The notes under the pieces are model-generated. The model was not told where the DNA came from, ran no database searches, and worked only from the letters and a program-made list of their open reading frames with translations. A DNA stretch of 64,000 bases from contig NZ_VFML01000001.1 of NCBI RefSeq assembly GCF_006715045.1, forward strand, positions 5,428,001-5,492,000, in the 5' to 3' direction. Each line of letters begins with the position of its first letter. Position 1 is the stretch's first letter. A program made the position numbers and the translations under genes. Positions 1-64,000 of this stretch are shown piece after piece. This DNA comes from Amycolatopsis cihanbeyliensis. Lineage in GTDB: Bacteria; Actinomycetota; Actinomycetes; Mycobacteriales; Pseudonocardiaceae.

Positions 1-533
1 AGGAGGGCGCCGACCCGCTCTACACGGTCGACTGGTACGTGGAAAGCGGTCCCGCGTATTTTGACGTGACCGTCGTCGCCGCGAGTGGCACTGCCGCTCC
101 GGTGCCGCCGGGGGCCGAACGGCTCCCCGGGCCGGGCGAGATCGTCGCTTCGCCCGCTGCCGTCGAGTTCCTCAACGGCCCCGAGGGCGCCGCGGCTCGG
201 GTCCGGCTCGACGGCGAGATCGCCGGTGAGGTCGGCAAGGCGGGGCTCGACAACGCCAGCGACATCGCCATCTTCGTCGGCGCACCGCTCGACCAGCTCG
301 AGAACGACGAGGCCGCGAAGAAAGTCTACGGCTTCGGCGGTAGTGCTCGCGGTCGCCACGGGTTTCGGGATCCCCTTCCCAGCATGCGCTACAGCGACCT
401 GCCGGTGTCCTTCGACATCGGCCTGGTCGGGCTGGTCGCCGGCGCCGGGATACTCGCGGTGCTGGTAGCGACGGCCCTCGCGCTGCCGTTCCTGCGTCAG
501 GTGACCAAACTGGACGGTCTACGCTCAGAGTGA
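1..533 (+). CDS. C-terminal fragment of a membrane protein, possibly an ABC-type (FtsX-like) permease
   Basis: The reading frame is open from base 3 with no stop upstream, so the gene begins left of the window. The visible 177 residues are a hydrophilic, probably extracytoplasmic stretch followed by one hydrophobic segment (VGLVAGAGILAVLVATAL) and a short basic cytoplasmic tail ending in LDGLRSE. A last helix followed by a short Arg/Glu tail is common at the end of FtsX/MacB-type permeases, but no diagnostic domain is present, so the name is tentative. It converges with the sugar isomerase gene across a perfect hairpin. Confidence 0.5.
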   Translation, partial: EGADPLYTVDWYVESGPAYFDVTVVAASGTAAPVPPGAERLPGPGEIVASPAAVEFLNGPEGAAARVRLDGEIAGEVGKAGLDNASDIAIFVGAPLDQLENDEAAKKVYGFGGSARGRHGFRDPLPSMRYSDLPVSFDIGLVGLVAGAGILAVLVATALALPFLRQVTKLDGLRSE

Positions 534-562
534 GCGGAGCGACGGCGACGCACCCTACGCAC

Positions 563-596
563 GCGATGGGCCCACGGGCGCGTGTGGGCCCATCGC
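563..596. terminator. Bidirectional hairpin terminator
   Basis: A 13-bp perfect inverted repeat (GCGATGGGCCCAC at 563-575 and its complement at 584-596) with an 8-base loop lies between the stop of the left-edge gene and the stop of the convergent isomerase gene, exactly where a shared terminator is expected. There is no long U tract, as is usual in high-GC actinomycetes. Confidence 0.75.
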
Positions 597-1481
597 TCAG
601 GCCACGTGCTGGACGTACCGGCGGCGGATGGTGGCCACGACCTCGTGCGGATCCGCCGACCACACGTCGGCGTTGAAGATCTCCACCTCGACATCCCCGC
701 GGTAGCCGGCGTGCCCGGTGAGCTCGATGAATCCGCGCAGGTCGATGTGGCCGTCGCCGAGCATGCCGCGGGAGAGCAGCGCGTCCGGCGGCAGCGGGGT
801 GATCCAGTCCGCCAGCTGCACGCCGGCGATGCGATCACCTGCCCTGTGCACCTGCTCGGCAAGCTGCGGATCCCACCAGACGTGAAAGGAGTCCACGACC
901 ACGCCGACATCCTGGACCGGGAAATGCTCGGCGAGATCGAGCGCTTCGGCAAGGGTGGCGCACACCCCGCGGTCCGCGGTGTAGATGGGGTGCATCGGCT
1001 CCAGCGCCAGCCGTACCCGATGCGCTCGGGCGAACGGCACCAACCGCCCGATCGCCTCGGCGACCCGACCACGGGCCGAGGGAAGATCACGCGAGCCGGG
1101 GGGAAGGCCACCGGCAACGAGAACCAGGCAATCGGCTCCCAGCGTCGCGGCTTCCTCGATCGCTCGTTTGTTGTCAGCCAAAGCTGCGGCCCAGTGCTCC
1201 TCGTCCGCTGAGGTGAAAAACCCGCCACGGCACAGCGACGACACACGCAGCCCGGCGTCCGCGACCAGTTTCGCGGTCTCGACAACACCGAAAGCCCGGA
1301 CGGGTTCGCGCCAGAGCCCGATGGACCGCAGGCCGGCCGTGACACACAGGGCGATGGCATCGGCGACGCCCAGTGAGTCGACAGTCTTCTGGTTCAGCGA
1401 CAGCCTGGCCAGGCGCGGATCGCCCGGAACGGGTGTGGGTACGGCCGCGGACCGGCCGGACGGGATATCGGTCGGGGTCAT
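597..1481 (-). CDS. Sugar phosphate isomerase/epimerase (xylose-isomerase-like TIM barrel)
   Basis: The 294-residue protein matches the AP-endonuclease-2/xylose-isomerase-like TIM-barrel family of sugar isomerases and epimerases. Metal-ligand style motifs are visible: LALEPMHP (Glu), VVDSFHVWWDP (Asp/His) and EVEIFN (Glu). The opening SLNQKTV is typical of the first strand. Its ATG overlaps the TGA of the DUF993 gene (ATGA at 1481-1478), so it is the last gene of a three-gene coupled operon with a Gfo/Idh/MocA dehydrogenase. The combination suggests keto-sugar or inositol-like catabolism. The substrate cannot be read from sequence. Confidence 0.85.
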   Translation of the reverse strand: MTPTDIPSGRSAAVPTPVPGDPRLARLSLNQKTVDSLGVADAIALCVTAGLRSIGLWREPVRAFGVVETAKLVADAGLRVSSLCRGGFFTSADEEHWAAALADNKRAIEEAATLGADCLVLVAGGLPPGSRDLPSARGRVAEAIGRLVPFARAHRVRLALEPMHPIYTADRGVCATLAEALDLAEHFPVQDVGVVVDSFHVWWDPQLAEQVHRAGDRIAGVQLADWITPLPPDALLSRGMLGDGHIDLRGFIELTGHAGYRGDVEVEIFNADVWSADPHEVVATIRRRYVQHVA

Positions 1482-2653
1482 GCGGACACCGCCGCCGAGT
1501 TGACCTCGATACCCGCGACCGACAACAGCCCTTTCATGCGGTGGACGGCGAGTTCCGGGTCCGGCAGGAGCCCGGCCCGCGACGCGAGCCGGAACGTGCG
1601 TGCCAGGTGGACGACACTCCGCCCCGACTGTAGACCCCCGATCATCGTGAAGCCGGGCTGCAGGCCCGCGATCCAGGCCAGGAAGGCGATGCCGGTCTTG
1701 TAGTACGGCGTTGGCGCCGTGAAGACATGCCGCGCGAGCGGGACCGTGGGCGCGAGCAGCGCGTCGTACCGTGCCGGGTCACCCGCGTCGAGGGCGGCCA
1801 AGGCCTGCGCCGCGACCGGCGCGATACCCGCGAGGATACCCAACAGGGCATCCGAGTGGCCGTGTTCGTCGCCGTGGATGAGCTCCGGGTAATGGAAGTC
1901 GTCACCGGTGTAGACCCGCACGCCAGGGGGCATGGCGCGGCGAAGTCCGATCTCGTGGTCGGCGTCGAGCAGGGAGACCTTGACACCGTCGATTCGCTCC
2001 GGCAGTTCGGTGCACAACCGCAGGAACGTGACTGTCGCGTCGTCACGGTGGGTCGTTGCCCAGTATCCGCGCAGCGCGGGGTCGAAGGCCTCGCCGAGCC
2101 AGTGCAGGATCACGGGTCCGGACGCCTGCGTGAGGACGCGGCGATAGACGTCGAGGTAGTCCTCGGCACTTCGGGCGACCCGCGCCAGGGCCCGGCTGGC
2201 CATGATGACCACGCGCGCCCCGGCGTCCTCTGCCACCGCGAGTTGGGTGAGGTAGGCGTCGACGACCTCGTCCGGCGACGTGACGGAAGCCGGGTCGAGA
2301 TGGTCGGTGCCGACCCCGACCGCCAGTAGCCCACCGACCGAGCGAGCCTCCGTGGCAGAGCGTCGGATCAGCTCCTGGGTGGCGGCCCAGTCCAGCCCCA
2401 TGCCGCGCTGCGCGGTGTCCATCACGTCCGCTACACCGAGACCCTGGCGCCACAGGTGGTGCCGGAAAGCCAGTGTCGTGTCCCAGTCCACCGCCGCGGA
2501 TGCCCCGGGCGCGTTGTCGCCCAGCGGATCGGCCACGACGTGCGCGGCGGCGAAAGCCACGCGGGAGCGCGGCGGCGCGGGCGGGGGAGTCCAGTCCGCC
2601 GCGGGGCCGAGAGTCAGCTCGCCGTCTCCGTCCGGCAGCCAGATGCCGGTCAC
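1478..2653 (-). CDS. DUF993 family protein (dihydrodipicolinate-synthase-like TIM barrel)
   Basis: A 391-residue protein resembling DUF993, a group distantly related to the dihydrodipicolinate synthase/N-acetylneuraminate lyase TIM barrels. It is found in sugar-catabolic operons, and its reaction is not established. Visible segments include GPVILHWLGEAFDP, DGVKVSLLD and VYTGDDFHYPELI. The Lys in GVKVS is the position expected for a Schiff-base lysine, which I infer only. The GTG start at 2653 is chosen because it overlaps the stop of the upstream dehydrogenase (GTGA). A longer in-frame extension would lie inside that gene. It ends in an ATGA overlap with the isomerase gene. Confidence 0.8.
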   Translation of the reverse strand: MTGIWLPDGDGELTLGPAADWTPPPAPPRSRVAFAAAHVVADPLGDNAPGASAAVDWDTTLAFRHHLWRQGLGVADVMDTAQRGMGLDWAATQELIRRSATEARSVGGLLAVGVGTDHLDPASVTSPDEVVDAYLTQLAVAEDAGARVVIMASRALARVARSAEDYLDVYRRVLTQASGPVILHWLGEAFDPALRGYWATTHRDDATVTFLRLCTELPERIDGVKVSLLDADHEIGLRRAMPPGVRVYTGDDFHYPELIHGDEHGHSDALLGILAGIAPVAAQALAALDAGDPARYDALLAPTVPLARHVFTAPTPYYKTGIAFLAWIAGLQPGFTMIGGLQSGRSVVHLARTFRLASRAGLLPDPELAVHRMKGLLSVAGIEVNSAAVSA

Positions 2654-3798
2654 AAGGTCACCTCGGGAACCTCGATCCGCCGCCCCTCCTCGGAAGACCG
2701 CAGGCCCAGTTCGGCGAGCTGGACACCGCGGGCACCGGACAGGAAGTCGTAAGGGTGCGGTGTGTCTTCGACAACGTGCCGGATGTAGTCCTCCCACTGT
2801 GCTTTGAACCCGTTGTCGAGATCAGCGTTGTCCGGTACTTCCTGCCACTGGTCCCGGAACCGTTCCGTCACCGGCAGGTCGGGGTTCCAGACAGGCTTCG
2901 GCGTGGCCGCACGATGCTGGATGCGGCATCGCCGCAGCCCGGCCACCGCGCTGCCCTCGGTGCCGTCGACCTGGAACTCCACCAGCTCGTCACGGAAGAC
3001 ACGTACCACCCAAGACGAGTTGAGCTGGGCGATCACGCCGTCGGCAAGCTCGAAGATCCCGTAAGCGGCATCGTCGGCCGTAGCCTCGTAAGGTGTGCCC
3101 TGCTCGTCGAAACGAGTGGGAATGTGGGTTACGGCGCGCGCGGTCACCGCCTTGCTCGGTCCGAACAGGTACTCCAGCACGTAGCTCCAGTGACAGAACA
3201 TGTCGGTAGTGATGCCACCGCCGTCCTCGGCGCGGTAGTTCCAGCTGGGTCGCTGGGCCGGCTGCCAGTCGCCCTCGAACACCCAGTAGCCGAACTCGCC
3301 GCGGATGGACAGAACCCGGCCGAAAAATCCGCCGTCGATCAGCCGCTTGAGCTTGATCAGGCCGGGCAGGTAGAGCTTGTCGTGCACGACGCCGTGGCGG
3401 ACACCGGCCTCGGTCGCGACCCGGGCAAGATGGAGAGCGCTTTCCAGTGTCTCCGCCGTCGGCTTCTCCGTGTAGACGTCCCAGCCGGCTTCGATCGCCT
3501 TCAGGGTCGACTTCTCCCGGGCACTGGTCACCTGGGCGTCGAAGTAGACGCCGCGTTCGGCCGTGTGCCGCAGGACCTCGTCCACATCGGTCGTCCATCG
3601 CTGGATGCCGTGTTGCTCAGCGAGTTCACGGAGCTTGACCTCGTTTCGCCCGACCAGAATCGGCTCGAGGCGGACCCGCGAACCGTCGGAAAGCGTCACA
3701 CCGCCCTGGTGATTGATCGCCAGCACGGAGCGCACGAGGTGTTGGCGGTAACCCATCCGCCCGGTCACCCCGTTCATCACGACATTGAGCTTGCGCAC
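2650..3798 (-). CDS. Gfo/Idh/MocA family NAD(P)-dependent oxidoreductase
   Basis: The 382-residue protein has an N-terminal Rossmann region (VVMNGVTGRMGYRQ), the family signature EKPTAET around residue 130 (catalytic Lys), and the C-terminal alpha/beta domain with HDKLYLPG, DMFCHWSY and FQVDGTEGSA. Family members oxidise or reduce sugars, inositols and their keto forms with NAD(P). The GTG start is supported by GAGGAGGGG six bases upstream. First gene of the operon with DUF993 and the isomerase. A perfect LacI-type operator lies about 20 bases upstream of the start, so repression by the adjacent LacI regulator is likely. Confidence 0.85.
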   Translation of the reverse strand: MRKLNVVMNGVTGRMGYRQHLVRSVLAINHQGGVTLSDGSRVRLEPILVGRNEVKLRELAEQHGIQRWTTDVDEVLRHTAERGVYFDAQVTSAREKSTLKAIEAGWDVYTEKPTAETLESALHLARVATEAGVRHGVVHDKLYLPGLIKLKRLIDGGFFGRVLSIRGEFGYWVFEGDWQPAQRPSWNYRAEDGGGITTDMFCHWSYVLEYLFGPSKAVTARAVTHIPTRFDEQGTPYEATADDAAYGIFELADGVIAQLNSSWVVRVFRDELVEFQVDGTEGSAVAGLRRCRIQHRAATPKPVWNPDLPVTERFRDQWQEVPDNADLDNGFKAQWEDYIRHVVEDTPHPYDFLSGARGVQLAELGLRSSEEGRRIEVPEVTL

Positions 3799-3817
3799 GG
3801 GATCCCCTCCTCAAGGA

Positions 3818-3833
3818 TGGAAAGCGCTTTCCA
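3818..3833. promoter_or_regulatory. LacI-family operator
   Basis: A perfect 16-bp palindrome, TGGAAAGCGCTTTCCA, lies between the Gfo/Idh/MocA gene start and the LacI gene end. The central AAGCGCTT core is the classical LacI/GalR-family half-site arrangement. It is positioned to block transcription of the 3.8-0.6 kb operon. Confidence 0.8.
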
Positions 3834-3917
3834 AATTACCATACACGAGGACCCGGCCAGGATCGTCAAGGGAGCGACGCGCATGGGTTGACCGCGCGCG
3901 GCGGCAGGGGAGCGCGG

Positions 3918-5000
3918 TCAGGCCGGGGGCGTGGTGCCCGCGGGGCGGCGCACCGGGGCGTTCACCTCCGGTGTGCTCGCGCGGATCACCGTCTCACCGG
4001 TCAACGTCTCGATCCTCGGGACCCGAGCCGCGTCGGACAGGGCGAGGCGGCACGCCTTCCGGCCGATCTCGTCGAGGTCGATCCGGACGGTAGTCAGTCC
4101 CGGAGTCACATCCCGGAGCGTGGGAATGTCGTCGAACCCGGCTACGGCGATGTCCTCGGGAACGCGTACACCGTGCTCACGCAAGCAGGCCATCGCGCCG
4201 AGTGCCATCACGTCGTTCACGGCGAACAGGCATTCGGGAAGGTTGTCACCCTTCAGAAGTTCCGCGGTCGTGTCGTAGCCGCCGTTCCAGACGAACGAAC
4301 CGGGGGACACCTCCTCGTCGAACAGGTGTACACCCCGGCCGGCGAGGCCTTCCCGGAAGCCGGCCGTGCGCTCGGCGGCCGTCAGCAGTTGCTCGGGCCC
4401 CGCGAGTATCCCGAAGCGCCGGTACCCCAGATCGTGCAGCGCGCCCGCCAGGCCGGCCGCTCCGCCCCTGTTGTCCACGGCGATCACGTCGATGGGCACC
4501 CGCGGCTGGGTCACCGCGACAGCCCGCCCTCCCTCGGACGAGAACCTGGCCAGCTCGGCCGCCAGCTCGTCATTGATCGCGCGATGGGACGTCCGGCTGC
4601 CGACGATGACGATGGCGCGCGCCCGGTTGGACCGGAACGCTCGCACATAGGCCAGCTCCTCGGCCGGGTCACGCTGGGTGTCCCCGAGAGTGACGAGCAC
4701 GGTGGACGCGCGTGCTTCCCGCATCACCCCTGCGGCGACCGTCGAGAAGTAGGGGTCGCCGATGTCCTGGACAATCAGTCCCAGGACGTCGGCACGGCCC
4801 CGCGCCATCGCCTGCGCGTTGGGATTCACGACATAGCCCAACTCGGCCGCGGCGGCCAGAACTCGGTCACGCAGTTCGGGAGACACCGCTCGTCCAGCCG
4901 CGCCGTGAATGGCCCGTGAGGCAGTGGCCGCCGAGACTCCCGCGCGTCGCGCCACCTCGGCCAGGCTGGGCACCTCAGCGGGGTCGGAACGCCTCGGCAT
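3918..5000 (-). CDS. LacI family transcriptional regulator
   Basis: A 360-residue regulator. The N-terminal LacI helix-turn-helix reads SLAEVARRAGVSAATASRAI, followed by the hinge helix region (LAAAAELGYVVNPNAQAMA). A periplasmic-binding-like effector domain follows, with VAVDNRGGAAGLA, FAVNDVMALGAM and VAGFDDIPTLRDVTPGLTTV. The ATG at 5000 follows AGGAG at normal spacing. It is probably the ligand-responsive repressor of the downstream dehydrogenase-DUF993-isomerase operon, through the palindrome at 3818, and of itself through a related site at 5040. The inducer is not identifiable. Confidence 0.9.
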   Translation of the reverse strand: MPRRSDPAEVPSLAEVARRAGVSAATASRAIHGAAGRAVSPELRDRVLAAAAELGYVVNPNAQAMARGRADVLGLIVQDIGDPYFSTVAAGVMREARASTVLVTLGDTQRDPAEELAYVRAFRSNRARAIVIVGSRTSHRAINDELAAELARFSSEGGRAVAVTQPRVPIDVIAVDNRGGAAGLAGALHDLGYRRFGILAGPEQLLTAAERTAGFREGLAGRGVHLFDEEVSPGSFVWNGGYDTTAELLKGDNLPECLFAVNDVMALGAMACLREHGVRVPEDIAVAGFDDIPTLRDVTPGLTTVRIDLDEIGRKACRLALSDAARVPRIETLTGETVIRASTPEVNAPVRRPAGTTPPA

Positions 5001-5039
5001 CGTTCATTTCTCCTCTCGGACCGCGGTGTCCACCGAGCG

Positions 5040-5054
5040 TGCAAGCGTTTTCCA
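5040..5054. promoter_or_regulatory. Probable LacI autoregulatory operator
   Basis: TGCAAGCGTTTTCCA lies about 40 bases upstream of the LacI start. Its reverse complement, TGGAAAACGCTTGCA, matches the perfect operator at 3818 over the TGGAAA and CGCTT parts. An imperfect operator before the regulator's own gene suggests autoregulation. Confidence 0.6.
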
Positions 5055-5063
5055 GCTCTTCGG

Positions 5064-5177
5064 TCACTCTAGTGCCGTACCGAGCAACGTCGGGTAGGTA
5101 CTCCGGGCGGCGTCGAGGATGCGTTCTCGGTTGTCCCGGGCGTCGGAGCGCGGGGTGCGCGGCAGGTGGCCGGTCAC
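5064..5177 (-). pseudogene. Truncated TetR-family regulator (N-terminal stub)
   Basis: A GTG-initiated frame encodes residues including SDARDNRERILDAARS, the typical start of a TetR DNA-binding domain (helix 1). The frame ends 12 residues later (TYPTLLGTALE then stop), before the helix-turn-helix. Nothing resembling the rest of a TetR protein follows, because the LacI promoter begins there. I read this as a gene remnant. A chance match over 16 residues is possible but unlikely given the exact spacing of the conserved Arg, Asn, Ile, Leu and Ala residues. Confidence 0.55.
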
Positions 5178-5381
5178 GGCTGGCACCCTCGCCAACCGGA
5201 CGGCGATGTCCGTTAGCGTCGGTGGGCCACGGAGACCCGGACCACACTGCGGCCATGCGGGCGGTTTGCACCGAATATTCCAGCTGGACCGGGAGCATTT
5301 CTTCGACCGGCCACCGGGCTCCGGTGATGCTGACCAGCTCACCGTCGGCGGTTCCCATCGGGGCAAAACACAAGTAGTAGG

Positions 5382-5498
5382 CCCGCCCTGGTGACCAGCC
5401 CCGAGGGCCACTGGGTCAACGGCCGGATCCTGCGCACGAATGGCGGCATGGTCCGATGCCCAACCCGATGGCGCGGCGGAACGCTGCGCCGTGGATGA
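5382..5498 (+). pseudogene. C-terminal remnant of a short-chain dehydrogenase/reductase
   Basis: In the frame starting at 5382 the bases encode LVTSPEGHWVNGRILRTNGG, which matches the conserved end of classical SDR enzymes (pattern: LAS-x-x-A-x-W-V-T-G-x-x-L-x-V-N-G-G). No Rossmann motif or YxxxK is present upstream in any frame, and stops lie immediately before it. It is therefore a leftover tail, next to the TetR stub. The two may be remains of one former regulator/dehydrogenase pair. Confidence 0.5.
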
Positions 5499-5550
5499 CG
5501 CCCTACCGTCACGTCGGCGTCGAGGGGTTCCTCCCGCCAGTGGCGGGCCG

Positions 5551-5601
5551 CTGACCGCGGACCACGCGCGACGGCCCGGCGACCACACGACGCGGGCGGT
5601 C
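5551..5601. repeat. Copy 1 of a dispersed ~50-bp repeat containing a hairpin
   Basis: This 51-bp stretch aligns with bases 23195-23243, differing by two substitutions and one 2-base gap. It contains a 9-bp stem (GACGGCCCG at 5571-5579 pairing with CGGGCGGTC) with one internal mismatch, around a loop shared by both copies. The two copies are in the same orientation, 17.6 kb apart, and flank the polysaccharide-utilisation genes. It could be a terminator carried at the end of duplicated, now degenerate, genes. Confidence 0.7.
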
Positions 5602-5606
5602 CTACC

Positions 5607-5644
5607 GGGCCGGGTCACCGGGCAAGGACCCGAGGACCCGGCCC
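5607..5644 (-). terminator. Hairpin terminator of the GH9-GH6 operon
   Basis: A perfect 10-bp inverted repeat (GGGCCGGGTC at 5607-5616 and its complement at 5635-5644, 18-base loop) lies just beyond the stop codon of the GH6 gene on the minus strand. No U tract follows. Confidence 0.65.
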
Positions 5645-5650
5645 AGCGGA

Positions 5651-6598
5651 TCAGGTGCCTTCGATCAGCCGGATGGCGAGTTCCGGGTCGAACTGCCCCG
5701 CGGGTGTATCCGGGGCGATGCCGCACTCGCCGTCCGAGTTGCCGGGTGTCTTGATCCACAGCAGCATCTCGGCTTCCCCACCGGTCTGCGGCGGCGCACC
5801 GAGCCGCCGGCCCGCCGGGTTACACCACTCACCGTTCGATCCGTTGCCGTTGCGACTGGTGTCCACCACGAACCGGGCCGAGTAGCCGAGTGCGGTGTTG
5901 ACCGAGTTCGCGTAGCTCACCGACGAAGCAGTCGGGTAGTAGTTCGACACGTTGACCGTGAAACCACGGGCGTTGCGTACGCCCGCGGCGTCCAGCCGGT
6001 CCGCCATCGTCGAGGGCGCCACCCATCCGACGTTGCCGCCGTCGAGATACACCCACGTGTTGGGTGCCTTCTCCACGAACTTCTCGGTGGCGTACCTGAG
6101 CATGTCGAGGCGTTCCTGGATGGCCGTGTCGTCCATGCAGGCGAAGTCACCGAGCGCGTCCGGTTCGATGACCACCACGGCGGGCCGGTCCCCGATCCCG
6201 GCCGCGAAGCTCGCGATCCAGGTCCGGTAGGCACCGACGCTGCCCGCGCCGCCACCCGAATGTCCCCCGCAGGCATCCCGGCCGGGGAGGTTGTAGGCGA
6301 CCAGCACCGGCAGCCTGTCGTGACTGTCGGCCTTGCCGACGTGGTCGGCGACGACGCCACCGATGTCGCTGTAGTCCCCGAACCAGCGTGCGATCGGCCG
6401 GGAACCGATCTCCGCCTGGATGCGCGCGGCACGCGGGTCGCCGGGGTTGTTCCTGGCCCACGTGGCGGGCGAGGAGTCGGAGTCGACGTAGAATCCGTTC
6501 GTCTGGTCGATCGGGCTGGCGGCGGCCAGCTGGGTGATCGGCACCGTCAACAAGGTGAGCAGGGGAAACACAATCTTCGCGCGACGTATCCACTCCAT
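5651..6598 (-). CDS. Secreted glycoside hydrolase family 6 cellulase (endoglucanase/cellobiohydrolase)
   Basis: A 315-residue protein with an N-terminal signal peptide (basic WIRRAK, then VFPLLTLLTVPITQ, probable cleavage after LAAA) and a GH6 catalytic domain. Family motifs are clear: NLPGRDACGG with the conserved Asp near the first catalytic loop, VVIEPDALGD carrying the acid Asp, GFTVNVSNYYPT, and IKTPGNSDGECG near the C-terminus. GH6 enzymes invert beta-1,4-glucosidic bonds of cellulose. No carbohydrate-binding module is present. The ATG at 6598 has GAAAGGTG upstream. The gene follows the GH9 gene by about 95 bases on the same strand, so the two cellulases are likely co-transcribed. Confidence 0.9.
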   Translation of the reverse strand: MEWIRRAKIVFPLLTLLTVPITQLAAASPIDQTNGFYVDSDSSPATWARNNPGDPRAARIQAEIGSRPIARWFGDYSDIGGVVADHVGKADSHDRLPVLVAYNLPGRDACGGHSGGGAGSVGAYRTWIASFAAGIGDRPAVVVIEPDALGDFACMDDTAIQERLDMLRYATEKFVEKAPNTWVYLDGGNVGWVAPSTMADRLDAAGVRNARGFTVNVSNYYPTASSVSYANSVNTALGYSARFVVDTSRNGNGSNGEWCNPAGRRLGAPPQTGGEAEMLLWIKTPGNSDGECGIAPDTPAGQFDPELAIRLIEGT

Positions 6599-6692
6599 TG
6601 TGGATTCACCTTTCTTCGGGGCAGGGTTCCCGCGAGCCCCTTGGCTCCGCGCCGCCCGTTCGTCTCTCGTGGGCGGCGCCACGGCGGGTGGT

Positions 6693-8900
6693 TCACAGGG
6701 AGTCGGCGAACGCCGCCACCCAGGCGAGAGACGAGTTCCAGTTGATGGCCACCTCGTTGGTCGACCACGAGCCGATGTCGTCGATGTAGCAGGTGGCCGG
6801 GGCACAGCCGCGCAGGTTCTGCTGCGCCACCGGATCCTGCAGGCTCGAGTTGGGCCCGCCCGCCATGGCGCCGGGCGGCGGGGTGGGAAGTGCGGGATCG
6901 ACCTGGTTGGCCCAGTGCCGGTGGTGCTGGTTGTGGCTGGCCCGCTCGCCGTAGCCGCTGATGAACGACTGGTTCAGGGCGTTGCGGCCGAGCAGGTAGT
7001 CCATCGACTCCAGCACGGCGTCACGGTAGGTGCGCTTACGGCTCAGGTCGTAGGCCGTCGCCATGATCACCATGCTGGTCGTGGTGGCACTGTTCGAGCC
7101 CCATGCGTAGGCGCCGTCCTCCGGCATCGAGGGATTGGGATAGCCCTGGTCCCGCAGGTCACGCACGTACTCGTCGGCGACCCCGAGGACCCGCTTGCGC
7201 GCCGCGAGGTACTGCCGCAGCGGGAAGCGGAACGGTAGCCGGACGATGGTCAGGTCGGCCAGGCCACCGGTCTCCTTCCAGAAGAAGCCTTCCTTCGTGA
7301 GCTCGGTATCGACGAAACGCAGGTAGTCCCGCTCGCCGGTGGTGGCGTACAACTCCGCGGCGGCCCAGGAGATCTCGTCGCGGACGTCGGTGTCGTCGTA
7401 GGGGCCGCCACCGACGCTCTCGGCGGGAGCATGGTGGTCAGGGTGCGCGAGTGCCGCGTTCCACGCGGTCTCGGCCGCGGTGCGGCAGCGCTCGGCGAAC
7501 TCCCGGTCCCAGAACCGCCAGATCCGCGCGCACTGGGCGCCCGCGGCGGCCAGGTTCAGCGTGGCGGCGGTGGACGGTGGGTGGAGGTAGCGGGGCTGGG
7601 GATCCTCGTGGGGCAGCGTCGGGTGCGAGGTCCAGGCCGCGTCGTGGATCTTGTGGTGCACCATGCCGGCCAGCGGTTCCCCCTCGGGTACTTGCATCCG
7701 CAGCAGGAACTCCACCTGCCAGCGCGCCTCGTCGAGGATGTCGGGGACGCCGTTGTGCCGCTCGGGAATCCGCAGCAGGCCGTCGCGTACTCCCTCGACG
7801 TCGCCGTTGCGCAGGGAACGCTCGTGGAGGTCCATCAGCTGCCACGCGGCCAGCGCACCGTTCACCACGTACTTGCCGTGGTCGCCCGCGTCGTACCAGC
7901 CGCCGCGCACGTCGAGGGTGTAGTCGCAGGTGCCAGGAAGGCAGGGGACCTCGGTGTCGCCCGTGTTGGGTGCGACACCGACGTGTCCCGCGGGCCGCGC
8001 GTAGTCCGCGCCCACGTATTTCGACTCGATCGGCAGCCCGCTGCGGCTGTGGTAGAAGTACGCCAGCGCGTCCCGGCGTAGCGCGTCGTACGGGTTCTCC
8101 AGGATGTCGAAGGGCTCGCTGACCTCGGCACCGACCGACAGCGTGTAGCCGCTTCCGGTCTCGCGGATCCGGGAGAAGTCGGCGATGTGCACGTGGTCGC
8201 CCGACATGGGGTCGTCGCCGCGCACCCGGGTACGGCCCTTGGCGGCGATCGTCCCGTCACCGTCCCGCACGGTCCACGGCACCGGCCGCGTCGACGAGTC
8301 GACAATGGATGCCCGCTTCGGTCCCGAGGTGTGGTATCCGTGCTGGTTGACCCGTACGGGGGTGCCGAAGTCCCTGCCACCGCCGGGTGGGATCACCCCG
8401 CCGGTCAGGGACACATCATCCACACAGAAGGTGTACGGCCGCGTGGCGCCGCCCGTCTGGAAGGACAGCTGGGCGTGCCTGCTCGCGACGGTGGAGGTGC
8501 CGGTGAACTCGAAGGTACGCGGTTCGCCGGTCAGCGCGACCTGCCCGTCGAGCGTGCCGGTGTGTGGCTCGTGCGCCAGCTGTACGGCGGTGCGGATGGT
8601 GACTTCCACCGAGGCCGAGGCGGTGAACCGTAGAGTGTAGGGCTGGTCGGCCTCCAGCGGGATGTCGTTCTGGCCGATCATCGAGTCCCACGGGTTCACG
8701 GTTCCGGCGGGGACATCGGCGCACAGCTGCTCGTCCTCGACCCGGGACGGCGTGTTGCCGCTACTCCACCATGGACTCTTCGTACCGTCGAAGGTGCCGT
8801 TGAGCACCCGCTCGTAGCCGTCGGCATGCGCGGGAGTGGCCAGGACGGCCACGAGCACGAGGGAAAGGCAGGCCGATGCCAGCCTGAGGGGGACGGACAT
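6693..8900 (-). CDS. Secreted glycoside hydrolase family 9 cellulase with N-terminal CBM4/9-like and Ig-like domains
   Basis: The 735-residue protein has a signal peptide ending TPAHA. It is followed by a CBM4/9-like beta-sandwich (about residues 28-165, VLNGTFDG to CVDDVSLTGG), the Ig-like domain of GH9 enzymes (about 175-270, VRVNQHGYHTSGPKRA), and a GH9 catalytic domain. Catalytic features are GGWYDAGDHGKYV (paired Asp), the HNQHHRHW histidine region and DDIGSWSTNEVAINWN (acid Glu). Subfamily members act as processive or endo-glucanases. There is no CBM2 at the C-terminus. First gene of the cellulase operon, divergent from the sugar ABC operon with an operator between them. Confidence 0.92.
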   Translation of the reverse strand: MSVPLRLASACLSLVLVAVLATPAHADGYERVLNGTFDGTKSPWWSSGNTPSRVEDEQLCADVPAGTVNPWDSMIGQNDIPLEADQPYTLRFTASASVEVTIRTAVQLAHEPHTGTLDGQVALTGEPRTFEFTGTSTVASRHAQLSFQTGGATRPYTFCVDDVSLTGGVIPPGGGRDFGTPVRVNQHGYHTSGPKRASIVDSSTRPVPWTVRDGDGTIAAKGRTRVRGDDPMSGDHVHIADFSRIRETGSGYTLSVGAEVSEPFDILENPYDALRRDALAYFYHSRSGLPIESKYVGADYARPAGHVGVAPNTGDTEVPCLPGTCDYTLDVRGGWYDAGDHGKYVVNGALAAWQLMDLHERSLRNGDVEGVRDGLLRIPERHNGVPDILDEARWQVEFLLRMQVPEGEPLAGMVHHKIHDAAWTSHPTLPHEDPQPRYLHPPSTAATLNLAAAGAQCARIWRFWDREFAERCRTAAETAWNAALAHPDHHAPAESVGGGPYDDTDVRDEISWAAAELYATTGERDYLRFVDTELTKEGFFWKETGGLADLTIVRLPFRFPLRQYLAARKRVLGVADEYVRDLRDQGYPNPSMPEDGAYAWGSNSATTTSMVIMATAYDLSRKRTYRDAVLESMDYLLGRNALNQSFISGYGERASHNQHHRHWANQVDPALPTPPPGAMAGGPNSSLQDPVAQQNLRGCAPATCYIDDIGSWSTNEVAINWNSSLAWVAAFADSL

Positions 8901-9204
8901 ACCGGGCCTCTCTGGTAGCAGGGTTCCGGTCCGGCCGCAGCGTCAGTAGTCCGATATGGTCACCGCGCGGGCCCGGCGTGTCAACGGTCTCACCCGATCC
9001 AACTCCCTTGCGTCGCCCTCTTCACAGGGGTAAGGCCGACGGGTTACTCTTCGCTGTAAGCGCTTCCAATTCTTGATAAACGAAGCGTGTCAACACCGGC
9101 ACTGGCCGCAGCGTCGCAGCAGGTGAACGGTGTTTCATAGAGTCCCGAACAGCGATCCTGGCTTGTTATCGCTTCCGGGACGGCAAGCCGACTGGAGGTA
9201 CTAC
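8901..9204. other. Divergent regulatory region between cellulase and cello-oligosaccharide operons
   Basis: A 304-bp gene-free region separates the GH9 gene (minus) from the lipoprotein gene (plus). It contains one LacI-type operator at 9055-9068. I see no convincing coding sequence. A longer in-frame start for the lipoprotein at 9130 exists but would displace the signal peptide. Confidence 0.7.
9055..9068. promoter_or_regulatory. LacI-family operator shared by divergent cellulose operons
   Basis: TGTAAGCGCTTCCA matches the site before the downstream LacI gene (TGTGAGCGCTTGCA at 13678) at 12 of 14 positions and contains the AGCGCT core. By position it can control both the GH9-GH6 operon and the ABC-GH1 operon. 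Confidence 0.75.
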
Positions 9205-10491
9205 ATGCCTGTTCGAGTGAGGCGGACGCTGCTCGCGACCGCACTCGCCGGCGCGCTGGCGGCAACCAGCGCCTGTGGCGGGGAGGCCGAGGACTCGGCC
9301 GAGCCGGGGAAGACAACCCTGGTCGTCAAGACCTTCAGCCAGTTCGGCTACGAGCAGCTTTTCGCGGAGTACGAGGCGTCCCATCCGGACATCGCGATCG
9401 AGGAGGAGAACATCGGCAAGCTGGGCGACTACCTGCCCAAGCTGCAGCAGTGGATCGCGACCGGCGAGGGCGCGGGCGATGTGGTCGCGCTGGAGGAGGG
9501 CATCCTCAGCCAGTTCATGGCCAACCCGCAGCATTTCGTGAACCTGCTCGACCACGGGGCCGCCGAGCTGGAATCCAACTTCCTGGACTGGAAGTGGCAG
9601 CAGGCACTGACCCCGGACGGCGGCAGGCTCGTCGGCCTGGGCACGGATATCGGGGCGCAGGGCATGTGCTACCGCACCGACCTGTTCGCCGCGGCCGGCC
9701 TGCCCACCGACCGGGAGGCGGTCGGTGAGCTCTGGCCGACCTGGAAGGACTATCTCGCCACCGGCAAGCGGTTCCTCGGCGCGGACACCGGCGCGCACTT
9801 CTTCGACTCCTCGAACGGCATCTACCAGAACATCCTGATGCAGCAAGGCGACCACACCTACTACGACACCAGCAACAACCTGGTGATCGACAGCAACCCG
9901 GCCGTCCGTACCGCATGGGGCATGACCATCGACATGATCGAGTCCGGACTCTCCGCCAACATCGAGCCGTGGAGTCCACAGTGGAACTCAGGATTCAAGA
10001 ACGGCACATTCGCGACGATCCCGTGTCCCTCGTGGATGCTCGGCACGATCGAGAAGCAGTCCGGTCCGGAGAACGCGGACAAGTGGGATGTCGCCCGGGT
10101 GCCAGGTGACGGTGCCGTGCGCGGTGGCTCGTTCCTCGCTGTGCCCACGCAGAGCGAGCACAAGGTGGAGGCCGCCGAGCTGGTGAAGTTCCTGACCAGC
10201 CCCGAGGGGCAGATCGAGGCGTTCGAGTCGAAGAACAACTTCCCCTCCTCGCCCCAAGCCATCGACGACCCCGCGGTGCGGGATTTCACCAACGACTACT
10301 TCAACAACGCGCCGGTCGGGAAGATCTTCGGGGAGAGCGCGAAGGCGATCCAGCCCGTGTACCTCGGCCCGGACAACAATCCGATCGGTGACCGGGTCAG
10401 CAACGCACTGGTCGCCGTGGAGCAGGGCAAGCTCGGCCCGGACGAGGCATGGGCGAAGGCTGTCGAGGACGCCAAACGCCTGGTGAACTGA
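9205..10491 (+). CDS. ABC sugar transporter substrate-binding lipoprotein
   Basis: A 428-residue extracellular solute-binding protein of family 1. The signal sequence (RVRRTLLATALAGALAA) ends in a lipobox, TSAC, so the mature protein should be membrane-anchored outside the cell. Family motifs include NIGKLGDYLPKLQQWIATG, LGTDIGAQGMCYRTDLFAAAG and GGSFLAVPTQSEHK. ATG 9205 is chosen because GGAGG precedes it and because it places the signal peptide at the N-terminus. The neighbouring permeases and beta-glucosidase make cello-oligosaccharide or cellobiose the likely ligand, in the manner of CebE. No ATPase gene is present, so a shared MsiK-like ATPase elsewhere is presumed. Confidence 0.88.
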   Translation: MPVRVRRTLLATALAGALAATSACGGEAEDSAEPGKTTLVVKTFSQFGYEQLFAEYEASHPDIAIEEENIGKLGDYLPKLQQWIATGEGAGDVVALEEGILSQFMANPQHFVNLLDHGAAELESNFLDWKWQQALTPDGGRLVGLGTDIGAQGMCYRTDLFAAAGLPTDREAVGELWPTWKDYLATGKRFLGADTGAHFFDSSNGIYQNILMQQGDHTYYDTSNNLVIDSNPAVRTAWGMTIDMIESGLSANIEPWSPQWNSGFKNGTFATIPCPSWMLGTIEKQSGPENADKWDVARVPGDGAVRGGSFLAVPTQSEHKVEAAELVKFLTSPEGQIEAFESKNNFPSSPQAIDDPAVRDFTNDYFNNAPVGKIFGESAKAIQPVYLGPDNNPIGDRVSNALVAVEQGKLGPDEAWAKAVEDAKRLVN

Positions 10492-10500
10492 CCGGGACCG

Positions 10501-10540
10501 GTGGGGCGCGGCGTACCAGGAAGGCCGCGCCCCACTTTAT
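10501..10540 (+). terminator. Intrinsic terminator/attenuator between lipoprotein and permease genes
   Basis: A perfect 12-bp stem (GTGGGGCGCGGC at 10501-10512 with its complement at 10524-10535, 11-base loop) followed by TTTAT sits 10 bases after the lipoprotein stop. Partial termination here would give more binding protein than permease, a common arrangement in sugar ABC operons. Confidence 0.8.
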
Positions 10541-10561
10541 ATCCACAAAGGACATACGTTG

Positions 10562-11530
10562 GTGACTGATCTCCGGCCGGGAACGGCCGAACGTACCGGG
10601 AAGAACAGCCGTGCCACACCGCCGCCACGGCGCCGGCTCGGCAGCTTCCTCGGCAGGGTGGACACGAAGTGGTCGCCGTACCTCTTCGTCGCGCCCTTCT
10701 TCGTGATCTTCGGGATCTTCGGGCTGTTCCCGCTCGTGTACACCGCATGGGTCTCGCTGCACCAGTGGAGCATGGGTGGCTCGGGCACGTTCATCGGCTT
10801 CGAGAACTACGTCGAGCTGTTCGACGACCCCGACTTCTGGAACGCGACGATCAACACGCTCGGCATGCTCGTACTGGCCACGGTGCCGCAGCTGCTGATC
10901 GCGCTGGTACTGGCCAGCCTGCTGAACCAGGGGCTGCGCAAGCTCACCTTCCTCCGGGTGGGCGTGCTGCTCCCGATCGTGACCTCGGTCGCCGCGATCG
11001 GCATCGTGTTCAGCCAGATCTACGACCGGGACGCCGGCATGGTCAACGGAATGCTCGGCCTGATCGGCGTGGACGCGGTAGACTGGCGCGCGGACAAGTG
11101 GTCCTCCTGGATCGCGATCTCCACCATGGTCAACTGGCGCTGGACCGGCTACAACGCGCTGATCTACCTGGCCGCCATGCAGTCGGTCCCCAGGGACCTG
11201 TACGAGGCGGCCATCGTCGACGGCGCATCCCGGATCAGGCAGTTCTGGAACATCACCGTCCCGATGATCCGGCCGGCGATCATCTTCACGGTGATCATCT
11301 CCACCATCGCGGGGATGCAGCTGTTCACCGAACCACTGATCTTCGGCCAGGGCAGCTACGCCATCTCCGGCGGCAGCCTGCGCCAGTTCCAGACCCTGTC
11401 GATGTACATGTTCGAGAAGGCCTTCCGGGACTTCGACTACGGGTACGGCTCGGCCGTGGCGTGGATGATCTTCGTACTGATCATGCTCCTCGCCCTGATC
11501 AACTTCCTCATCATGCGAAAGGGGAAATAG
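10562..11530 (+). CDS. ABC sugar transporter permease (first subunit)
   Basis: A 322-residue inner-membrane protein of the binding-protein-dependent permease family (MalF-like). It has a cytoplasmic basic N-terminus, a first helix [19 protein letters not shown], several further helices, and the EAA loop [16 protein letters not shown] that contacts the ATPase. GTG 10562 is preferred over the TTG three bases earlier because of the 9-base spacing from AAAGGA. It pairs with the next permease for import of the ligand bound by the upstream lipoprotein. Confidence 0.88.
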
Positions 11531-11532
11531 CC

Positions 11533-12354
11533 GTGCGCAAGTCCCCCGTGCTCATCTACGGCACCCTGATCGCGGCGATCGTACTGTCGGCCTTCCCGCT
11601 GTACTGGCTGTTCGTGGTGGCCACCCGGACCAACGACGTGGTCGGCGACTGGCCGCCACCGCTGCTGCCCGGCGACAACCTCGGCGACAACATCACCCGG
11701 CTGTTCGCGGCCGAGCAGGCCAACTTCCTCACCGGGCTGATCAACTCGGCGATCGCCTCGGTGGTCGTCACGGTGTCGGTGGTGTTCTTCAGCTCGCTCG
11801 CCGGGTTCGCCTTCGCCAAGCTGAAGTTCCGTGGCCGCAACGCCCTGCTGGTGATCATCCTGGCCACCATGATGATCCCGGTCCAGATGGGGATCATCCC
11901 GTTGTACATGATCATGGTGGAACTCGGCTGGCAGAACGAACTGGAAGCGGTCATCGTACCGTTCCTGGTCTCCGCGTTCGGGGTGTTCCTGATGCGGCAG
12001 TACGCCGAGCGTGCGGTTCCGGACGAGTTGCTCGAAGCAGCGCGAGTGGACGGTTGCAGCACCTTCCGGATCTACTGGACCGTGGTGCTGCCCGCACTGC
12101 GGCCGGGTGCGGCGGTCCTCGGCCTGTTCACCTTCATGGCCACCTGGAACGAGTTCCTGTGGCCGCTGGCCGTGCTCGAGGCGGACAACCCGACCGTGCA
12201 GTTCTCCCTCAGCCAGCTGTCCACCACCTACTACACCGACTACACCCTGATGTTCACCGGAGCACTCATCGCCACCCTGCCGCTGCTGCTCGTCTTCATC
12301 CTGTTCGGCAAGCAGATCGTCGGCGGCATCATGGAAGGAGCTGTCAAAGCGTGA
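11533..12354 (+). CDS. ABC sugar transporter permease (second subunit)
   Basis: A 273-residue permease (MalG-like) starting at GTG two bases after the previous stop, with AAAGGGG upstream. It has six predicted helices, beginning [20 protein letters not shown]. The EAA loop [16 protein letters not shown] and the helical [14 protein letters not shown] are typical. Its stop overlaps the GTG of the beta-glucosidase (GTGA), so import and intracellular hydrolysis are translationally coupled. Confidence 0.88.
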
Positions 12355-13682
12355 CCACCTTCGAGACCGGCTTCCTCTGGGGCGCGGCGACATCGAGCTA
12401 CCAGATCGAGGGCGCGGTCGCCGAGGACGGGCGTGGGCCGTCTATCTGGGACACCTTCGCCGCCACACCAGGCACAGTGGACAATGGAGACACCGGTGCG
12501 GTCGCGGCCGACCATTACCACCGCTACCGCGAGGACGTGGCGCTGATGGCCGAGCTCGGGCTCGGAGCGTACCGGTTCTCCATCGCCTGGCCGCGGGTCC
12601 AGCCGGCCGGTTCCGGGCCGATCAACCAGCGCGGACTCGACTTCTACCGGCGATTGACCGATGCCCTGCTGGAGCACGGAATCCAGCCGTGGCCGACGCT
12701 CTACCACTGGGACCTCCCGCAACCCCTCGAGGACGCGGGTGGGTGGCCCGAGCGGGACACCGCCGCCCGGTTCGCCGAGTACGCGGCCGCCGTGCACGAC
12801 GCCCTCGGCGACCGGATCACCCGCTGGACCACACTGAACGAACCGTGGTGCTCGGCCTTCCTCGGCTACGCCAGCGGTAGGCACGCCCCCGGCCGCAGGG
12901 AACCCGCCGCGGCCCTGCGCGCCGCGCACCACCTGCTACTGGGCCACGGGCTCGCCGCGGAGGCGATGCCCGAGACTCCGGTCGGTATCACGCTCAACCT
13001 CACCCAGGTGTCCCCGCACACCGACTCCGAGGCCGACCGGGACGCCGCCCGCCGCATCGACGGCATGCAGAACCGGATCTTCCTCGACCCGCTGCTGCAC
13101 GCCGCCTACCCCGAGGACGTGCGGGCCGACATCGCCGGGATCTCCGGCCTGGAGCACGTCCGGGACGGCGACCTGAAGACCATCGCCGCCCCGCTGGACT
13201 TCCTGGGCGTCAACTACTACTCGCCCATGGTGGTCGCGAGCGAGAGCGAACCCGGCGGGCCCACGGCCTCGCCGTACGTCGGCTCGTCACACGTGGCCAT
13301 GCGGGACAACGGGCGGCCACGCACCACCATGGGCTGGGAGATCGACGAGCTCGGGCTGCTGGAACTGCTGCTGCGGCTGCGCCGCGACTACCCGGCGCAA
13401 TCGTTGTACGTGACGGAGAACGGCGCGGCCTTCGACGAGGCCGTGCACGACGCCGCGCGGGTCCTGTACCTGGAAGGTCATCTGCGAGCCTGCGCCGAGG
13501 CGATCGAACGGGGCGTACCGTTACGCGGGTACTTCGTCTGGTCCCTGCTGGACAACTTCGAGTGGGCCTTCGGTTTCGCGCAGCGGTTCGGGATCGTGCA
13601 CGTCGACTACGCCACGCAGCGGCGCACGTTGAAGGACAGCGCCCGGTGGTACGCGGACGTGATCGCCCGGGGCGGCCTGTGA
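12351..13682 (+). CDS. Glycoside hydrolase family 1 beta-glucosidase
   Basis: A 443-residue cytoplasmic enzyme (no signal peptide) with the complete GH1 signature set. These are the N-terminal [15 protein letters not shown], acid/base Glu in [14 protein letters not shown], the nucleophile Glu in [11 protein letters not shown], and the C-terminal [13 protein letters not shown]. Retaining hydrolysis of cellobiose and cello-oligosaccharides delivered by the coupled ABC importer is the expected role. The GTG start is set by the GTGA overlap with the permease. The stop codon lies within the operator that precedes the LacI gene. Confidence 0.93.
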
Positions 13683-13691
13683 GCGCTTGCA
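13678..13691. promoter_or_regulatory. LacI-family operator overlapping the GH1 stop codon
   Basis: TGTGAGCGCTTGCA overlaps the TGA of the beta-glucosidase gene and lies 46 bases before the LacI start. It matches the site at 9055 at 12 of 14 positions. It would provide autoregulation and could act as a roadblock for read-through from the operon. Confidence 0.7.
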
Positions 13692-13737
13692 GTGTTGCTA
13701 TTCTCGGTCGGGTACGCTGCGGAACAGGGGGTCGGTA

Positions 13738-14745
13738 ATGACGAAAAGCGACCGGCCACCCACCCTCGGGGAGGTGGCGCAGCGTGCCGGCCTCTCCACC
13801 GGCACCGTGTCCAGGGTGATCAACAACGCCCAGCACGTCAGCAAGAAGGCGCGGCAGGCGGTCGAGCGGGCGATCGAGGAACTCGGCTATGTCCCGAACA
13901 CCTCGGCCCGCTCGCTGGCCACCCAGCGCAGGGGCGCGGTCGTACTCGCGATCTCCAGTGACGATCCGGCGCTGTTCGCCAACCTGTTCTTCGCCGAGGT
14001 GATCACCGGCGTGAACGCCGTGATCGAGGAGACCGACCTCGAGCTGCTGCTGGTGCTGGCCGCCTCCGAGCGTGGCCGGGAGCGGTTCGCCCGCATCCTG
14101 CAGTCCCGGGGTGCCGACGGGGTCATGCTGCTGGCTTTGCGGGAGAACGATCCGCTGTCCAAGATGGCCGAGGACAGCGGTGTTCCGGTGGTGCACGGCG
14201 GGCGTTCGCTGGACCGGGCACCCCAGTGGTACGTGGACGCGGACAACCGGGGTGGGGCGCGCCAGGCCGTGGAGTACCTCATCGCGCGGGGCAGGCGGAA
14301 CATCGGCACCGTGACCGGTCCGCTGGACATGCATGTCGGTGTCTCCCGCTACCTCGGCTTTCGCGAGGCGATGGCGCTGGCCGGACTGGCCGACACCCGG
14401 GTGGCGAACGGCGACTTCAGCGAAGGCAGCGGAGCGAAGGGGATGGTGCGGCTGCTCGACGAGCATCCCGACCTGGACGCGGTGTTCGTCGCCTCCGACG
14501 CCATGGCGGCCGGTGCGCTGACCGTGCTGCGCGACCGGGGTCACGAGGTACCCGGCGAGATCGCGGTCGTCGGGTTCAACGACATCGTGACGGCGCAGCA
14601 CACCCAACCCGCGCTCACCACGGTCCGCCAGCCCATTGAGGCACTCGGGCAGGAGATGACCCGGGTGCTCGTCCGGCTCATCGACGGCGAGCGGCCGACC
14701 CCGCTGATTCTCCCCACCGAGCTCGTCATCCGGGACTCGGCCTGA
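13738..14745 (+). CDS. LacI family regulator of the cellulose/cello-oligosaccharide genes
   Basis: A 335-residue protein with the LacI helix-turn-helix TLGEVAQRAGLSTGTVSRVI and hinge region YVPNTSARSLA. It has a periplasmic-binding-like core with HGGRSLDRAPQWYVDADNRG, VFVASDAMAAGAL and VVGFNDIVTAQHTQP. ATG 13738 follows an AGGGGG tract. The location directly after the beta-glucosidase, and the paired operators, make it the likely local repressor. Function as a CebR-like sensor of cellobiose is an inference from context. Its operators differ from the symmetrical TGGGAGCGCTCCCA of streptomycete CebR. Confidence 0.88.
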   Translation: MTKSDRPPTLGEVAQRAGLSTGTVSRVINNAQHVSKKARQAVERAIEELGYVPNTSARSLATQRRGAVVLAISSDDPALFANLFFAEVITGVNAVIEETDLELLLVLAASERGRERFARILQSRGADGVMLLALRENDPLSKMAEDSGVPVVHGGRSLDRAPQWYVDADNRGGARQAVEYLIARGRRNIGTVTGPLDMHVGVSRYLGFREAMALAGLADTRVANGDFSEGSGAKGMVRLLDEHPDLDAVFVASDAMAAGALTVLRDRGHEVPGEIAVVGFNDIVTAQHTQPALTTVRQPIEALGQEMTRVLVRLIDGERPTPLILPTELVIRDSA

Positions 14746-14866
14746 CGGCGGCCCCGCGAAACGTACGTCCTGACGTTCTCCTGGGTTGTCACCAGGGTCG
14801 CGGCAACCTCGCGTGGCGTACCGGTCGACGAGCCGGCGGGTCTGCTCCACCGCGCTGCCGGAACAC

Positions 14867-15640
14867 CTAGCCTGGTGACGCGTGCCGGGCGAGCCAGGCC
14901 GCGGCCGCGCGCAGCGGCACATCCACCGGCGCGATGGCCGGGTACCACGCCCTTTCCCACTCCAGGGAGACCCAGCCCGACCACGAACGCAGGAGCCGGC
15001 CGCATTCCGCGAGCGGCACCGCGCCCTCGCCTGGCGGCACCGGCGTCGGATCCTCCCGGTCCCTGGCATCCTTCACCTGGAAGTAGCCGAGGTAAGGCCC
15101 GAGTACCTGCTTGGTGACGGCCGGATCCTCCCCGGAGCGCCACGGGTGCACCGCGTCCCACAACACCGCGGCCAGGTCCGGCTCGCCGAACCGGGCGACC
15201 ACATCCAGCGCCGCGGTTCCGGTCGGATGCGAGTCGTGCGTCTCGACCAGCAGCCGCACGCCTGCCTCACGCAGGTCGTCGAGAACGGCTTCGATTCGCG
15301 GGTGCGGGTCACCATCTCCTCCCGGGAAGACCCGCACCGCGGACGTGCCGATCCGGTGAGCCAGTTCGACCAGGGCGCGCAGTTCGTCGATCACCGGCCG
15401 GTCCGCCCCCGGCGCACAGACCTTCGCGTAGCCGGCAAGGCACGCGACCGCCAACCCCTGGTCGGCCAGTAGCGTTCGCACGTCGCCGACGGCGCGCTCG
15501 GAAAGTCCCAAGTGGACCTCTTCCGCGGGATGCACCCGTAGCTCCAGGCCTTCGCAACCGTGTGCGATGGCCGTCCGTGCCGCCGCACGCACCGGCACGC
15601 CGGGCATGCCCAGTGTGCTCACGGCGAACCGCCAGCTCAT
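14867..15640 (-). CDS. Sugar phosphate isomerase/epimerase (TIM barrel)
   Basis: A 257-residue TIM-barrel protein of the xylose-isomerase-like family, with [55 protein letters not shown] and SLEWERAWYP. The conserved Glu, Asp and His residues match metal-dependent isomerases. ATG 15640 follows GGAGG. It is the last gene of the six-gene importer operon, 32 bases after DUF2264, and converges with the LacI gene. The substrate is unknown, probably a keto or aldo intermediate from the compound imported by the operon. Confidence 0.83.
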   Translation of the reverse strand: MSWRFAVSTLGMPGVPVRAAARTAIAHGCEGLELRVHPAEEVHLGLSERAVGDVRTLLADQGLAVACLAGYAKVCAPGADRPVIDELRALVELAHRIGTSAVRVFPGGDGDPHPRIEAVLDDLREAGVRLLVETHDSHPTGTAALDVVARFGEPDLAAVLWDAVHPWRSGEDPAVTKQVLGPYLGYFQVKDARDREDPTPVPPGEGAVPLAECGRLLRSWSGWVSLEWERAWYPAIAPVDVPLRAAAAWLARHASPG

Positions 15641-15672
15641 CGAGAACCTCCGTTCGGGTCGGGAGTCACCGC

Positions 15673-17505
15673 TCACCCGGGGACGACATCGAGCGGGTCG
15701 AACCGGATCGCGACCGCGAAGCCGTCCGGCCAGCGGATCTCGACCCCGTCGATGGTGGCCGAGGCCACCGGATCGCCGGCCTCGGCACCCAGCACCGCCA
15801 GCGCGGCCAGCACCCCTGTGCCGAGAACGTCCGCGCTCAGACACGGGAGCACGGCCCACGGGACATAGGCGGTACCGTGCGGAGCGCGCACCTCGTCCTG
15901 CCGGCTCCAGCCGGCCAGGGGGCGGAGCACCGACTCTCCGGGGCCGGTCGCCCAGCCCGTCTGCTCGGCGCGCGCACCTGGCGGAGCGCCGACCACACGA
16001 TGCACCCGCACTTCGTCGCGCCCGCGAGCCACGGTGACACTCTCGACACGCAGGCCCGGTACCGCCGCCGGACCACGCCCGAAGATCGGGCGATGCCAGG
16101 ACGCGCCCCATCCCCAGCCATCACCCTGGCCCGCGCCGAGCGGATGGATCCGCCGGCGGACACTGCGCACTCCTCCGACGACGACCGCGAAGTGGTTGTC
16201 CGCCACGTTGCCCCGCGTGGTAGGGCCGGTGCGGGTGGAGTAGGCGAAGCGGCCGTAGTGCGGGTCGTCACCATCGGCCGCCTCGGCTTCGCGCGGCCGG
16301 ACGTGGTCGCTGCCGTGGTTGTGCAGCCGGACCACCCCGTCGGAGGCGGTGGACTGCAGCAACAGTCCCGGCGTGGGCAGAGCGAGCGCCGTGTCGGCGA
16401 CCTCGCTGGGCGCGGGTTCCTCCCTCGCCGTCCACAGTGGGTGCTGGGGTGGTGCGAGCAGGCACACGAACGCCTTCGACGCCCAGTACGGCGATCCAGG
16501 CCCGGAGTAGAACTGCACGGTCGGCCGGTGCGGACCATGCCAGCCCAGGCTCAGCAGTCCGTCCTCGCCGACGGCACCGCGGTCGACGAAGTACCGTAGC
16601 GCGCCGCTGAGCAGGCGCCGGGAGACCCCTGGTCGCAGCGGGGTTTCCGCGGTGATCGCGCCCAGCCCGACGGCAGCCCCCGCGCCGAACCGGTAGGTCA
16701 ACGATCGTCCGAAATGGATGGGACTGCCGTCGCCCCCGAACCACAGGGCGAAGGCTCCCAGATGCTCGCGCAGCCGCGCGCCCAGTGCCGTGGGCACTCC
16801 GGCGAGGTGAGCGTCCAGCACCGGGTACAGGTGCAGCGCCCAGCCGTTGTAATAGTCGAAGGCCCGCCCGTCGCCGTCGGCATACCAGCCGTGCCCGCGG
16901 TACCAGCCTTCGAGCAGTTCCAGCGCCCGGTCACGGGCCCGCGCGGTCTCGGCGTCGCCGCGGCCCACCGATTCCAGGAACCCGGCCACGGTGTAGGGGA
17001 ACAGGTGCCAGTTGTTCGGCGAGGGTACGTGCCGCAGCGCGCCCCGGAGCCACCCTTCGATCCGGTCCCGCACGCGCCCGTCGAGGGTGTCCCAAAGCCA
17101 GGGACGCGTCAGCCGGAGCCCGAGCGCCACGGAGGCGGACTCCACCATCGGCTGCCCGGCCACGTCGTAGTCGAGGATCACCGGCCACGACTCGGCGCCG
17201 TCTCGTCCCGGCGTGCGGGTACCCGCGTCGAGGCCCCGCGCGTAGCGGTCCAGCCAGCCGTGCGGGTCCGCACCGGCTTCCCCGGCGACGCGGAATCCGG
17301 CGGCGAGGAACGTCCGGGCGAAGCCTTCGAGACCGTCCGAGCGGGCGCCGTTCGCCGAGGCGGGCCCAGGCAGGTCGAGCAGTGCCCCGCCGGGGGTGGA
17401 CCACCGCCACGCGGCCTCCAGCAGCCCGTCCGCGGCGGCGACCCAGTGGTTCCTGGTGTAGCCGGTGTACGGACTCAGCGCCCGGTCCTCAGGCGGCAGC
17501 TTCAC
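15673..17505 (-). CDS. DUF2264 domain-containing protein
   Basis: A 610-residue soluble protein matching DUF2264 from the N-terminus (LSPYTGYTRNHWVAAAD) through WLDRYARGLDAGTR, ESASVALGLRLTRPW, NNWHLFPYTVAGFLES, YNGWALHLYPVLDA and FGRSLTYRFGAGAAVGL. The pattern suggests an alpha-helical barrel followed by a beta-rich C-terminal part, reminiscent of polysaccharide lyase or hydrolase folds. No signal peptide is present, so it would act on an imported oligosaccharide. The GTG start overlaps the dehydrogenase stop (GTGA). The biochemical activity is not established for the family. Confidence 0.85.
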   Translation of the reverse strand: MKLPPEDRALSPYTGYTRNHWVAAADGLLEAAWRWSTPGGALLDLPGPASANGARSDGLEGFARTFLAAGFRVAGEAGADPHGWLDRYARGLDAGTRTPGRDGAESWPVILDYDVAGQPMVESASVALGLRLTRPWLWDTLDGRVRDRIEGWLRGALRHVPSPNNWHLFPYTVAGFLESVGRGDAETARARDRALELLEGWYRGHGWYADGDGRAFDYYNGWALHLYPVLDAHLAGVPTALGARLREHLGAFALWFGGDGSPIHFGRSLTYRFGAGAAVGLGAITAETPLRPGVSRRLLSGALRYFVDRGAVGEDGLLSLGWHGPHRPTVQFYSGPGSPYWASKAFVCLLAPPQHPLWTAREEPAPSEVADTALALPTPGLLLQSTASDGVVRLHNHGSDHVRPREAEAADGDDPHYGRFAYSTRTGPTTRGNVADNHFAVVVGGVRSVRRRIHPLGAGQGDGWGWGASWHRPIFGRGPAAVPGLRVESVTVARGRDEVRVHRVVGAPPGARAEQTGWATGPGESVLRPLAGWSRQDEVRAPHGTAYVPWAVLPCLSADVLGTGVLAALAVLGAEAGDPVASATIDGVEIRWPDGFAVAIRFDPLDVVPG

Positions 17506-18506
17506 GCGATCACGCCCATCTGCTCACGCCGGACCGGATGAGCGAACCCCTCGCCGGACGCCCACCTGGTGACCTCGGCGATGGCCAGCTCCGCCAGCCG
17601 GCCCCATTCGTTGCCCTGCGAACCCGCCAGGTGCGGGGTGATCAGGACGTTGTCGTCGTCCCACAGCGGGTGGTCGGGTGGCAGGACCTCCGGTTCGGTG
17701 ACATCGAGGATCGCGCGGATCCGCCCAGCCGCGGTCGCCTCGGCGAGAGCCTCCTGATCGAGCACGGCGCCGCGCGCGGTGTTGATCAGCACGGCGTCCG
17801 GACGCATCGACCCGATCAGCTCGCGCCCGACCAGCCCGCGCGTTTCCGGGAGCAGCGGTGCGTGGACACTGACGACGTCGCTGCGCGCGAACAGGTCGGT
17901 CAGGCTGACCACCTCGGCCCCGAGCCGGGCCATCCCCGCAGCGCTCACGTAGGGATCGTGCACCAGGACCCGCAGGTCGTACGGGCGTAACAGCTCGATC
18001 ACCCGGCGGCCGATCATCGAAGCGGACAGGATGCCGACCGTCCGCCGGAAGTTGCCGACATGCCGGGGCACGGCCAGCCAGTCGTCGCGGACGCGACCAG
18101 CCCGGTACCCGCGGGCACGTTCGAGTACCCGCTTGCCCGACATCAGGATCATCGCCACCGTGTACTCGGCCACCGGTGCCGCGTTGGCGGCGGCCGCCGA
18201 ACTCACCTCGATCCCCCGATCCCAGCACGCCCCGGTGACGTGCGCGCGGACCGACCCGGCTGTATGGGCCACAGCACGCAGCCGGGGTGCACCGGCGAGC
18301 ACCGCGGCGTCCAGGGGCGGGCAGCCCCAGCCGGTGACCAGCAGCTCGACGTCGCGCAACGTCTCGCGGGTTTCGGGGACGGTGAAGTCGTCGAGCACGC
18401 CGTCGGCGAGGTCGCACACCTGGCGCAGCGCCCGCAACGCGGTCTCGTCGAGGACGGCCGACGCCGCGTCCGTGGCCATCGCGAGCGCGGCGCGTGGGCG
18501 GCTCAC
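17502..18506 (-). CDS. D-isomer-specific 2-hydroxyacid dehydrogenase (NAD-binding)
   Basis: A 334-residue member of the D-2-hydroxyacid dehydrogenase family. It has substrate-domain LLVTGWGCPPLDAAVLAGAP, cofactor-domain VGILSASMIGRRVIELL, SDVVSVHAPLLPETRGLVG, INTARGAVLDQEAL (Arg), LDVTEPEVLPPDHPLW (Glu) and ITPHLAGSQGNE (catalytic His). The glycine motif reads SASMIG where the usual GxGxxG has glycines at the first two positions, so cofactor binding may be altered. The GTG start overlaps the permease stop. It may oxidise or reduce a sugar-acid intermediate within the DUF2264 pathway. Confidence 0.83.
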   Translation of the reverse strand: MSRPRAALAMATDAASAVLDETALRALRQVCDLADGVLDDFTVPETRETLRDVELLVTGWGCPPLDAAVLAGAPRLRAVAHTAGSVRAHVTGACWDRGIEVSSAAAANAAPVAEYTVAMILMSGKRVLERARGYRAGRVRDDWLAVPRHVGNFRRTVGILSASMIGRRVIELLRPYDLRVLVHDPYVSAAGMARLGAEVVSLTDLFARSDVVSVHAPLLPETRGLVGRELIGSMRPDAVLINTARGAVLDQEALAEATAAGRIRAILDVTEPEVLPPDHPLWDDDNVLITPHLAGSQGNEWGRLAELAIAEVTRWASGEGFAHPVRREQMGVIA

Positions 18507-19342
18507 TTGACCGCTCCGGCCGTGAGCCCGGACCGCCAGAACCGTTGCAGCAGCACGAACGCCACCAGCAGCGGGATGATCGCCAGCAACGAGCCCATGA
18601 CGACCACCGGGTAGTACTCGGGCGAGACGGTTGCCGAGCTGTTCCACGTGTAGAGGCCGAGACTGACCGGGTAGAGCTGCTGGCTGGAGAGCATCACCAT
18701 GGGCAGGAAGAAGTTGTTCCAGATGGCCGTGAGCTGGAACAGGAACACCGTCACCGCTCCGGGGACCAGCATCCGCAGTGCGACGCGGAAGTAGGTCGCC
18801 AGTTCGCTCGCGCCGTCGATCCGCGCGGCCTCGATGATCTCGCCGGGCACGTAGCCCTGGCTGAACACCCGGCCGAGGTAGACGCCGAAGGGGTTGAACA
18901 GCACCGGTACGAACACCGCCCACACGGTGTCGACCAGCTCGGTACCGGAGGCCATCAGGTAGAGCGGGAGCGCGAGCACGGTCTGCGGCACCATCACGGC
19001 GGCGAGCACGAGCCCGAAGAGCTTTTCCTTGTGCCGGAAGTGGTACTTGTCGAAGGCGTAGCCGCAGGCGATGCTGACCAGTGCACCGATCGCGGCCCCG
19101 ACCACCCCGTAGAGCAGGCTGTTGGCATACCACCGGCCGTAGATGCCGTTGTCCATCGCGAGTAGATCGCGCAGGTTCTCCAGCGGGGAGAACCCGCGCC
19201 AGGAAAGCAGATCGCTGCTGAAGAGCGCGTCGCCGTTCTTCGCCGCGGCGAGCACCAGCCACAGCACCGGTAGCAGCGTGTACAGCACCGAGATTCCGAC
19301 GACGGTGTTGACGGCCGTACGGCTGAGGAGTCTGGTGCTCAC
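18503..19342 (-). CDS. ABC sugar transporter permease (MalG-like)
   Basis: A 279-residue membrane protein with six predicted helices (first VVGISVLYTLLPVLWLVLAA) and the EAA loop IIEAARIDGASELATYFR. A GTG start overlaps the previous permease stop (GTGA), and its own stop overlaps the dehydrogenase start. It forms the import pore together with the preceding permease for the ligand of the operon's lipoprotein. Confidence 0.87.
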   Translation of the reverse strand: MSTRLLSRTAVNTVVGISVLYTLLPVLWLVLAAAKNGDALFSSDLLSWRGFSPLENLRDLLAMDNGIYGRWYANSLLYGVVGAAIGALVSIACGYAFDKYHFRHKEKLFGLVLAAVMVPQTVLALPLYLMASGTELVDTVWAVFVPVLFNPFGVYLGRVFSQGYVPGEIIEAARIDGASELATYFRVALRMLVPGAVTVFLFQLTAIWNNFFLPMVMLSSQQLYPVSLGLYTWNSSATVSPEYYPVVVMGSLLAIIPLLVAFVLLQRFWRSGLTAGAVK

Positions 19343-20292
19343 CGACTCGCCTCCCTGGTACGGTTGGTCCAGCGCGTCACGCCGTAGGACAGCGCGATTG
19401 TGCAGGCGAGCAGGATCACCGACGCGGACGCCGCGAGGCCGTAGTTGTTGCGGGTGAACGCGGCGTCGTAGATGTACATGCTCGGCGAGAACCGTGCGGT
19501 GACCATCGGCGTTGACTGCGACAGCAGCATCGGCTCGGTGAACAGCTGCAGCGACCAGATCAGCGTGAACAGCACGACCATCACCACCGACGCGCGGATC
19601 AGCGGGGCCTTGATCCGCAGCGCCGTACGGATGGGTCCGGCGCCGTCCACCACCGCTGCCTCGAGTATCTCCCGCGGCACCGCCTGCAACGCGGCGTAGA
19701 AGATGACCACGTTGTAGCCGAGGTTGCTCCACAGGGCGATATTCACGATCGCCGGGAGAACCGCGTGAATTCCCAGGAAGTCCACCGTGATCCCGGCCTT
19801 GCCCAGCAGCTCGACCACCGGGCTGAGTCCGGGAGTGTAGAGGTAGAGCCAGATGATCGCTGCGATGATCCCGGGCACGGCGTGGGGCAGGAACAGCCCC
19901 AGCCGCGCCACCGACCGCAGCCGCGCGGCCGCGGAATCCAGCAGCAGGGCGAGGCCGAGGGACGCGACGACCAGCAGCGGCAGGTAGATCAGGCTGTAGA
20001 GCGCGATGACGCCGAGTCCGCTGAGGAAGGTCGGGTCCGACAGCACGGCGAGGTAGCTGCGCAGACCCACGAAGACGGTCCGTTCCGGGCCGAACCCGAG
20101 TCCTGGTTGGTCGGCGCCGAAGAAGCTCAGCCACACCGCGGTGCCGACCGGGACGAGGAACACCGTCACCAGCAGGACGAAGAACGGGGCCATCAGGACG
20201 GCGCAGGCGACGAGCTCCTTGTGCCGGCCGCGTCGCCGGGGTACCGGCGCGGGCGCCGGCCGGAGCGCCGGGCGGGAGCGCGTGATCGTCAT
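19339..20292 (-). CDS. ABC sugar transporter permease (MalF-like)
   Basis: A 317-residue inner-membrane permease with a proline/arginine-rich cytoplasmic N-terminus, helix VACAVLMAPFFVLLVTVFLV, and the EAA loop LEAAVVDGAGPIRTALR. It starts 13 bases after the lipoprotein stop, and its end is coupled to the second permease. The operon lacks an ATPase gene, as in many actinomycete sugar importers. Confidence 0.87.
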   Translation of the reverse strand: MTITRSRPALRPAPAPVPRRRGRHKELVACAVLMAPFFVLLVTVFLVPVGTAVWLSFFGADQPGLGFGPERTVFVGLRSYLAVLSDPTFLSGLGVIALYSLIYLPLLVVASLGLALLLDSAAARLRSVARLGLFLPHAVPGIIAAIIWLYLYTPGLSPVVELLGKAGITVDFLGIHAVLPAIVNIALWSNLGYNVVIFYAALQAVPREILEAAVVDGAGPIRTALRIKAPLIRASVVMVVLFTLIWSLQLFTEPMLLSQSTPMVTARFSPSMYIYDAAFTRNNYGLAASASVILLACTIALSYGVTRWTNRTREASR

Positions 20293-20305
20293 CCGTGACC
20301 TCCTT

Positions 20306-21607
20306 TCAGCCGCCGTGCGTGGTCGTGGCCAGGCCGAGGGCCGCCAGATCCGCCATGGTGGCGCGCTGCGCATCGCGGACCGCGCCGAGTAAGGTGCCCT
20401 GCCCGGCACCGGCCCTGGCAAAGCCGTCCTGCAGCACACGCTGGGTGGCACTCATCCGCGGGCCCCACATCCAACCGTCGCGGATCTTTGCCGCTTCCTC
20501 CTCGAAGACACGGTAGATGTCCTGGCCGCCGTAGTAGGACCGGTCGAACGCCCTGCGCCCGACGTCGACGAGCGCGGGCGCGGCCGGGTACTGGCTGCTG
20601 GTGCCGCTAGAGAGCCTGGCACGCAGGGCATCGGGATGGGTGACCTGCCATTCGATGAACTCCATCGCCGCTTCGGGATGAGCACTGTCCCTGGTGACAG
20701 CGAAGGTCGAGCCCCCGTGCGTGCCGACCGCGGGATGCGCGAGGTCCCACCGCGGCAGCGGCGCGACGGCCCACTTGCCTCGCTGGCCAGGGCGGGACGT
20801 CATCTGCGCGCCCGCGTCCCAGGCACCGCTGAGCCGGGCGAGCACACGGCCCTGACCGATCTGCGCGTCGTGCTCCCTGCTGAGCGACGCGTTGGCGAAG
20901 ACCAAACCGTCGTCGATCAGCTGCTGCCAGTACCCGGCGACACGGCGTGTCGGACCGTCGGTGAGCGAGAGGTTCCAGGCGCCGCCGGACGTGTCGAACC
21001 AGCCCGCCCCGGCCTGCCAAGCGAACGCGGCGAACTGCAACGCACCATCGGTCGGGAACAACGCGATCCGGCGCCGGGCGTCCCGGACCCTGCGGGCGGC
21101 CGCGGCGAACTCGTCCCATGTCCGCGGAACGGCCAGGCCGAGCTCGGCGAACAGGTCGGTCCGGTAGTGCAGCACCATCGGCTCGACGTCGAGCGGCACC
21201 GTGAACACCCGCCCGGCGAACGTCGTCAGGCCCAGCGCCCGCGGCAGCAGCTTCGCCCGCAGCCGGTCACTGACCAGGTCGGTGATATCGCGGGCGACGC
21301 CGTCGATCGCGAAACCGGGCACCTGCGGGTACTCGATGGTGGCAACGTCGGGCGCGTTGCCCGCACGGGCCGCGGTGCTCAGTTTCGCGTAGCCGCCCTG
21401 GTCCCCGGACGGGATCTGTTGAAAATCGACGTGGATACGTTTCTGCGCGCGGTTGAACGCGTTGACGACCTGCTGGCTGCCGCGCAATGCCGACCAGAAC
21501 GTGATCCGGACGGGTCCGGCCGATGCACTGGTACCTGCCGCCGAGCACCCGGCCGCCAGCGGCAGGGCCAGGCTCGCGGTGAGCACCGACCGGCGGGTTG
21601 CGGGCAT
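20306..21607 (-). CDS. ABC sugar transporter substrate-binding lipoprotein (Tat-like signal)
   Basis: A 433-residue family-1 solute-binding protein. The signal sequence begins MPATRRSVLTASLALPL and ends in the lipobox LAAGC. The twin arginines suggest Tat export followed by lipidation. Ligand-binding domain segments include FQQIPSGDQGGYAKLSTAA, PRTWDEFAAAARRV and GGSTFAVTRDSAHPE. ATG 21607 is preceded by AGGAG. An upstream in-frame methionine would bury the signal peptide. The ligand is unknown, but the DUF2264 and dehydrogenase genes in the operon suggest an oligosaccharide with acidic or unusual sugars. Confidence 0.87.
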   Translation of the reverse strand: MPATRRSVLTASLALPLAAGCSAAGTSASAGPVRITFWSALRGSQQVVNAFNRAQKRIHVDFQQIPSGDQGGYAKLSTAARAGNAPDVATIEYPQVPGFAIDGVARDITDLVSDRLRAKLLPRALGLTTFAGRVFTVPLDVEPMVLHYRTDLFAELGLAVPRTWDEFAAAARRVRDARRRIALFPTDGALQFAAFAWQAGAGWFDTSGGAWNLSLTDGPTRRVAGYWQQLIDDGLVFANASLSREHDAQIGQGRVLARLSGAWDAGAQMTSRPGQRGKWAVAPLPRWDLAHPAVGTHGGSTFAVTRDSAHPEAAMEFIEWQVTHPDALRARLSSGTSSQYPAAPALVDVGRRAFDRSYYGGQDIYRVFEEEAAKIRDGWMWGPRMSATQRVLQDGFARAGAGQGTLLGAVRDAQRATMADLAALGLATTTHGG

Positions 21608-21689
21608 CGTCGTCTCCTGCGGTTCACAAGCGGATATCCTCAGTCTGATCAACTGAACGAATTACGGTCAACAGAATCGGCCAACTCGG

Positions 21690-22775
21690 TCAAACGTTCA
21701 TTCTGGCGGAGGTGCGCACCGTCAGCTCGGGGAGCACCGCCACCCGGCGCGCGGGCCCTGCCGCCGGGCCGCGGCCGAGGCGTTCGAGCAGGAGCTCGGC
21801 CGCGAGTCGCCCCACCTCCGCCTTGGCCGGCGCGACGGCGGTCAGCGGCGGGCTGCCGAGCGAGGCCACGACGTCGTCGTAGGCGACGACCGAGTAGTCC
21901 CGGGGCGCGGCGAGCCCGGCTTCGGCCAGCCGCTGAACGAGGATCAGGGCGTCGATGTCGCCGTGCATGATCACGCCGGTGGCACCGCGCTCGCGCATCG
22001 TCTCGGCCAGCGACGGCTCGTGCGGGGCGACGTCCGGATCGGCGCCGGCGTCCGGCGCGCTGAGCACCACGGCCCAGTCCTGCACCTGCGGCCGCGCCTG
22101 GCACGCCGTGGCGAACGCGGCGCGCAGGGCTCGGGCGGTCGGGCTGTCGTCCCGCGCGGCCAGCACCAGCCGCCGGTGCCCGAGCGACACCAGATGCTCC
22201 ACCGCCAGACGCATGCCGTACCAGTGATCCGTGTACACCGAGTCCCGCGAGTGCAGGGCGCTGCCCGCGCGGGGCTCGCGTTCCATCAGCACCAGCGGCA
22301 CGTCGACATCGGCCAGCCAGCGATCGTCGGCCTCCTCGTCCGCCGCGGTGCGCCAGCGCGGCGCGATCAACAGCCCGCGCACGTCCTCGCCGGAGAGCAC
22401 GCGCTGCACGATGGGCCGCTCGGCACCCGCGACCTGCGGCGCCGGGTGGAGCACAACCCGCACGGATGCCTCCTCCAGCGCGGCACGCGCCCCGTGCACG
22501 ACCTCGTTGAGGTAGGCGTGGCGCTCGGGGACGACCAGTGCGACCACGCCCCTGCTCGGCTCGTCCGGTACCGGCGCCTGCCGCGCCGGCACGAGCGAGC
22601 GCGCCACACCGTGGCCCCTGCGGAGCCTGCCCGCTCGCGCGAGGTCCTCGACGTCGCGGCGGGCGGTGACAACCGAGACTCCCAGCTCGGCGGCGAGCTC
22701 GGTGACCCGTACCTCGCCCCGCGTTTCCACCATGGCCAGGATTCGTTGCCGCCGGTCCGCGCCCGACTCCCGCAT
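21690..22775 (-). CDS. Hybrid regulator: DeoR-type helix-turn-helix with LacI-type effector domain
   Basis: A 361-residue protein. The N-terminus is DeoR-like (RRQRILAMVETRGEVRVTEL, then AAELGVSVVTARRDVEDL) instead of the LacI helix-turn-helix. From about residue 75 a LacI/GalR-type periplasmic-binding-like domain follows (VVALVVPERHAYLNEVVHG, VYTDHWYGMRLAVEHL, VIMHGDIDALILVQRL, YSVVAYDDVVASLGSPPLTAV). ATG 22775 follows a GAGG motif. The gene lies immediately upstream of the importer operon on the same strand, with an 82-base gap, and is its likely ligand-responsive regulator. This architecture is known in actinobacteria but is much rarer than plain LacI. Confidence 0.87.
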   Translation of the reverse strand: MRESGADRRQRILAMVETRGEVRVTELAAELGVSVVTARRDVEDLARAGRLRRGHGVARSLVPARQAPVPDEPSRGVVALVVPERHAYLNEVVHGARAALEEASVRVVLHPAPQVAGAERPIVQRVLSGEDVRGLLIAPRWRTAADEEADDRWLADVDVPLVLMEREPRAGSALHSRDSVYTDHWYGMRLAVEHLVSLGHRRLVLAARDDSPTARALRAAFATACQARPQVQDWAVVLSAPDAGADPDVAPHEPSLAETMRERGATGVIMHGDIDALILVQRLAEAGLAAPRDYSVVAYDDVVASLGSPPLTAVAPAKAEVGRLAAELLLERLGRGPAAGPARRVAVLPELTVRTSARMNV

Positions 22776-22797
22776 GACATCCACCTCGGCTGCTCGT

Positions 22798-22826
22798 TTG
22801 ATCGCTTCAGCGTAAAACTCGATCAA
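22798..22826. promoter_or_regulatory. Inverted repeat upstream of the hybrid regulator
   Basis: TTGATCG at 22798-22804 and its exact complement CGATCAA at 22820-22826, separated by 15 bases, lie just upstream of the regulator's start. A TGATCA-containing sequence also occurs before the lipoprotein gene at about 21645. This is a candidate operator for the regulator. Confidence 0.5.
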
Positions 22827-23194
22827 TCATCGTGTCGATGCCGGACCTCGCCCGCGTCCTCAGCGGCGGGCTGAGCAGGGTGTTCAGGCTGAGCGCCCGG
22901 CGAACTCCTGCGTGCCGATGACGGTGAGCAGGTCCAGCTTGTCGGTGCTGTCCGTGCCGATCGCCGGGGTGAACCAGAGCAGCCGCTGGCGGCCGTCTTC
23001 GACGAACAGGTTGAGGCAGTTGACCTCGAGCAACCAAGGCGACCGTCCATATCGGGCACTTGCCGCGACGCCGGCGAGGGTGTTCGCGCGGTCCCCGACC
23101 GCATCCGCGTGGAGTTCCGCCGTCGCGTCGGCGTCGACGGCGGCTGGGGAGTGGCCGGCAACGTACCGACCGTCGCCATGCTCAACACCGACGC

Positions 23195-23243
23195 CTGACC
23201 GCGGACCGCGCGACCGCCCGGCGACCACACGACGCGGGCCGTC
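23195..23243. repeat. Copy 2 of the dispersed ~50-bp hairpin repeat
   Basis: Bases 23195-23243 match 5551-5601 with two substitutions and one 2-base gap, in the same orientation. The central 22 bases around GGCGACCACACGACGCGGG are identical. The stem mismatch at the fourth position is C-C here and G-G in copy 1. Confidence 0.7.
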
Positions 23244-23269
23244 GCGCCATACGTCAGGCCGCGGCCCGC
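23234..23269 (-). terminator. Possible hairpin terminator downstream of the small hypothetical gene
   Basis: GCGGGCCG at 23234-23241 pairs with CGGCCCGC at 23262-23269 (8 bp, 20-base loop). It lies 24 bases past the stop codon of the minus-strand hypothetical gene. It overlaps the dispersed repeat. Confidence 0.4.
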
Positions 23270-23292
23270 AAGTCCGGCCGCCCGACCGTGTG

Positions 23293-23685
23293 CTACTGAC
23301 CGTGGAACTTGTCCCGGGCGGCGCTTTCCGCCGGGTCCAGTTCTTCCAGGACAACCTGGACAGCACCCATCGCCGAACCCGTCTTCGAGGCGAATCGTGC
23401 TTGGGAGATCGGCCGGGTCACCGGGTTGCGCCGGTAGGCTTTTGCCGCCCTCTCCGCGGCACGGAGGGCCTTGATTGCCAACGCGAGACGCAACTGGATC
23501 CGGTCCGCATCGGCGCCGAGCAAATCCATAGCGCGGGTGACCTTGCCGGTAGCCCCTTCCAATTCGTCGGCGCGATGGATGCAGGAGGGCTCTGTGAACG
23601 TCATCAGCAAGTCACGGACTTCACGGAGCTCCGCTGCGGCTTCTGGGTGCATGCGACCAGTGTTCCTCAATTCGTACTCGATCAT
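23293..23685 (-). CDS. Hypothetical helical protein, 130 residues
   Basis: A small, soluble, charged protein with no recognised family. Residues 15-85 are rich in Ala, Leu, Arg and Glu (EAAAELREVRDLLMTF, LRLALAIKALRAAERAAKAY), suggesting long helices, perhaps a coiled coil. A second methionine at residue 12 is an alternative start. The Shine-Dalgarno match before ATG 23685 is weak (AGGG). There is no signal peptide or membrane segment. Its lone position in a decayed neighbourhood gives no functional clue. Confidence 0.5.
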   Translation of the reverse strand: MIEYELRNTGRMHPEAAAELREVRDLLMTFTEPSCIHRADELEGATGKVTRAMDLLGADADRIQLRLALAIKALRAAERAAKAYRRNPVTRPISQARFASKTGSAMGAVQVVLEELDPAESAARDKFHGQ

Positions 23686-24035
23686 CAAGTGACCGACCCT
23701 TGTCAAGGAACTGAACAGGCCCTGGTGTCCCGGGGAACGGACTTGGTTGTCGGGGGAGATCGGTCGGCGCCACGCACGGAGGTGGAGGGCTTGGCGCAAA
23801 CTCGCGGCGAGCCGCGGAGAAATGGTGCGAACGCGAGCTGGACCGCTCGCCCGAGTTTCGGGACGGCCTGGATTGAGTGCTCGACTCAGCCGATCTTCCG
23901 CGCGTTGGATACAGGTACAGTGGTCGTCACTGAGATAGCCGGGACCGGCGATTCTCGAATCGTGGCGCGCGCGGCGCTGATCCGAAGCTACATTATGGAC
24001 AGTATGGCCGGCTGGGAGTCGCGCCAACCATGGCC
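23686..24035. other. Gene-free region
   Basis: About 350 bases between the hypothetical gene and the CMD-family gene. No supported coding sequence, repeat or strong hairpin was recognised. It presumably holds the promoter of the hypothetical gene. Confidence 0.5.
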
Positions 24036-25127
24036 CTAGCCGAGCAAGGGATGGTGTTCCTTGAGTTTGACGGTGATCCACGAGCCGATTCGCCGTGCCG
24101 CCGACATGCTGGCCCAGGAGGTCAGCTCGACGAGAGACTTGTCATCCGGTCGGGCTTTCCGAAACTCCGCGATCGTCGAGGAATCCAACTGCGCCGAGGC
24201 GAGCGCGGTCTGTACCGCGATCCGTCCCGCCGCCCGGTCGGATGGCGGCAACTCGTCAACCGCCTCGGCGACGAGGGCGTGGTCCGGTGGATCGCCGGCC
24301 CAGTCGGCCAGTATGCGATGCAGCAACGCCCGCACCGTTTCCGGTGCCGAGCGGGTGCCTGCGGCGTCGATCGTCGCCGTGGCACGGGCGAAAGCCTCGG
24401 CAATCGACGGATTGCCGCGCGCCCAGGCCAGATCACTCGGCAGCGGCGCGGCGGGTAGTAGCTCGAGCGAAGCTCCCGGCGCGTGGTGGACCTGGGCTGC
24501 CGTACTCATGAAACGGCCGAGCATGCGCAACGTTCGGCCGCGTGCGGCCTGGGGTATGCTCCGGGGCAGGGGCGAATCCGGCAGGAATGTGTTGACCATG
24601 CGGTTGATGTAGTGGAATGTCAGCACCACGCCGACCAGTTCCGGGACATGCGTGAGCGGGAACGGCACGTGACTTGTCGTGGTCGTGGCGCTCGCGCTGC
24701 TGCGTGCCCAGTCAACGACGCGGCGAACGCCGTGGTCGGTTTCCGGATCGTCCGGGGCCGCGACGCTCAACGCTTCCAGCGTCATGCTGTGCACGTCCAC
24801 GCAATAGGGGCACACGTTGCCCAGCGACACGGCCGCGGCGACTGCCTCCTTGGTGTCCCGGTCGACCCGATCGGTGACGACGAGCGACTCCCGAAGCATG
24901 AGCCAGCAGGCGGCCATCACGCTTGGAGCGGGCGAGTGCAGTGCGACCGGGGGCGCGATCATACCGAAGTCTCGCTCCACCTGCCGGTACACCGAGGTGG
25001 TCAGACCATTGGCCCGGCGCACCGGGGCCGGCGACACATGCTGAATTCGGTTCAGCGATCTACGGAGCGCTCTTTGGAGCAGAATTCTACTCAAGTCTGT
25101 CTCCGTTCGGTAGCACACGGTTAGCAC
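24036..25127 (-). CDS. Carboxymuconolactone decarboxylase/AhpD-like protein
   Basis: A 363-residue soluble protein. Residues 95-130 contain the AhpD-type active-site motif, KEAVAAAVSLGNVCPYCVDVHS, with two cysteines (CPYC) and the following His, as in alkylhydroperoxidase D and CMD-family proteins. The protein is about twice the length of a single CMD domain. The second half (RIAVQTALASAQLDSSTIAE) looks like a degenerate domain without the cysteines. The GTG start at 25127 has no clear Shine-Dalgarno site, so the N-terminus is uncertain. Role: probable thiol-dependent peroxidase or redox protein. It could serve resistance near a reactive metabolite locus, which is inference. Confidence 0.75.
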   Translation of the reverse strand: MLTVCYRTETDLSRILLQRALRRSLNRIQHVSPAPVRRANGLTTSVYRQVERDFGMIAPPVALHSPAPSVMAACWLMLRESLVVTDRVDRDTKEAVAAAVSLGNVCPYCVDVHSMTLEALSVAAPDDPETDHGVRRVVDWARSSASATTTTSHVPFPLTHVPELVGVVLTFHYINRMVNTFLPDSPLPRSIPQAARGRTLRMLGRFMSTAAQVHHAPGASLELLPAAPLPSDLAWARGNPSIAEAFARATATIDAAGTRSAPETVRALLHRILADWAGDPPDHALVAEAVDELPPSDRAAGRIAVQTALASAQLDSSTIAEFRKARPDDKSLVELTSWASMSAARRIGSWITVKLKEHHPLLG

Positions 25128-25650
25128 GGTACTTCATGTTAGTTCGTTGGAGCAACTGACATGATAGTATCCATTACCGGGCCGCTCTGACCTTCGGTTG
25201 ATCGTGCGAAGTCGTGGATCTGGTCTTTTGCGACAGCGGGCAGCGTCGATCATGATTGCGTCTCCGGTAATCACCTTCGCTCATGCGGGCACTGTTGCTG
25301 GCGTCGTTGAATGATCCGAACGCGGCGGCGGCAAAGCGCGGTCCGGCCGGTCGGCGCCGGTGCGTCGGCTGACGTCGGCGGCGGTGCCGTCGAGCCGGCG
25401 GTGAGAAGGACGGATGACAACTGCGGTACCGCCGTTCGAGTGGCGGGCACGGTGTTTACGCGCGGTCCTACGCGCGCACTCCGCGTGCTCCCGACGCTCG
25501 GTCGGCCACTACGACCAGCAGCCGCGCACGAAGGTGCCGGCCGGGCTCAGTTCGAGCGAGCACCCCGCGGCGCCGACCTGGCTCCTTGCGGAGGCTTGTG
25601 GTCATTTTACCCAGCATACTCGTTAGTAGACAGGCACTATAATATGTGGA
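25128..25650. other. Divergent gene-free region with unusually A/T-rich patches
   Basis: The 523 bases between the CMD-family and HxlR genes contain no supported gene. Near 25140 a dyad (AGTT...GGAGCAACT) lies before the minus-strand gene, and the HxlR promoter is at the right end. A 70-codon frame at 25414 has no family resemblance, and I do not accept it. Confidence 0.5.
25624..25650 (+). promoter_or_regulatory. Consensus promoter and dyad for a leaderless HxlR gene
   Basis: A perfect TATAAT lies at 25638-25643, only 8 bases before the ATG at 25651. Transcription from it should start at or next to the A of the ATG, and there is no Shine-Dalgarno site, so the mRNA is probably leaderless. 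An inverted pair, TAGT (25624-25627) and ACTA (25636-25639), overlaps the -10 element, suggesting autoregulation. Confidence 0.65.
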
Positions 25651-26124
25651 ATGACGAGAAGGACGTACGGTGGCCAACGCTGCACCGTCGCGCGTGCGTT
25701 GGAAGTCGTGGGTGAACGGTGGACGCTGCTGATCATCCGGGACGCGCTCCTCGGTATCACCCGCTTCGAGGGCTTCCGCGATACGCTGGGTATTCCTCGC
25801 AACGTGCTCACCGCCAGGCTGAACCTTCTCGTCGAGCACGGAGTCCTGGAACGGGTCAGGTACCAGCAGCGACCGGCCCGGTACGAGTACCGGCTCACGG
25901 GCAAGGGGCGTGCGCTCTCGCCCGTCGTCGTCACCCTCATGAACTGGGGAGACGAGTACTACGCCGACGACTTGCCCGGGCCGCCGACGCGGGTGGTGCA
26001 TGAGGGGTGTGGCGGGCACGTGGTTCCCCGGATGGTGTGCGAACGCTGCCAACCTCCGCTCAGGCTGGTGGAGGTGAGTGCGGTCCCGGCTGGGTGGCGG
26101 CGGGCGGACGACCAGTCCGGGTAG
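25651..26124 (+). CDS. HxlR family transcriptional regulator with C-terminal zinc-ribbon-like tail
   Basis: A 157-residue winged-helix regulator. The HxlR core (about residues 10-105) has CTVARALEVVGERWTLLIIR, FEGFRDTLGIPRNVLTARL and the wing YQQRPARYEYRLTGKGRAL. A tail with HEGCGGHVVPRMVCERC has four metal-ligand residues and may bind zinc. Family members often sense redox or electrophilic compounds. Convergent with the GMC oxidoreductase (16-base gap) and next to a CMD/AhpD-like gene, it may regulate either. The ATG follows a consensus -10 element without a leader. Confidence 0.9.
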   Translation: MTRRTYGGQRCTVARALEVVGERWTLLIIRDALLGITRFEGFRDTLGIPRNVLTARLNLLVEHGVLERVRYQQRPARYEYRLTGKGRALSPVVVTLMNWGDEYYADDLPGPPTRVVHEGCGGHVVPRMVCERCQPPLRLVEVSAVPAGWRRADDQSG

Positions 26125-26140
26125 CTGGATCGTCGAGTGG

Positions 26141-27775
26141 TCATACCGTGGTCCGTGCCGCCGCGGACGCCGACGTGAATCCGGTGGGAACCGGTGCGTG
26201 GTAGCTCACGGCTATCCCGCGTTCCCGTGCCGCCTGAACGATTCCGGGGATGGCACGTTCGGCCAACGCGCCGATGGTGAGCGCGGGGTTGACGGTGAGC
26301 GCGCCGGGCACGGACGACCCGTCGGTGACGAAGATGCCCGGATGTCCGCGCAGCTCGTGCCGGTCATCAAGGGCTGATGTCGCGGGGTCGTCGCCGATCC
26401 GGCACGATGCCAGTGGATGCACCGTGTACGCGCCGACCAGGTCGTTGGTCCACGGAGTGACCTCGGCGAGACCGTCGCGCTCGAGGATGTCCTTGACCTC
26501 GGCGTCCGCCTCGGCCCAACCACGCAGGGTGTTCGGCGTCGGGTCGTAGTGCAGCACACCGCGGCCCAGCATCTGTTGGGAGATACGGTAGGCGTTGCCG
26601 GTCGGTGGGGGAGTTCCGAACACACCCTCGTTGTCGTCCTCGATCATCTGGAAGATGATCAGCCAGGACTTCCAACGACTGAGCATCGCCTTCTTGGCCG
26701 GCCCGAACCACGCCGGATCGGCCGCGCCGGGCGCCTGCGCCAGGATCGTACCGAGGCCGGGAGGGAAGTACAGTTGTTCCAAGGAGAACCGGGAATACTC
26801 CGGGAGTGATCCGTCCAACCGATCCCAGTTGGCCACGACCGGGCCGTTCCCGATCTGGTTGGCCTCGTAGGCCACCCCGTTGCCACGGTCGAGGCCCAGT
26901 ACGTCTCGCACGCGATCCTCGTTGAGCACGGCGGTGTTCAGTCGTTCGCCGTTGCCGGAGAAGTACCGGCCGACCGCGTGCGGCATGGCGCCGAGCGTGT
27001 CCTCGGAACGTTTGAGGATCAGCGGCGTGGCACCCGCTCCCGCGGCGAGTACGATGATCTTGGCGTCTATCGCACCTTCCCCGGTGTGGATCCGGTAGTC
27101 CTCCTCGTCGATGTTCGTGTAGTGCACGCGGTAATGGCCCTCGTTGGTGCGCGAGATGCGTTGCACCTCGTGTAGCGGCCGGATGTCCGCGCCATGCGCG
27201 ACCGCCGCGGGAACGTAGTTGAACAGCAGTGAGCGCTTGGCGTCGAACCGGCATCCGGCCATCATCCAGTTGCAGTGGGTGCACTTGGAGTGATCGACGC
27301 CGACCGGCACGGGGTTGGCGGTGCGCCCGGCATGGTCGCAGGCGGCGGCCCACAGGCCACCGGCGTAGGTGACGTCGTCCCAGGTCTGCTGCTCGACGAC
27401 CATCGCCTCGGCGATCCGGTCGTACCAGGGGTCGAGGGTGTCACGGCTGATCGCTGCTGGCCACATCCGCTTGCCGATGTTGCCGTGCCGTTCGAACGCG
27501 AACCGTGGTGCCCGTGGCAGCGCGGCGAAGTACACGACGCTGCCGCCGCCGACGCAGTTGCCCGACAGCACGCTCATGCCGTCGCCTGCCACGAAGTCGA
27601 AGACCCTGGTGTACGAGGAACCCAGCAGGAAGTCGTGTTCGAAGTCCTGGCCGGACAGCCAGGGTCCCCGTTCGAGTACGACGACCCGCGCACCGCCTGC
27701 GGCCAGGTAGTAGGCGGCGATCGCGCCGCCGAACCCGCTGCCGACGACGAGGACGTCCGTTGATTCGACGCTCAT
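26141..27775 (-). CDS. GMC family oxidoreductase (FAD-dependent)
   Basis: A 544-residue flavoprotein. The N-terminal FAD-binding motif reads VLVVGSGFGGAIAAYYLAAG. LSGNCVGGGSVVYFAALPR corresponds to the GMC signature, and the C-terminal HPLASCRIGDDP and HPGIFVTDGSSVPGALTVNP contain the catalytic His region and FAD contacts. A cysteine-containing segment near residue 155 (CTHCNWMMAGCRFDAKRSLL) is found in cholesterol-oxidase-like and related GMC enzymes. It oxidises an alcohol or similar substrate, reducing FAD. ATG 27775 overlaps the stop of the preceding gene (ATGA), which encodes a small partner-like protein. Confidence 0.88.
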   Translation of the reverse strand: MSVESTDVLVVGSGFGGAIAAYYLAAGGARVVVLERGPWLSGQDFEHDFLLGSSYTRVFDFVAGDGMSVLSGNCVGGGSVVYFAALPRAPRFAFERHGNIGKRMWPAAISRDTLDPWYDRIAEAMVVEQQTWDDVTYAGGLWAAACDHAGRTANPVPVGVDHSKCTHCNWMMAGCRFDAKRSLLFNYVPAAVAHGADIRPLHEVQRISRTNEGHYRVHYTNIDEEDYRIHTGEGAIDAKIIVLAAGAGATPLILKRSEDTLGAMPHAVGRYFSGNGERLNTAVLNEDRVRDVLGLDRGNGVAYEANQIGNGPVVANWDRLDGSLPEYSRFSLEQLYFPPGLGTILAQAPGAADPAWFGPAKKAMLSRWKSWLIIFQMIEDDNEGVFGTPPPTGNAYRISQQMLGRGVLHYDPTPNTLRGWAEADAEVKDILERDGLAEVTPWTNDLVGAYTVHPLASCRIGDDPATSALDDRHELRGHPGIFVTDGSSVPGALTVNPALTIGALAERAIPGIVQAARERGIAVSYHAPVPTGFTSASAAARTTV

Positions 27776-28326
27776 GCCGGGCTCCCGGAAGGTGTGGTGT
27801 TCGGGTGCGGACGTGCCAACGCCCTGCGGTAGGAGTGTTCCTGGAAACGCCACAGGCCGTCCTCGTCGGGCTTGCCGAAACCCATGGCGAGCAAACCGGG
27901 GTGGCCGGCCGCCATTGCGTCGGCCGTGTGCATGTGCGCGGCGCTGTCGTATGCCATGTAACTGAACAACGCAAGCAGTACCCAGCCGTCCTTCTCCGGA
28001 TGGTCAGGGGCGACGAGACGAGTGATCAGCCTGGTGCGGTGCTCGGACGAGAGGCCGACGAAGGGCGGAACGTCGTCGTCCGGCTCAAGGGCCAGTTCCG
28101 CGGCGTAGGTTGCGGCGTACGCGTTGAGCGCCTCGGTCATCGGGCCGAGCCCGGCTGTCACGCCGGTCGCCGAGGTCCGCAACAGCTCGAGCGCACCGGC
28201 TTGGACCGCGCCCGGTCCCGTCGCCACGCCCGCGATCGCCCTGTCGCCGGGTGACCGCCGCTCACCAGGAACGATGGTGTCGGCGAACGCCTCGAGCGTC
28301 ATGGTCTGGGCATCGTCGGCATCCAT
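27772..28326 (-). CDS. Small GMC-partner protein (DUF5987-like, resembles gluconate 2-dehydrogenase subunit 3)
   Basis: A 184-residue protein with MTLEAFADTIVPGERRSPGD near the N-terminus, the kind of start seen in small subunits that accompany GMC dehydrogenases (gluconate 2-dehydrogenase subunit 3-like, DUF5987). Later segments are FVGLSSEHRTRLITRLV and GWVLLALFSYMAYDSAAHMH. It has no signal peptide or Tat motif. Translational coupling (ATGA) to the GMC oxidoreductase argues that the two proteins form a complex. The family label is from memory and should be confirmed by profile search. Confidence 0.7.
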   Translation of the reverse strand: MDADDAQTMTLEAFADTIVPGERRSPGDRAIAGVATGPGAVQAGALELLRTSATGVTAGLGPMTEALNAYAATYAAELALEPDDDVPPFVGLSSEHRTRLITRLVAPDHPEKDGWVLLALFSYMAYDSAAHMHTADAMAAGHPGLLAMGFGKPDEDGLWRFQEHSYRRALARPHPNTTPSGSPA

Positions 28327-28582
28327 CCATTTCCTCCCGTCCGCACCGGCACGAAACGACTAATGGGAATCTCCTCGCACGTGAGTGCCTACGTACCAGG
28401 TGCCGCCTGATCCATCCTCTTGGCAACGTCTGTTCGGCGGCATCTCCCAGCGTGCGGTTCTCAGTGCCTGTTCCTAAACTCGCGTCACGGCCGGCTCGGT
28501 CGGGCTCGGACTCCGGCGCGGAAAGTCACCTTCGCAGGTCATGCGCCCGGCCTCGCCGCCCGTGGGCTGTTCGCCGCTGAGC

Positions 28583-28733
28583 GCTGTGGCGCGGAGCGTT
28601 TCCGTTTGGGTGGTGGTGGGAGACGTGGTGTTAGTGCTGTGGCGTGTCAGCGTCTCCGTTTGGGTGGTGGTGGGAGACGTGGTGTTAGTGCTGTGGCGTG
28701 TCAGCGTCTCCGTTTGGGTGGTGGTGGGAGACG
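28583..28733. repeat. 54-bp tandem repeat with an internal hairpin and G-tracts (about 2.8 copies)
   Basis: Copies lie at 28583-28635 (diverged, 53 bp), 28636-28689 and 28690-28733 (partial). Each carries GTCTCC and GGAGAC separated by 15 bases, able to form a stem whose loop contains GGGTGGTGGTG, four short G-tracts. The second and third copies are identical over their shared length, indicating recent expansion. The unit is a multiple of three, so any reading frame across it is also repetitive. Confidence 0.9.
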
Positions 28734-29030
28734 GGAGGGCGAGTTCTTCGACTCGCCTTGAGCAGTAAAAGTCCAGTTCAGGAACGGACTCTCAGGGGGG
28801 AGGTCAAGGGGTCATCTGCTGAATGCGCCATCCACTCGTCCTGTTTGGGAAATCGATATTTCGTCACGCTGTGTAAGATTCTGGTTTACGTTCGAGCTGT
28901 TCGTGACTACACTCCGTTCGGAGAGTGGCCGGGGTGTCACTGTGTGCTTGATTCTCCGGGAACGGGCTGCTAACGTGGGTAGTCGCCAGCCTTCAACCGA
29001 GCCCTGCAACACTGTGAACAGTATTTTCGG

Positions 29031-29079
29031 TCATCGATTCGGACCGCGAAGCGGGCGAGCCCAGTGAGTCGATGATTTT
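29031..29079 (+). promoter_or_regulatory. Inverted repeat followed by T run before the AraC gene (attenuator or operator)
   Basis: TCATCGATTC (29031-29040) pairs with GAGTCGATGA (29066-29075) with one mismatch. An inner GGGC/GCCC stem lies within, and TTTT follows directly. It ends about 30 bases before the likely AraC start. The layout resembles an intrinsic terminator in a leader, or a dyad operator. Confidence 0.5.
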
Positions 29080-29109
29080 GCTGTGCGGCTGATTACCCTG
29101 GGGGATGCG

Positions 29110-29883
29110 GTGGACGAAATGGTCGAGAATGCCGTTGGCCGCGCAATTGACATCATGTATCACAATATGGCCGATCAGGTCACGTTGGACGACATGGCGC
29201 GCGCGGCTATGTTCAGCAAATTTCATTTCTCGAGAGTTTTCCGGAAGGCCACCGGTGTTTCACCGGGCCGTTTCCTGGCTGCCCTGCGATTGCAGGAGGC
29301 GAAAAGGCTGCTGCTGTCCACGTCCCTGAGCGTGACCGAAATCAGCCAGCGAGTCGGTTACCAGAGCGTCGGGACCTTCAGCTCCCGGTTCCGCCGCAGT
29401 GTGAATATGTCACCGAGCACGTACCGGCGGATGGGCGGCGTCACCTTGCAGGTCTGTGGAACAGTCCCGCGCCAGCAACCGACCCCGAACCGGCCCGCGA
29501 CCGTACACGGCCAGATCGGCGCGCCACCCGTCCCGTCCGGGCTCGGCAAGGTCTTCGTGGGTCTGTTCCCCGACCGGCTGCCGCAGGGGCGCCCGGTGCG
29601 GTGCACGGTGTTGCGCGGCCCGGGGCCGTTCGAGTTCGGCGACGTGCCGCTGGGAACCTGGTACCTGCTGGGCTACTCCGTCGCGGTCGACCGGGACAAG
29701 GTGATCTCGGGCCCGCAGGATTACGGCAACGGGCTGTACATCGGGTCCAACGGGCCGATCACTATCCGGCCCGAGACCCAGGTGCGTGTCGCCGACCTGA
29801 CGTTGCGGCCGATGAACCGGCTGGACCCGCCGGTGCTGCTGGCCTTGCTGGACGCGCGCGAGTTGCAGCCGACGGGCACCTGA
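29110..29883 (+). CDS. AraC family transcriptional regulator (probable cluster regulator)
   Basis: A 257-residue regulator with the AraC double helix-turn-helix at its N-terminus (about residues 8-105): QVTLDDMARAAMFSKFHFSR, TGVSPGRFLAALRLQEAKRL, SVTEISQRVGYQSVGTFSSR and a final SPSTYRR. The remaining 140 residues form a beta-rich domain (VFVGLFPDRLPQGRPVRC, GTWYLLGYSVAVDRDKV), the reverse of classical AraC order. GTG 29110 is chosen for GGGGG five bases upstream. An in-frame GTG at 29083 has no Shine-Dalgarno site, and ATG 29119 is also possible. The position beside the UnbL-like gene suggests pathway control, similar to AraC-type regulators in other enediyne clusters. Confidence 0.83.
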   Translation: MDEMVENAVGRAIDIMYHNMADQVTLDDMARAAMFSKFHFSRVFRKATGVSPGRFLAALRLQEAKRLLLSTSLSVTEISQRVGYQSVGTFSSRFRRSVNMSPSTYRRMGGVTLQVCGTVPRQQPTPNRPATVHGQIGAPPVPSGLGKVFVGLFPDRLPQGRPVRCTVLRGPGPFEFGDVPLGTWYLLGYSVAVDRDKVISGPQDYGNGLYIGSNGPITIRPETQVRVADLTLRPMNRLDPPVLLALLDARELQPTGT

Positions 29884-29959
29884 GTGTGCTGTGGACGGTG
29901 TCGACACCCGTTCGGGAGGAGCACCGGCCGTTCGCCCACGCACCGTCCCCAGGACCGCC

Positions 29960-30946
29960 TCACCTAGGCAGGGAAGCGAAGTGCGCCCGGATCCTCTGCC
30001 GCCATGACTCGTATGTCAGGCCGGCGCCTGCCTCGTCGCCGTGGGCGATCGTGCCGTCCGCGAGTGCTACCGCCGCGTCGATGCCCACCTCGCCGAGCGC
30101 GTGCGCTGCCCACTCGGTGTGCTTGGGCACGTATCCCGCATAGGTCCTCGCTTTGACAGCGAACACCATGCCGAGCGCGACCTCGTCGCGGTACCGCCCC
30201 GCGAGGCGGCGTAGCGTCCGTAGCTCGTCCGGCTCGGCGTGGCCCGCGAACGTCGACGCCAGGCCCACCCCGCTCCACAGGTCGGCATGCCGTCGGGGGG
30301 CGAACCGGCCGACCGCGGCGGCTACGTCGTCGGGTCGTGCGCCGTGGATGAACCACAGTGCGCGGCCGATCCCCTGGTCGACCGCCCGGTGGAAGTAGTT
30401 CGGCTCGCCTTGCCAGGGGTACGGTGCCGGAACATGTTGCCGCTCGACCCATGTGCGGGTGTCGAAATAGGCGCGGTCGAACCCGTAGCCGTCCACCGCG
30501 AGCCAGCTCATCGCGGGATGGTACGGCGAGGACTCGGTCAGGTCTGGGAGGACCCGACGCCACAGCGGCCGGGGGAGGCGGGCCATGGCGAACCCGATGC
30601 CGATGTAGGCCAGGAACAGGTGCGGGCGCCCAGGGCCGTCGAGCAGATCGCGGGTCTTGTGGCCGCGTCCGCCGCGCATCGCGTCGAGGATCGTGCACGC
30701 CATCGTCGCGCCCTCGTAGGCGAAACCGAGTTGTTCCTGGCGTACCAGTGACAGCCTGCGTTCCAGCTCCCATTGCGAGCGGGTGTCGATGCCCCACTCG
30801 AAGCCACAGAGCACGGCTTGCGGTATGGCCTCCAGATGCCGGGCGACATCGGCCGGGGCCGGTGGGAAGCTCCGTCGTTCGAACGTGACCTCGGCCAGTG
30901 ACGGCGTCATCAACAGCCTGCGTACCGAGCCCAACGTGGTCGGCAT
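29960..30946 (-). CDS. unbL: DUF1702 family enediyne biosynthesis protein (UnbL-like)
   Basis: A 328-residue soluble protein that I recognise as DUF1702, the UnbL-type conserved accessory protein of enediyne clusters. Characteristic segments run along its whole length: EVTFERRSFP, LCGFEWGIDTRSQWELERRL, QLGFAYEGATMACTILDAM, HLFLAYIGIGFAMARLP, PAMSWLAVDGYGFDRAYFDT, NYFHRAVDQGIGRALWFIHG. Its enzymatic role is not established. It is believed to act with UnbV and UnbU and the enediyne PKS. AAGGAGGG precedes ATG 30946. It is last in the long minus-strand series and about 30 kb from unbV/unbU, an unusual separation. Confidence 0.9.
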   Translation of the reverse strand: MPTTLGSVRRLLMTPSLAEVTFERRSFPPAPADVARHLEAIPQAVLCGFEWGIDTRSQWELERRLSLVRQEQLGFAYEGATMACTILDAMRGGRGHKTRDLLDGPGRPHLFLAYIGIGFAMARLPRPLWRRVLPDLTESSPYHPAMSWLAVDGYGFDRAYFDTRTWVERQHVPAPYPWQGEPNYFHRAVDQGIGRALWFIHGARPDDVAAAVGRFAPRRHADLWSGVGLASTFAGHAEPDELRTLRRLAGRYRDEVALGMVFAVKARTYAGYVPKHTEWAAHALGEVGIDAAVALADGTIAHGDEAGAGLTYESWRQRIRAHFASLPR

Positions 30947-31118
30947 GATCCCTCCTTGCGGGCATCAGGCCCAAGTCGGCGGCCTTTCCACAGCTATCTC
31001 TCCGTGAGACTCACGGCCGGGTTCGCACAGCGGGAGGAAAGACTGCCCGAAGACGTGATACGAGCATGGAACGGTGAGTTTGTGTTCATGGAAAGGTGAG
31101 GCGGAAGTTCGACTCCGG

Positions 31119-31787
31119 TTACCCTGCCAGGACTCGGTGCCGGATGGGACGGAACAGCGTCGGCAGTTCGGCCGCCGCCGCCATGCTTCCGCGCACTCGC
31201 ATCTCTCCACGCTCGAGCGAGTCGCTCAGCGAGCGGGTACGGCACAGGTAGGCGTGCAAGGTAGGTATGTTGGTTTCGATGGTGGCGTCCGGTGCGCCGA
31301 CCTCACCCCTGGCCAGTTGGAGCTCACCGTCCACGACACACACCTGGTATCTACGGTCGCCGACACACAGCCCGAACCGGACGGTGCGCCCTTCGGCCGC
31401 GACCGGGTCGAACATGACACGCAGCGACAACACGTTGGCGTCGACGCTCAGCGGCGGGCTGCGTGGCGGGTCCGGAGACTGCAGGGCCCACCTGCCGAGC
31501 GAGTGGATGACGGGTTCCAACTTGTAGCCCCATTCGGTCAGTTCGTAGGCTTGGAAAGGCATCGGCGGCGGTAGCCGGCGGCGGTGCGCGACACCCGCCC
31601 GGATGAACTCGCGTAGGCGTTGAGCGAGAACGGTAGGACTGACGCCGGGCAGATCACCGCGCAGGTCCGTGAAGCGTTTGGGACCGAGCAGCAACTCACG
31701 CACGATCAGCAGTCCCCAACGTTCCCCCACGAGATCCAAGGCATACGCTGTCGCGCATCCGTCGTCATAGGAACGTTTGGGCGCCAT
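31119..31787 (-). CDS. HxlR family regulator fused to an SCP2-like C-terminal domain
   Basis: A 222-residue protein. Residues 10-110 form an HxlR winged helix (CATAYALDLVGERWGLLIVR, FTDLRGDLPGVSPTVLAQRL, YELTEWGYKLEPVIHSLGRW). Residues 115-215 resemble the sterol-carrier-protein-2-like ligand domain found in some actinobacterial HxlR proteins (VRFGLCVGDRRYQVCVVDGE, APDATIETNIPTLHAYL). It may bind a hydrophobic pathway product. A long inverted repeat lies 40-90 bases upstream. It stands between the solute-binding-like gene and unbL on the same strand and could control unbL or the whole series. Confidence 0.88.
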   Translation of the reverse strand: MAPKRSYDDGCATAYALDLVGERWGLLIVRELLLGPKRFTDLRGDLPGVSPTVLAQRLREFIRAGVAHRRRLPPPMPFQAYELTEWGYKLEPVIHSLGRWALQSPDPPRSPPLSVDANVLSLRVMFDPVAAEGRTVRFGLCVGDRRYQVCVVDGELQLARGEVGAPDATIETNIPTLHAYLCRTRSLSDSLERGEMRVRGSMAAAAELPTLFRPIRHRVLAG

Positions 31788-31825
31788 GCTTCCAGGCTAG
31801 TCGTTCTCTGCCGATCTGGCGCCGA

Positions 31826-31875
31826 CATGTGGCGAAATTGCGATATTTACGCGGTATTGCTTTCGTTGCCACATG
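31826..31875. promoter_or_regulatory. Long imperfect inverted repeat in an A/T-rich gap before the HxlR gene
   Basis: CATGTGGC (31826-31833) and its exact complement GCCACATG (31868-31875) are outer arms. The inner GAAA/TTTC and GCGATAT/GGTATTGC segments extend the symmetry with a 3-base bulge. The centre is A/T-rich, unlike its surroundings. It may be the HxlR operator and promoter, or a terminator of the upstream genes. Confidence 0.6.
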
Positions 31876-31882
31876 CGGGCGA

Positions 31883-33190
31883 TCAACGCCTGGGGGAACG
31901 GGGACGCTCGGCAAGGTACTGGTCCAGCAGTACCTGTGCGTCGGCGGACGCTCGGGTCAGTCGCTCCACCGGGTCGACGTCGCGCACCAGCATGTCGTGC
32001 ATGGCCTCCGCGAGCAGTTCCTGAATCCGGAAGTAGTTGCCGACGAGCGCGCCGCCGGCGGGCCGGCCGTCGGCGGTCATCACCTCGAGCTGGTTGTTGG
32101 GTGCGCGGTGGTACGGCTGCTCGTCGAACCAGCCCTGCCGCTCCAGCAAGGCGAATCCGGAACGGGTGACCGGGATGAAGCTGTGTTCCTTGTGGTACTC
32201 GGCGACGTGGCCCGGGTTGGCGAGGTACTGCATAAACGCCAGCGCTCCGTCCTGAGTCTTCCGGTCCAGTCCATCGGCCAGCCACAGCGAGGTGCCGGCG
32301 ACCACGTTGCCGCGGTACGGCACGTCAGCGTTGTACGGGAACCGTGTCACGGCGAGCTCGAACCCGGCCTCCTTGGCGGCTTCGGCGGTGCTGCCGACGT
32401 CGTTGGACGAGCTCATCCGGAAGGCGATCTCCTGGTCGGCGAACAGCTGGAACGTGCCGAACCAGTCGCCGGTCTCGCCCGAGTACTGGTAGAGGCCGTC
32501 CTTGTACAGCTCGCGCCACCAGGACACCCAGGCAAGCATTTCCGGGATGGTGAAGTCGATCTTCTGGGCGGATGCCGTTCGGCCGTTGCCGTTGTCCGCG
32601 ATCTTTCCTCCCTGCACGGCCATGGCGTGCTGAAACGGGATCCCGTGGTTCGCCCAGCCGATCGCATGCGGCGGTCCGCCCGGCGACTTGACCACTCGTT
32701 CGCAGGCCGCTCGCAGGTCCTGCCATGTCTGCGGGACCTCGGTGACGCCCGCGGCCTCGAGCATGGTGACGTTGGTGAACAGGTTATAGGTGGTCGCCAC
32801 CGTGGGCAGCGATCTCAACTCGCCGTAGCACGTGTACTGGGCACGCAGCGCGGGCAGGATGTCGTCGAGCACGACCGGCTCACCGAGGATCTCGGTCCGG
32901 TCGCCGACCGCGGTGGAGACCGAGGTGAACACCGGTCGTCCAGCGTTGTCGACCTCGTCGAGCGCGTTCGGTGTCTCCGTGTAGTAGTACTCCGCGATCG
33001 CCGGGACCGTGCCCTCGCGCACCCCCTGTGCTACCGCGCCGGGCATGTCCTCGAAGTAGATTCCACGGATCCTGATCTCGTACTCGGGGTGCGCCCGCTC
33101 GAACTGGCGAGCCCGGGCGAACAGCGTGTCCATGTAGTAGGGAAAGGTCAGATCCGCCAACCAGGCATCCACGACTGTCCGGTCACTCAT
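31883..33190 (-). CDS. Cytoplasmic homologue of family-1 ABC solute-binding proteins (no signal peptide)
   Basis: A 435-residue protein with the two-lobed solute-binding fold signature along its length: FERAHPEYEIRIRGIYFEDM, MLEAAGVTEVPQTWQDLRAA, WVSWWRELYKDGLYQYSGE, FADQEIAFRMSSSNDVGS, VAGTSLWLADGLDRKTQDGA, QYLANPGHVAEYHKEHSFIP. The start ATG 33190, with AAGGAGAGGG upstream, leads directly into MSDRTVVDAWLADLTFPYY. There is no signal peptide, Tat motif or lipobox cysteine, and upstream frame extension enters the TPP gene. No permease or ATPase is nearby. It is probably a cytosolic binding protein or a repurposed enzyme working with the adjacent TPP enzyme (34-base gap). Function unknown. Confidence 0.83.
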   Translation of the reverse strand: MSDRTVVDAWLADLTFPYYMDTLFARARQFERAHPEYEIRIRGIYFEDMPGAVAQGVREGTVPAIAEYYYTETPNALDEVDNAGRPVFTSVSTAVGDRTEILGEPVVLDDILPALRAQYTCYGELRSLPTVATTYNLFTNVTMLEAAGVTEVPQTWQDLRAACERVVKSPGGPPHAIGWANHGIPFQHAMAVQGGKIADNGNGRTASAQKIDFTIPEMLAWVSWWRELYKDGLYQYSGETGDWFGTFQLFADQEIAFRMSSSNDVGSTAEAAKEAGFELAVTRFPYNADVPYRGNVVAGTSLWLADGLDRKTQDGALAFMQYLANPGHVAEYHKEHSFIPVTRSGFALLERQGWFDEQPYHRAPNNQLEVMTADGRPAGGALVGNYFRIQELLAEAMHDMLVRDVDPVERLTRASADAQVLLDQYLAERPRSPRR

Positions 33191-33224
33191 GTGTATCCCT
33201 CTCCTTGTCCGTGTAGTTGATCGG

Positions 33225-34877
33225 TCAGTGCGTCGATCCTGCCGAGGCCCGCGGCTCGACCAGGTAGTCGCCGACGACGTCCCGGACGACCTTGCAATCG
33301 AGCAGTAACGTGCCCACGCAGCCACGGGCACGCCAGCTGCGGACGGCGTCGAGGTCGCCCAGCGTCCGCACCACCGCCGCCTCCGCGCCGAGCGACTTGG
33401 CCAGGCCGTCGAAGTCGGTGTCCGTGAAGACCGTGCCCGCGGACACCTCGAGGTGCCGGTACATGTGGACCTCGGCGCCGTAGGCGGCGTCGTCGTACAC
33501 GATGATGAGCGCCGAGTCCGCCGTACGGATGAGGGTTTCGAGCTCGGACAGTCCCATGAGCGCTCCGCCGTCCCCCGTGGCCAGCACGACGGCGCGGTCG
33601 GCTCGTCCGGTGGCGGCACCGACGGCACCGGCGAATCCGAGGCCGATGCTCTGCATCGACACACCGGTGAACACGAATCCCGCCGGATCGGGGACCGACC
33701 AGTACCGTGCCGGCCAGCCGATGAAGTGGCCGCCGTCGGTGACCAGCGTGCGATCCTTCGGCAGCAGTTCGGCCAGTGCCAACGACAGGGTGCGAGGGTC
33801 GATCCGGTCGGCTGTGCTGCGGTCGGTGTAGTTCTGCTGGTCCCAGTGCACGCCATCGAGCCGGCCGGCGATCCGCCGCCGCCAGCCCGATGGCGGCGTC
33901 CCGGCCACGAGCAGGCGGTCGCACAGGGCGGTCGCGACGTCGAAGGCATCGGCGACGATCCCGATGTCCGTCCGCGGTGATATCTGTTCCGGCCGGAGAT
34001 CGACCTGGACCAGGGTGGTGTTCGGGCTGACCAACCGATCGCCGTGCAGGGTCCACTCGCTCAGGCTCGTGCCGAACGCCAGGATCACGTCGGCGTCGCC
34101 GATGAGCTCGGCGGCCGCCGGTGACGACAGGTTGCCCACGACGCCGAGCGACCATGGGTTGTCCCCGAAGATTCCCTTGGCCAGCAACGTGTTCGCGAGC
34201 AGACCGGCACACCGGTCGGCCAGTGCCGCGATCGGGGCCTGTGCGCCGGCGTGCCACGCGCCGAGTCCGGCCAGCAGCAGCGGGCTGCTGGCGGTGCCCA
34301 GGAGCTCCATCACCGTCCCGACCTCCGCCCGGGGCACCGGAGGCACCTCGGCCGGCACCGGTTCCGCCATCTCCGGTGGAAGTGTCCCCGCAGGCATCAC
34401 CTGCACGTCCACTGGCAGAAACACCACCACCGGACGATTCGCGGCGCTGGTGAACCGCAGCGCGCCGGCCACCGCCGCCGCGGCGTCCACCGGGGCGGTG
34501 ACCCGAACCACGGCGGCGCCGAGCGAGGCGACGAACGACTCGTCGTCGACGTCGATGGGCCGTGGCCGCCCTCCCGGTGGAGCGCCGCACAGCAGGACGA
34601 CGGCGCTACGGTTCTTCACCGCGTCGGCCAGGCTGGTGGCGGTGTTGGTCAGGCCTGGGCCATAGGTCACCGTGCAGACGCCCACCTCGCCGCAGACGCG
34701 GTGGTAGGCGTCGGCCATCGCCACGGCACCGGCCTCGTGCCGGGCCGGAATGTACCGCACCCCCGCCTTGGTCAGCGCGGCGACGACGCGAACGTTGCCC
34801 ACACCCACCACACCGAACGTGTGCCGGACACCCGCGTCGGCCAGCGCTCCGCCGAACGCCTCCGCGACCGTTGTCAT
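33225..34877 (-). CDS. Thiamine-diphosphate-dependent enzyme (acetolactate synthase/benzoylformate decarboxylase-like)
   Basis: A 550-residue protein with the three TPP-enzyme domains. The PYR domain has the catalytic Glu in IPARHEAGAVAMADAY. The central domain spans about residues 190-330 (ADVILAFGTSLSEWTLHGDR). The PP domain has GDGGALMGLSELETLI. The metal-binding motif normally written GDG-x(24-27)-NN ends here in VYDDAAYG, that is DD in place of NN or ND. Family members cleave or join C-C bonds next to carbonyls. No small regulatory subunit is present. Located between the solute-binding-like protein and an FAD monooxygenase, it may supply or decarboxylate a 2-oxoacid precursor of a peripheral group, which is inference. 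Confidence 0.87.
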   Translation of the reverse strand: MTTVAEAFGGALADAGVRHTFGVVGVGNVRVVAALTKAGVRYIPARHEAGAVAMADAYHRVCGEVGVCTVTYGPGLTNTATSLADAVKNRSAVVLLCGAPPGGRPRPIDVDDESFVASLGAAVVRVTAPVDAAAAVAGALRFTSAANRPVVVFLPVDVQVMPAGTLPPEMAEPVPAEVPPVPRAEVGTVMELLGTASSPLLLAGLGAWHAGAQAPIAALADRCAGLLANTLLAKGIFGDNPWSLGVVGNLSSPAAAELIGDADVILAFGTSLSEWTLHGDRLVSPNTTLVQVDLRPEQISPRTDIGIVADAFDVATALCDRLLVAGTPPSGWRRRIAGRLDGVHWDQQNYTDRSTADRIDPRTLSLALAELLPKDRTLVTDGGHFIGWPARYWSVPDPAGFVFTGVSMQSIGLGFAGAVGAATGRADRAVVLATGDGGALMGLSELETLIRTADSALIIVYDDAAYGAEVHMYRHLEVSAGTVFTDTDFDGLAKSLGAEAAVVRTLGDLDAVRSWRARGCVGTLLLDCKVVRDVVGDYLVEPRASAGSTH

Positions 34878-34929
34878 TGTGCTCCCTTGGTCACTGCCGC
34901 ACGGCGGCTGGAGTCGATCGTCGAACAGA

Positions 34930-36228
34930 TCATCCGGCGTGCTGGAGTACGCGGCGTTTCATGTCCGGTTCCATCAGCGTCGCCGGGGGATCCACCAGGC
35001 CGGCCACCCGCATGAACGCGGTCAGCACCTCCGGGTCCTGGCACGCGGCGGCCATCACCTTCGCCATGTACTCGTTCATCTGCAGAACCTCGTCGGGGCG
35101 ACTCCCCACCACCTCGGGATAGGCAAGGTCACCGCTCGCGGCGGTGCCCCACGGCGCGTCGATCACGTCGGCGATGGCCCGCTGGAACGCTAGTGGCTCC
35201 AGCGGCCCGCGCCGCACATGCTCACGCAGCACCAACGCCTCCAGCGCGGACACGGTCATGCCCTGCCCGTAGACGGGGTTGAAGCTGCAGGCCGCGTCGC
35301 CGAGCACGATGAATCCGTCCGGGAAGCCGGTCAGCTTGTCGTAGCGAGGGCGGACACTTGCCGGAAACCGGAAGGAAACCGGGTCAGTGAGCGGTTCCGC
35401 GTCGGCGATCACCTGGTAGATGTCCGGGACCGGCAGGGTCCGCACGTAAGCCAGGAACCCCTCCGGATCGGTGGGTGCGCGGTCACCGAGCACCCCACCG
35501 ACCGAGAGCACCCACTTGCCGTCCTCCATCGCCGAGAAGAAGGCACTGCGGCGGGTTACCGGAGAGGGCAACGGGTTGACGGACTTCACGCCGTTCATCA
35601 CCGACTCGTCCGGCAACCGGTAGAGCCTGGTGGTGTAACTGAAGTCGATCTTGATCTGTTCGAAGGCCGGCCGGGCGTAACCGAGTTCGTCCAGCCACAC
35701 CGGGGTACGCGAGCCGCGACCGGTGGCGTCCACCACGAGGTCGCCTTCCAGCGTCGCCTCGGATCCGTCGTGCACCCGTGCGCCGGTGATCCGGGTCCGG
35801 TCGGGGCTCGCGACGAGGCCGACGATGTCATGCTGTTCCAGGAACTTCACGTTGCCCAACGCCGCGACCCGGTCCCGGACAAAGCTTTCCAGCACCGGCC
35901 TGGTGGCCGAAAGGTACCTCATGCCGGTGACCGCCTTGCACGCCTCATGCCCCGCGAAGAACCACCGGTGCTCGCCGAGGTCACCGGTCAGCGCGCCGGC
36001 CGCCAGCGCGTCGTCGGTAAACCCGTCGAACAGCTCATCGAGGATCTGATGGCCGCGGGCGAGCAGCCCGTGAATGTGCGCGCCCTGCGGGACGCCGCGG
36101 CGTGGTGTCGTGACACCGAGCAACCCGTCGCGGTCCACCACGAGCACTTCGGTGTAGGTCTCGGCCAACACCCGCGCTGCGAGCAGCCCGGCCATGCTCC
36201 CGCCAAGTATCACCGCGCGGGTGCCCAT
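34930..36228 (-). CDS. FAD-dependent monooxygenase/oxidoreductase (PHBH-like fold)
   Basis: A 432-residue flavoprotein. The N-terminal nucleotide-binding motif reads AVILGGSMAGLLAARVLAE, with the acidic end of strand two in VLVVDRDGL. The second FAD motif GDAACSFNPVYGQGMTVSALE is near residue 310. VVDATGRGSRTPVWLDELGY lies between them. The pattern is that of aromatic hydroxylases and epoxidases. The tryptophan motif of flavin halogenases (WxWxIP) is absent, so halogenation is unlikely. It follows the SgcJ-like gene by about 30 bases. Likely an oxygenation step on the core or on an aromatic side group. Confidence 0.85.
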   Translation of the reverse strand: MGTRAVILGGSMAGLLAARVLAETYTEVLVVDRDGLLGVTTPRRGVPQGAHIHGLLARGHQILDELFDGFTDDALAAGALTGDLGEHRWFFAGHEACKAVTGMRYLSATRPVLESFVRDRVAALGNVKFLEQHDIVGLVASPDRTRITGARVHDGSEATLEGDLVVDATGRGSRTPVWLDELGYARPAFEQIKIDFSYTTRLYRLPDESVMNGVKSVNPLPSPVTRRSAFFSAMEDGKWVLSVGGVLGDRAPTDPEGFLAYVRTLPVPDIYQVIADAEPLTDPVSFRFPASVRPRYDKLTGFPDGFIVLGDAACSFNPVYGQGMTVSALEALVLREHVRRGPLEPLAFQRAIADVIDAPWGTAASGDLAYPEVVGSRPDEVLQMNEYMAKVMAAACQDPEVLTAFMRVAGLVDPPATLMEPDMKRRVLQHAG

Positions 36229-36259
36229 ATGTGCCTCCTCAGCTGGAAGATGTCGGTGT

Positions 36260-36688
36260 TCACCACGGGTTGTTCACGGGCGTGTTCTGGTACGCGGCGA
36301 GACGCCATTCCGCCCCGTGCCGCACGACCACCCAGGAGGCGTGAATGGCTCGCTGGTGGCTGGGCTCGGTCTCGCCGGAGGCCAGCACACCGCCGCGGGA
36401 AAGCAGGATCGCGGCGTTGTCGCCGAGCATGCGCATGCTGATCGGCGTGCCCGTCACCCGCGTGCCCTTGAACGGCCCTTGGAACGCCTGGGTCAGGAAC
36501 TCGCGGGCCTCGTCGCGGCCGCTGCAGAAGACCCCGGTGAGGATCATGGTCGCGTTGTCGACAAACTGGTCGGCGAACGCGTCGGCGTCGTGGCTCGCCC
36601 ACGCGGCGGCCACTCGCTGGGTCAGTGCCGCGATGGCAGCCTTGTCGGCGTCGGCAGGCTCGGTGACGAGCTCGGTACTCGTGCTCAT
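36260..36688 (-). CDS. sgcJ-like: SgcJ/EcaC family protein (SnoaL-like cone fold)
   Basis: A 142-residue protein of the NTF2/SnoaL-like superfamily, matching the SgcJ/EcaC group by AAIAALTQRVAAAWASHDAD, FADQFVDNATMILTGVF, GRDEAREFLTQAF, RAIHASWVVVRHGAEWRLAA and the ending YQNTPVN. SgcJ comes from the C-1027 cluster, and homologues are conserved in nine-membered enediyne clusters. Structures are known, but the catalytic role is not settled. AAAGGA precedes the ATG. Its presence supports the enediyne reading and hints at the nine-membered class, although the family also occurs outside these clusters. Confidence 0.85.
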   Translation of the reverse strand: MSTSTELVTEPADADKAAIAALTQRVAAAWASHDADAFADQFVDNATMILTGVFCSGRDEAREFLTQAFQGPFKGTRVTGTPISMRMLGDNAAILLSRGGVLASGETEPSHQRAIHASWVVVRHGAEWRLAAYQNTPVNNPW

Positions 36689-36709
36689 CGTTCTGTCCTT
36701 TCCGGATCG

Positions 36710-37891
36710 TCAGACGTACTGGGAGTTCGGCGGGAGGCCGCACAGCACGCGGCCGTACAGTTCGGCGTTGGTGTTCGGGTGCATCAGGGCGTGCTGATGG
36801 ACGGCTTGGATGTCCCGGGCGATTCGCTGGATCGGCACATCGCTGTAGATCGACGTGCCGCCGCTGGCCGTAGCGAGGATGTCGACCGACTCCCGTACGA
36901 GACGCACGGCCTGGCCCAGGTCGGCGCGTGCCAGCACACGTTCCTCCATCTCCCACTGCGTACCCTCGTTGCCCTTCGTGTCCACGACGGTGGCCAGGCG
37001 CTGCACGTGGAACTCGGCCTCGTCCAGCTTCATCGAGGCCTCGGCGACCTGCAGGTGGGTCAGGGGAGCGTCCCGTTGGCTGTCATAGTCGGTATAGGTG
37101 ATCTTGCGGCCGGGCAGCCGCTCGGCGAACGCCTGCTTCGCCGCCTTACCGAGGCCCACGATGCAACCGCTCGACGAGGCTGCGGCCACCGGAAGCAACG
37201 GGATGCGGTAGGCCCTGGACTCCGCGGTTCGTTGGGACACCGGTTTGCCGTCGACCGCGGCCATCAACGACAGCACACGTTCCTGCGGGACGAACACCTC
37301 GTTGGCGACGGTGCTGACACTTCCCGTGCCCCGCAACCCCGACGTGTGCCAGTCATCGACGATGCCCAGGTCGGACATCGGTACGAGGGCCATCACCGGC
37401 TGCGGCTCGCCGTCTGGCGGTACGAGAATCGCGATGATCTGCTGCCAATGACTGTGGTGCGCACCGCTGATGAACTGCCACCTACCGTTGACCACGACCC
37501 CGCCGTTCGTCGGGGTGGCCGTCGCGCTCGGGCTCAGCGTGCCGCAGATGCGGGTGTCCGGGTCGGCGAACACCTCGTCCTGCACCTCGTCGGGGAACAT
37601 GCACGCCATCCAGCCGGGGATCGTGTAGACCGTCGCGACCCACGCGGCCGACCCGTCGCCACGGCCGAGTTCGGACAGCACGTCCACCAGCGTGCTGGTG
37701 TCTGCTTCGTACCCGTTGTAGCGTTTCGGCTTGCGTATCCGGAACACGCCCGCATCGGCCATCGCCTCGATCACTTCGTCATGCAACCGCCGGTTCTCCT
37801 CGGCCCACGGCGCGTGTTTCTGCAGGAGCGGCACGATCTCGGATGCTTTGCTTGTCATTTGCTGCCGTGAAGGGAAACCGATCTTCGTCAC
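36710..37891 (-). CDS. Acyl-CoA-dehydrogenase-fold flavin monooxygenase (HsaA/DszC-like)
   Basis: A 393-residue protein of the acyl-CoA dehydrogenase superfamily with a type-2 C-terminal domain. Segments include LSELGRGDGSAAWVATVYTI, CGTLSPSATATPTNGGVVVN, GRWQFISGAHHSHW, DWHTSGLRGTGSVSTVANEV and DILATASGGTSIYSDVPIQR. The fold is used both by dehydrogenases and by two-component monooxygenases such as HsaA and KijD3. The absence of CoA-pathway neighbours favours the latter. GTG 37891 is chosen for GGAGG at ideal spacing. A longer upstream frame has no such site. A flavin reductase partner is not obvious nearby. The DHFR-like protein or the LLM enzyme are candidates. Confidence 0.85.
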   Translation of the reverse strand: MTKIGFPSRQQMTSKASEIVPLLQKHAPWAEENRRLHDEVIEAMADAGVFRIRKPKRYNGYEADTSTLVDVLSELGRGDGSAAWVATVYTIPGWMACMFPDEVQDEVFADPDTRICGTLSPSATATPTNGGVVVNGRWQFISGAHHSHWQQIIAILVPPDGEPQPVMALVPMSDLGIVDDWHTSGLRGTGSVSTVANEVFVPQERVLSLMAAVDGKPVSQRTAESRAYRIPLLPVAAASSSGCIVGLGKAAKQAFAERLPGRKITYTDYDSQRDAPLTHLQVAEASMKLDEAEFHVQRLATVVDTKGNEGTQWEMEERVLARADLGQAVRLVRESVDILATASGGTSIYSDVPIQRIARDIQAVHQHALMHPNTNAELYGRVLCGLPPNSQYV

Positions 37892-37925
37892 GATGTCCTC
37901 CGGGTCCAGAATCGATGGGTGAGCT

Positions 37926-38801
37926 TTACTCCCTGCCGAGTTCGGGCAGCACCTTCGCACCGATGAGCTCGACCTGGCGGAGCGGATCGGGCGAGGCAAC
38001 GATGCCGATCACGGTCTGGATGCCTTGACCGGCCAGCTGTTGCAGAGTCTCGAGCAACTCGCCGGTCCCTTCACCGTTGCCGACGTCGAAGGGCAGGCAG
38101 CAGGTCTTCTCGATGTCGTCGTAATCCCTGCCGACCTCTGTGCAGATCTCCCGCAACCGCTCCAGCCGATCGGGCATGTCCGGGGTCGGGTAGAGGTTGC
38201 ACGCGTCGGCGTACCGGGCCACCAGCCGCAAGGTCTTGTCCCCGGCCCCGCCGACCATGATCGGCGGATGTGGTCTGGTCAGGCTCTGCGGAACACCCAG
38301 GATCCGGTCGAGGTGGTAGTGCTTGCCGTGGTGTGCCAGGCCGTTACCCCGCTCGCCGTCCCAGTAGCCGAGCAGGATCCGCAACGTCTCCTCGAGCATC
38401 TCGAACCGCTCGGCCACGGGGGGAAACGGGATGCCGGAACCGGCCGTCTCGTCCGCGTTCCAGCCCACCCCGATGCCCACCGAGGCCCGGCCACCGGAAA
38501 GGATGTCCAGCGTGGTGACCGTCTTGGCCAGTAGGGCCGGGTGCCGGAAGTGCACACCGGCGACCACCGGCGAGATCCGGCAGTGCCTGCTGTTGGCCGC
38601 CATCACGGCGAGCGTGGTGAAGCACTCCAGATAGGGTGCTTCCTCGCCGCCCGCGTTGAAGCCCTGCCACAGATGGTCACCCGTGCTCAGCGACGTGAAC
38701 CCGGCCTCGTCGGCGAGCTGGGCGAATCGTGTGACCGTGTCCCCTATCGCGCGCGGCCCACCGGGCCAGTCGAACGCTCCCAATTCCAGACCTACCCGCA
38801 C
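37926..38801 (-). CDS. LLM class flavin-dependent (possibly F420) oxidoreductase
   Basis: A 291-residue TIM-barrel protein of the luciferase-like superfamily. Motifs include LADEAGFTSLSTGDHLWQG, CRISPVVAGVHFRHPALLAK, LDILSGGRASVGIGVGWNAD, FEMLEETLRILLGYWDGE and PPIMVGGAGDKTLRLVARYA. The last two are typical of F420- or FMN-dependent members. GTG 38801 is preferred because GAGGAG lies seven bases upstream. The annotated-looking GTG at 38816 actually forms part of that site. It could reduce or hydroxylate a pathway intermediate. Substrate and cofactor are not certain. Confidence 0.87.
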   Translation of the reverse strand: MRVGLELGAFDWPGGPRAIGDTVTRFAQLADEAGFTSLSTGDHLWQGFNAGGEEAPYLECFTTLAVMAANSRHCRISPVVAGVHFRHPALLAKTVTTLDILSGGRASVGIGVGWNADETAGSGIPFPPVAERFEMLEETLRILLGYWDGERGNGLAHHGKHYHLDRILGVPQSLTRPHPPIMVGGAGDKTLRLVARYADACNLYPTPDMPDRLERLREICTEVGRDYDDIEKTCCLPFDVGNGEGTGELLETLQQLAGQGIQTVIGIVASPDPLRQVELIGAKVLPELGRE

Positions 38802-38857
38802 GCTAAGACTCCTCACTGTGTCGAGATTGTGCTGATGTGCACATCGTGTGATCGGTT

Positions 38858-40099
38858 TCAGGCATTCGCGGGCAGCGCCGCGGTCAGCCGGACCGGCAGG
38901 GTGGTGTGGGCGTTCATGATGAACGTCGGCAGCGGCTCCAACTGGCCCGGTTCGACCGCGAGGCTCATGTCCGGGAACCGCTCGAACAGGGCGGGCAAGC
39001 CGGTCGACGCCACCAGCCGGGCGATTCCGGAGCCGAGGCAGTAGTGCGGGCCGTGCCCGAACGAGACGTGATCCTTGTTCGGCCGGGTGACATCGAAGTC
39101 GGCCGCGGTCGCGCCGTGCAGTTCCGGGTCGCGCCCCAGCGCGGCGTAGTTGATCAGGATCGGCTCACCCCGCTTGATGGTCAGGCCATCCAGTTCGACA
39201 TCCTCCACCGCGAACCGCAACGGCAGGCTGGCCAGCGGGCACTCGACGCGCAGGGTTTCCTCGATCACGTCGGACCAGCCGGCCTTGCCCGACCTGACCA
39301 GGTCGAGCTGATCGGGACGGGTGAGCAGGGCGGTGATCGCGTTGTCCAGAAAGTTGATCGTGGTGTCCGAGCCGGCGCCGAGGATCGCGAAGATGGTGTC
39401 GGTCAGCTCCTGGTCGGACAGCTTCGCGCCGTCCTCGTCGTCACGCGCGGCGATCAAGTCGCTGGCGATGTCCTCGCCGGGGTTCGCCCGCTTGTCGGCG
39501 ATCAGCTCTTCGATCGCGGCACGCCAACCGGCGAGGATGCCCGCCGCCTGTTCGGGAGTGACGTCGATGTCCGCCATCCGGTTCATCGCGATCGCGGTCT
39601 GCCTGCGCTGCTCCTCGGTCATGCCGATCACGCCGGCCATCAGCCGCGCGGGAAGGGGGTAGCAGAACATCGCTCGCAGGTCGACCGTGTCTCCCTGCTC
39701 CGCGGCGATATCGTCGAGCAGGCTGGTGACCAGCTCGGCTACCCGCGGTCGCAGTTGCTCGACTCGCCGAGCGGTGAACGCCTTCCCGATCAGCCTGCGC
39801 AGCCGGAGGTGGTCGGCGCCGTACGCGGTGGACACGTTGTCCATCGCCACCCAGCTGATCAGTTGCCAGCCGGGTGGGATCTCGCCCTCGCGGAACGCGG
39901 GCCAGTGTGCGTGCGCGCTCTTGGTGACGTTGCGATCGCCGAGCAACTGCTTGGCGACCTCGTAGCGGGTGACCCACCACGCGTGCACGCCGCCGGGAAG
40001 CTCCACCCGGACCGCGGGTCCCTGGTCACGCAGCTTGGTCGCGAGTTCGTGGATTCCACTGCCGCTGCTGTCGAGCACCGGGCATCGGCTCGTCGACAT
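38858..40099 (-). CDS. Cytochrome P450 monooxygenase
   Basis: A 413-residue soluble P450 of the actinomycete CYP107/105-like type. The I-helix oxygen-activation motif is [16 protein letters not shown], the ExxR pair is in EETLRVE, and the heme-binding loop is [18 protein letters not shown] with the proximal Cys. AAGGAGGA precedes ATG 40099. No dedicated ferredoxin gene is adjacent. It most likely hydroxylates or epoxidises the enediyne core or a carrier-bound side group. The neighbouring A-PCP and C genes make a PCP-tethered substrate plausible. Confidence 0.93.
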
Positions 40100-40116
40100 G
40101 GCTGTCCTCCTTCATA

Positions 40117-41352
40117 TCAGGCCTGGTCTGCGAAGAAATGGGCTTGGGCCAGCTCGCGATTGGCCATGCTGGACAGGAAGGTGCCGAGCCCGGCATGGCT
40201 GTGCAGCATCGACATGTCGCGCCAGACCCGCTCGACCCGCTCCCCGGCGCGCACCGAGCTGGACCCGGCAGTGGGGAACAACTGGCTTTCGACCGCGCGC
40301 CAGCACAGCCGAACGGTTTCCCTGCCGATCAGGGCCAGCCGCAGTTCCCGCTCGCGGGTGATCGCGGCCGGTCCCCGCGCACTCAGGTCCCGCCACTGCC
40401 GGACCGCGTCCAGTACCGCCGCCTCGGCCGCCGCGATCATGCCCGCCGCCTCGCCGTACCGGAACTGGTAGTCGGGGTCCTCGGTCCGCGGCACGATCGG
40501 CCAGAAACTGGTGGTCCTGGCCCGCATCAGCTCGTCGTAGGCGTCCAGGGCACCCTGCGCCATACCCACCGCGAGGATGCCGAGTTCGAGAAGCATGAAG
40601 CTGAGCGGGCCGCCGCCGTACTCGGGGTTGGTGTGCAGCGCTCGTCCCGGTGTTCCCTTGGTGGGGTCGGTCTGGGGGAGCAGGCCCGTGCGGGTCAGGT
40701 GGTCGGGGACGTGGGCTTCGACCGCCGTGATGCCGTGCGACCCGCTGCCGCGTAAGCCAAGTTGGCCGCCCCAGTCGTCCTCCAACCGCCACGACTCGCG
40801 CGGCAGGACGAACATCAGGGGCGTCGGCTCCGGATCGCCGTCCCGGTGCACCATGGTGTGACCGAGGAAATGTGTCGCGTACGGCGAACCGGAGCAGTAG
40901 CGCCAGGTTCCGTTCACCACCCAGCCGCCGTCGACACGCGTCGCCGAGCCCGCGGGCGCGACCGTGGCGGGACAGATGAAGTCGCCGGTGGCGAACAGTT
41001 CCCGCTGCGCCCGTTCCTCGAACAGCGTGCCGACGACCAGCGCGTGCGCCGCGCCGAACAGGTACATCCAGCCGGTCGAGGGGCACCCGCGGGCGAGCGC
41101 CGTGCAGACCCTGGCGAAGGTGTCGGCGCCGAGCTCGTAGCCACCGTAGCGGCGCGGGACCAGCAGCCGGTAGAGACCGGCGTTCACGAGCTGGTCGTGG
41201 ACGTCCGGTGCGTAGTAGGTTCGTTGCTCGGTCTCGGCCTGCCGTTCGACGAGGCCGCTCGCGATGGCCCTGGCCCGTGCCACCGCCTCCTCCGCGGCGA
41301 GTCCGGTTTCGGGAGCCCGCACGTGTCCCGGCTCGGTTCTGGTGCTCGTCAT
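40117..41352 (-). CDS. Second acyl-CoA-dehydrogenase-fold flavin oxidase/monooxygenase
   Basis: A 411-residue protein of the same superfamily as the enzyme at 36710, clearly diverged from it. It has LYRLLVPRRYGGYELGADTF, CTALARGCPSTGWMYLFGA, CPATVAPAGSATRVDGGWVV, GTWRYCSGSPYATHF, DWGGQLGLRGSGSHGITAVE and LCWRAVESQLFPTAGSSSVR. AAGGAG precedes ATG 41352. Two such proteins in one gene series suggest successive oxidations or N-oxygenation on related substrates. Homologous enzymes in sugar and aromatic pathways use FADH2 or FMNH2 supplied by a reductase. Confidence 0.85.
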   Translation of the reverse strand: MTSTRTEPGHVRAPETGLAAEEAVARARAIASGLVERQAETEQRTYYAPDVHDQLVNAGLYRLLVPRRYGGYELGADTFARVCTALARGCPSTGWMYLFGAAHALVVGTLFEERAQRELFATGDFICPATVAPAGSATRVDGGWVVNGTWRYCSGSPYATHFLGHTMVHRDGDPEPTPLMFVLPRESWRLEDDWGGQLGLRGSGSHGITAVEAHVPDHLTRTGLLPQTDPTKGTPGRALHTNPEYGGGPLSFMLLELGILAVGMAQGALDAYDELMRARTTSFWPIVPRTEDPDYQFRYGEAAGMIAAAEAAVLDAVRQWRDLSARGPAAITRERELRLALIGRETVRLCWRAVESQLFPTAGSSSVRAGERVERVWRDMSMLHSHAGLGTFLSSMANRELAQAHFFADQA

Positions 41353-41393
41353 GGGCACTGGCTCCTTGTCGCGTGCGTGGCGGGGATACACGA

Positions 41394-42692
41394 TCACGTC
41401 AGCGCGGCCTCGAGCCGGCGCCGGAAGTCGTCGGCGATTCCGGTGATCGTGCTGCCGTCGAACGTGTTGGCGTTGTACTTCAAGCTGCTCACGATCCGGC
41501 CCGAGCGCAGGATCTCCAGTGCCCACGAGCCCCCGTTGGGAATGCTCGAACTTCGCCGCTGCGACAGCCGCCGGTCGCGAATCGCGGTACCGGTGGCCTC
41601 GCCGAGAACGAGGTCGTCGGAGAAGGCAGGCGGTTGCAACACCTGAAACGCGACCACGGCGCCGCCCGGATCGCCGAACGCCTCGGTGATCTGTGGCACC
41701 TCGTCGACGATGTCACCGAACGGGATGTCGTGCGCGTATGCTTCGAAGCACGTCGTCCGCACCCGGGTGACGGCATCGCGCAGGTGCCGGGCGTCGCCAA
41801 GGTCGGTCAGCAAGGGCAACAGGTTGAAGAACGGACCGACCGTGTTGTTGAAGCGCTCCTGGTACCGGCCCGCGGTGAAGGTCGGTGTCATGATCCGGGA
41901 CACGCCGGTCATGTCCCGCAACTGCAGCTGATGTGCGGCAAGCAAGACCATGAATGGCGTGCTGCGTACCGACCGGGCGAATGCCCCGACCTTGGCCGAA
42001 AGGTCATCGTCGAGGACGAATCGGTGTGCGGCGTAGACATCGTGCCGGTCGTCGGGCAAGGGCCGGTCGGTGGGGACGGCGGTCATGCCGTTTCCGTGAA
42101 GTTTGTGCCGCCAGTAGTCTCGTGCCTGCCCGGTGGCGATACCGCCGTGTCGCTGCCACACGGCGAACTCCGCGTACTGCGGTGCTTCCGGGAGATCGGC
42201 CTGCTTTCCGGCCAGCCGCGCGGTGTAGCAGGCGGCGAGGTCGCGTACCAGCAGCCCCATCGACCAGTCGTCGCTGGCGACGTGATGTGTCGCGAGTACC
42301 AGCACCGAGTCCTTCTCGTCGAACTGCCCGAGCACCGCCCGCAGGTGCGGAATCTCCGCGACGTTGATCGGCTGCTCGTCGACGTCGTTGAGCAGGGCCT
42401 CCGCGTCGCGGTCACGGTCGCCGGAATCCAGCATTCGCACCGAAAGGTCGGCCTGGTTCGGGGGGTGGACGACCTGGTGGCCGCCGCCCTCGCCGGCCAC
42501 GACATCGGTACGCAGCACGTCATGCCGGGCCACGACGTCGTTCAGCGCCTGCTGGAGCACGGTCGCTTCCACCGGGCCGGTGAGCCGCCAGGCGTCGACG
42601 AGGATGTGCCGTTCGCCGAACGCGCCGTCGGCGTCGCCCTTGTCGAACGCGAGTAGGAACTCCTGGTTGAAGGAGAGCGGGGCGCCAGTCAT
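41394..42692 (-). CDS. Free-standing NRPS condensation enzyme (SgcC5-like coupling enzyme)
   Basis: A 432-residue stand-alone condensation domain. The N-terminal segment PLSFNQEFLLAF matches core C1. The catalytic motif is LATHHVASDDWSMGLLVRDL, containing HHxxxD with the second His. FTAGRYQERFNNTVGPFFNL corresponds to the later YxxFxN-type core. Alone, such enzymes join a PCP-bound acyl group to a hydroxyl or amine of another molecule, as SgcC5 does in C-1027. ATG 42692 follows AGGAG with a 10-base gap. GTG 42710, overlapping the previous stop, is the alternative. Its partner is the adjacent A-PCP protein. Confidence 0.88.
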   Translation of the reverse strand: MTGAPLSFNQEFLLAFDKGDADGAFGERHILVDAWRLTGPVEATVLQQALNDVVARHDVLRTDVVAGEGGGHQVVHPPNQADLSVRMLDSGDRDRDAEALLNDVDEQPINVAEIPHLRAVLGQFDEKDSVLVLATHHVASDDWSMGLLVRDLAACYTARLAGKQADLPEAPQYAEFAVWQRHGGIATGQARDYWRHKLHGNGMTAVPTDRPLPDDRHDVYAAHRFVLDDDLSAKVGAFARSVRSTPFMVLLAAHQLQLRDMTGVSRIMTPTFTAGRYQERFNNTVGPFFNLLPLLTDLGDARHLRDAVTRVRTTCFEAYAHDIPFGDIVDEVPQITEAFGDPGGAVVAFQVLQPPAFSDDLVLGEATGTAIRDRRLSQRRSSSIPNGGSWALEILRSGRIVSSLKYNANTFDGSTITGIADDFRRRLEAALT

Positions 42693-42706
42693 CCGGTCGT
42701 ATCTCC

Positions 42707-44464
42707 TCACGTGGTTGCCGCCGGGACGCGGCTGTTCAGCCAGATGTCCAGCTCCCGGACGGTCGGCGCGTTGAACACGTCGCTCACGCCCACCTCGACG
42801 CCGAGTGCCTTCCCGATCCGGGTGGCAAGGCGCACCGCCAGCATCGACTGCCCACCGAGGTCCAGGAAGCTGTCGTCGATGCCGACCTGGTCGGTCGCCA
42901 GCACCTCGGCGAACAGCGCGCAGAGCAGCTCCTGGCGTTCGGTCGCCGGCGGCTGGTAACCCGCGATCTCGTCGAAGTCCGGTTCGGGCAGCGCCCTGCG
43001 GTCGACCTTCCCGTTGGCGGTCAACGGCAATGCGTCCACCTCGACGAACGCCGCCGGCACCATGTAGTCCGGCAGCTCGGCCCGCGTGTGAGCGCGCAGT
43101 GCCGCGAGGTCGAGCGGCGCGCCGTCGGTCACGACGTAGGCGACCAGTCGTTTCTCGCCAGACGGGGCGACTCGCGCCACCACGGCGGTATGTGCGACGC
43201 CGGGTTGTCCCGCGAGGACGTTCTCGACCTCGACCGGCTCCACCCGGAAGCCCCGGATCTTGACCTGGTCGGTTACCCGGGACACGAACTCGACCAAGCC
43301 GTCACCGGTCATGCGAACCAGGTCACCGGTGCGGTACATCCGGTTGCCTACGCCCGCGAACGGGTCGTCGACGAACCGTTCGGCGGTGAGATCCGGGCGG
43401 CCGTAGTATCCGATGGCGAGTCGCGAGCCGCCGACGTACAGTTCGCCGACAGCGCCGTCCGGGACCGGCTGGTGGTTCCCGTCGAGGACATACAGCCGGA
43501 CACCGGCCATGGCCCGGCCGAGAGGGACACCGGAGCCCGGTTCCGGCCTCGGGATCGGCACCGACGTCGCGAACAGGGACAGTTCCGTCGCCCCGTACAT
43601 CGACCTGACCACGATGCCAGGGCAGGCGTCCAGAACCCGCCGCACGGCGGCGGCACTGATCACGTCACCGCCGGTGAGCACCTCCTGTACTCCCGTGAGG
43701 CATTCCGGGGACTCCTCGGCCAGCACCCGGAAGAGGCCGGCGGTCAGGTGCAGCCCGGTGATTCCGTGCTCGCTGATCCGATGCCGCAGGGACCGCGCGT
43801 CGACCTCGCGAGACGGCGCGATCACCACCTGACCGCCGCGGAGCAACGGCACCCACAACTCGTAGGTGGACACGCTGTACGCGTATGGCGCGACGGCAAG
43901 CACACGCAGGTGCCGGCCGCTGTCCCAGCACGGGTCGGCGACGAGCTCCAGAACAGCCCGGTGCGGCACCGCGACACCAAGAGGTTCACCGGTTGACCCG
44001 GAGGTGTGCATGACGTACGCGGTGTCACCGGACGTCGTCGGGCTCGCCGGGTCCGTCCGCGGCATCCCTGCCGTTGCCTGATCGACGTCCACTGCGATCG
44101 TGACGCGCGCGGTCGGCGTCTCACCCCGCTGCATGGCGCTGTCCACCAGCAGGATCGGCCCACCGGCGTGATCCATGATCCGCTGCATCCGGTCGCGGGG
44201 ATACGCGCTGTGCAACGGCAGGTAGAACGCCCCCGCCTTCAGGATGGCCAGCAGGGCCACCACCAGGTCGGCCGAATGTTCCATCAGGACCGCGACCGGG
44301 TTTTCGGATCGTACACCGAGCGACCGCAACCGGTTGGCGAGCTGGTTCGCCCGATCGTTCAGCTCCCGGTAAGACAGCAGAACGTCGCCACAGACCACCG
44401 CGGTCGCGTCCGGTGTCCGGGCGGCCTGTGCGGCGAACCGGCTTTGTATGGACGGAAATCCCAT
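42707..44464 (-). CDS. NRPS adenylation-PCP didomain protein
   Basis: A 585-residue protein. The adenylation domain (about 1-480) has SYRELNDRANQLANRL, the phosphate-binding loop HTSGSTGEPLGVAVPH, YGATEL, GELYVGGSRLAIGYYGRPDL, YRTGDLVRM, VKIRGFRVEP and LPLTANGKVDRRAL with the A10 Lys. The PCP (about 500-575) has the phosphopantetheine Ser in DLGGQSMLAVRLATR. The usual loop Lys reads E/L (STGEPLG), and the position normally held by Asp that binds the alpha-amino group (core A4) reads Ser in YSVSTYELW. Both argue for a carboxylic or beta-amino acid substrate instead of a standard alpha-amino acid. ATG 44464 follows a GGGGG tract. Confidence 0.9.
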   Translation of the reverse strand: MGFPSIQSRFAAQAARTPDATAVVCGDVLLSYRELNDRANQLANRLRSLGVRSENPVAVLMEHSADLVVALLAILKAGAFYLPLHSAYPRDRMQRIMDHAGGPILLVDSAMQRGETPTARVTIAVDVDQATAGMPRTDPASPTTSGDTAYVMHTSGSTGEPLGVAVPHRAVLELVADPCWDSGRHLRVLAVAPYAYSVSTYELWVPLLRGGQVVIAPSREVDARSLRHRISEHGITGLHLTAGLFRVLAEESPECLTGVQEVLTGGDVISAAAVRRVLDACPGIVVRSMYGATELSLFATSVPIPRPEPGSGVPLGRAMAGVRLYVLDGNHQPVPDGAVGELYVGGSRLAIGYYGRPDLTAERFVDDPFAGVGNRMYRTGDLVRMTGDGLVEFVSRVTDQVKIRGFRVEPVEVENVLAGQPGVAHTAVVARVAPSGEKRLVAYVVTDGAPLDLAALRAHTRAELPDYMVPAAFVEVDALPLTANGKVDRRALPEPDFDEIAGYQPPATERQELLCALFAEVLATDQVGIDDSFLDLGGQSMLAVRLATRIGKALGVEVGVSDVFNAPTVRELDIWLNSRVPAATT

Positions 44465-44602
44465 TCGGCTAGCCCCCGTACCCCAGGATGGTCGGTTCTG
44501 TCTTCTCAATCTTTCGGATTCGCCGGCTGGTACGCCAACTTCTGGATTGCGTGACGTGATCGCGGGCCGGAAGGCCTTCGCCCAGTCCGACCTTCGCCCG
44601 AG

Positions 44603-46156
44603 TCATGGTTGATTATCGGGTGGTTCGATCGAAAGGCAGTGGCGGAACTCGTTACGCGGGTCATACAACTTCTTGATCCGTTGCAGCCGCGGGTAGTTCT
44701 CCTTATAGTACAGGGTGGACCACGGCACTCCTGACGTGTTCCATTGTGGATCGGCGAGGTCCCGGTCCGGGTAGTTGATGTAGGCACCCTCGTTGTTCTC
44801 GTCGGGAACCGGTACACCTCCGGTCTCGGCGTAGATATCCCGGTAGAGCGCACGCAGGTTCCCAATGTGGTATTCATCCTCGTCCGGATCCCACCACGCC
44901 GAAAGGAAGGCGCCCTTGAGTATCGAGTTTCGCTGCGCGACCGCGGTGGCGTCCGGCGCCACGGCGTTGACCCGGCCGCCGTACCCGATGAACATGAAGT
45001 AGATCGACTTCGGGTTCTCGGTGTCCAGATGGCGGTATGCCGTGGCGGTCTGCTCGTCCGTATACCCCCTGCGCAGGTAGGCGGACTTGAGCTTGAACCG
45101 GGAGCCGCCAAGCGCGTTGTGGTCGCCGCGGTTTGAATGAGTGAAGAAGTACAGCCACGATACGACCCCGTTGTCGGCCCGCGCCGACGGCTCGACCTCG
45201 ACACCTTCGGTTACCGCATCGAAGAACTCGTTCGTCAGCCGCCGCGCGCCGGGGATGTCGTCGTCGATGAGCGACCCGATCGCGATCAGCCCGCCGGACC
45301 GATGGGTCGCGCAGAAGAAGGCGGTGAGATCCGCCTCCGGGCTCCCCGGTGCGCTGTTGCGCTCGAACCAGGCTGCGTAGTTGCGCACGATCTTGACGAA
45401 GTCGCGTTCGGTCATCGTGTCCCAGGACCACACCAGCTGGCCGTTGCGCCACCGGACGGGAGCCGTGGGCAGGAGTTCGTGCGGGTCGCTCGAGGTCGCC
45501 CCCGGCTGCCGTAGCCAGTACCTGGTCACCACGCCGAAGTTGCCGCCGCCACCACCGGTGTGTGCCCACCACAGGTCATGGTGCGGATCGTCGGGCTCGT
45601 CGGTGGCCACGATCGCCCTGGCGTGCCCCGAGGCGTCGACGACGACGACCTCGACCGCGCAGAGGTAGTCCACTATGGCGCCGTAGCGCCGGGACAGCGG
45701 TCCGAATCCACCACCGACAAGGTGCCCGCCGATGCAGACTTCCGTGCCTTCCCCGGCTGGAACCGTTACACCCCAACGTTTGTAGAGCTCACGGTAGATA
45801 TCGCCGACCTTCGCGCCAGGCTGCATCGAGAAGGCACGTCGAGCGCGGTCGAAGTCTACGTCGGTCATCATGGAAAGGTCGAGCAGCATGCCTCCTTCGG
45901 CCGAGCCGGTTCCCTCGTAGCCGTGACCGCCGCTGCGGACGGTGACTCGCTTTCCCGCAGCCACCGCCTTGTCGATCGCGGCGAGGACCTCAGCGGTGCT
46001 GGTGGGAAAGCAGATATAGTTCGCATCGGACACGAAACGTTGGTTGAACCCGCAGCGAACAGCCGTCTCGTAGCGAGGATCATCCGCGGCGATGGCGGCA
46101 GGCTGCGGCAGCGTGGCGGCGTTCCGGCGCTCTATGTTCGTGGGCTGCTGCGTCAC
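44603..46156 (-). CDS. FAD-linked oxidase of the berberine-bridge-enzyme type
   Basis: A 517-residue flavoprotein. The FAD-binding part has VRSGGHGYEGTGSAEGG (His, a probable covalent FAD site), PAGEGTEVCIGGHLVGGGFG, and LWWAHTGGGGGNFGVVTRYW. The C-terminal BBE segment has NYPDRDLADPQWNTSG, YYKENYPRLQRIKKLYDP and NEFRHCLSI. There is no signal peptide. Such oxidases perform two-electron oxidations, ring closures or aromatisation in natural-product pathways. The GTG start overlaps the DUF2306 stop (GTGA), so it is translationally coupled to that membrane protein. Confidence 0.88.
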   Translation of the reverse strand: MTQQPTNIERRNAATLPQPAAIAADDPRYETAVRCGFNQRFVSDANYICFPTSTAEVLAAIDKAVAAGKRVTVRSGGHGYEGTGSAEGGMLLDLSMMTDVDFDRARRAFSMQPGAKVGDIYRELYKRWGVTVPAGEGTEVCIGGHLVGGGFGPLSRRYGAIVDYLCAVEVVVVDASGHARAIVATDEPDDPHHDLWWAHTGGGGGNFGVVTRYWLRQPGATSSDPHELLPTAPVRWRNGQLVWSWDTMTERDFVKIVRNYAAWFERNSAPGSPEADLTAFFCATHRSGGLIAIGSLIDDDIPGARRLTNEFFDAVTEGVEVEPSARADNGVVSWLYFFTHSNRGDHNALGGSRFKLKSAYLRRGYTDEQTATAYRHLDTENPKSIYFMFIGYGGRVNAVAPDATAVAQRNSILKGAFLSAWWDPDEDEYHIGNLRALYRDIYAETGGVPVPDENNEGAYINYPDRDLADPQWNTSGVPWSTLYYKENYPRLQRIKKLYDPRNEFRHCLSIEPPDNQP

Positions 46157-46869
46157 GACACGGCCTCCGAGTTCCGTCGCCGGAGTGCCTTCCGGCGATC
46201 CTCGGTGCGATAGATCCACCACTGGACGAGCATCAGGTTGCCCACCCAGCCGACCCATCGCACGGTTTCCTGCACGTAGTTGATGTCGATCACGTCGGTC
46301 ATGGATAGGCCTATCCGGCCCAGGATGACGCCCCACACGTTGTTCATGACGATCGCGAAGCTGTACAGCATCAGGCGGCGGTGCTTGGCGAACTGACGCT
46401 GCCGTGCCCGGATGAATGCCATGGTGGTCACGGCCATCCACGTGATCGTGGCCATGGAGACACCGACCTGCCCGACGACCGGCGCGAACGGGACGATGAC
46501 GAGACCGGTGCAACCGCCGATCAATGCCGACACCACGTAGAACCGGCCACTGATCCGGTGCACCCGTGGGTGGTTGGCCCGCAGCCACGGCCACAGTTGA
46601 AGCACCACGGTGATCATCGCGACGGTGCCGAAGAACATATGTATGAGCAGGAGCGGGAAGTAGAGGGGGAAACCGTCGTGCGGCGGCAGCGGTGCCGTCT
46701 CCTCGTTCAGTTCCCGGAACGGGCTGAGCTGGTAAACCAGGAAGGCGAGCACGACCAGGGCCAGCGGGATGATCCAGGGGCGGCGCCACCAGACCGGCCG
46801 GGTCGGCCGGTTCGTCGGTCCGGTGGCCCGCCCGCCGGTTGCCGCGACGGCGTCGACGTTCTGGGTCAT
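46153..46869 (-). CDS. DUF2306 family membrane protein
   Basis: A 238-residue integral membrane protein with five to seven predicted helices, including IIPLALVVLAFLVYQL, FPLLLIHMFFGTVAMITVVL, FYVVSALIGGCTGLVIVPF and VSMATITWMAVTTMAFI. A HRISGRFYV motif and histidines near helix ends (HRRLMLYSFAIVMNNVWG) are typical of DUF2306, whose function is unknown. Heme or electron-transfer roles have been suggested for related proteins. It overlaps both neighbours (ATGA with DUF2855, GTGA with the BBE oxidase), so all three are made together. Confidence 0.8.
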   Translation of the reverse strand: MTQNVDAVAATGGRATGPTNRPTRPVWWRRPWIIPLALVVLAFLVYQLSPFRELNEETAPLPPHDGFPLYFPLLLIHMFFGTVAMITVVLQLWPWLRANHPRVHRISGRFYVVSALIGGCTGLVIVPFAPVVGQVGVSMATITWMAVTTMAFIRARQRQFAKHRRLMLYSFAIVMNNVWGVILGRIGLSMTDVIDINYVQETVRWVGWVGNLMLVQWWIYRTEDRRKALRRRNSEAVS

Positions 46870-47936
46870 GGTGTCAGCACCGCCCCCACTGCCGGCTTCT
46901 GTTCACCGGCGAGCACGGTGCGGAACGCGTCGGCGATCGCGTCCGGACCGTTCCCGCGCTGGACCACCAGCCAGGACCTGGTGCCGGTGAGGAACTCTTC
47001 CTCCGCCTCCCGGTAACGGCGCTTGTAGGCGTCGGCGCCGACTTCGGCCATGGTCTGCTCTTCCACCGCGGGCGTGAAGTACGGTTGCGGCTGCGGATCA
47101 CCGACCTCCGGCGGGGCGAACGACGTGCTGGGGTGGGTGAATCCGGCGAGGAAGGTGGTGGTCAACTGGGCGCCCGCGTGCCGGTAGACCGCGCGTATCC
47201 GCTCGGCGGAGTTGGTGAAGTCGACGAACAGGGCCGGGCTCGGCACGGCGTCGGCGCCGAGTTCGTCGTAGGCCACCACCGAGTCGTAGAGCTCGAGGCC
47301 GCGGGCGAACGCCTTGTGCTCGCCCGAGGTCACGCCGGTCACTGAAATGCCGTCCCGGCGCGCCAGCAGGTCAGCCAGGCCGATGGCCGTCTTGCAGGAC
47401 GCGCTGCTGATCAACACCGACTTGACGCCCTCGGTCGCGTGTTTGCCGATGGCGTCGGCCAGGGTGAAGGAACACGGGAACAGCGGGTGCAACAGTGCCC
47501 GCCGGTCGTCCAGCTCGTCAGCCTCCGGGGTGGCTGTCTCGTAGGTCCGGTACCAGTCGTGCGGGACGGCCTTCTGCTCGGTGTCGATGAACCCGCCGGA
47601 AATCGCCTCGGGGGTGACAATATGGTGGGTGGACGTCGGGAAGTACCCGAAGAACCTGCTGCCCTCGACGATGCCGGCGGCACGTGACTCGACGACGCGA
47701 GCGAATCCCCACACCGGTACCCGGCCGAATCCTTCCGGAGCGGGGAACACGTCGAAGAACCGCAGGGGCGAGTCGCCGAACAGCGCGTAGGTCGCGGTGA
47801 CCGTGGTGATGCCGAAACGCTCGACGGCGAGGCGGACCTGGCCCGGTCGCAACCTCGCGGATGTGGCCTGACGAACCTCGTACCTGGTGAGGTCGTCCCG
47901 TTCGAACAGCAGGTCCCAGGCATCCATAGGGGACAT
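46866..47936 (-). CDS. DUF2855 family protein (MDR/alcohol-dehydrogenase-like fold)
   Basis: A 356-residue protein recognised as DUF2855 from VRLAVERFGITTVTATYALF, FPAPEGFGRVPVWGFARVVE, RFFGYFPTSTHHIVTPEAIS and VLISSASCKTAIGLADLLAR. The last resembles the nucleotide-binding strand of medium-chain dehydrogenases, though the glycine motif is replaced. The zinc ligands of alcohol dehydrogenases are absent. It may be a reductase or isomerase, and the activity is uncharacterised. ATG 47936 follows GGAGGAG. It precedes DUF2306 with an ATGA overlap. Confidence 0.82.
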   Translation of the reverse strand: MSPMDAWDLLFERDDLTRYEVRQATSARLRPGQVRLAVERFGITTVTATYALFGDSPLRFFDVFPAPEGFGRVPVWGFARVVESRAAGIVEGSRFFGYFPTSTHHIVTPEAISGGFIDTEQKAVPHDWYRTYETATPEADELDDRRALLHPLFPCSFTLADAIGKHATEGVKSVLISSASCKTAIGLADLLARRDGISVTGVTSGEHKAFARGLELYDSVVAYDELGADAVPSPALFVDFTNSAERIRAVYRHAGAQLTTTFLAGFTHPSTSFAPPEVGDPQPQPYFTPAVEEQTMAEVGADAYKRRYREAEEEFLTGTRSWLVVQRGNGPDAIADAFRTVLAGEQKPAVGAVLTP

Positions 47937-47972
47937 ATCGCTCTCCTCCGATTGTTGTGCCGGGATGTACGG

Positions 47973-49283
47973 TCAGCCGATGACCTCGTCGATGGCGGAG
48001 CCGACCACGGCGCACATCTCGTCCAGTTGCGTCCGCGTGGTGATGAACGGCGGGGCGAGCATGATGCCGTAAGGCATGCCGCGAACGATCACGCCGCGCT
48101 CCCAGCACGCCGTCTCGATCAGGTCGCCGACGCCGCGCCCTTCCGGATCGGGAACACTGACACCGCACAGCAATCCGGCGATGTTGACCGTGGCCTTTTC
48201 CCCGACCGAGCTGTCCATGCCCTTTCGCAGGTGGTTCGACAGCTGCTGGATCTTCGGCAGGAAGTCGCCTTCGGTGAAGTGGGTGACCGCGGCCAGGCCC
48301 GCGGCGGCCGCGATCGGGTTGCCCGAGAAGGTGTGTGTCGTCCCGAAAGCCATGTGACCGTCCTGGTCACGGAACGGCGATGCGACCCGCTCGTGGATCA
48401 GCAACGCGGACAACGGGGCGTAGCCGCCGGAGATGCCCTTGCCCGCACAGATCAGGTCCGGGGTCACGCCCACGGTGTGCGCCCCGAAGTTCTGCCCCGT
48501 GCGTCCGAACCCGGTGACGATCTCGTCGAAGACCAGCAGCACATTGTACCGGTCGCAGATCTCCCGCACCCGTGCGAAGTAGCCGCGGTCCGGTGCGGCG
48601 AGCTCACGCAGCTGGCTGAGCGTCTCCACGACCAGCGCCGCGACATTGTCGGGGCCTTCGGCTTCGATCGTCTGCTCGATCATGGCCGCGGCCTGCTCCC
48701 CGGCCTGCTCGGGGGTGAGATTCCACTGCTTGGCCAAGGTTTCCGGAGGTAACGTGTGTACCACGTCGGGCATCGGTTGGCCGAACACCTTGACACCGGG
48801 ATGACCGGTGAGGCCGAGCGAGCCGTACGTGGCGCCGTGGTAACTCTCGTAGTGACTGAGGATCTTTTGCTTGGCCGGGTTGCCACTGACGGTGTGGTAG
48901 ACCCGAGCCAGCCGGATGGCCGCCTCGACCGCCTCCGAACCACCGCTGAGCAGTTTCACCGCCGTGATCCCGTCTGGCGCGAGCTCGGCCAGGGCGTGGG
49001 CCAAGCGCAGGGCGTTGCGGTTCGTACCGTGCAGCGGTGGCTGGAAGGCGAGGCCGCGGTGCAACTGCTCGTTCATCGCCGTGGTGATCGGCTCACAGTC
49101 GTACCCGAAACACGTGACGAACACGCCGGACAGCGCGTCGAGATAGTTGCGGCCATGGATGTCGAACAGCTGGATTCCCTTGCCGTACTCGAAGATCGTG
49201 GTTCTTGGCGTGAACGGCAACTCGGCGCAGAACGACCGGGTCTCGGCCGGCCACTGGATCCCTTCGGCGGTTTCGGCTGCCAT
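47973..49283 (-). CDS. Class III aminotransferase (PLP-dependent)
   Basis: A 436-residue fold-type I PLP enzyme of the ornithine/omega-aminotransferase group. Motifs include NYLDALSGVFVTCFGYDC, LLSGGSEAVEAAIRLARVYH (cofactor phosphate binding), YESYHGATYGSLGLTG, LLVFDEIVTGFGRTGQNF (Asp and pyridine-nitrogen contact), ICAGKGISGGYAPL with the Schiff-base Lys, and FGTTHTFSGNPIAAAAG. It transfers an amino group to a ketone or aldehyde, perhaps on an amino sugar or beta-amino acid building block. It is the second gene of the long series, six bases from the FAD oxidase gene. Confidence 0.9.
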   Translation of the reverse strand: MAAETAEGIQWPAETRSFCAELPFTPRTTIFEYGKGIQLFDIHGRNYLDALSGVFVTCFGYDCEPITTAMNEQLHRGLAFQPPLHGTNRNALRLAHALAELAPDGITAVKLLSGGSEAVEAAIRLARVYHTVSGNPAKQKILSHYESYHGATYGSLGLTGHPGVKVFGQPMPDVVHTLPPETLAKQWNLTPEQAGEQAAAMIEQTIEAEGPDNVAALVVETLSQLRELAAPDRGYFARVREICDRYNVLLVFDEIVTGFGRTGQNFGAHTVGVTPDLICAGKGISGGYAPLSALLIHERVASPFRDQDGHMAFGTTHTFSGNPIAAAAGLAAVTHFTEGDFLPKIQQLSNHLRKGMDSSVGEKATVNIAGLLCGVSVPDPEGRGVGDLIETACWERGVIVRGMPYGIMLAPPFITTRTQLDEMCAVVGSAIDEVIG

Positions 49284-49288
49284 AGCAC

Positions 49289-50662
49289 CTATTCCTGTCG
49301 GGTGTCGGTGGGGGACACGTCATCGCGGAACAGCCGGCCCGGGTCGATCCTGGCACGCACCCGGTCGACCGCGGCCGCCTGCCGAGCGTCGAGATGTCGG
49401 TGATCTTGCGCGAAGTCCTCCACGAAGCTGGGGACGACGCGGCCGGTGTTCCATCGGGCGAGCGCGCTCCGGACTTTCGCGCAGTGGGCACGGAGTGCCG
49501 CGGCGGCATCCGGGTCGGCCGCCAGGCCTGACCCGGCGTAGGAGTAGTTCGCGGTAAGGCGGTCGAGTACACCGCCCGGCGCCCGCGGGGCCGCATACGC
49601 GCCGCCCAACTGCCGTAACCCAGCTCCTACCAGTGGTGAACCGGACCCTTCCCCGATCACGTCGAGAAGCGGCGCCACGGCGTGTGCGTCGAACTCGTCG
49701 AGCAGCATGTGGTCGCCGACGATGGGCAGCGGCCCTTCCGGGTCCATGTGCGCGCGGAGCACCGCCGACGGCACGTCCTTCTGCCAGGTGTCCAGCAGCG
49801 GCGGACCGATCGCCCGAAGCGGACCCAGCAAGTCGTCGGCACAGCGCCGCGCGGACTCCGGATCGTCGGCGTGCACCACGCCGTCCACGGTGAACGTCGT
49901 GCGCCCGGCGAGTTCCCTCGGCACCTCGGGGACGTCCGGGAAGTTCATGACCCGCACCGACGTGGTGGCGATGTCCGGTGCGTCCTGGGCCCAGGCCAGC
50001 CAGGCGGTCAGTAGCCGGTCGGCCAGCGACCCCGGCCAGTACGCGGCCCCGGTGATCACGGTGGTGACCGGGAACAGGTCGAGTTCGATGGCGGTCACGA
50101 CTCCGAAACCCCCGCCACCCCCGCGCAATGCCCAGAACAGCTCGGGATCGGAACCAGCGTCGACTCTGCGGTGCTGCCCGTCCGCCGTCACCAGCTCCAC
50201 GGCGCGGACACTGTTGGCCGCCAGACCGACCAGCCGGCCGTACGGGCTCAATCCACCCTGCAACGCGTAACCGACGACTCCGACCGTTCCCGACGAACCG
50301 TGCGCCGCGGCCAGGCCGTGCGGCTCGGTGGCCCGGACTACGGCCTCCCATCGGGTTCCCGCCGGGACCCTGGCGATCCTGGCGCGGGGATCGAGAGTGA
50401 CCCCACCGTCGATAGCGGTCCGGATGAGTACCGCGTCGCGTACCGGGCGGGCCGCGGCCGCACCGTGACCGGTGGAGTGGACCCGGACCCCCAGCCCACG
50501 ATCCCGGGCGTAGCGGATCGCGGTACGGACCTGCTCGACGGTGCGCGCGGTCGTGGCGGCGGTGGGCTCCGGCGCGGCGACGGAATTGAACACGTGTGTG
50601 GCTGTGGCGAACCCAGATTCTCCCGGTGCCGCCATCAGCGGGGAATTATCCGCGATGGTCAT
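49289..50662 (-). CDS. FAD-binding oxidoreductase (BBE/VAO-like), first gene of the long minus-strand series
   Basis: A 457-residue flavoprotein. The FAD-binding domain has [15 protein letters not shown] (His, candidate covalent FAD site), VPAGTRWEAVVRATEPHGL, GSSGTVGVVGYALQGGLSPY and ELFWALRGGGGGFGVVTAIE. The C-terminus has RIDPGRLFRDD, the usual end of this group. It is distinct from the BBE enzyme at 44603 and lacks its long BBE tail. GGAGG precedes ATG 50662. As first gene after a 423-base promoter region, it probably marks the start of the roughly 20-kb transcription series. Confidence 0.87.
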   Translation of the reverse strand: MTIADNSPLMAAPGESGFATATHVFNSVAAPEPTAATTARTVEQVRTAIRYARDRGLGVRVHSTGHGAAAARPVRDAVLIRTAIDGGVTLDPRARIARVPAGTRWEAVVRATEPHGLAAAHGSSGTVGVVGYALQGGLSPYGRLVGLAANSVRAVELVTADGQHRRVDAGSDPELFWALRGGGGGFGVVTAIELDLFPVTTVITGAAYWPGSLADRLLTAWLAWAQDAPDIATTSVRVMNFPDVPEVPRELAGRTTFTVDGVVHADDPESARRCADDLLGPLRAIGPPLLDTWQKDVPSAVLRAHMDPEGPLPIVGDHMLLDEFDAHAVAPLLDVIGEGSGSPLVGAGLRQLGGAYAAPRAPGGVLDRLTANYSYAGSGLAADPDAAAALRAHCAKVRSALARWNTGRVVPSFVEDFAQDHRHLDARQAAAVDRVRARIDPGRLFRDDVSPTDTRQE

Positions 50663-51085
50663 CGCAGGTCCTCCGTGATTTTTTCGGCCCGGAACACGAT
50701 TCGTACACTGGCCGCCCCATACGCGCTTCCCTTTCCGGTGGCGATCGACCCAGCCAACTATGGCAGCGGGACGCCCGGACTACTTCTTCGATGATGCGCG
50801 ATCAGGTTGACGCGATCGAGGATTCGGGTCGTGGCGTGTAGATTCCGAGTGACCGATCCTGCGTCGAGCGGCGGCTCGCCGACTTTCCTACGGAGAGTTA
50901 CGTAAGAGGCCGTGTTCGTACGTGGGTGAGTAAGAAATGCGCCCCGACCGAAGGACTCGCAAACGTGGCCGCGGGGGCGCCGTCCAGTGGAAGCCGGGCG
51001 AGCGTTGCCCGGCTCATGGCCCGTAGACACGTTCGTTGATCGCGCGTTTTGAATCAGACCCACGGTATATCGAGGTGATAGCTCG
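50663..51085. other. Divergent promoter region of the biosynthetic series and MFS exporter
   Basis: A 423-base gene-free region separates the FAD oxidase gene (minus) from the MFS gene (plus). It includes the palindrome TTACGTAA at 50898-50905 and GTTCGTACG-type repeats nearby, but I cannot assign a promoter with confidence. No supported coding sequence. Confidence 0.55.
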
Positions 51086-52672
51086 ATGACGGCAAAATAC
51101 GCACAACCCGTCGCCGGCGTACAGGAGTGGACCGGACTCGGCGTGATGTGTCTCGCCACCCTGTTCATCGCGGCGGACGCGTTCGTGCTGATGCTGGCAC
51201 TGCCCCATGTCGCCGTCGGTGTCGCTGCCGATGGCATCGAACAACTCTGGATCGCGGATATCTACGGCATCGTGCTCGGCAGCCTGCTGATCACCATGGG
51301 CGGGCTCGGCGACCGCATCGGGCGGCGCCGGTTGTTCCTGGTCGGAGCCGCCGGATTCGGCGCCGCGTCACTGATCGCCGCCTACGCGACGGACCCTGGC
51401 ACGCTGATCGCGGCGCGGGCGCTGCTCGGTATGGCCAGCGCCGCGGTGATCCCGTCGACGCTCGGGCTGATTCGCACCATGTTCCGCGACCCCAAGCAGA
51501 TGGGCGTGGCGTTCGGGATCTGGGCGTCGTTCTACACCATCGGGGCGGTACTCGGCCTGCTGGTCGGCGGCGTTCTGCTCGCGAACTTCTGGTGGGGCTC
51601 GGTGTTCTTGGCCAACGTGCCTGCCGTCGTGGTGGTGCTGGCGCTGGGATCGCTGGTGTTGCCGAAGAACCGGGACGTGGACGCCGGGCGACCGGACTGG
51701 ATCAGCTCGCTGCTGTCGCTCGCGGCGATCCTGCCCGCGGTGTGGGGTGTGAAGGAGGCTTCGCGGGACGGCTGGGAGCCGTTGCCGATCGCCGCCATCG
51801 TCGTCGGCGTGTTGCTCGGCGTGGCCTTCGTCCGCAGGCAACGCGCGCTCAGCCGTCCCCTGCTGGACCTGAGCCTGTTCCGCAACCGCAGCTTCTCCAT
51901 ACCGTTGCTGGCCATGTTCATCCAGGCGGTACTGACCGGGACCGTGCTGTTGCTCCTCATGCTGGACTTCCAGCTGGTCCAGGGGCTCACGCCACTGCAG
52001 GCCGGGCTCAGCCTGGCGCCGGGTCTGGTGCTGAGCTCCCTGTGCGCGCCGGTGGTCGGGGTGCTCGCCCGGCGTTTCCGGCCCGCCTACCTGATCGCCT
52101 GCGGTGAGGCATTGGTGATCGCCGGACTGGTGCTGGTGATCGTGGCCGGTACCACCAGTGGACCCGCGCTGTTCATCGCCGGCTTCGCGCTGTGGTCGGC
52201 GGGTGGATCGCCGTTGTTGGCCGTCGGCATGACGCTGATGGTCGGGTCGGCTCCACCGGAGCGGGCAGGTGCCGCTTCGTCGATGCCCCAGGTCAGCGCG
52301 GAGCTGGGAAACGGCATCGGAGTGGCGGTGGTGGGCAGTGTCGCGGTTGCGCTTTACCACGCCCAGATGACCGACAGCCTGCCGCCGGAGGTCCCTGCCG
52401 AGACCGCTGCCACCGCCAGCCAGAGCATCGCCAACGCGGCGCAGGCGTCCGCGGATCTGCCGCCGGACCTGGCCCAGGTGGTGTTCTCGCAGGCCCGAGA
52501 GGCTTTCACCAGCTCGTTGCAGGTGGTGACCGGGTTCACGGCGGTCGTCTTGGCCGGGGTGATAGCGCTGATCGTCAGCCGGTTGCGGCACGTCCGCCCG
52601 CTCGGCCAGGAGGAGCCGGCGGGGCAGGAGGAGTCATCGCCGGCCGCTGACGTGACCGAAGAGCTGCGCTGA
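51086..52672 (+). CDS. MFS drug exporter, DHA2 family (SgcB-like)
   Basis: A 528-residue membrane protein with about 14 predicted helices. The loop motif GGLGDRIGRRRLFLVGAAGF (motif A) and LYIAADAFVLMLALPHV-type first helix, with DIYGIVLGSLLITMGGLGD, match the DHA2 proton-antiporter group (QacA/EmrB-like). Members in antibiotic clusters export the product and give self-resistance. ATG 51086 follows GAGGTGA. It is paralogous to the exporter at 57707. It is likely co-transcribed with the epoxide hydrolase 102 bases downstream. Confidence 0.9.
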   Translation: MTAKYAQPVAGVQEWTGLGVMCLATLFIAADAFVLMLALPHVAVGVAADGIEQLWIADIYGIVLGSLLITMGGLGDRIGRRRLFLVGAAGFGAASLIAAYATDPGTLIAARALLGMASAAVIPSTLGLIRTMFRDPKQMGVAFGIWASFYTIGAVLGLLVGGVLLANFWWGSVFLANVPAVVVVLALGSLVLPKNRDVDAGRPDWISSLLSLAAILPAVWGVKEASRDGWEPLPIAAIVVGVLLGVAFVRRQRALSRPLLDLSLFRNRSFSIPLLAMFIQAVLTGTVLLLLMLDFQLVQGLTPLQAGLSLAPGLVLSSLCAPVVGVLARRFRPAYLIACGEALVIAGLVLVIVAGTTSGPALFIAGFALWSAGGSPLLAVGMTLMVGSAPPERAGAASSMPQVSAELGNGIGVAVVGSVAVALYHAQMTDSLPPEVPAETAATASQSIANAAQASADLPPDLAQVVFSQAREAFTSSLQVVTGFTAVVLAGVIALIVSRLRHVRPLGQEEPAGQEESSPAADVTEELR

Positions 52673-52774
52673 GCGCCGGTTTCCGGTGCGCGTTACGGCA
52701 TCCGGCGAGAAGCTGTGCCTCGGTGCCGTGCCCATGATGGAATGTAGTTGTCGCATACTGATAGGTGCTGAACG

Positions 52775-53950
52775 ATGAGCGATATCCTCCCTTTCCGTGT
52801 CGAAGTTCCGCAGGCCGACATCGACGAACTGCATCGGAGGATCGACGCCGCCAGGTGGCCGGACGAGATTCCGGGAACCGGTTGGGAACGAGGTGTCCCG
52901 CTGGGATATCTCAAGGAGCTGACGGAATACTGGCGGACGAAGTTCGACTGGCGGGCAGCGGAAAGGTGGCTCAACCAGTACCCGCAGTTCACGACCGAGA
53001 TCGATGGCGCCAACGTGCACTTTCTGCACGTCCGGTCGGCGGAACGTGACGCGACGCCGCTGATTCTCACCCACGGCTGGCCCAGTTCGTCCGCGCAGTA
53101 CATCGACATGATCGGCCCGCTGACCGACCCGGTGGCGCACGGCGGAGAACCGGAGGACGCCTTCCACGTGGTGGTTCCCACCATTCCGGGCTACGGGTTC
53201 TCCGGTCCCACCGGGCAGCAGGGCTGGAGCATGAGCAGGGTGGCGCGGGCGTGGGCCGAGCTGATGAGGCGACTCGGCTACGACCGGTACGTCACGCAGG
53301 GCGGAGACTGGGGCAAGGTGGTCTCGCTCGAGCTCGGCCGTATCGACGCGGAACACATCGATGCGGTGCACATCAACATGCTGGTCACGATGTTCGAGGA
53401 CGACCCGGCGGTACTGGAGGGGCTGTCCGAGGAAGACATGAGGAAGGTCGAGCACACGCGCTGGTTCGCCGACGTGTGCACGGCCTGGAGCCGGCAGCAG
53501 GCAACCAGGCCGCAGACCCTCGCCTACGCGTTGACCGACTCGCCGATCGGCCAGCTTGCGTGGATTACCGAGAAGTACAAGGAATGGGCCGATACGGTAG
53601 ACCGGCCGGAGGACGCGATCGACCGCGACACGCTGCTGACGATCGTGTCCACCTACTGGTTCACGGCAACCGCGGGATCCAGCGCCCACATGTACTTCGA
53701 AACCATGCATACCATGGCCGACCATATCCGGACTTGGGGCGGGCCGTGGCCGATTTCCGTTCCGGTCGGTGTCGCGGTATTCCCGGCCGACGCCACCCGA
53801 CCGATTCGGCGGTTCGCCGAGAAGGCACTGCCGTCGATGACGCGCTGGACGGAGTTCGACCGGGGCGGTCATTTCGCACCGCTGGAGCAGCCCGAGTCGT
53901 TGGTCGGCGACATCCGGGAGTTCGTCCGGTCGGTGCTGCGACCGTCGTGA
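52775..53950 (+). CDS. Epoxide hydrolase (SgcF/NcsF2-like, EHN N-terminal domain)
   Basis: A 391-residue alpha/beta hydrolase. The N-terminal EHN domain starts PFRVEVPQADIDELHRRI, DAARWPDEIPGTGWERG, YWRTKFDWRAAERWLNQYPQ. Then come the oxyanion motif LTHGWPSSSAQY, the nucleophile Asp in TQGGDWGKVVSLEL, and the catalytic His in FDRGGHFAPLEQP. Tyr residues of the lid lie in between. Homologues in nine-membered enediyne clusters open an epoxide on the core to a vicinal diol before side groups are attached. Its last 82 bases overlap, tail to tail, the 3-prime end of the GT87-like gene on the other strand. Confidence 0.9.
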   Translation: MSDILPFRVEVPQADIDELHRRIDAARWPDEIPGTGWERGVPLGYLKELTEYWRTKFDWRAAERWLNQYPQFTTEIDGANVHFLHVRSAERDATPLILTHGWPSSSAQYIDMIGPLTDPVAHGGEPEDAFHVVVPTIPGYGFSGPTGQQGWSMSRVARAWAELMRRLGYDRYVTQGGDWGKVVSLELGRIDAEHIDAVHINMLVTMFEDDPAVLEGLSEEDMRKVEHTRWFADVCTAWSRQQATRPQTLAYALTDSPIGQLAWITEKYKEWADTVDRPEDAIDRDTLLTIVSTYWFTATAGSSAHMYFETMHTMADHIRTWGGPWPISVPVGVAVFPADATRPIRRFAEKALPSMTRWTEFDRGGHFAPLEQPESLVGDIREFVRSVLRPS

Positions 53951-55167
53951 ACCCGGTGACCGGCGCGGTGACGCGGGAACACCGCGAGCGCGGCCAGCGC
54001 AACGGTACCGATGACGACGAACAGTTCGGCGAACACAACCCGCAGTACGGGCGGCACCGGCACGGCGAAGATCATGGTGAACGTCCAGTAGGACGACGCG
54101 GCGAGGAGGAGGTACAGCACGCAGACGCCGGCCTTCTCGCCGGCACGGTCGTCCCGCCAGGCACGCCTCGCCCATAGCACCAACAACGGAACCCACCACA
54201 CCCAGTGGAACGGCCAGGAAACCGGTGAGACAAGCAACCCGGTGAGCGCGCACGCCACCATCCCGGTCAGTTGATGTCCGAGCCGGCCGGCCCGCACCGC
54301 GACGGCCAGGCCGGCGCAGCCGACAGCGGCGGCGAGCAACAGCCACGGTCGTCGGTCGTCGGAGCCGGGCAACCGCTGTAGCGTCCCGAGTACCGACTGG
54401 TTGAACTCCCATGCGCTCTCCGCCGGCACCATGCGCTTGATGTCGAGCGGCACGTCGAACCAGTACCGCACGGAGTCACCCGGCAGCAGGAGAAATCCGA
54501 CGAGCACGGTACCGGCGAAGGTCACCGCGGCCACCAGCCCGGTGCGGGTCTGGCGGCTCAGTAGCAAGTACGGGACGAAGATCAACGGCGTCAGCTTGAT
54601 GCCGGCGGCGAGCCCGACACCGACGCCGCGGGAGCGATGGGTACCGTGCGCCAGATCGACGACGATCAGCAACATCAGGATCGTGTTGATCTGCCCGTTC
54701 CAGAAGTTCGCCAGCACCGGGGCGAGGGCGAGCGCCGCGAGCGCACCGGCGGCCGTCAACGTCGCTCGCCGGCGGGTGGATGTCACCTCCATGGTGCCGA
54801 GCAGCACCCAGATCACGCCCTCGAGGGCCAGCACGCAGACGAACGTCCACACACCGGTGGCCACGTAGAGTGGCAGCATCCCCAGCGGGGTGAACAGCAA
54901 TGCGCTGATCGGTGGATAGGTGAACGGCAGACCGATCGGCGCGCTCGTGAAGTCGTACAGCGACTCGCCACGTAGTACCGTCTCGCCGCCGCCGCGGTAA
55001 ACCTCGATGTCGACGCCCGACAACCCCATTCGTCCGAGGACGACGGTCGCACCGGCAACCGCCGCGGCGAGCAGGATCGGCGGTACGAACCCGACCGCCG
55101 TCCCCCCGATGCCGGGTTTCCACCGTGGCCCGCCGCGACCGCTCGCGGACGCCGATACTTCCGACAC
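53869..55167 (-). CDS. GT87/DUF2029-like membrane mannosyltransferase
   Basis: A 432-residue polytopic membrane protein with about ten helices. Family features include the first loop acidic pair region GVDIEVYRGGGETVLRGESL, FTYPPISALLFTPLGMLPL, NGQINTILMLLIVVDLAHG, AAGIKLTPLIFVPYLLLSRQ and the aromatic SPVSWPFHWVWWVPLLVL. DUF2029 proteins use polyprenyl-phosphate mannose to extend cell-envelope glycans in actinobacteria. A role in the biosynthetic pathway is not evident. The GTG start has a weak Shine-Dalgarno site. The C-terminal 27 codons overlap the end of the epoxide hydrolase gene in antisense. Confidence 0.82.
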   Translation of the reverse strand: MSEVSASASGRGGPRWKPGIGGTAVGFVPPILLAAAVAGATVVLGRMGLSGVDIEVYRGGGETVLRGESLYDFTSAPIGLPFTYPPISALLFTPLGMLPLYVATGVWTFVCVLALEGVIWVLLGTMEVTSTRRRATLTAAGALAALALAPVLANFWNGQINTILMLLIVVDLAHGTHRSRGVGVGLAAGIKLTPLIFVPYLLLSRQTRTGLVAAVTFAGTVLVGFLLLPGDSVRYWFDVPLDIKRMVPAESAWEFNQSVLGTLQRLPGSDDRRPWLLLAAAVGCAGLAVAVRAGRLGHQLTGMVACALTGLLVSPVSWPFHWVWWVPLLVLWARRAWRDDRAGEKAGVCVLYLLLAASSYWTFTMIFAVPVPPVLRVVFAELFVVIGTVALAALAVFPRHRAGHRVHDGRSTDRTNSRMSPTNDSGCSSGAK

Positions 55168-55356
55168 AACGTGCCGAGACGGCTATGGCGATGGTGTCAT
55201 CGGCATCCGTGGCCTCGAGCCTGTTTCCCTGTTGCCACAGTGAGTCGGGCCCTGGGGCCGGCCCGCGTCGATCTTGTGCTCGTCGCCCATGTCCATAACG
55301 GTAGGACGGAGAACCGGACACGGCCATTCGGGCTCGGCCGGCCGGCTTCCGCGCGG

Positions 55357-56901
55357 TCAGCCCTGCTTCTGCGCCGTGATCACGTAGTGCAGGTGCGGGC
55401 CGGACCGGTCGATCACCGTCAGTCCAGCTTCCGCGAGCCACCGCTCCAGGTCGTCGCGCTCGAACAGCGCGAGCCCGTCCCGATGAGACTTCGGGAATCG
55501 GTGTGAGCGGACGAAGTGATGATAGATCTCGTCGTCGGAGTTGACGAAGGTGAACAGTGTGAAAGTGCCGCCGGGACGCAGGCAACGGCCGACTTCTGCG
55601 ATGGCGAACGACGCTTCGTCCGGGAATGCCTGAAGCGCGTCCCAGCAGGTCACTGCGCCGAGCGAGGAGTCGTCGAACGGTAGGAAACGCGCGTTCGCCA
55701 CGACGGCAGGCACATCCGGCCTGCGGTCGCGCAAGGTGGCGAGGCTGGCGGGCAGGATGTCCAGTGCCAGAACCCGCTCAGCACCCACGGCGTCGGCGAG
55801 CGTGTCGGTCCACAGCCCGCCGCCTGCCGCCAGATCGAGTACGGTGCCGTCCACCGGCCGGAGATGCTCCCTGATGTAGTCGCCTTCCCATCGCGGGCTG
55901 ACCTCGTTGTTCCAGTTCATTCCGCACAGACGCTTGAACGCCGGCCGCGCGTAGACGTCGATGAAGTAGGCCATGGTGCCGATGTTCGACAGCTGGAAGA
56001 GGAAGTCGTCTCCGTGGTCCTTGCCGTCGTAGACGCTCGTCAGCACGTTCAGCATGCCTTTGGCGATCGGGAATCCCGCGTTGCAGCCGGCACATTCGGC
56101 GAGTCCCTGCCGGATCGTCAGCTTCGCCTCGCAGCGTGAGCAACGCAGCGCGTACTGGTGCGGGGCATAGATGGCGGTGTCGTCGGCGTCGGTCGGCTGG
56201 GCCTCGCGTATCGGGGTGTCGTCGGGGAACACGGGCTCGGGCATGCCGTGGCGAATGGCGTAGAACGACTTCGCGCCGGCATGCGCACGCACGGCCGTGA
56301 TGTCGTTGTACCACTGGTCGCGGACCTGCTCCGGCGTGAGGGTCCGGATCCACGCCCGGTCGACCTCCCGCTCGGACTCGAACATGTTGTCGTACGCCGA
56401 GGGGTAGGGAAACACTCGGCCGATCACGGGGTTGTCCGGGTCGAGTTCGTCGAGCGCACGGTCGAGTCTGGACATGTCGTCCTCTTCGAGACCTACTGTG
56501 GCCGCGACCTCGAGAATCCGGGATCTGTCCTTGGGGAAATGCGACAGCAGGTACAGCAGCGCCCAGTGGAGTGGTTGTTCCCTGGTGCTACTGCTCCAGA
56601 GACCCAGGTACTGGTCGAGCTCGGTACGGACCACCGCGGTCACCGCGCCGTCGACGTCGGGATACTCCGCCTGGACGAGCAGCCCGAACAGCTCCGCCAG
56701 GTAAGCCTTCCTCAACTCGTCGACCTGCTTCATCCGGGGTACGAGTTCGTTCACCGCAGGCACGGCCAGTGCAGTCAGATCGCCGCCTTGCCATACGGCG
56801 TGGACCAGTTGACGGTAGCTTGCCTCGAGTTCGCCTCGTGGTGCGGTGGTGAAGGAATCCACCAGCTTCGAGATCGTGTTCGGATTACTGGCAACAGTCA
56901 T
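55357..56901 (-). CDS. Large SAM-dependent methyltransferase with N-terminal helical domain and zinc-ribbon
   Basis: A 514-residue protein. Residues 1-240 are a mostly helical domain of unknown type (LEASYRQLVHAVWQGGDL, QPLHWALLYLLSHFPKDRSR). Residues 250-290 form a CxxC...CxxC zinc-ribbon/Trm112-like segment (LRCSRCEAKLTIRQG, ECAGCNAGFPIAKGML). Residues 340-510 are a class I methyltransferase (motif I VLDLAAGGGLWTDTLAD, acidic LALDI, ARFLPFDDSSLGAVTCWDAL, CLRPGGTFTLFTF). Natural-product C- or O-methyltransferases with Cys-rich insertions are known. The target is unknown. GGAGG precedes ATG 56901. Confidence 0.83.
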   Translation of the reverse strand: MTVASNPNTISKLVDSFTTAPRGELEASYRQLVHAVWQGGDLTALAVPAVNELVPRMKQVDELRKAYLAELFGLLVQAEYPDVDGAVTAVVRTELDQYLGLWSSSTREQPLHWALLYLLSHFPKDRSRILEVAATVGLEEDDMSRLDRALDELDPDNPVIGRVFPYPSAYDNMFESEREVDRAWIRTLTPEQVRDQWYNDITAVRAHAGAKSFYAIRHGMPEPVFPDDTPIREAQPTDADDTAIYAPHQYALRCSRCEAKLTIRQGLAECAGCNAGFPIAKGMLNVLTSVYDGKDHGDDFLFQLSNIGTMAYFIDVYARPAFKRLCGMNWNNEVSPRWEGDYIREHLRPVDGTVLDLAAGGGLWTDTLADAVGAERVLALDILPASLATLRDRRPDVPAVVANARFLPFDDSSLGAVTCWDALQAFPDEASFAIAEVGRCLRPGGTFTLFTFVNSDDEIYHHFVRSHRFPKSHRDGLALFERDDLERWLAEAGLTVIDRSGPHLHYVITAQKQG

Positions 56902-57033
56902 TCTCGTAGGTCCTCCTGAACGTCACGCCGTGGTCCCCGCCCAGCGCGGCCGAGAAATGGCTGCTGACAACTGTGCGACATGGGGCGGTGGGTTCGCGCC
57001 TTCTGGCGTGCGGAGAGGGTGAGAAAAGCAGAA

Positions 57034-57070
57034 CGCCCGACCCGGTCTTGCGAGGCAGCCGGGTCGGGCG
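57034..57070 (-). terminator. Strong hairpin terminator
   Basis: A perfect 12-bp stem (CGCCCGACCCGG at 57034-57045 and its complement at 57059-57070, 13-base loop) lies 12 bases past the stop of the DHFR-like gene. On the minus strand it is followed by a T-rich run (TTCTGCTTTTCTC), so it should end the MFS-reductase transcript. Confidence 0.85.
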
Positions 57071-57081
57071 TACTGACCAGC

Positions 57082-57636
57082 TCAGGCGGGCTTGTAGTGC
57101 AGCGCCACGACACCCGTGTCGTGCTGCTTCACGTCGGCCAGTTTCAGATCGAGGCGTGCGTCCAGCAACAACGTCCCGTCGGGAATGGTGGCTGGGTTCA
57201 GATGAATGTGGTAGTCGTCGATCAGGCCGGCCTTCGCGAGAGCCTTCGTGATCCCGATTCCACCGGCGATCAGGATATCCTTACCGGGCTGCTCCTTGAG
57301 CGTCTTGACGTCGTCGAGGCTACCGAGGATCTGGGTGTTCGGCCACGACGGGTCGGCCTCGGTCAGGGTCGTCGAGACGACCAGCTTGGTGAGGTCGTAC
57401 TGCCAGCGGGCGTGGCGGGCCACGTGCGAGTCCGACTCGTCCTTGGCCGCCTCCGGCCAGAAGCCCAGGAAGTCCTGGTACATCTTCCGACCCATGATGA
57501 TGGCGTCACACGTTTCGTGCAGCGAGTTGGTGAACTCCCACGTCTGGTCGGAGATGTGCGCCCAGAACATCTCGTCCCCCGGGTCGGCACCATAGCCGTT
57601 GAGGGTCGACTGCATGTACATGACGAGCTTTCGCAT
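57082..57636 (-). CDS. Dihydrofolate-reductase-family protein (RibD C-terminal-like reductase)
   Basis: A 184-residue protein of the DHFR/RibD-C superfamily. Features are the start MRKLVMYMQSTLNGYGADPG, DAIIMGRKMYQDFLGFWPEA, LVVSTTLTEADPSWPNTQIL and the nucleotide loop DILIAGGIGITKALAKAGLI. It probably reduces a small substrate or a flavin/folate-like cofactor with NADPH. AAGGAAGGAAG precedes the ATG. It follows the MFS gene by about 70 bases and ends at a strong terminator. It may supply reducing power, but many such proteins act outside pathways. Confidence 0.85.
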   Translation of the reverse strand: MRKLVMYMQSTLNGYGADPGDEMFWAHISDQTWEFTNSLHETCDAIIMGRKMYQDFLGFWPEAAKDESDSHVARHARWQYDLTKLVVSTTLTEADPSWPNTQILGSLDDVKTLKEQPGKDILIAGGIGITKALAKAGLIDDYHIHLNPATIPDGTLLLDARLDLKLADVKQHDTGVVALHYKPA

Positions 57637-57706
57637 AACTTCCTTCCTTTTTCTTTCCGGTCCGGTGGTTCGCTGAGCGCCGGACCGACAACTGGGGGTG
57701 GGTGGG

Positions 57707-59341
57707 TCAGTTCGCGGGCCTGGCGTCGGCCTGGTCCGTGGAGCTCGCGCTCGGATCGGCCGGTGCGGACGCCTCACCGGTGTCGTCCGCACCGGTGTCG
57801 TCCGTGCCGGCTTCTTCCGCACCGGTCGGCGGTACGTGCTTGAGCAGGGCGGCGATCACGACGGCCGCGACGACCAGGATCGCCATGCAGACAATGGCGA
57901 AGACATTCATACCGCTGGCGAACGCGTCCTTCGCCGCGGTCGCCAGCTGGTCGCCCAGCTGCGGGGGCAGGTCGGACGCCACGGTCAACGCGCTGGCGAC
58001 GTTCTCTCGCGCGGCTTCGACGGCGTCGCCGCTCAGGCCGGCGGGGGCGGTGTCGTCGAGCTGGGCGACGTAGACGGCGGCGCCGACGCTACCCATGACG
58101 GCCACGCCGAGCGAGCTGCCCGCTTCGTTGGCGACCTGTGTCATGGACGCCGACGAGCCGGCCTTCTCCGGTGGTGCCGAGCCGACCACCAGGTTCGTGC
58201 CAAGGGACAGCAACGGGCCTTCGCACAGGCCCATGATCGCGAAGCCGACGATCAGCGTGGTCGGGCTCGAATCCGTACCCAGCTGGGAGAACATCGCGAA
58301 CGGGATGATAATACCGGCGATGCCACCCGAAATGAGGTAGGCGGGCCGGATCCGCTGCCCGAGCAGGGGAGCGACGGTGGCGCTGATCGTCGCCACGACC
58401 ATGCCGGGTAGCAGGCAGAACGCGGCCATCAGTGGTGTCATGCCGGACACGGACTGCAGGAACTGGGTGATGTAGTACATGCTCGAGCCGCCGATGAGGG
58501 CGTAGAGCACCAGGCCGACCAGCATCGTGCTGAACGAGCGGTTGTCGAACAGGCGCAGGTCCATGAACGGGTCGGTAAGGTGCAACTGTCGCCGCACGAA
58601 GACCAGCGCCAGCACGATGCCGGCCACCCCGACGATGATCGGCAGCACTTGCCAACCGTGCCGGGTGACCTCCTTGAGGCCATAGATGAATGCGACGATG
58701 GCGAGCACCGACAGCAGCGCACTGGTCAGGTCCAGCTTGCCCGCGTCGGGGTTCCTGAACTCGGGGACCAGCAGCGGGCAGACCACCAGCAGCAGGACCA
58801 TCACCGGCACCGCGAGCAGGAAGACCGAGCCCCACCAGAACTGGGCGAGCATCACGCCACCGACCACCGGGCCGAGGATCGAGCCGAGGGTGAACCCGCC
58901 GGCCCAGATGCCGATCGCGACGCCTCGCTGCTTCGGGTCCTGGAACATGTTGGTGATCAGGGCCAGCGTGGACGGCGCGAGAGTCGATCCGGCGATGCCC
59001 AGCAGGGCCCTGCCGACGATGAGCAGCTCGGCGGTGGGGGCGAACGCGCACAGCAACGAGGCGACCGCGAAGCTCGCCGCACCGATCATCAGCAGTTTCC
59101 GCCTGCCGATCCGGTCCCCCAGCGTGCCCATCGTGATCAGGAAGCCGCCGACGAGAAAGCCGTAGATGTCCAGGATCCACAGTTGCTCGACGGTGCTGGG
59201 CCGCAGGTCGGCCGTGATCTCGGGCAGCGCCAGGAGCAGCACGAACATGTCGAACGTGATCATCAATGTGGCCAGGGCCAGAGCCGCGAGGCCGGCCCAC
59301 TCCCGGCGTCCGGCCCTGGGCGGGGCTTCTTCGATAGTCAC
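57707..59341 (-). CDS. MFS drug exporter, DHA2 family (second copy)
   Basis: A 544-residue, 14-helix proton antiporter. It has TFDMFVLLLALPEITADL, DIYGFLVGGFLITMGTLGD, RIGRRKLLMIGAASFAVASL and VGSAPPEKAGSSASMTQVAN, close to the exporter at 51086 (same positions, similar spacing) but with an extended acidic Ala/Thr/Asp-rich tail. GTG 59341 follows GGAGGACTCCAGG. It is divergent from the methyltransferase gene at 59563 and first of a two-gene unit with the DHFR-like protein. Probable product efflux and resistance. Confidence 0.9.
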   Translation of the reverse strand: MTIEEAPPRAGRREWAGLAALALATLMITFDMFVLLLALPEITADLRPSTVEQLWILDIYGFLVGGFLITMGTLGDRIGRRKLLMIGAASFAVASLLCAFAPTAELLIVGRALLGIAGSTLAPSTLALITNMFQDPKQRGVAIGIWAGGFTLGSILGPVVGGVMLAQFWWGSVFLLAVPVMVLLLVVCPLLVPEFRNPDAGKLDLTSALLSVLAIVAFIYGLKEVTRHGWQVLPIIVGVAGIVLALVFVRRQLHLTDPFMDLRLFDNRSFSTMLVGLVLYALIGGSSMYYITQFLQSVSGMTPLMAAFCLLPGMVVATISATVAPLLGQRIRPAYLISGGIAGIIIPFAMFSQLGTDSSPTTLIVGFAIMGLCEGPLLSLGTNLVVGSAPPEKAGSSASMTQVANEAGSSLGVAVMGSVGAAVYVAQLDDTAPAGLSGDAVEAARENVASALTVASDLPPQLGDQLATAAKDAFASGMNVFAIVCMAILVVAAVVIAALLKHVPPTGAEEAGTDDTGADDTGEASAPADPSASSTDQADARPAN

Positions 59342-59562
59342 CCTGGAGTCCTCCGGTTTCGGCGTGTGAAGTGTGGGTCTACATACGCGACGAACGGGCG
59401 GCAGGCGATTCAACAGTCGCCGTCGGTGGACTGCGTAATTACTCCGAACGGGTGACATTCGGGTGGGAGTCGTGCCCGTTCGCGGCCGCATTCTCGAAGG
59501 TGATCGAGCGTGTCGCCCCTGCGACCATGGGTGTTCGAGACGACGACCCGTTGGAGGGGAAG

Positions 59563-60387
59563 ATGACCACGGACCAGTCTCCGGCCGAGTCCGACGTCGC
59601 CAAGCTGCAGGATGTCGCCGGCCGGATCCTCTCGACAGTCTGGGGCGACAACTACCACGCCGGCTACTGGGAGTCCGAGCACGACGCCTCGTCCAACGAG
59701 GTCGCGCAGTGGCGCATGAACGACGTCATGATCAAGAAGCTGGGCGTGTCCGCTGGCCAGCGGGTGCTGGACGTCGGCTGCGGCGTCGGTGCACCCGCGT
59801 TCCAGCTGGCCGAGCAGACCGGGGCCACGGTGGTGGGTGTGGCGATCAGCCGGTCGCACATCGAAGGGTTCCGGCGGCGCGCCAGGGAGCGGGGCGTCGA
59901 TGACCTGGTCTCCATCGAGCTGATCGACGCGCTGGCCATGCCGTACCCGGATGACTCCTTTGACGCCGCGTGGGTGGTCGAGTCCTTCATCAACATCGAC
60001 CGGCCCCGTGGCCTGCGGTCGATAGCACGAGTGCTCAAGCCCGGGGGCCGGCTGATGTTCACGGACGTCGTGCAGCCCACCCGGCAGGTCACGGACACCG
60101 ACCAGGCCCGCGCCGAGATGCTCGACACGATGGAGATGGGCGAGCTGCCCACTCGGGAGCAATACCTGCAATGGGTGCGAGACGCCGGCTTCACCGACAT
60201 CGAGGTGCTCGACATCACCGCCAACACCCAGCAGACCGGCGAACGGATAGCGGCGGGTATCCGGAAGCACTACGACGCGCTGGTCGCCGAGCTGGGCCCG
60301 GAGGCCACCGGAATTCTCGAACAGATGACGACCTCGATCGAGGTCGAATACATGCTGGTCACGGCTCACCTTCCCGATGCCGCGTGA
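59563..60387 (+). CDS. Class I SAM-dependent methyltransferase
   Basis: A 274-residue methyltransferase with motif I VLDVGCGVGAPAFQLAEQTG, motif II region LIDALAMPYPDDSFDAAWVV, and post-motif VLKPGGRLMFTDVVQP. The N-terminal WGDNYHAGYWE and helical C-terminal part place it with sterol/geranyl- or small-molecule O-, N- or C-methyltransferases of natural-product clusters. ATG 59563 follows GGAGGGG. An upstream in-frame extension to 59371 lacks conservation. It lies 225 bases before unbV on the same strand, and methylation of a sugar or the core is likely. Confidence 0.88.
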   Translation: MTTDQSPAESDVAKLQDVAGRILSTVWGDNYHAGYWESEHDASSNEVAQWRMNDVMIKKLGVSAGQRVLDVGCGVGAPAFQLAEQTGATVVGVAISRSHIEGFRRRARERGVDDLVSIELIDALAMPYPDDSFDAAWVVESFINIDRPRGLRSIARVLKPGGRLMFTDVVQPTRQVTDTDQARAEMLDTMEMGELPTREQYLQWVRDAGFTDIEVLDITANTQQTGERIAAGIRKHYDALVAELGPEATGILEQMTTSIEVEYMLVTAHLPDAA

Positions 60388-60612
60388 CATCGCCGCAACG
60401 CTGGTTTTCCAGCCCGGCGGTCCAGGGTCTCCAAGCAATCTGGGAGTTTGTCGAGAATACTGGGCATGTTTCAATAGTTATTGCCGAGTAAACAATTCGA
60501 CGCGAGCGACTCCATTCCGTCGTGGTTAGCGCAGATTAATCCGCGCCGGCCCACCCTCGGGTGCTTGCTGCTAACTGCCAGTATTTTCGTAAATTTTCGA
60601 GGAGCAGCGATA

Positions 60613-62604
60613 ATGCCAGCTGACCGTGCTCGAAAATCGGTTCCCATTCTCGCCGTCGTTATCACGCTTGTGGCGCTCCATGCGGCCGGCCAGAGCGCGG
60701 TGGCGGTGGACGGTGCGGACCAGACCGCCGAGCCTTACAAGTTCCGGGAAATGCCGATTCCGCTGCCGGACGGTTACAACGAGCAGCCGATGAAGAGCAT
60801 CCGGCAGGTAAACCCCAGCTACCAGCACATCGCATCCTGGATCTCCGCGATCGGCGCGTCCGTGGCCATCAACGACCTCACCGGGAACGGTCGGGCCAGC
60901 TCACTGTGCCTCGTGGACCCGAGGACCGACGACGTGATCGTCACGCACACGCCGACGGCTCCGCAGGAGGACCGGTTCAGCCCGTTCGTTCTTGACGCCG
61001 CACCGCTGCCGTTCGACGACACTATGGCGCCGACCGGCTGCACCCCCGGCGACTACAACATGGACGGTCGGATGGACCTGCTGGTCACCTACTGGGGACG
61101 TACACCGATCCTGTTCCTGGCCAAGTCGGACGCAACCTCGGTGAGCAATGACGCCTACCGGCGGCAGGAACTGGTCGCGTCCGAATCGGCGGACGGCCGT
61201 TATCACGGTCCCAAATGGAACACCGACGCGGTCCACGTCGATGACTACGACGGCGACGCGCGCCCGGACATATTCATCGGCAACTACTTCCCAGACTCGG
61301 ACGTCCTCGGTTCCGACGGTATGAAGAACGTCGAAATGAACTTGTCGATGTCCACCGCTACCAATGGCGGCGGCGGGCACATTCTGCGCTGGCACGCGGC
61401 CACGTCCGGCCCGGAACCGTCCGTCTCGTACGTGCCGGAGCCGGAGGCGGTTCCGTACGAGGCGGCCACCGGCTGGACCCTCGCCGTGTCCGGGGCGGAC
61501 CTGGACGGTGACGGGCTGCCCGAGGTCTACATCGCCAACGACTTCGGCCACGATCACCTACTGCACAACCGCTCTACCCCGGGGCGGATCAGGTTCGGCC
61601 TTGCCGAGGGGTCGGGTTCGGCGATCACTCCGAAGTCGTTCGTGCTGGGCGACGACTCGTTCAAGGGTATGGGTGTCGACTTCGGTGACCCGAGCGGCAA
61701 GGGCCGCTTCGACATCGTGGTCAGCAACATCACCGTCCCATGGGGCTTGCAGGAGAGCAACTTCTTCTGGGAGAACCAGACCCGCGACCACGAGGAGATG
61801 CGTGAGCGGCTCGCCGCGGGCGACGCACCGTTCACCCAGCAGGCGGAGGATTACGGCCTGGCGTGGTCCGGGTGGTGTTGGGACGTCAAGTTCGGTGACT
61901 TCCTCAACGACGGCAACCTGGCCGTCGTCCAGTCGACCGGCTTCATCAAGGGCGACCGGAACCGGTGGAACTGGCTGCAGGAACTGGCGACCATCAACGA
62001 CGTCCTGGTGAGCAACCCGAGCATGTGGCCGAACATGCGGCAGGGCGATGACCTCGCCGGGGACGATGTGCTCGCCTTCTATGCCAAGAAGCCGGACGGC
62101 AGGTACGTCGACGTCGCCGAGCAGCTCGGTCTCGACGTGCCGATCCCGTCGCGAGCCATCGCGACCGGTGACACGACCGGCACCGGTGCGCTGGACTTCG
62201 CCGTCGCGCGGCAGTGGGGGCCGTCGTCGTTCTACGCCAACGAGTCACCGGACCGTGGTTCGGCGTTGACCCTGCGGCTGTACCAACCGCCCGAAGGCGA
62301 CGGGACCACGTCCGGCGCACGTACCGGACTTTCCGGTGTCGGTGCGCCGGCCTACGGCGCGACCGTCACCGTCACGACGCCGGACGGTCGTACCCAGGTA
62401 TCCCAGCTGGATGGCGGGGGCGGACACAGTGGTTTCCGCAGCTTCGAGGTCCGGTTCGGTCTCGGCGAGGAAACCGGTCCGGTGACAGCGCACCTGAACT
62501 GGCGTGACGCCGACGGCCAGCTGCGGAACGAGACCGTGGAACTCAGGCCGGGCACATACTCACTCGTGCTGTCGAACACCGTGCAGGAGGTTTCGAGCCG
62601 ATGA
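60613..62604 (+). CDS. unbV: UnbV-like enediyne biosynthesis protein (VCBS/FG-GAP repeats, ASPIC/UnbV domain)
   Basis: A 663-residue protein with an N-terminal signal-type helix (VPILAVVITLVALHAAG). Several FG-GAP/VCBS-like repeats follow, visible as calcium-loop patterns DYNMDGRMDLLVTY, DYDGDARPDIFIGNY, ADLDGDGLPEVYIANDF and FGDFLNDGNLAVVQS. The C-terminal ASPIC/UnbV domain runs from about residue 580 (GAPAYGATVTVTTPDGRTQV, RSFEVRFGLGEE). UnbV proteins are conserved in enediyne clusters, probably outside or at the membrane. The function is unsettled. ATG 60613 follows GAGGAG. The stop overlaps the unbU start (ATGA). Confidence 0.93.
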   Translation: MPADRARKSVPILAVVITLVALHAAGQSAVAVDGADQTAEPYKFREMPIPLPDGYNEQPMKSIRQVNPSYQHIASWISAIGASVAINDLTGNGRASSLCLVDPRTDDVIVTHTPTAPQEDRFSPFVLDAAPLPFDDTMAPTGCTPGDYNMDGRMDLLVTYWGRTPILFLAKSDATSVSNDAYRRQELVASESADGRYHGPKWNTDAVHVDDYDGDARPDIFIGNYFPDSDVLGSDGMKNVEMNLSMSTATNGGGGHILRWHAATSGPEPSVSYVPEPEAVPYEAATGWTLAVSGADLDGDGLPEVYIANDFGHDHLLHNRSTPGRIRFGLAEGSGSAITPKSFVLGDDSFKGMGVDFGDPSGKGRFDIVVSNITVPWGLQESNFFWENQTRDHEEMRERLAAGDAPFTQQAEDYGLAWSGWCWDVKFGDFLNDGNLAVVQSTGFIKGDRNRWNWLQELATINDVLVSNPSMWPNMRQGDDLAGDDVLAFYAKKPDGRYVDVAEQLGLDVPIPSRAIATGDTTGTGALDFAVARQWGPSSFYANESPDRGSALTLRLYQPPEGDGTTSGARTGLSGVGAPAYGATVTVTTPDGRTQVSQLDGGGGHSGFRSFEVRFGLGEETGPVTAHLNWRDADGQLRNETVELRPGTYSLVLSNTVQEVSSR

Positions 62605-63599
62605 CCACCACCGTCCGGCAGCCCCCGGCCGCTCCCGTCGCCCCGTCGCCTGCCTCACCCCCCGCACCGGCGAAGCCCGACCCCCGCTACCTGGCGCTGC
62701 GCAACTTCGCCCTGTCGATCTCCGTATTCAACATCTTCGGCTACGCCCTGCTCGGATTCGAGCAACCGTGGCTATGGCCGATACTCAGTGTGCTGACCGG
62801 CTATGCGGCCGAACTGGTGTTCGAGAAGGTCACCGCGTGGGCCTACCGCCGGGAGCCACGGTACGTCGGCCGCGGTGGCCGTGGGCTGTACGAGTTCCTG
62901 CTGCCTTCGCACATCACCGCTATCGCCGTGAACATGTTGTTGTACGCCAACAACCAGTTCTGGCCGATCGCCTTCGGGGTGATAGTCGGTGTGGGCGCCA
63001 AGTACGTCCTGTGGGCACCGATCGCTGGCCGGATACGGCACTACATGAACCCGTCGAACTGCGGCATCGCCGTCACGCTCGTGGCGTTCAGCAGCTGGGT
63101 CAGCCTCGCGCCGCCGTACCAGTTCAGCGAGAACGCCAACACGTTCTGGCGGGTGATGATCCCGATCATCATCATCACCGCGGGTACGACCATCAATGGC
63201 CTGCTGACCAAGCGCATCCCACTGATCGTCGGCTGGCTCGGCGGGTTCGCCATCCAGGCGTTCGTTCGCCACTGGATCTGGGACGTGTCGCTGTACGGGG
63301 CGTTGGGTGTGATGACCGGTATCGCGTTCGTGCTGTTCACCAACTATATGATCACCGATCCTGGCACGACGCCCATGAAGGGACGCAACCAGTTCATGTT
63401 CGGCGCCTCCGTGGCCACCGTCTACGGGGTGCTCATGGTCTTCGACGTGGTCTATACCATGTTCTTCGCGACCGCGATCGTCTGCCTGGCGCGTGGTCTC
63501 GGCTGGTGGGGGGCGCATTTCAGGCGCCGGCGCAGAGAGCAGCGGGCCACGAAGATCCGAACGAACCTTCTGAGCAACGGGGAGACATCGTCATCATGA
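62601..63599 (+). CDS. unbU: UnbU-like enediyne biosynthesis membrane protein (RnfD/NqrB-like)
   Basis: A 332-residue membrane protein with about eight helices after a proline-rich cytoplasmic N-terminus. Segments are ISVFNIFGYALLGFEQPWL, LPSHITAIAVNMLLYANNQF, NPSNCGIAVTLVAF, TAGTTINGLLTKRIPLIVGW and NYMITDPGTTPMKGRNQFMF. The last motif (TDPxTxP...GR..FG) resembles the conserved end of RnfD/NqrB electron-transport subunits, so a redox role at the membrane is possible. UnbU proteins accompany enediyne PKS genes. The start is coupled to unbV (ATGA), and its stop is coupled to the next small ORF. Confidence 0.92.
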   Translation: MTTTVRQPPAAPVAPSPASPPAPAKPDPRYLALRNFALSISVFNIFGYALLGFEQPWLWPILSVLTGYAAELVFEKVTAWAYRREPRYVGRGGRGLYEFLLPSHITAIAVNMLLYANNQFWPIAFGVIVGVGAKYVLWAPIAGRIRHYMNPSNCGIAVTLVAFSSWVSLAPPYQFSENANTFWRVMIPIIIITAGTTINGLLTKRIPLIVGWLGGFAIQAFVRHWIWDVSLYGALGVMTGIAFVLFTNYMITDPGTTPMKGRNQFMFGASVATVYGVLMVFDVVYTMFFATAIVCLARGLGWWGAHFRRRRREQRATKIRTNLLSNGETSSS

Positions 63600-63721
63600 G
63601 CGAGCAAATCGCGGTCGGGAAGGTGCGCCGGCCGGACGGGTGTCCACAGGTCGAGCGAGGACCGGGTGGTGGGCTCGCCGATCCGTTGGCGCCCGGCATG
63701 GTGACCGGAGGAGAGGACTGA
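63596..63721 (+). CDS. Coupled 41-residue ORF between unbU and the thioesterase
   Basis: A 126-base frame starts with an ATG overlapping the unbU stop (ATGA) and ends two bases before the thioesterase ATG. The peptide is hydrophilic and Gly/Pro-rich (EQIAVGKVRRPDGCPQVERG, then LADPLAPGMVTGGED). It has no recognised family. Its last codons contain the GGAGGAGAGG ribosome site for the thioesterase, so ribosome passage through it could couple translation of the two genes. Whether the peptide itself has a role is unknown. It may be only a translational link. Confidence 0.5.
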   Translation: MSEQIAVGKVRRPDGCPQVERGPGGGLADPLAPGMVTGGED

Positions 63722-63723
63722 TC

Positions 63724-64000
63724 ATGGCGCCGTACTACGAGCTGCGGCATCTGGTCGGCTTCGAGGAGACCACTGTCGTCGGCAACGTCTATTTCGTCAA
63801 CTACATGCGCTGGCAGGGCAAGTGCCGGGAGATGTTCCTCAGGGAGAACGCGCCGGATGTGCTGGCGAACTTCGGCGCGGACATGATCCTGTTCACCGTC
63901 AAGGTCGAGTGTGAGTTCCTCGCCGAGCTCGCACTGTTCGACGAGCTGTCCATCCGGATGCGGCTGGTGGACCTGACGCAGACACAGATCGAGTTCGGGT
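63724..64000 (+). CDS. E10-like: Enediyne polyketide thioesterase (E10/CalE7-like), truncated by the window edge
   Basis: The first 92 residues of a hotdog-fold thioesterase are present. YYELRHLVGFEETTVVGNVY, then FVNYMRWQGKCREMFL, RENAPDVLANFGADMILFTV and KVECEFLAELALFDELSIRM match the enediyne-specific E10/CalE7/DynE7 family, including GNVYFVNYxxWQGKCRE with the active-site Arg and Asn region. These enzymes release the polyene chain from the enediyne PKS. GGAGGAGAGG lies upstream of ATG 63724. The PKS gene normally neighbours this gene and is not in the window to its left, so it is expected to the right. Confidence 0.93.
   Translation, partial: MAPYYELRHLVGFEETTVVGNVYFVNYMRWQGKCREMFLRENAPDVLANFGADMILFTVKVECEFLAELALFDELSIRMRLVDLTQTQIEFG

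Follow-up and report, generated by a model that had tools for sequence, protein, structure and literature searches.

The locus described here raises the question of how an enediyne gene cluster comes to hold its polyketide synthase (PKS, E) gene far from those for UnbU (E5) and the thioesterase E10. The iterative PKS should build a polyene which E10 would release, and the UnbV, UnbU and DUF1702 proteins would help in converting this polyene to the enediyne core. The locus was found in a 64,000-nucleotide stretch of Amycolatopsis cihanbeyliensis DNA (the window) and continues to its right; all coordinates are given in the frame of the window (Table 1).

A preliminary description of the window had claimed a probable enediyne locus from four markers, DUF1702 (UnbL-like), UnbV, UnbU and an E10-type thioesterase, and all four were found where it had placed them. 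DUF1702 copy a scored far above the Pfam cut-off of 25 bits, UnbV matched UnbV_ASPIC with 44.4 bits (cut-off 23.4) in addition to FG-GAP, and E10 matched 4HBT_2 with 48.1 bits (cut-off 25.5). The best solved relatives of E10 are 4i4j, an 'ACP-polyene thioesterase', and CalE7, with DynE7 also among the matches. Since no Pfam or NCBIfam family matched UnbU, homologues were used for its assignment, and these carry the names UnbU or 'enediyne biosynthesis protein E5'; DUF1702 and UnbV are thus accepted by profile, and UnbU by homology only. With DUF1702, which we take to be UnbL/E3, the members E3, E4 (UnbV), E5 and E10 of the enediyne set are all present. The scores above curated cut-offs, together with the same gene order in Saccharomonospora piscinae, indicate more than chance and support the enediyne claim. 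A five-gene enediyne set is given in PMC5181780.

The best explanation for the region is a complete-looking enediyne cluster of ~65 kb. Its borders, ~26141 and ~91381, were set by synteny with S. piscinae, so that the range of 29110-64000 proposed earlier was too narrow. The GMC oxidoreductase/DUF5987 pair at the left edge is 87%/80% identical to that of S. piscinae, and such genes are found in the vicinity of the PKS or of E-genes in many named enediyne loci. Every gene of the tailoring block has an S. piscinae counterpart, and the solute-binding-protein-like (SBP) gene (83% to S. piscinae) is also found in Streptomyces CB02923 and Kitasatospora GP82. ORF lists and profiles supplied the genes that overlap others (SBP, DUF1702 copy b), and a 75-aa ORF at 28541-28768, which lies inside a MITE-like copy and is without an S. 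piscinae match, was left out of the synteny count. The accessory set listed earlier (SgcJ-like gene, epoxide hydrolase, A-PCP, free C enzyme and P450) is present, as are the two MFS pumps, to which a third must be added from the right of the window.

Table 1. Features of the enediyne cluster, in window coordinates
Feature	Position	Strand	Basis or remark
GMC oxidoreductase + DUF5987 pair	26141..28326	-	Pfam; left edge of conserved cluster
AraC-type regulator	29083..29883	+	S. piscinae 74%
DUF1702 copy a (UnbL-like)	29960..30946	-	PF08012, 458 bits
SBP gene	31883..33190	-	end of ORF 31883-33949, start approximate
Tailoring block	33225..41526	-	TPP enzyme, FAD oxidoreductase, SgcJ-like (36260-36688), acyl-CoA-dehydrogenase-like 1, luciferase-like, P450, acyl-CoA-dehydrogenase-like 2
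Free-standing condensation (C) enzyme	41394..42710	-	best solved relative 4znm, 327 bits
A-PCP didomain	42707..44509	-	specificity residues SVYHLGMLFK
Berberine-bridge-like oxidase, DUF2306, DUF2855, class III aminotransferase, FAD-linked oxidase	44603..50662	-	S. piscinae 76-84%
MFS exporter + epoxide hydrolase	51086..53950	+	Pfam; solved relative of epoxide hydrolase
UnbV (E4)	60481 (or 60613)..62604	+	UnbV_ASPIC + FG-GAP
UnbU (E5), Micromonospora/Streptomyces type	62601..63599	+	named homologues, tree
41-codon mini-ORF, putative PKS-gene scar	63596..63721	+	resembles PKS 5' and 3' ends
E10 thioesterase	ORF 63640-64197, likely start 63724	+	4HBT_2; crosses window end at 64000
DUF1702 copy b	67052-68047	-	profile match; right of window
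MFS, third	within ORF 67721-69871		profile match; right of window
Enediyne PKS	82270-88200	-	1976-aa ORF; 18.3 kb right of window

The preliminary description had also pointed to a split of UnbL from the other markers by about 30 kb. The distant copy is real, but by profile-hit coordinates the second DUF1702 gene of the cluster, copy b, is only 4.5 kb away from UnbV, and pairs of DUF1702 genes, one within 3 kb and the other at 26-28 kb, accompany 17 of the 79 UnbV matches in the host genus. The remote UnbL is therefore not what is most unusual about the cluster. The stronger oddity is a PKS which is parted from UnbU and E10 and belongs to another clade than UnbU, with a putative PKS-like scar between UnbU and E10.

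An enediyne PKS had been expected within about 20 kb on the right, and it was found there, its near end 18,270 bases and its start 24,200 bases beyond the window. Pfam identified KS, AT, KR and DH domains, and its relatives are named enediyne polyketide synthase. KS/AT/ACP-like motifs were noted as well, a putative ACP-like motif and a C-terminal region being read by eye; ACP and PPTase gave no Pfam match in the PKS, and a pattern search for PPTase was also empty. The PKS is separated from UnbU by 18.7 kb and from E10 by 18.1 kb, so that neither E5-E nor E-E10 is contiguous. For comparison, a scan of genome contigs gave 107 stretches encoding a relative, from which 78 distinct named loci were kept, 76 of them evaluable for adjacency (excluding L105 and L097, on short contigs). 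E10 immediately follows the PKS in 75 of these, the sole exception being S. piscinae, which alone shares the separation of both E5 and E10 from the PKS; UnbU-PKS-E10 are contiguous in 16/76. An E10 relic behind the present PKS was sought in 81800-82330, where the best match among those listed (E 0.003) lay on the opposite strand and was rejected.

Phylogenetic trees of the core genes are in conflict. The PKS grouped with those of Saccharothrix yanglingensis, A. fastidiosa and A. oryzae (SH-aLRT 100), and joining it to the Micromonospora/Streptomyces clade was rejected (p 6e-27). In the UnbU tree the cluster fell on the opposite side, with the Micromonospora/Streptomyces type (100/100), and joining it with the former three was rejected (p 0.00015). 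E10 was placed on the same side as UnbU (96/85; the alternative grouping was not rejected, p 0.056) and appears to group with the Micromonospora/Streptomyces-type operons, less firmly than UnbU does. The groups compared in these tests were chosen once the identities were known, UnbV was compared by identities alone, and a length filter removed L041 from the PKS tree and L048 and L071 from the UnbV set. The same mixed pairing of UnbU type and PKS clade was observed in five more named loci (L048, L071, L099, L111 and, by PKS identity only, L041), where PKS and E10 are still together. Mixed-type kin known from proteins alone occur in Umezawaea, in Saccharopolyspora and on a 34,110-bp contig.

The mini-ORF between UnbU and E10 occupies the spot where Micromonospora/Streptomyces-type operons hold the PKS gene. 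Its first 21 nt are identical to the PKS start of locus L094 at 19/21 positions, a value that, of the 12,009 start codons of the 162-kb region, was reached only at the mini-ORF's own. Anchored at the stop codon, its last 48 nt match PKS ends at up to 31/48 positions, and among 1,455 ORF ends in the region only its own does so. At the protein level, the C-terminal score was reached by 0/2000 shuffles and the N-terminal similarity by 11/2000. The mean 3' score was 27.9 for the 16 operon-type PKSs vs 15.2-20.5 for seven other cluster genes, with single 3' ends of other genes reaching 27-29, and the 5' maxima of the seven were 13-16. Since high scores were obtained with 58 PKSs of the other clade too (3' mean 24.9, best 30; 5' best 19), the mini-ORF is not firmly typed to one PKS clade. 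Without anchoring, the 5' DNA score was reached by 0/1000 shuffles and by 4/2,024 background pieces, which may include pieces of the scar or of the present PKS; the 3' DNA signal is strong only in the stop-anchored test, and in unanchored local alignment it was reached by 65/1000 shuffles and 182/2,024 background pieces. Our best reading is that the mini-ORF is probably what remains of a deleted enediyne PKS gene. Three-frame translations behind UnbU in seven other loci, inspected by eye, revealed nothing like PKS ends; five of these loci are mixed (L041, and L125-L128 for L111, L048, L071 and L099) and two are not (L095, L129).

A second, MITE-bearing relic, the 5' end of a DUF1702 gene, is located between the PKS and its P450. 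It is 71% identical over ~146 nt to L040, L044 and L063, at the 5' end of their DUF1702, and these are sister clusters of the PKS; elsewhere only two weaker partial matches were obtained. The spacer between PKS and P450 was also searched for remains of UnbV and UnbU, without an acceptable match (best E 0.14 among the matches listed). S. piscinae is without either relic (its UnbU and E10 overlap), and each relic is therefore known from a single genome.

Among known systems, S. piscinae KCTC 19743 (L039; G080:C5 ~212.9-278.4 kb) is closest, with 46/47 cluster genes (45/46 plus the SBP gene) at 68-94% identity in the same order, E10 likewise apart from the PKS; it differs in an inverted MDMPI-PKS-P450-MT3 block and in lacking the GT87 gene. 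Streptomyces sp. CB02923 (L082; G087:C24 1.07-1.12 Mb) shares much of the tailoring set and the UnbV/UnbU type, but its PKS is of the other clade and stands in place, in an intact UnbV-UnbU-PKS-E10 operon. S. yanglingensis Hhs.015 (L063) resembles the cluster in its PKS (79%), P450 (83%) and methyltransferase (79%), the PKS being divergent from DUF1702-UnbV-UnbU-P450-MT3. It differs in that E10 follows the PKS, the PKS and P450 are separated by DUF1702-UnbV-UnbU, and UnbU is only 54% identical.

It is likely that two enediyne clusters merged here and that redundant copies were pruned, the operon's own PKS being lost while another serves. One lineage would have supplied a UnbV-UnbU-[PKS]-E10-flavin reductase operon, whose PKS would then have been deleted to leave a 41-codon in-frame scar still linking UnbU to E10. 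From the second would have come the PKS now present, together with its P450 and methyltransferase, and deletion of DUF1702-UnbV-UnbU from between these would have left the DUF1702 relic. That the result is a natural hybrid cassette with relics on both sides, the in-frame scar coupling UnbU to E10 and the MITE-bearing DUF1702 relic, we consider fairly likely. Gene content, the conflicting trees, the similarity of both relics and the synteny with S. piscinae are observations, whereas the recipient cluster, the order of events, activity and product are inferences.

As a sub-case, the merger may have run the other way, with the present-PKS type of cluster taking over the UnbV-UnbU-E10 operon, whose PKS was lost before or on arrival; we regard this as possible, and put it forward tentatively. 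It would accord with the five mixed loci in which PKS and E10 remain together, and with the SgcJ-like, acyl-CoA-dehydrogenase-like 1 and P450a genes, which resemble those of S. yanglingensis (61/65/63%) more than those of CB02923 (49/55/48%). Against it, CB02923 has the SBP, berberine-bridge-like oxidase, MFS1, epoxide hydrolase and MT1 genes, none of which was seen in the 60 kb covered for S. yanglingensis, and A-PCP is 56% identical to CB02923 vs 43% to S. yanglingensis. It is unlikely that this is simply a familiar type of enediyne cluster, unusual in gene order alone. Enediyne loci are indeed common in the host genus (UnbV in 68/80 genomes), and E5 or E10 apart from E has been reported within the family (PMC5181780); however, the two relics would be left unexplained, and both genes apart from the PKS are otherwise seen in S. 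piscinae alone. A simple rearrangement within a single lineage, in which the resident PKS moved ~18 kb by inversion or translocation and left the mini-ORF behind, is very unlikely. The block inverted relative to S. piscinae and a similar, offset motif at the end of the present PKS would suit it, but the UnbU and PKS trees conflict strongly, the resident PKS matches the mini-ORF at only 15/21 (5') and 16/48 (anchored 3') positions, and the DUF1702 relic best matches the PKS's own sister clusters. It is highly improbable that the mini-ORF, short and GC-rich as it is, with modest N-terminal similarity and a weak unanchored 3' test, is an ordinary leader or spacer resembling PKS ends by chance, since both its ends match in order, strand and register at the site that the PKS occupies in 16 named loci, no other start or ORF end of the region is as good, and the seven cluster genes are worse on average.

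If two clusters did merge, the PKS and the UnbV/UnbU/E10 partners of two deep lineages would be interchangeable in nature, polyene building and core closure would be separable, and the cluster would offer a natural hybrid for the old question of which factors other than the PKS determine what becomes of the polyene. A PCR screen described in PMC5181780 looks for E adjacent to E5 or to E10, and surveys of this kind would presumably miss a cluster in which E stands apart from both.

The tailoring block probably makes an aromatic acid and attaches it through the A-PCP, the HpaB hydroxylase and the free C enzyme, the last two of which are both present in the cluster. C-1027 and other chromoprotein enediynes provide close solved relatives of E10, SgcJ, the HpaB hydroxylase, the C enzyme and the epoxide hydrolase; 4oo2, 4znm, 4i4j and 4i19 are presumably C-1027 proteins, and 4i4k, the solved relative of the SgcJ-like gene (which also matches TIGR02246), is named SgcJ in the structure table. 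Unlike these systems, the cluster has no MIO aminomutase (PF00221 matched genome-wide only at 5396051 and 1015136, outside it), and a beta-tyrosine pathway was set aside for this reason. Hydroxymandelate synthase gave three PF14696 matches, all outside the cluster, and an apoprotein search (PF00960) gave no match here or in any control genome. The A domain also differs from the C-1027 type in lacking the amino-binding Asp; by the residue numbering we assumed, its pocket has Ser where alpha-amino-acid domains have Asp, which suggests a hydroxymandelate-like acid and predicts an amine-free aromatic acid side group. In the amycolamycin cluster of Amycolatopsis sp. HCa4, as described in PMC8037709, a mandelate moiety is ascribed to a hydroxylase, an O-methyltransferase, an A-PCP didomain and a type II condensation enzyme, and NDP-sugar and 6-methylsalicylate genes are present as well. 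The A-PCP pocket of our cluster would fit such a moiety, the comparison being one of described gene content. Pfam scans of all called genes except a 109-aa one at 74982 showed no NDP-sugar or 6-methylsalicylate genes in our cluster. A nearly identical pocket, NVYHLGMVFK, is present in the A-PCP of CB02923.

The stretch is G000:C1:5428001-5492000 of an Amycolatopsis genome of 7.44 Mb in two contigs, and its flanks were also fetched; positions beyond it are in the window frame (genome position minus 5428000). DUF1702, UnbV, UnbU and E10 were all found where the preliminary description had placed them, as were the SgcJ, epoxide hydrolase, A-PCP, free C enzyme, P450 and MFS pump genes, and its opposite-strand series is a run of minus-strand genes spanning 29960 to 50662. 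The PKS, expected within about 20 kb on the right, was also located, its near end lying 18,270 bases past the window and its start 24,200 bases past the window end. Its frame of 1976 aa contains KS, AT, KR and DH domains with KS Cys, AT GHS and ACP-like motifs, and many of its relatives are labelled enediyne polyketide synthase by a source. UnbU gave no match among Pfam or NCBIfam profiles and was identified through close proteins bearing the names UnbU or enediyne E5. In enediyne biosynthesis the PKS builds a polyene that is released by E10, and UnbV, UnbU and DUF1702 take part in core formation.

Core genes and relics of the enediyne cluster (window frame)
Feature	Position	Strand	Remark
DUF1702 (copy a)	29960		start of minus-strand series
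UnbV	60481 or 60613		
UnbU	62601		by homologues only
E10 thioesterase	likely start 63724, on to 64197 beyond window		
Flavin reductase	64201-64722	+	directly after E10
DUF1702 (copy b)	67052-68047 (G000:C1:5495052-5496047)	-	
B12-binding radical SAM enzyme	71026-73005	-	
HpaB-type hydroxylase	73303-74841	+	best solved relative 4oo2, 924 bits
PKS	82270-88200 (G000:C1:5510270-5516200)	-	
MITE-like element (copy beside PKS)	88298-88466		CTCA flanking each side
DUF1702 relic	88467-88608	+	
P450 and methyltransferase	88597-91381	+	right edge of cluster

Comparison with Saccharomonospora piscinae sets the extent of the cluster, which there runs from the GMC gene (26141) to the methyltransferase (91381). 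Of 46 compared genes, not counting a 75-aa ORF inside a repeat, 45 are shared at 68-94% identity, in addition to the solute-binding protein (SBP) gene; GT87 is the one compared gene without a counterpart. Genes beyond the borders had no in-place match in S. piscinae, only weaker matches elsewhere in the 100 kb read. The two clusters differ in that the block MDMPI-PKS-P450-MT3 is in opposite orientation. Outside the cluster, a group of genes for sugar uptake and glycoside hydrolases, accompanied by LacI-type regulators (12054-22826), is apparently unrelated to it, and a Pks13-like PKS with additional DH and KR domains (98672-110595) adjoins an esterase, an AMP-ligase, a PMT-type transferase and a lipase, in what resembles a mycolate-type locus with an unusual PKS.

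The PKS and UnbU of this cluster conflict in their affinities. The PKS is 76-82% identical to those of S. piscinae and of the sister clusters L040, L044 and L063 (Saccharothrix yanglingensis), and 53-57% to those of 16 operon-type loci with contiguous UnbU-PKS-E10, whereas UnbU is 53-54% identical to L040, L044 and L063 and 64-74% to operon-type loci. Trees of 37 UnbU and 36 PKS rows concur. In AU tests, whose groups were defined only after the identities were known, grouping UnbU with L040/L044/L063 was rejected (p 0.00015), as was placing the PKS in the operon-type clade (p 6e-27). The E10 tree favours the operon-type side (96/85), with an alternative that was not rejected (p 0.056). In four further loci (L048, L071, L099 and L111) this type of UnbU is combined, according to both trees, with a PKS from the other clade, and L041 is also mixed, as judged by the UnbU tree and PKS identity; PKS and E10 still adjoin in all five. 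Since five further loci show this pairing, UnbU/PKS mixing is recurrent. The very combination seen here probably also exists in Umezawaea Da 62-37 (83% for PKS and 83% for UnbU) and Saccharopolyspora NPDC000359 (79% and 80%), judging by these identities.

Two putative relics bear on a proposed merger, in which two enediyne clusters would have fused and redundant copies been pruned. The first lies between UnbU and E10, where an ATGA overlap at the end of UnbU (63596-63599) opens a frame of 41 codons with its stop at 63721, just 5' of E10. This is where the PKS begins in each of the 16 operon-type loci; 12 of these share the overlap if the first possible start is assumed. The first 21 nt of the mini-ORF have 19 matches to the PKS start of L094, a score reached by it alone among 12,009 start codons of the 162-kb region; its last 48 nt, anchored at the stop, have up to 31 matches to PKS ends, again reached by it alone among 1,455 ORF ends (runner-up 29). 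For seven other cluster genes used as controls, 5' maxima were 13-16 and 3' means 15.2-20.5, with scores for single 3' ends as high as 29 (P450) and 27 (E10, AraC). Without the stop anchor the 3' alignment was not significant. The 3' mean is 27.9 against the 16 operon-type PKSs and 24.9 against 58 PKSs of the other clade, and typing of the relic to one clade is not firm. The present PKS matches it at 15/21 positions at the 5' end and 16/48, anchored, at the 3' end; G078:C21, a contiguous UnbV-UnbU-PKS-E10 operon of the same genus, matches its 3' end at 28/48. No counterpart was seen in S. piscinae.

The second putative relic occupies the PKS-P450 spacer, where bases 88466-88608 align over about 146 nt, at 71% identity, with the 5' end of a DUF1702 gene in L040, L063 and L044. 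Among the loci from L039 onward, the only other matches were weaker, partial ones in L097 and L149, and the relic was not seen in S. piscinae. It carries frame changes, and the remainder of the gene is absent. At this place S. yanglingensis has the order PKS, then DUF1702-UnbV-UnbU-P450-MT3, and L040 and L044 have an extra DUF1702 copy adjoining the PKS. The position of the relic thus suggests that the present PKS arrived, or remained, with neighbours that were later cut away. The first codons of the relic contain a MITE-like element flanked by CTCA; DUF1702 of S. yanglingensis is uninterrupted at this position. The element has two copies (28460-28797 and 88294-88470; ~170 bp, 95% identical), each flanked by CTCA and with inverted ends matching at 13/16 positions; copy 1 carries a 161-bp insert with internal repeats. 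It had no match among the loci from L039 onward.

In Streptomyces sp. CB02923 an operon of the same UnbU type is intact and accompanied by many of the tailoring genes (SBP 42%, A-PCP 56%, berberine-like 51%, epoxide hydrolase 65% and HpaB 76%, among others), an arrangement that fits the state before a PKS swap. However, SgcJ, ACAD1 and P450a are nearer to S. yanglingensis, so that the direction of the merger is not settled. Enediyne compounds and an Amycolatopsis enediyne cluster were already known from the amycolamycins (PMC8037709), and the separation of E5 or E10 from E was known from PMC5181780. No report of PKS replacement leaving relics was found among the open-licence PMC papers listed.

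In order to place the gene order, 80 genomes of the genus, our own included, were surveyed; the PKS was searched with its first 900 aa, at E-values no higher than 1e-150. DUF1702 was found in 68/80, UnbV in 68/80 and PKS in 69/80. UnbV lies within 12 kb of the PKS at 73 of the 82 PKS matches (median gap 6.0 kb) and farther away on the same contig at six, here with 22.9 kb between hits and in five cases at 57-62 kb (G003, G005, G026, G053, G057); three have no UnbV on the contig. HpaB, SgcJ, ACAD1, C and P450a adjoin the PKS in G026. Two DUF1702 copies were seen within 3 kb at 48/79 UnbV matches, one near plus one at 26-28 kb at 17/79, one near copy only at 12/79, and one at 10 kb in G001. A remote copy is therefore common; the present locus is the sole case among the 79 that lacks a copy within 3 kb and has two within 60 kb. 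Among named-genome loci, the PKS is followed directly by E10 in 75 of 76 evaluable cases, the exception being S. piscinae, and UnbU is immediately 5' of the PKS in 16.

The predicted tailoring set would comprise the HpaB hydroxylase, flavin reductase, O-methyltransferase, B12 radical SAM enzyme, A-PCP and C enzyme. The A domains of the window and S. piscinae share the residues SVYHLGMLFK, and that of CB02923 has NVYHLGMVFK; in five remoter domains the first position is D (S. yanglingensis, L090, L044, G026) or P (L116). Comparison with DIFHLGLLCK, the hydroxyphenylglycine code, suggests that the A domain may accept a mandelate-like acid without an amino group. In amycolamycin, as described in PMC8037709, A-PCP and the C enzyme serve a mandelate moiety. 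Neither an MIO aminomutase nor a match to PF14696 (hydroxymandelate-synthase-type family) was found within the cluster, so that its genes do not fix the source of the acid.

Other genes of the cluster were also noted. The solute-binding-protein-like gene (31883-33190), in which no signal peptide was obvious on visual inspection, is kept in S. piscinae, CB02923 and Kitasatospora GP82. The GT87-type membrane glycosyltransferase gene (53869-55167), between epoxide hydrolase and methyltransferase, found no counterpart in the 100-kb stretch of S. piscinae that was read. Adjoining PQQ-type beta-propeller and NHL-repeat proteins (76708-79675) are 81-82% identical to S. piscinae and had no match in the stretches read of CB02923, GP82 and S. 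yanglingensis. The MFS genes at 57805-59341 and 68297-69835 are inverted relative to each other, share 73% DNA identity over 1.5 kb, and are a possible substrate for recombination within the cluster.
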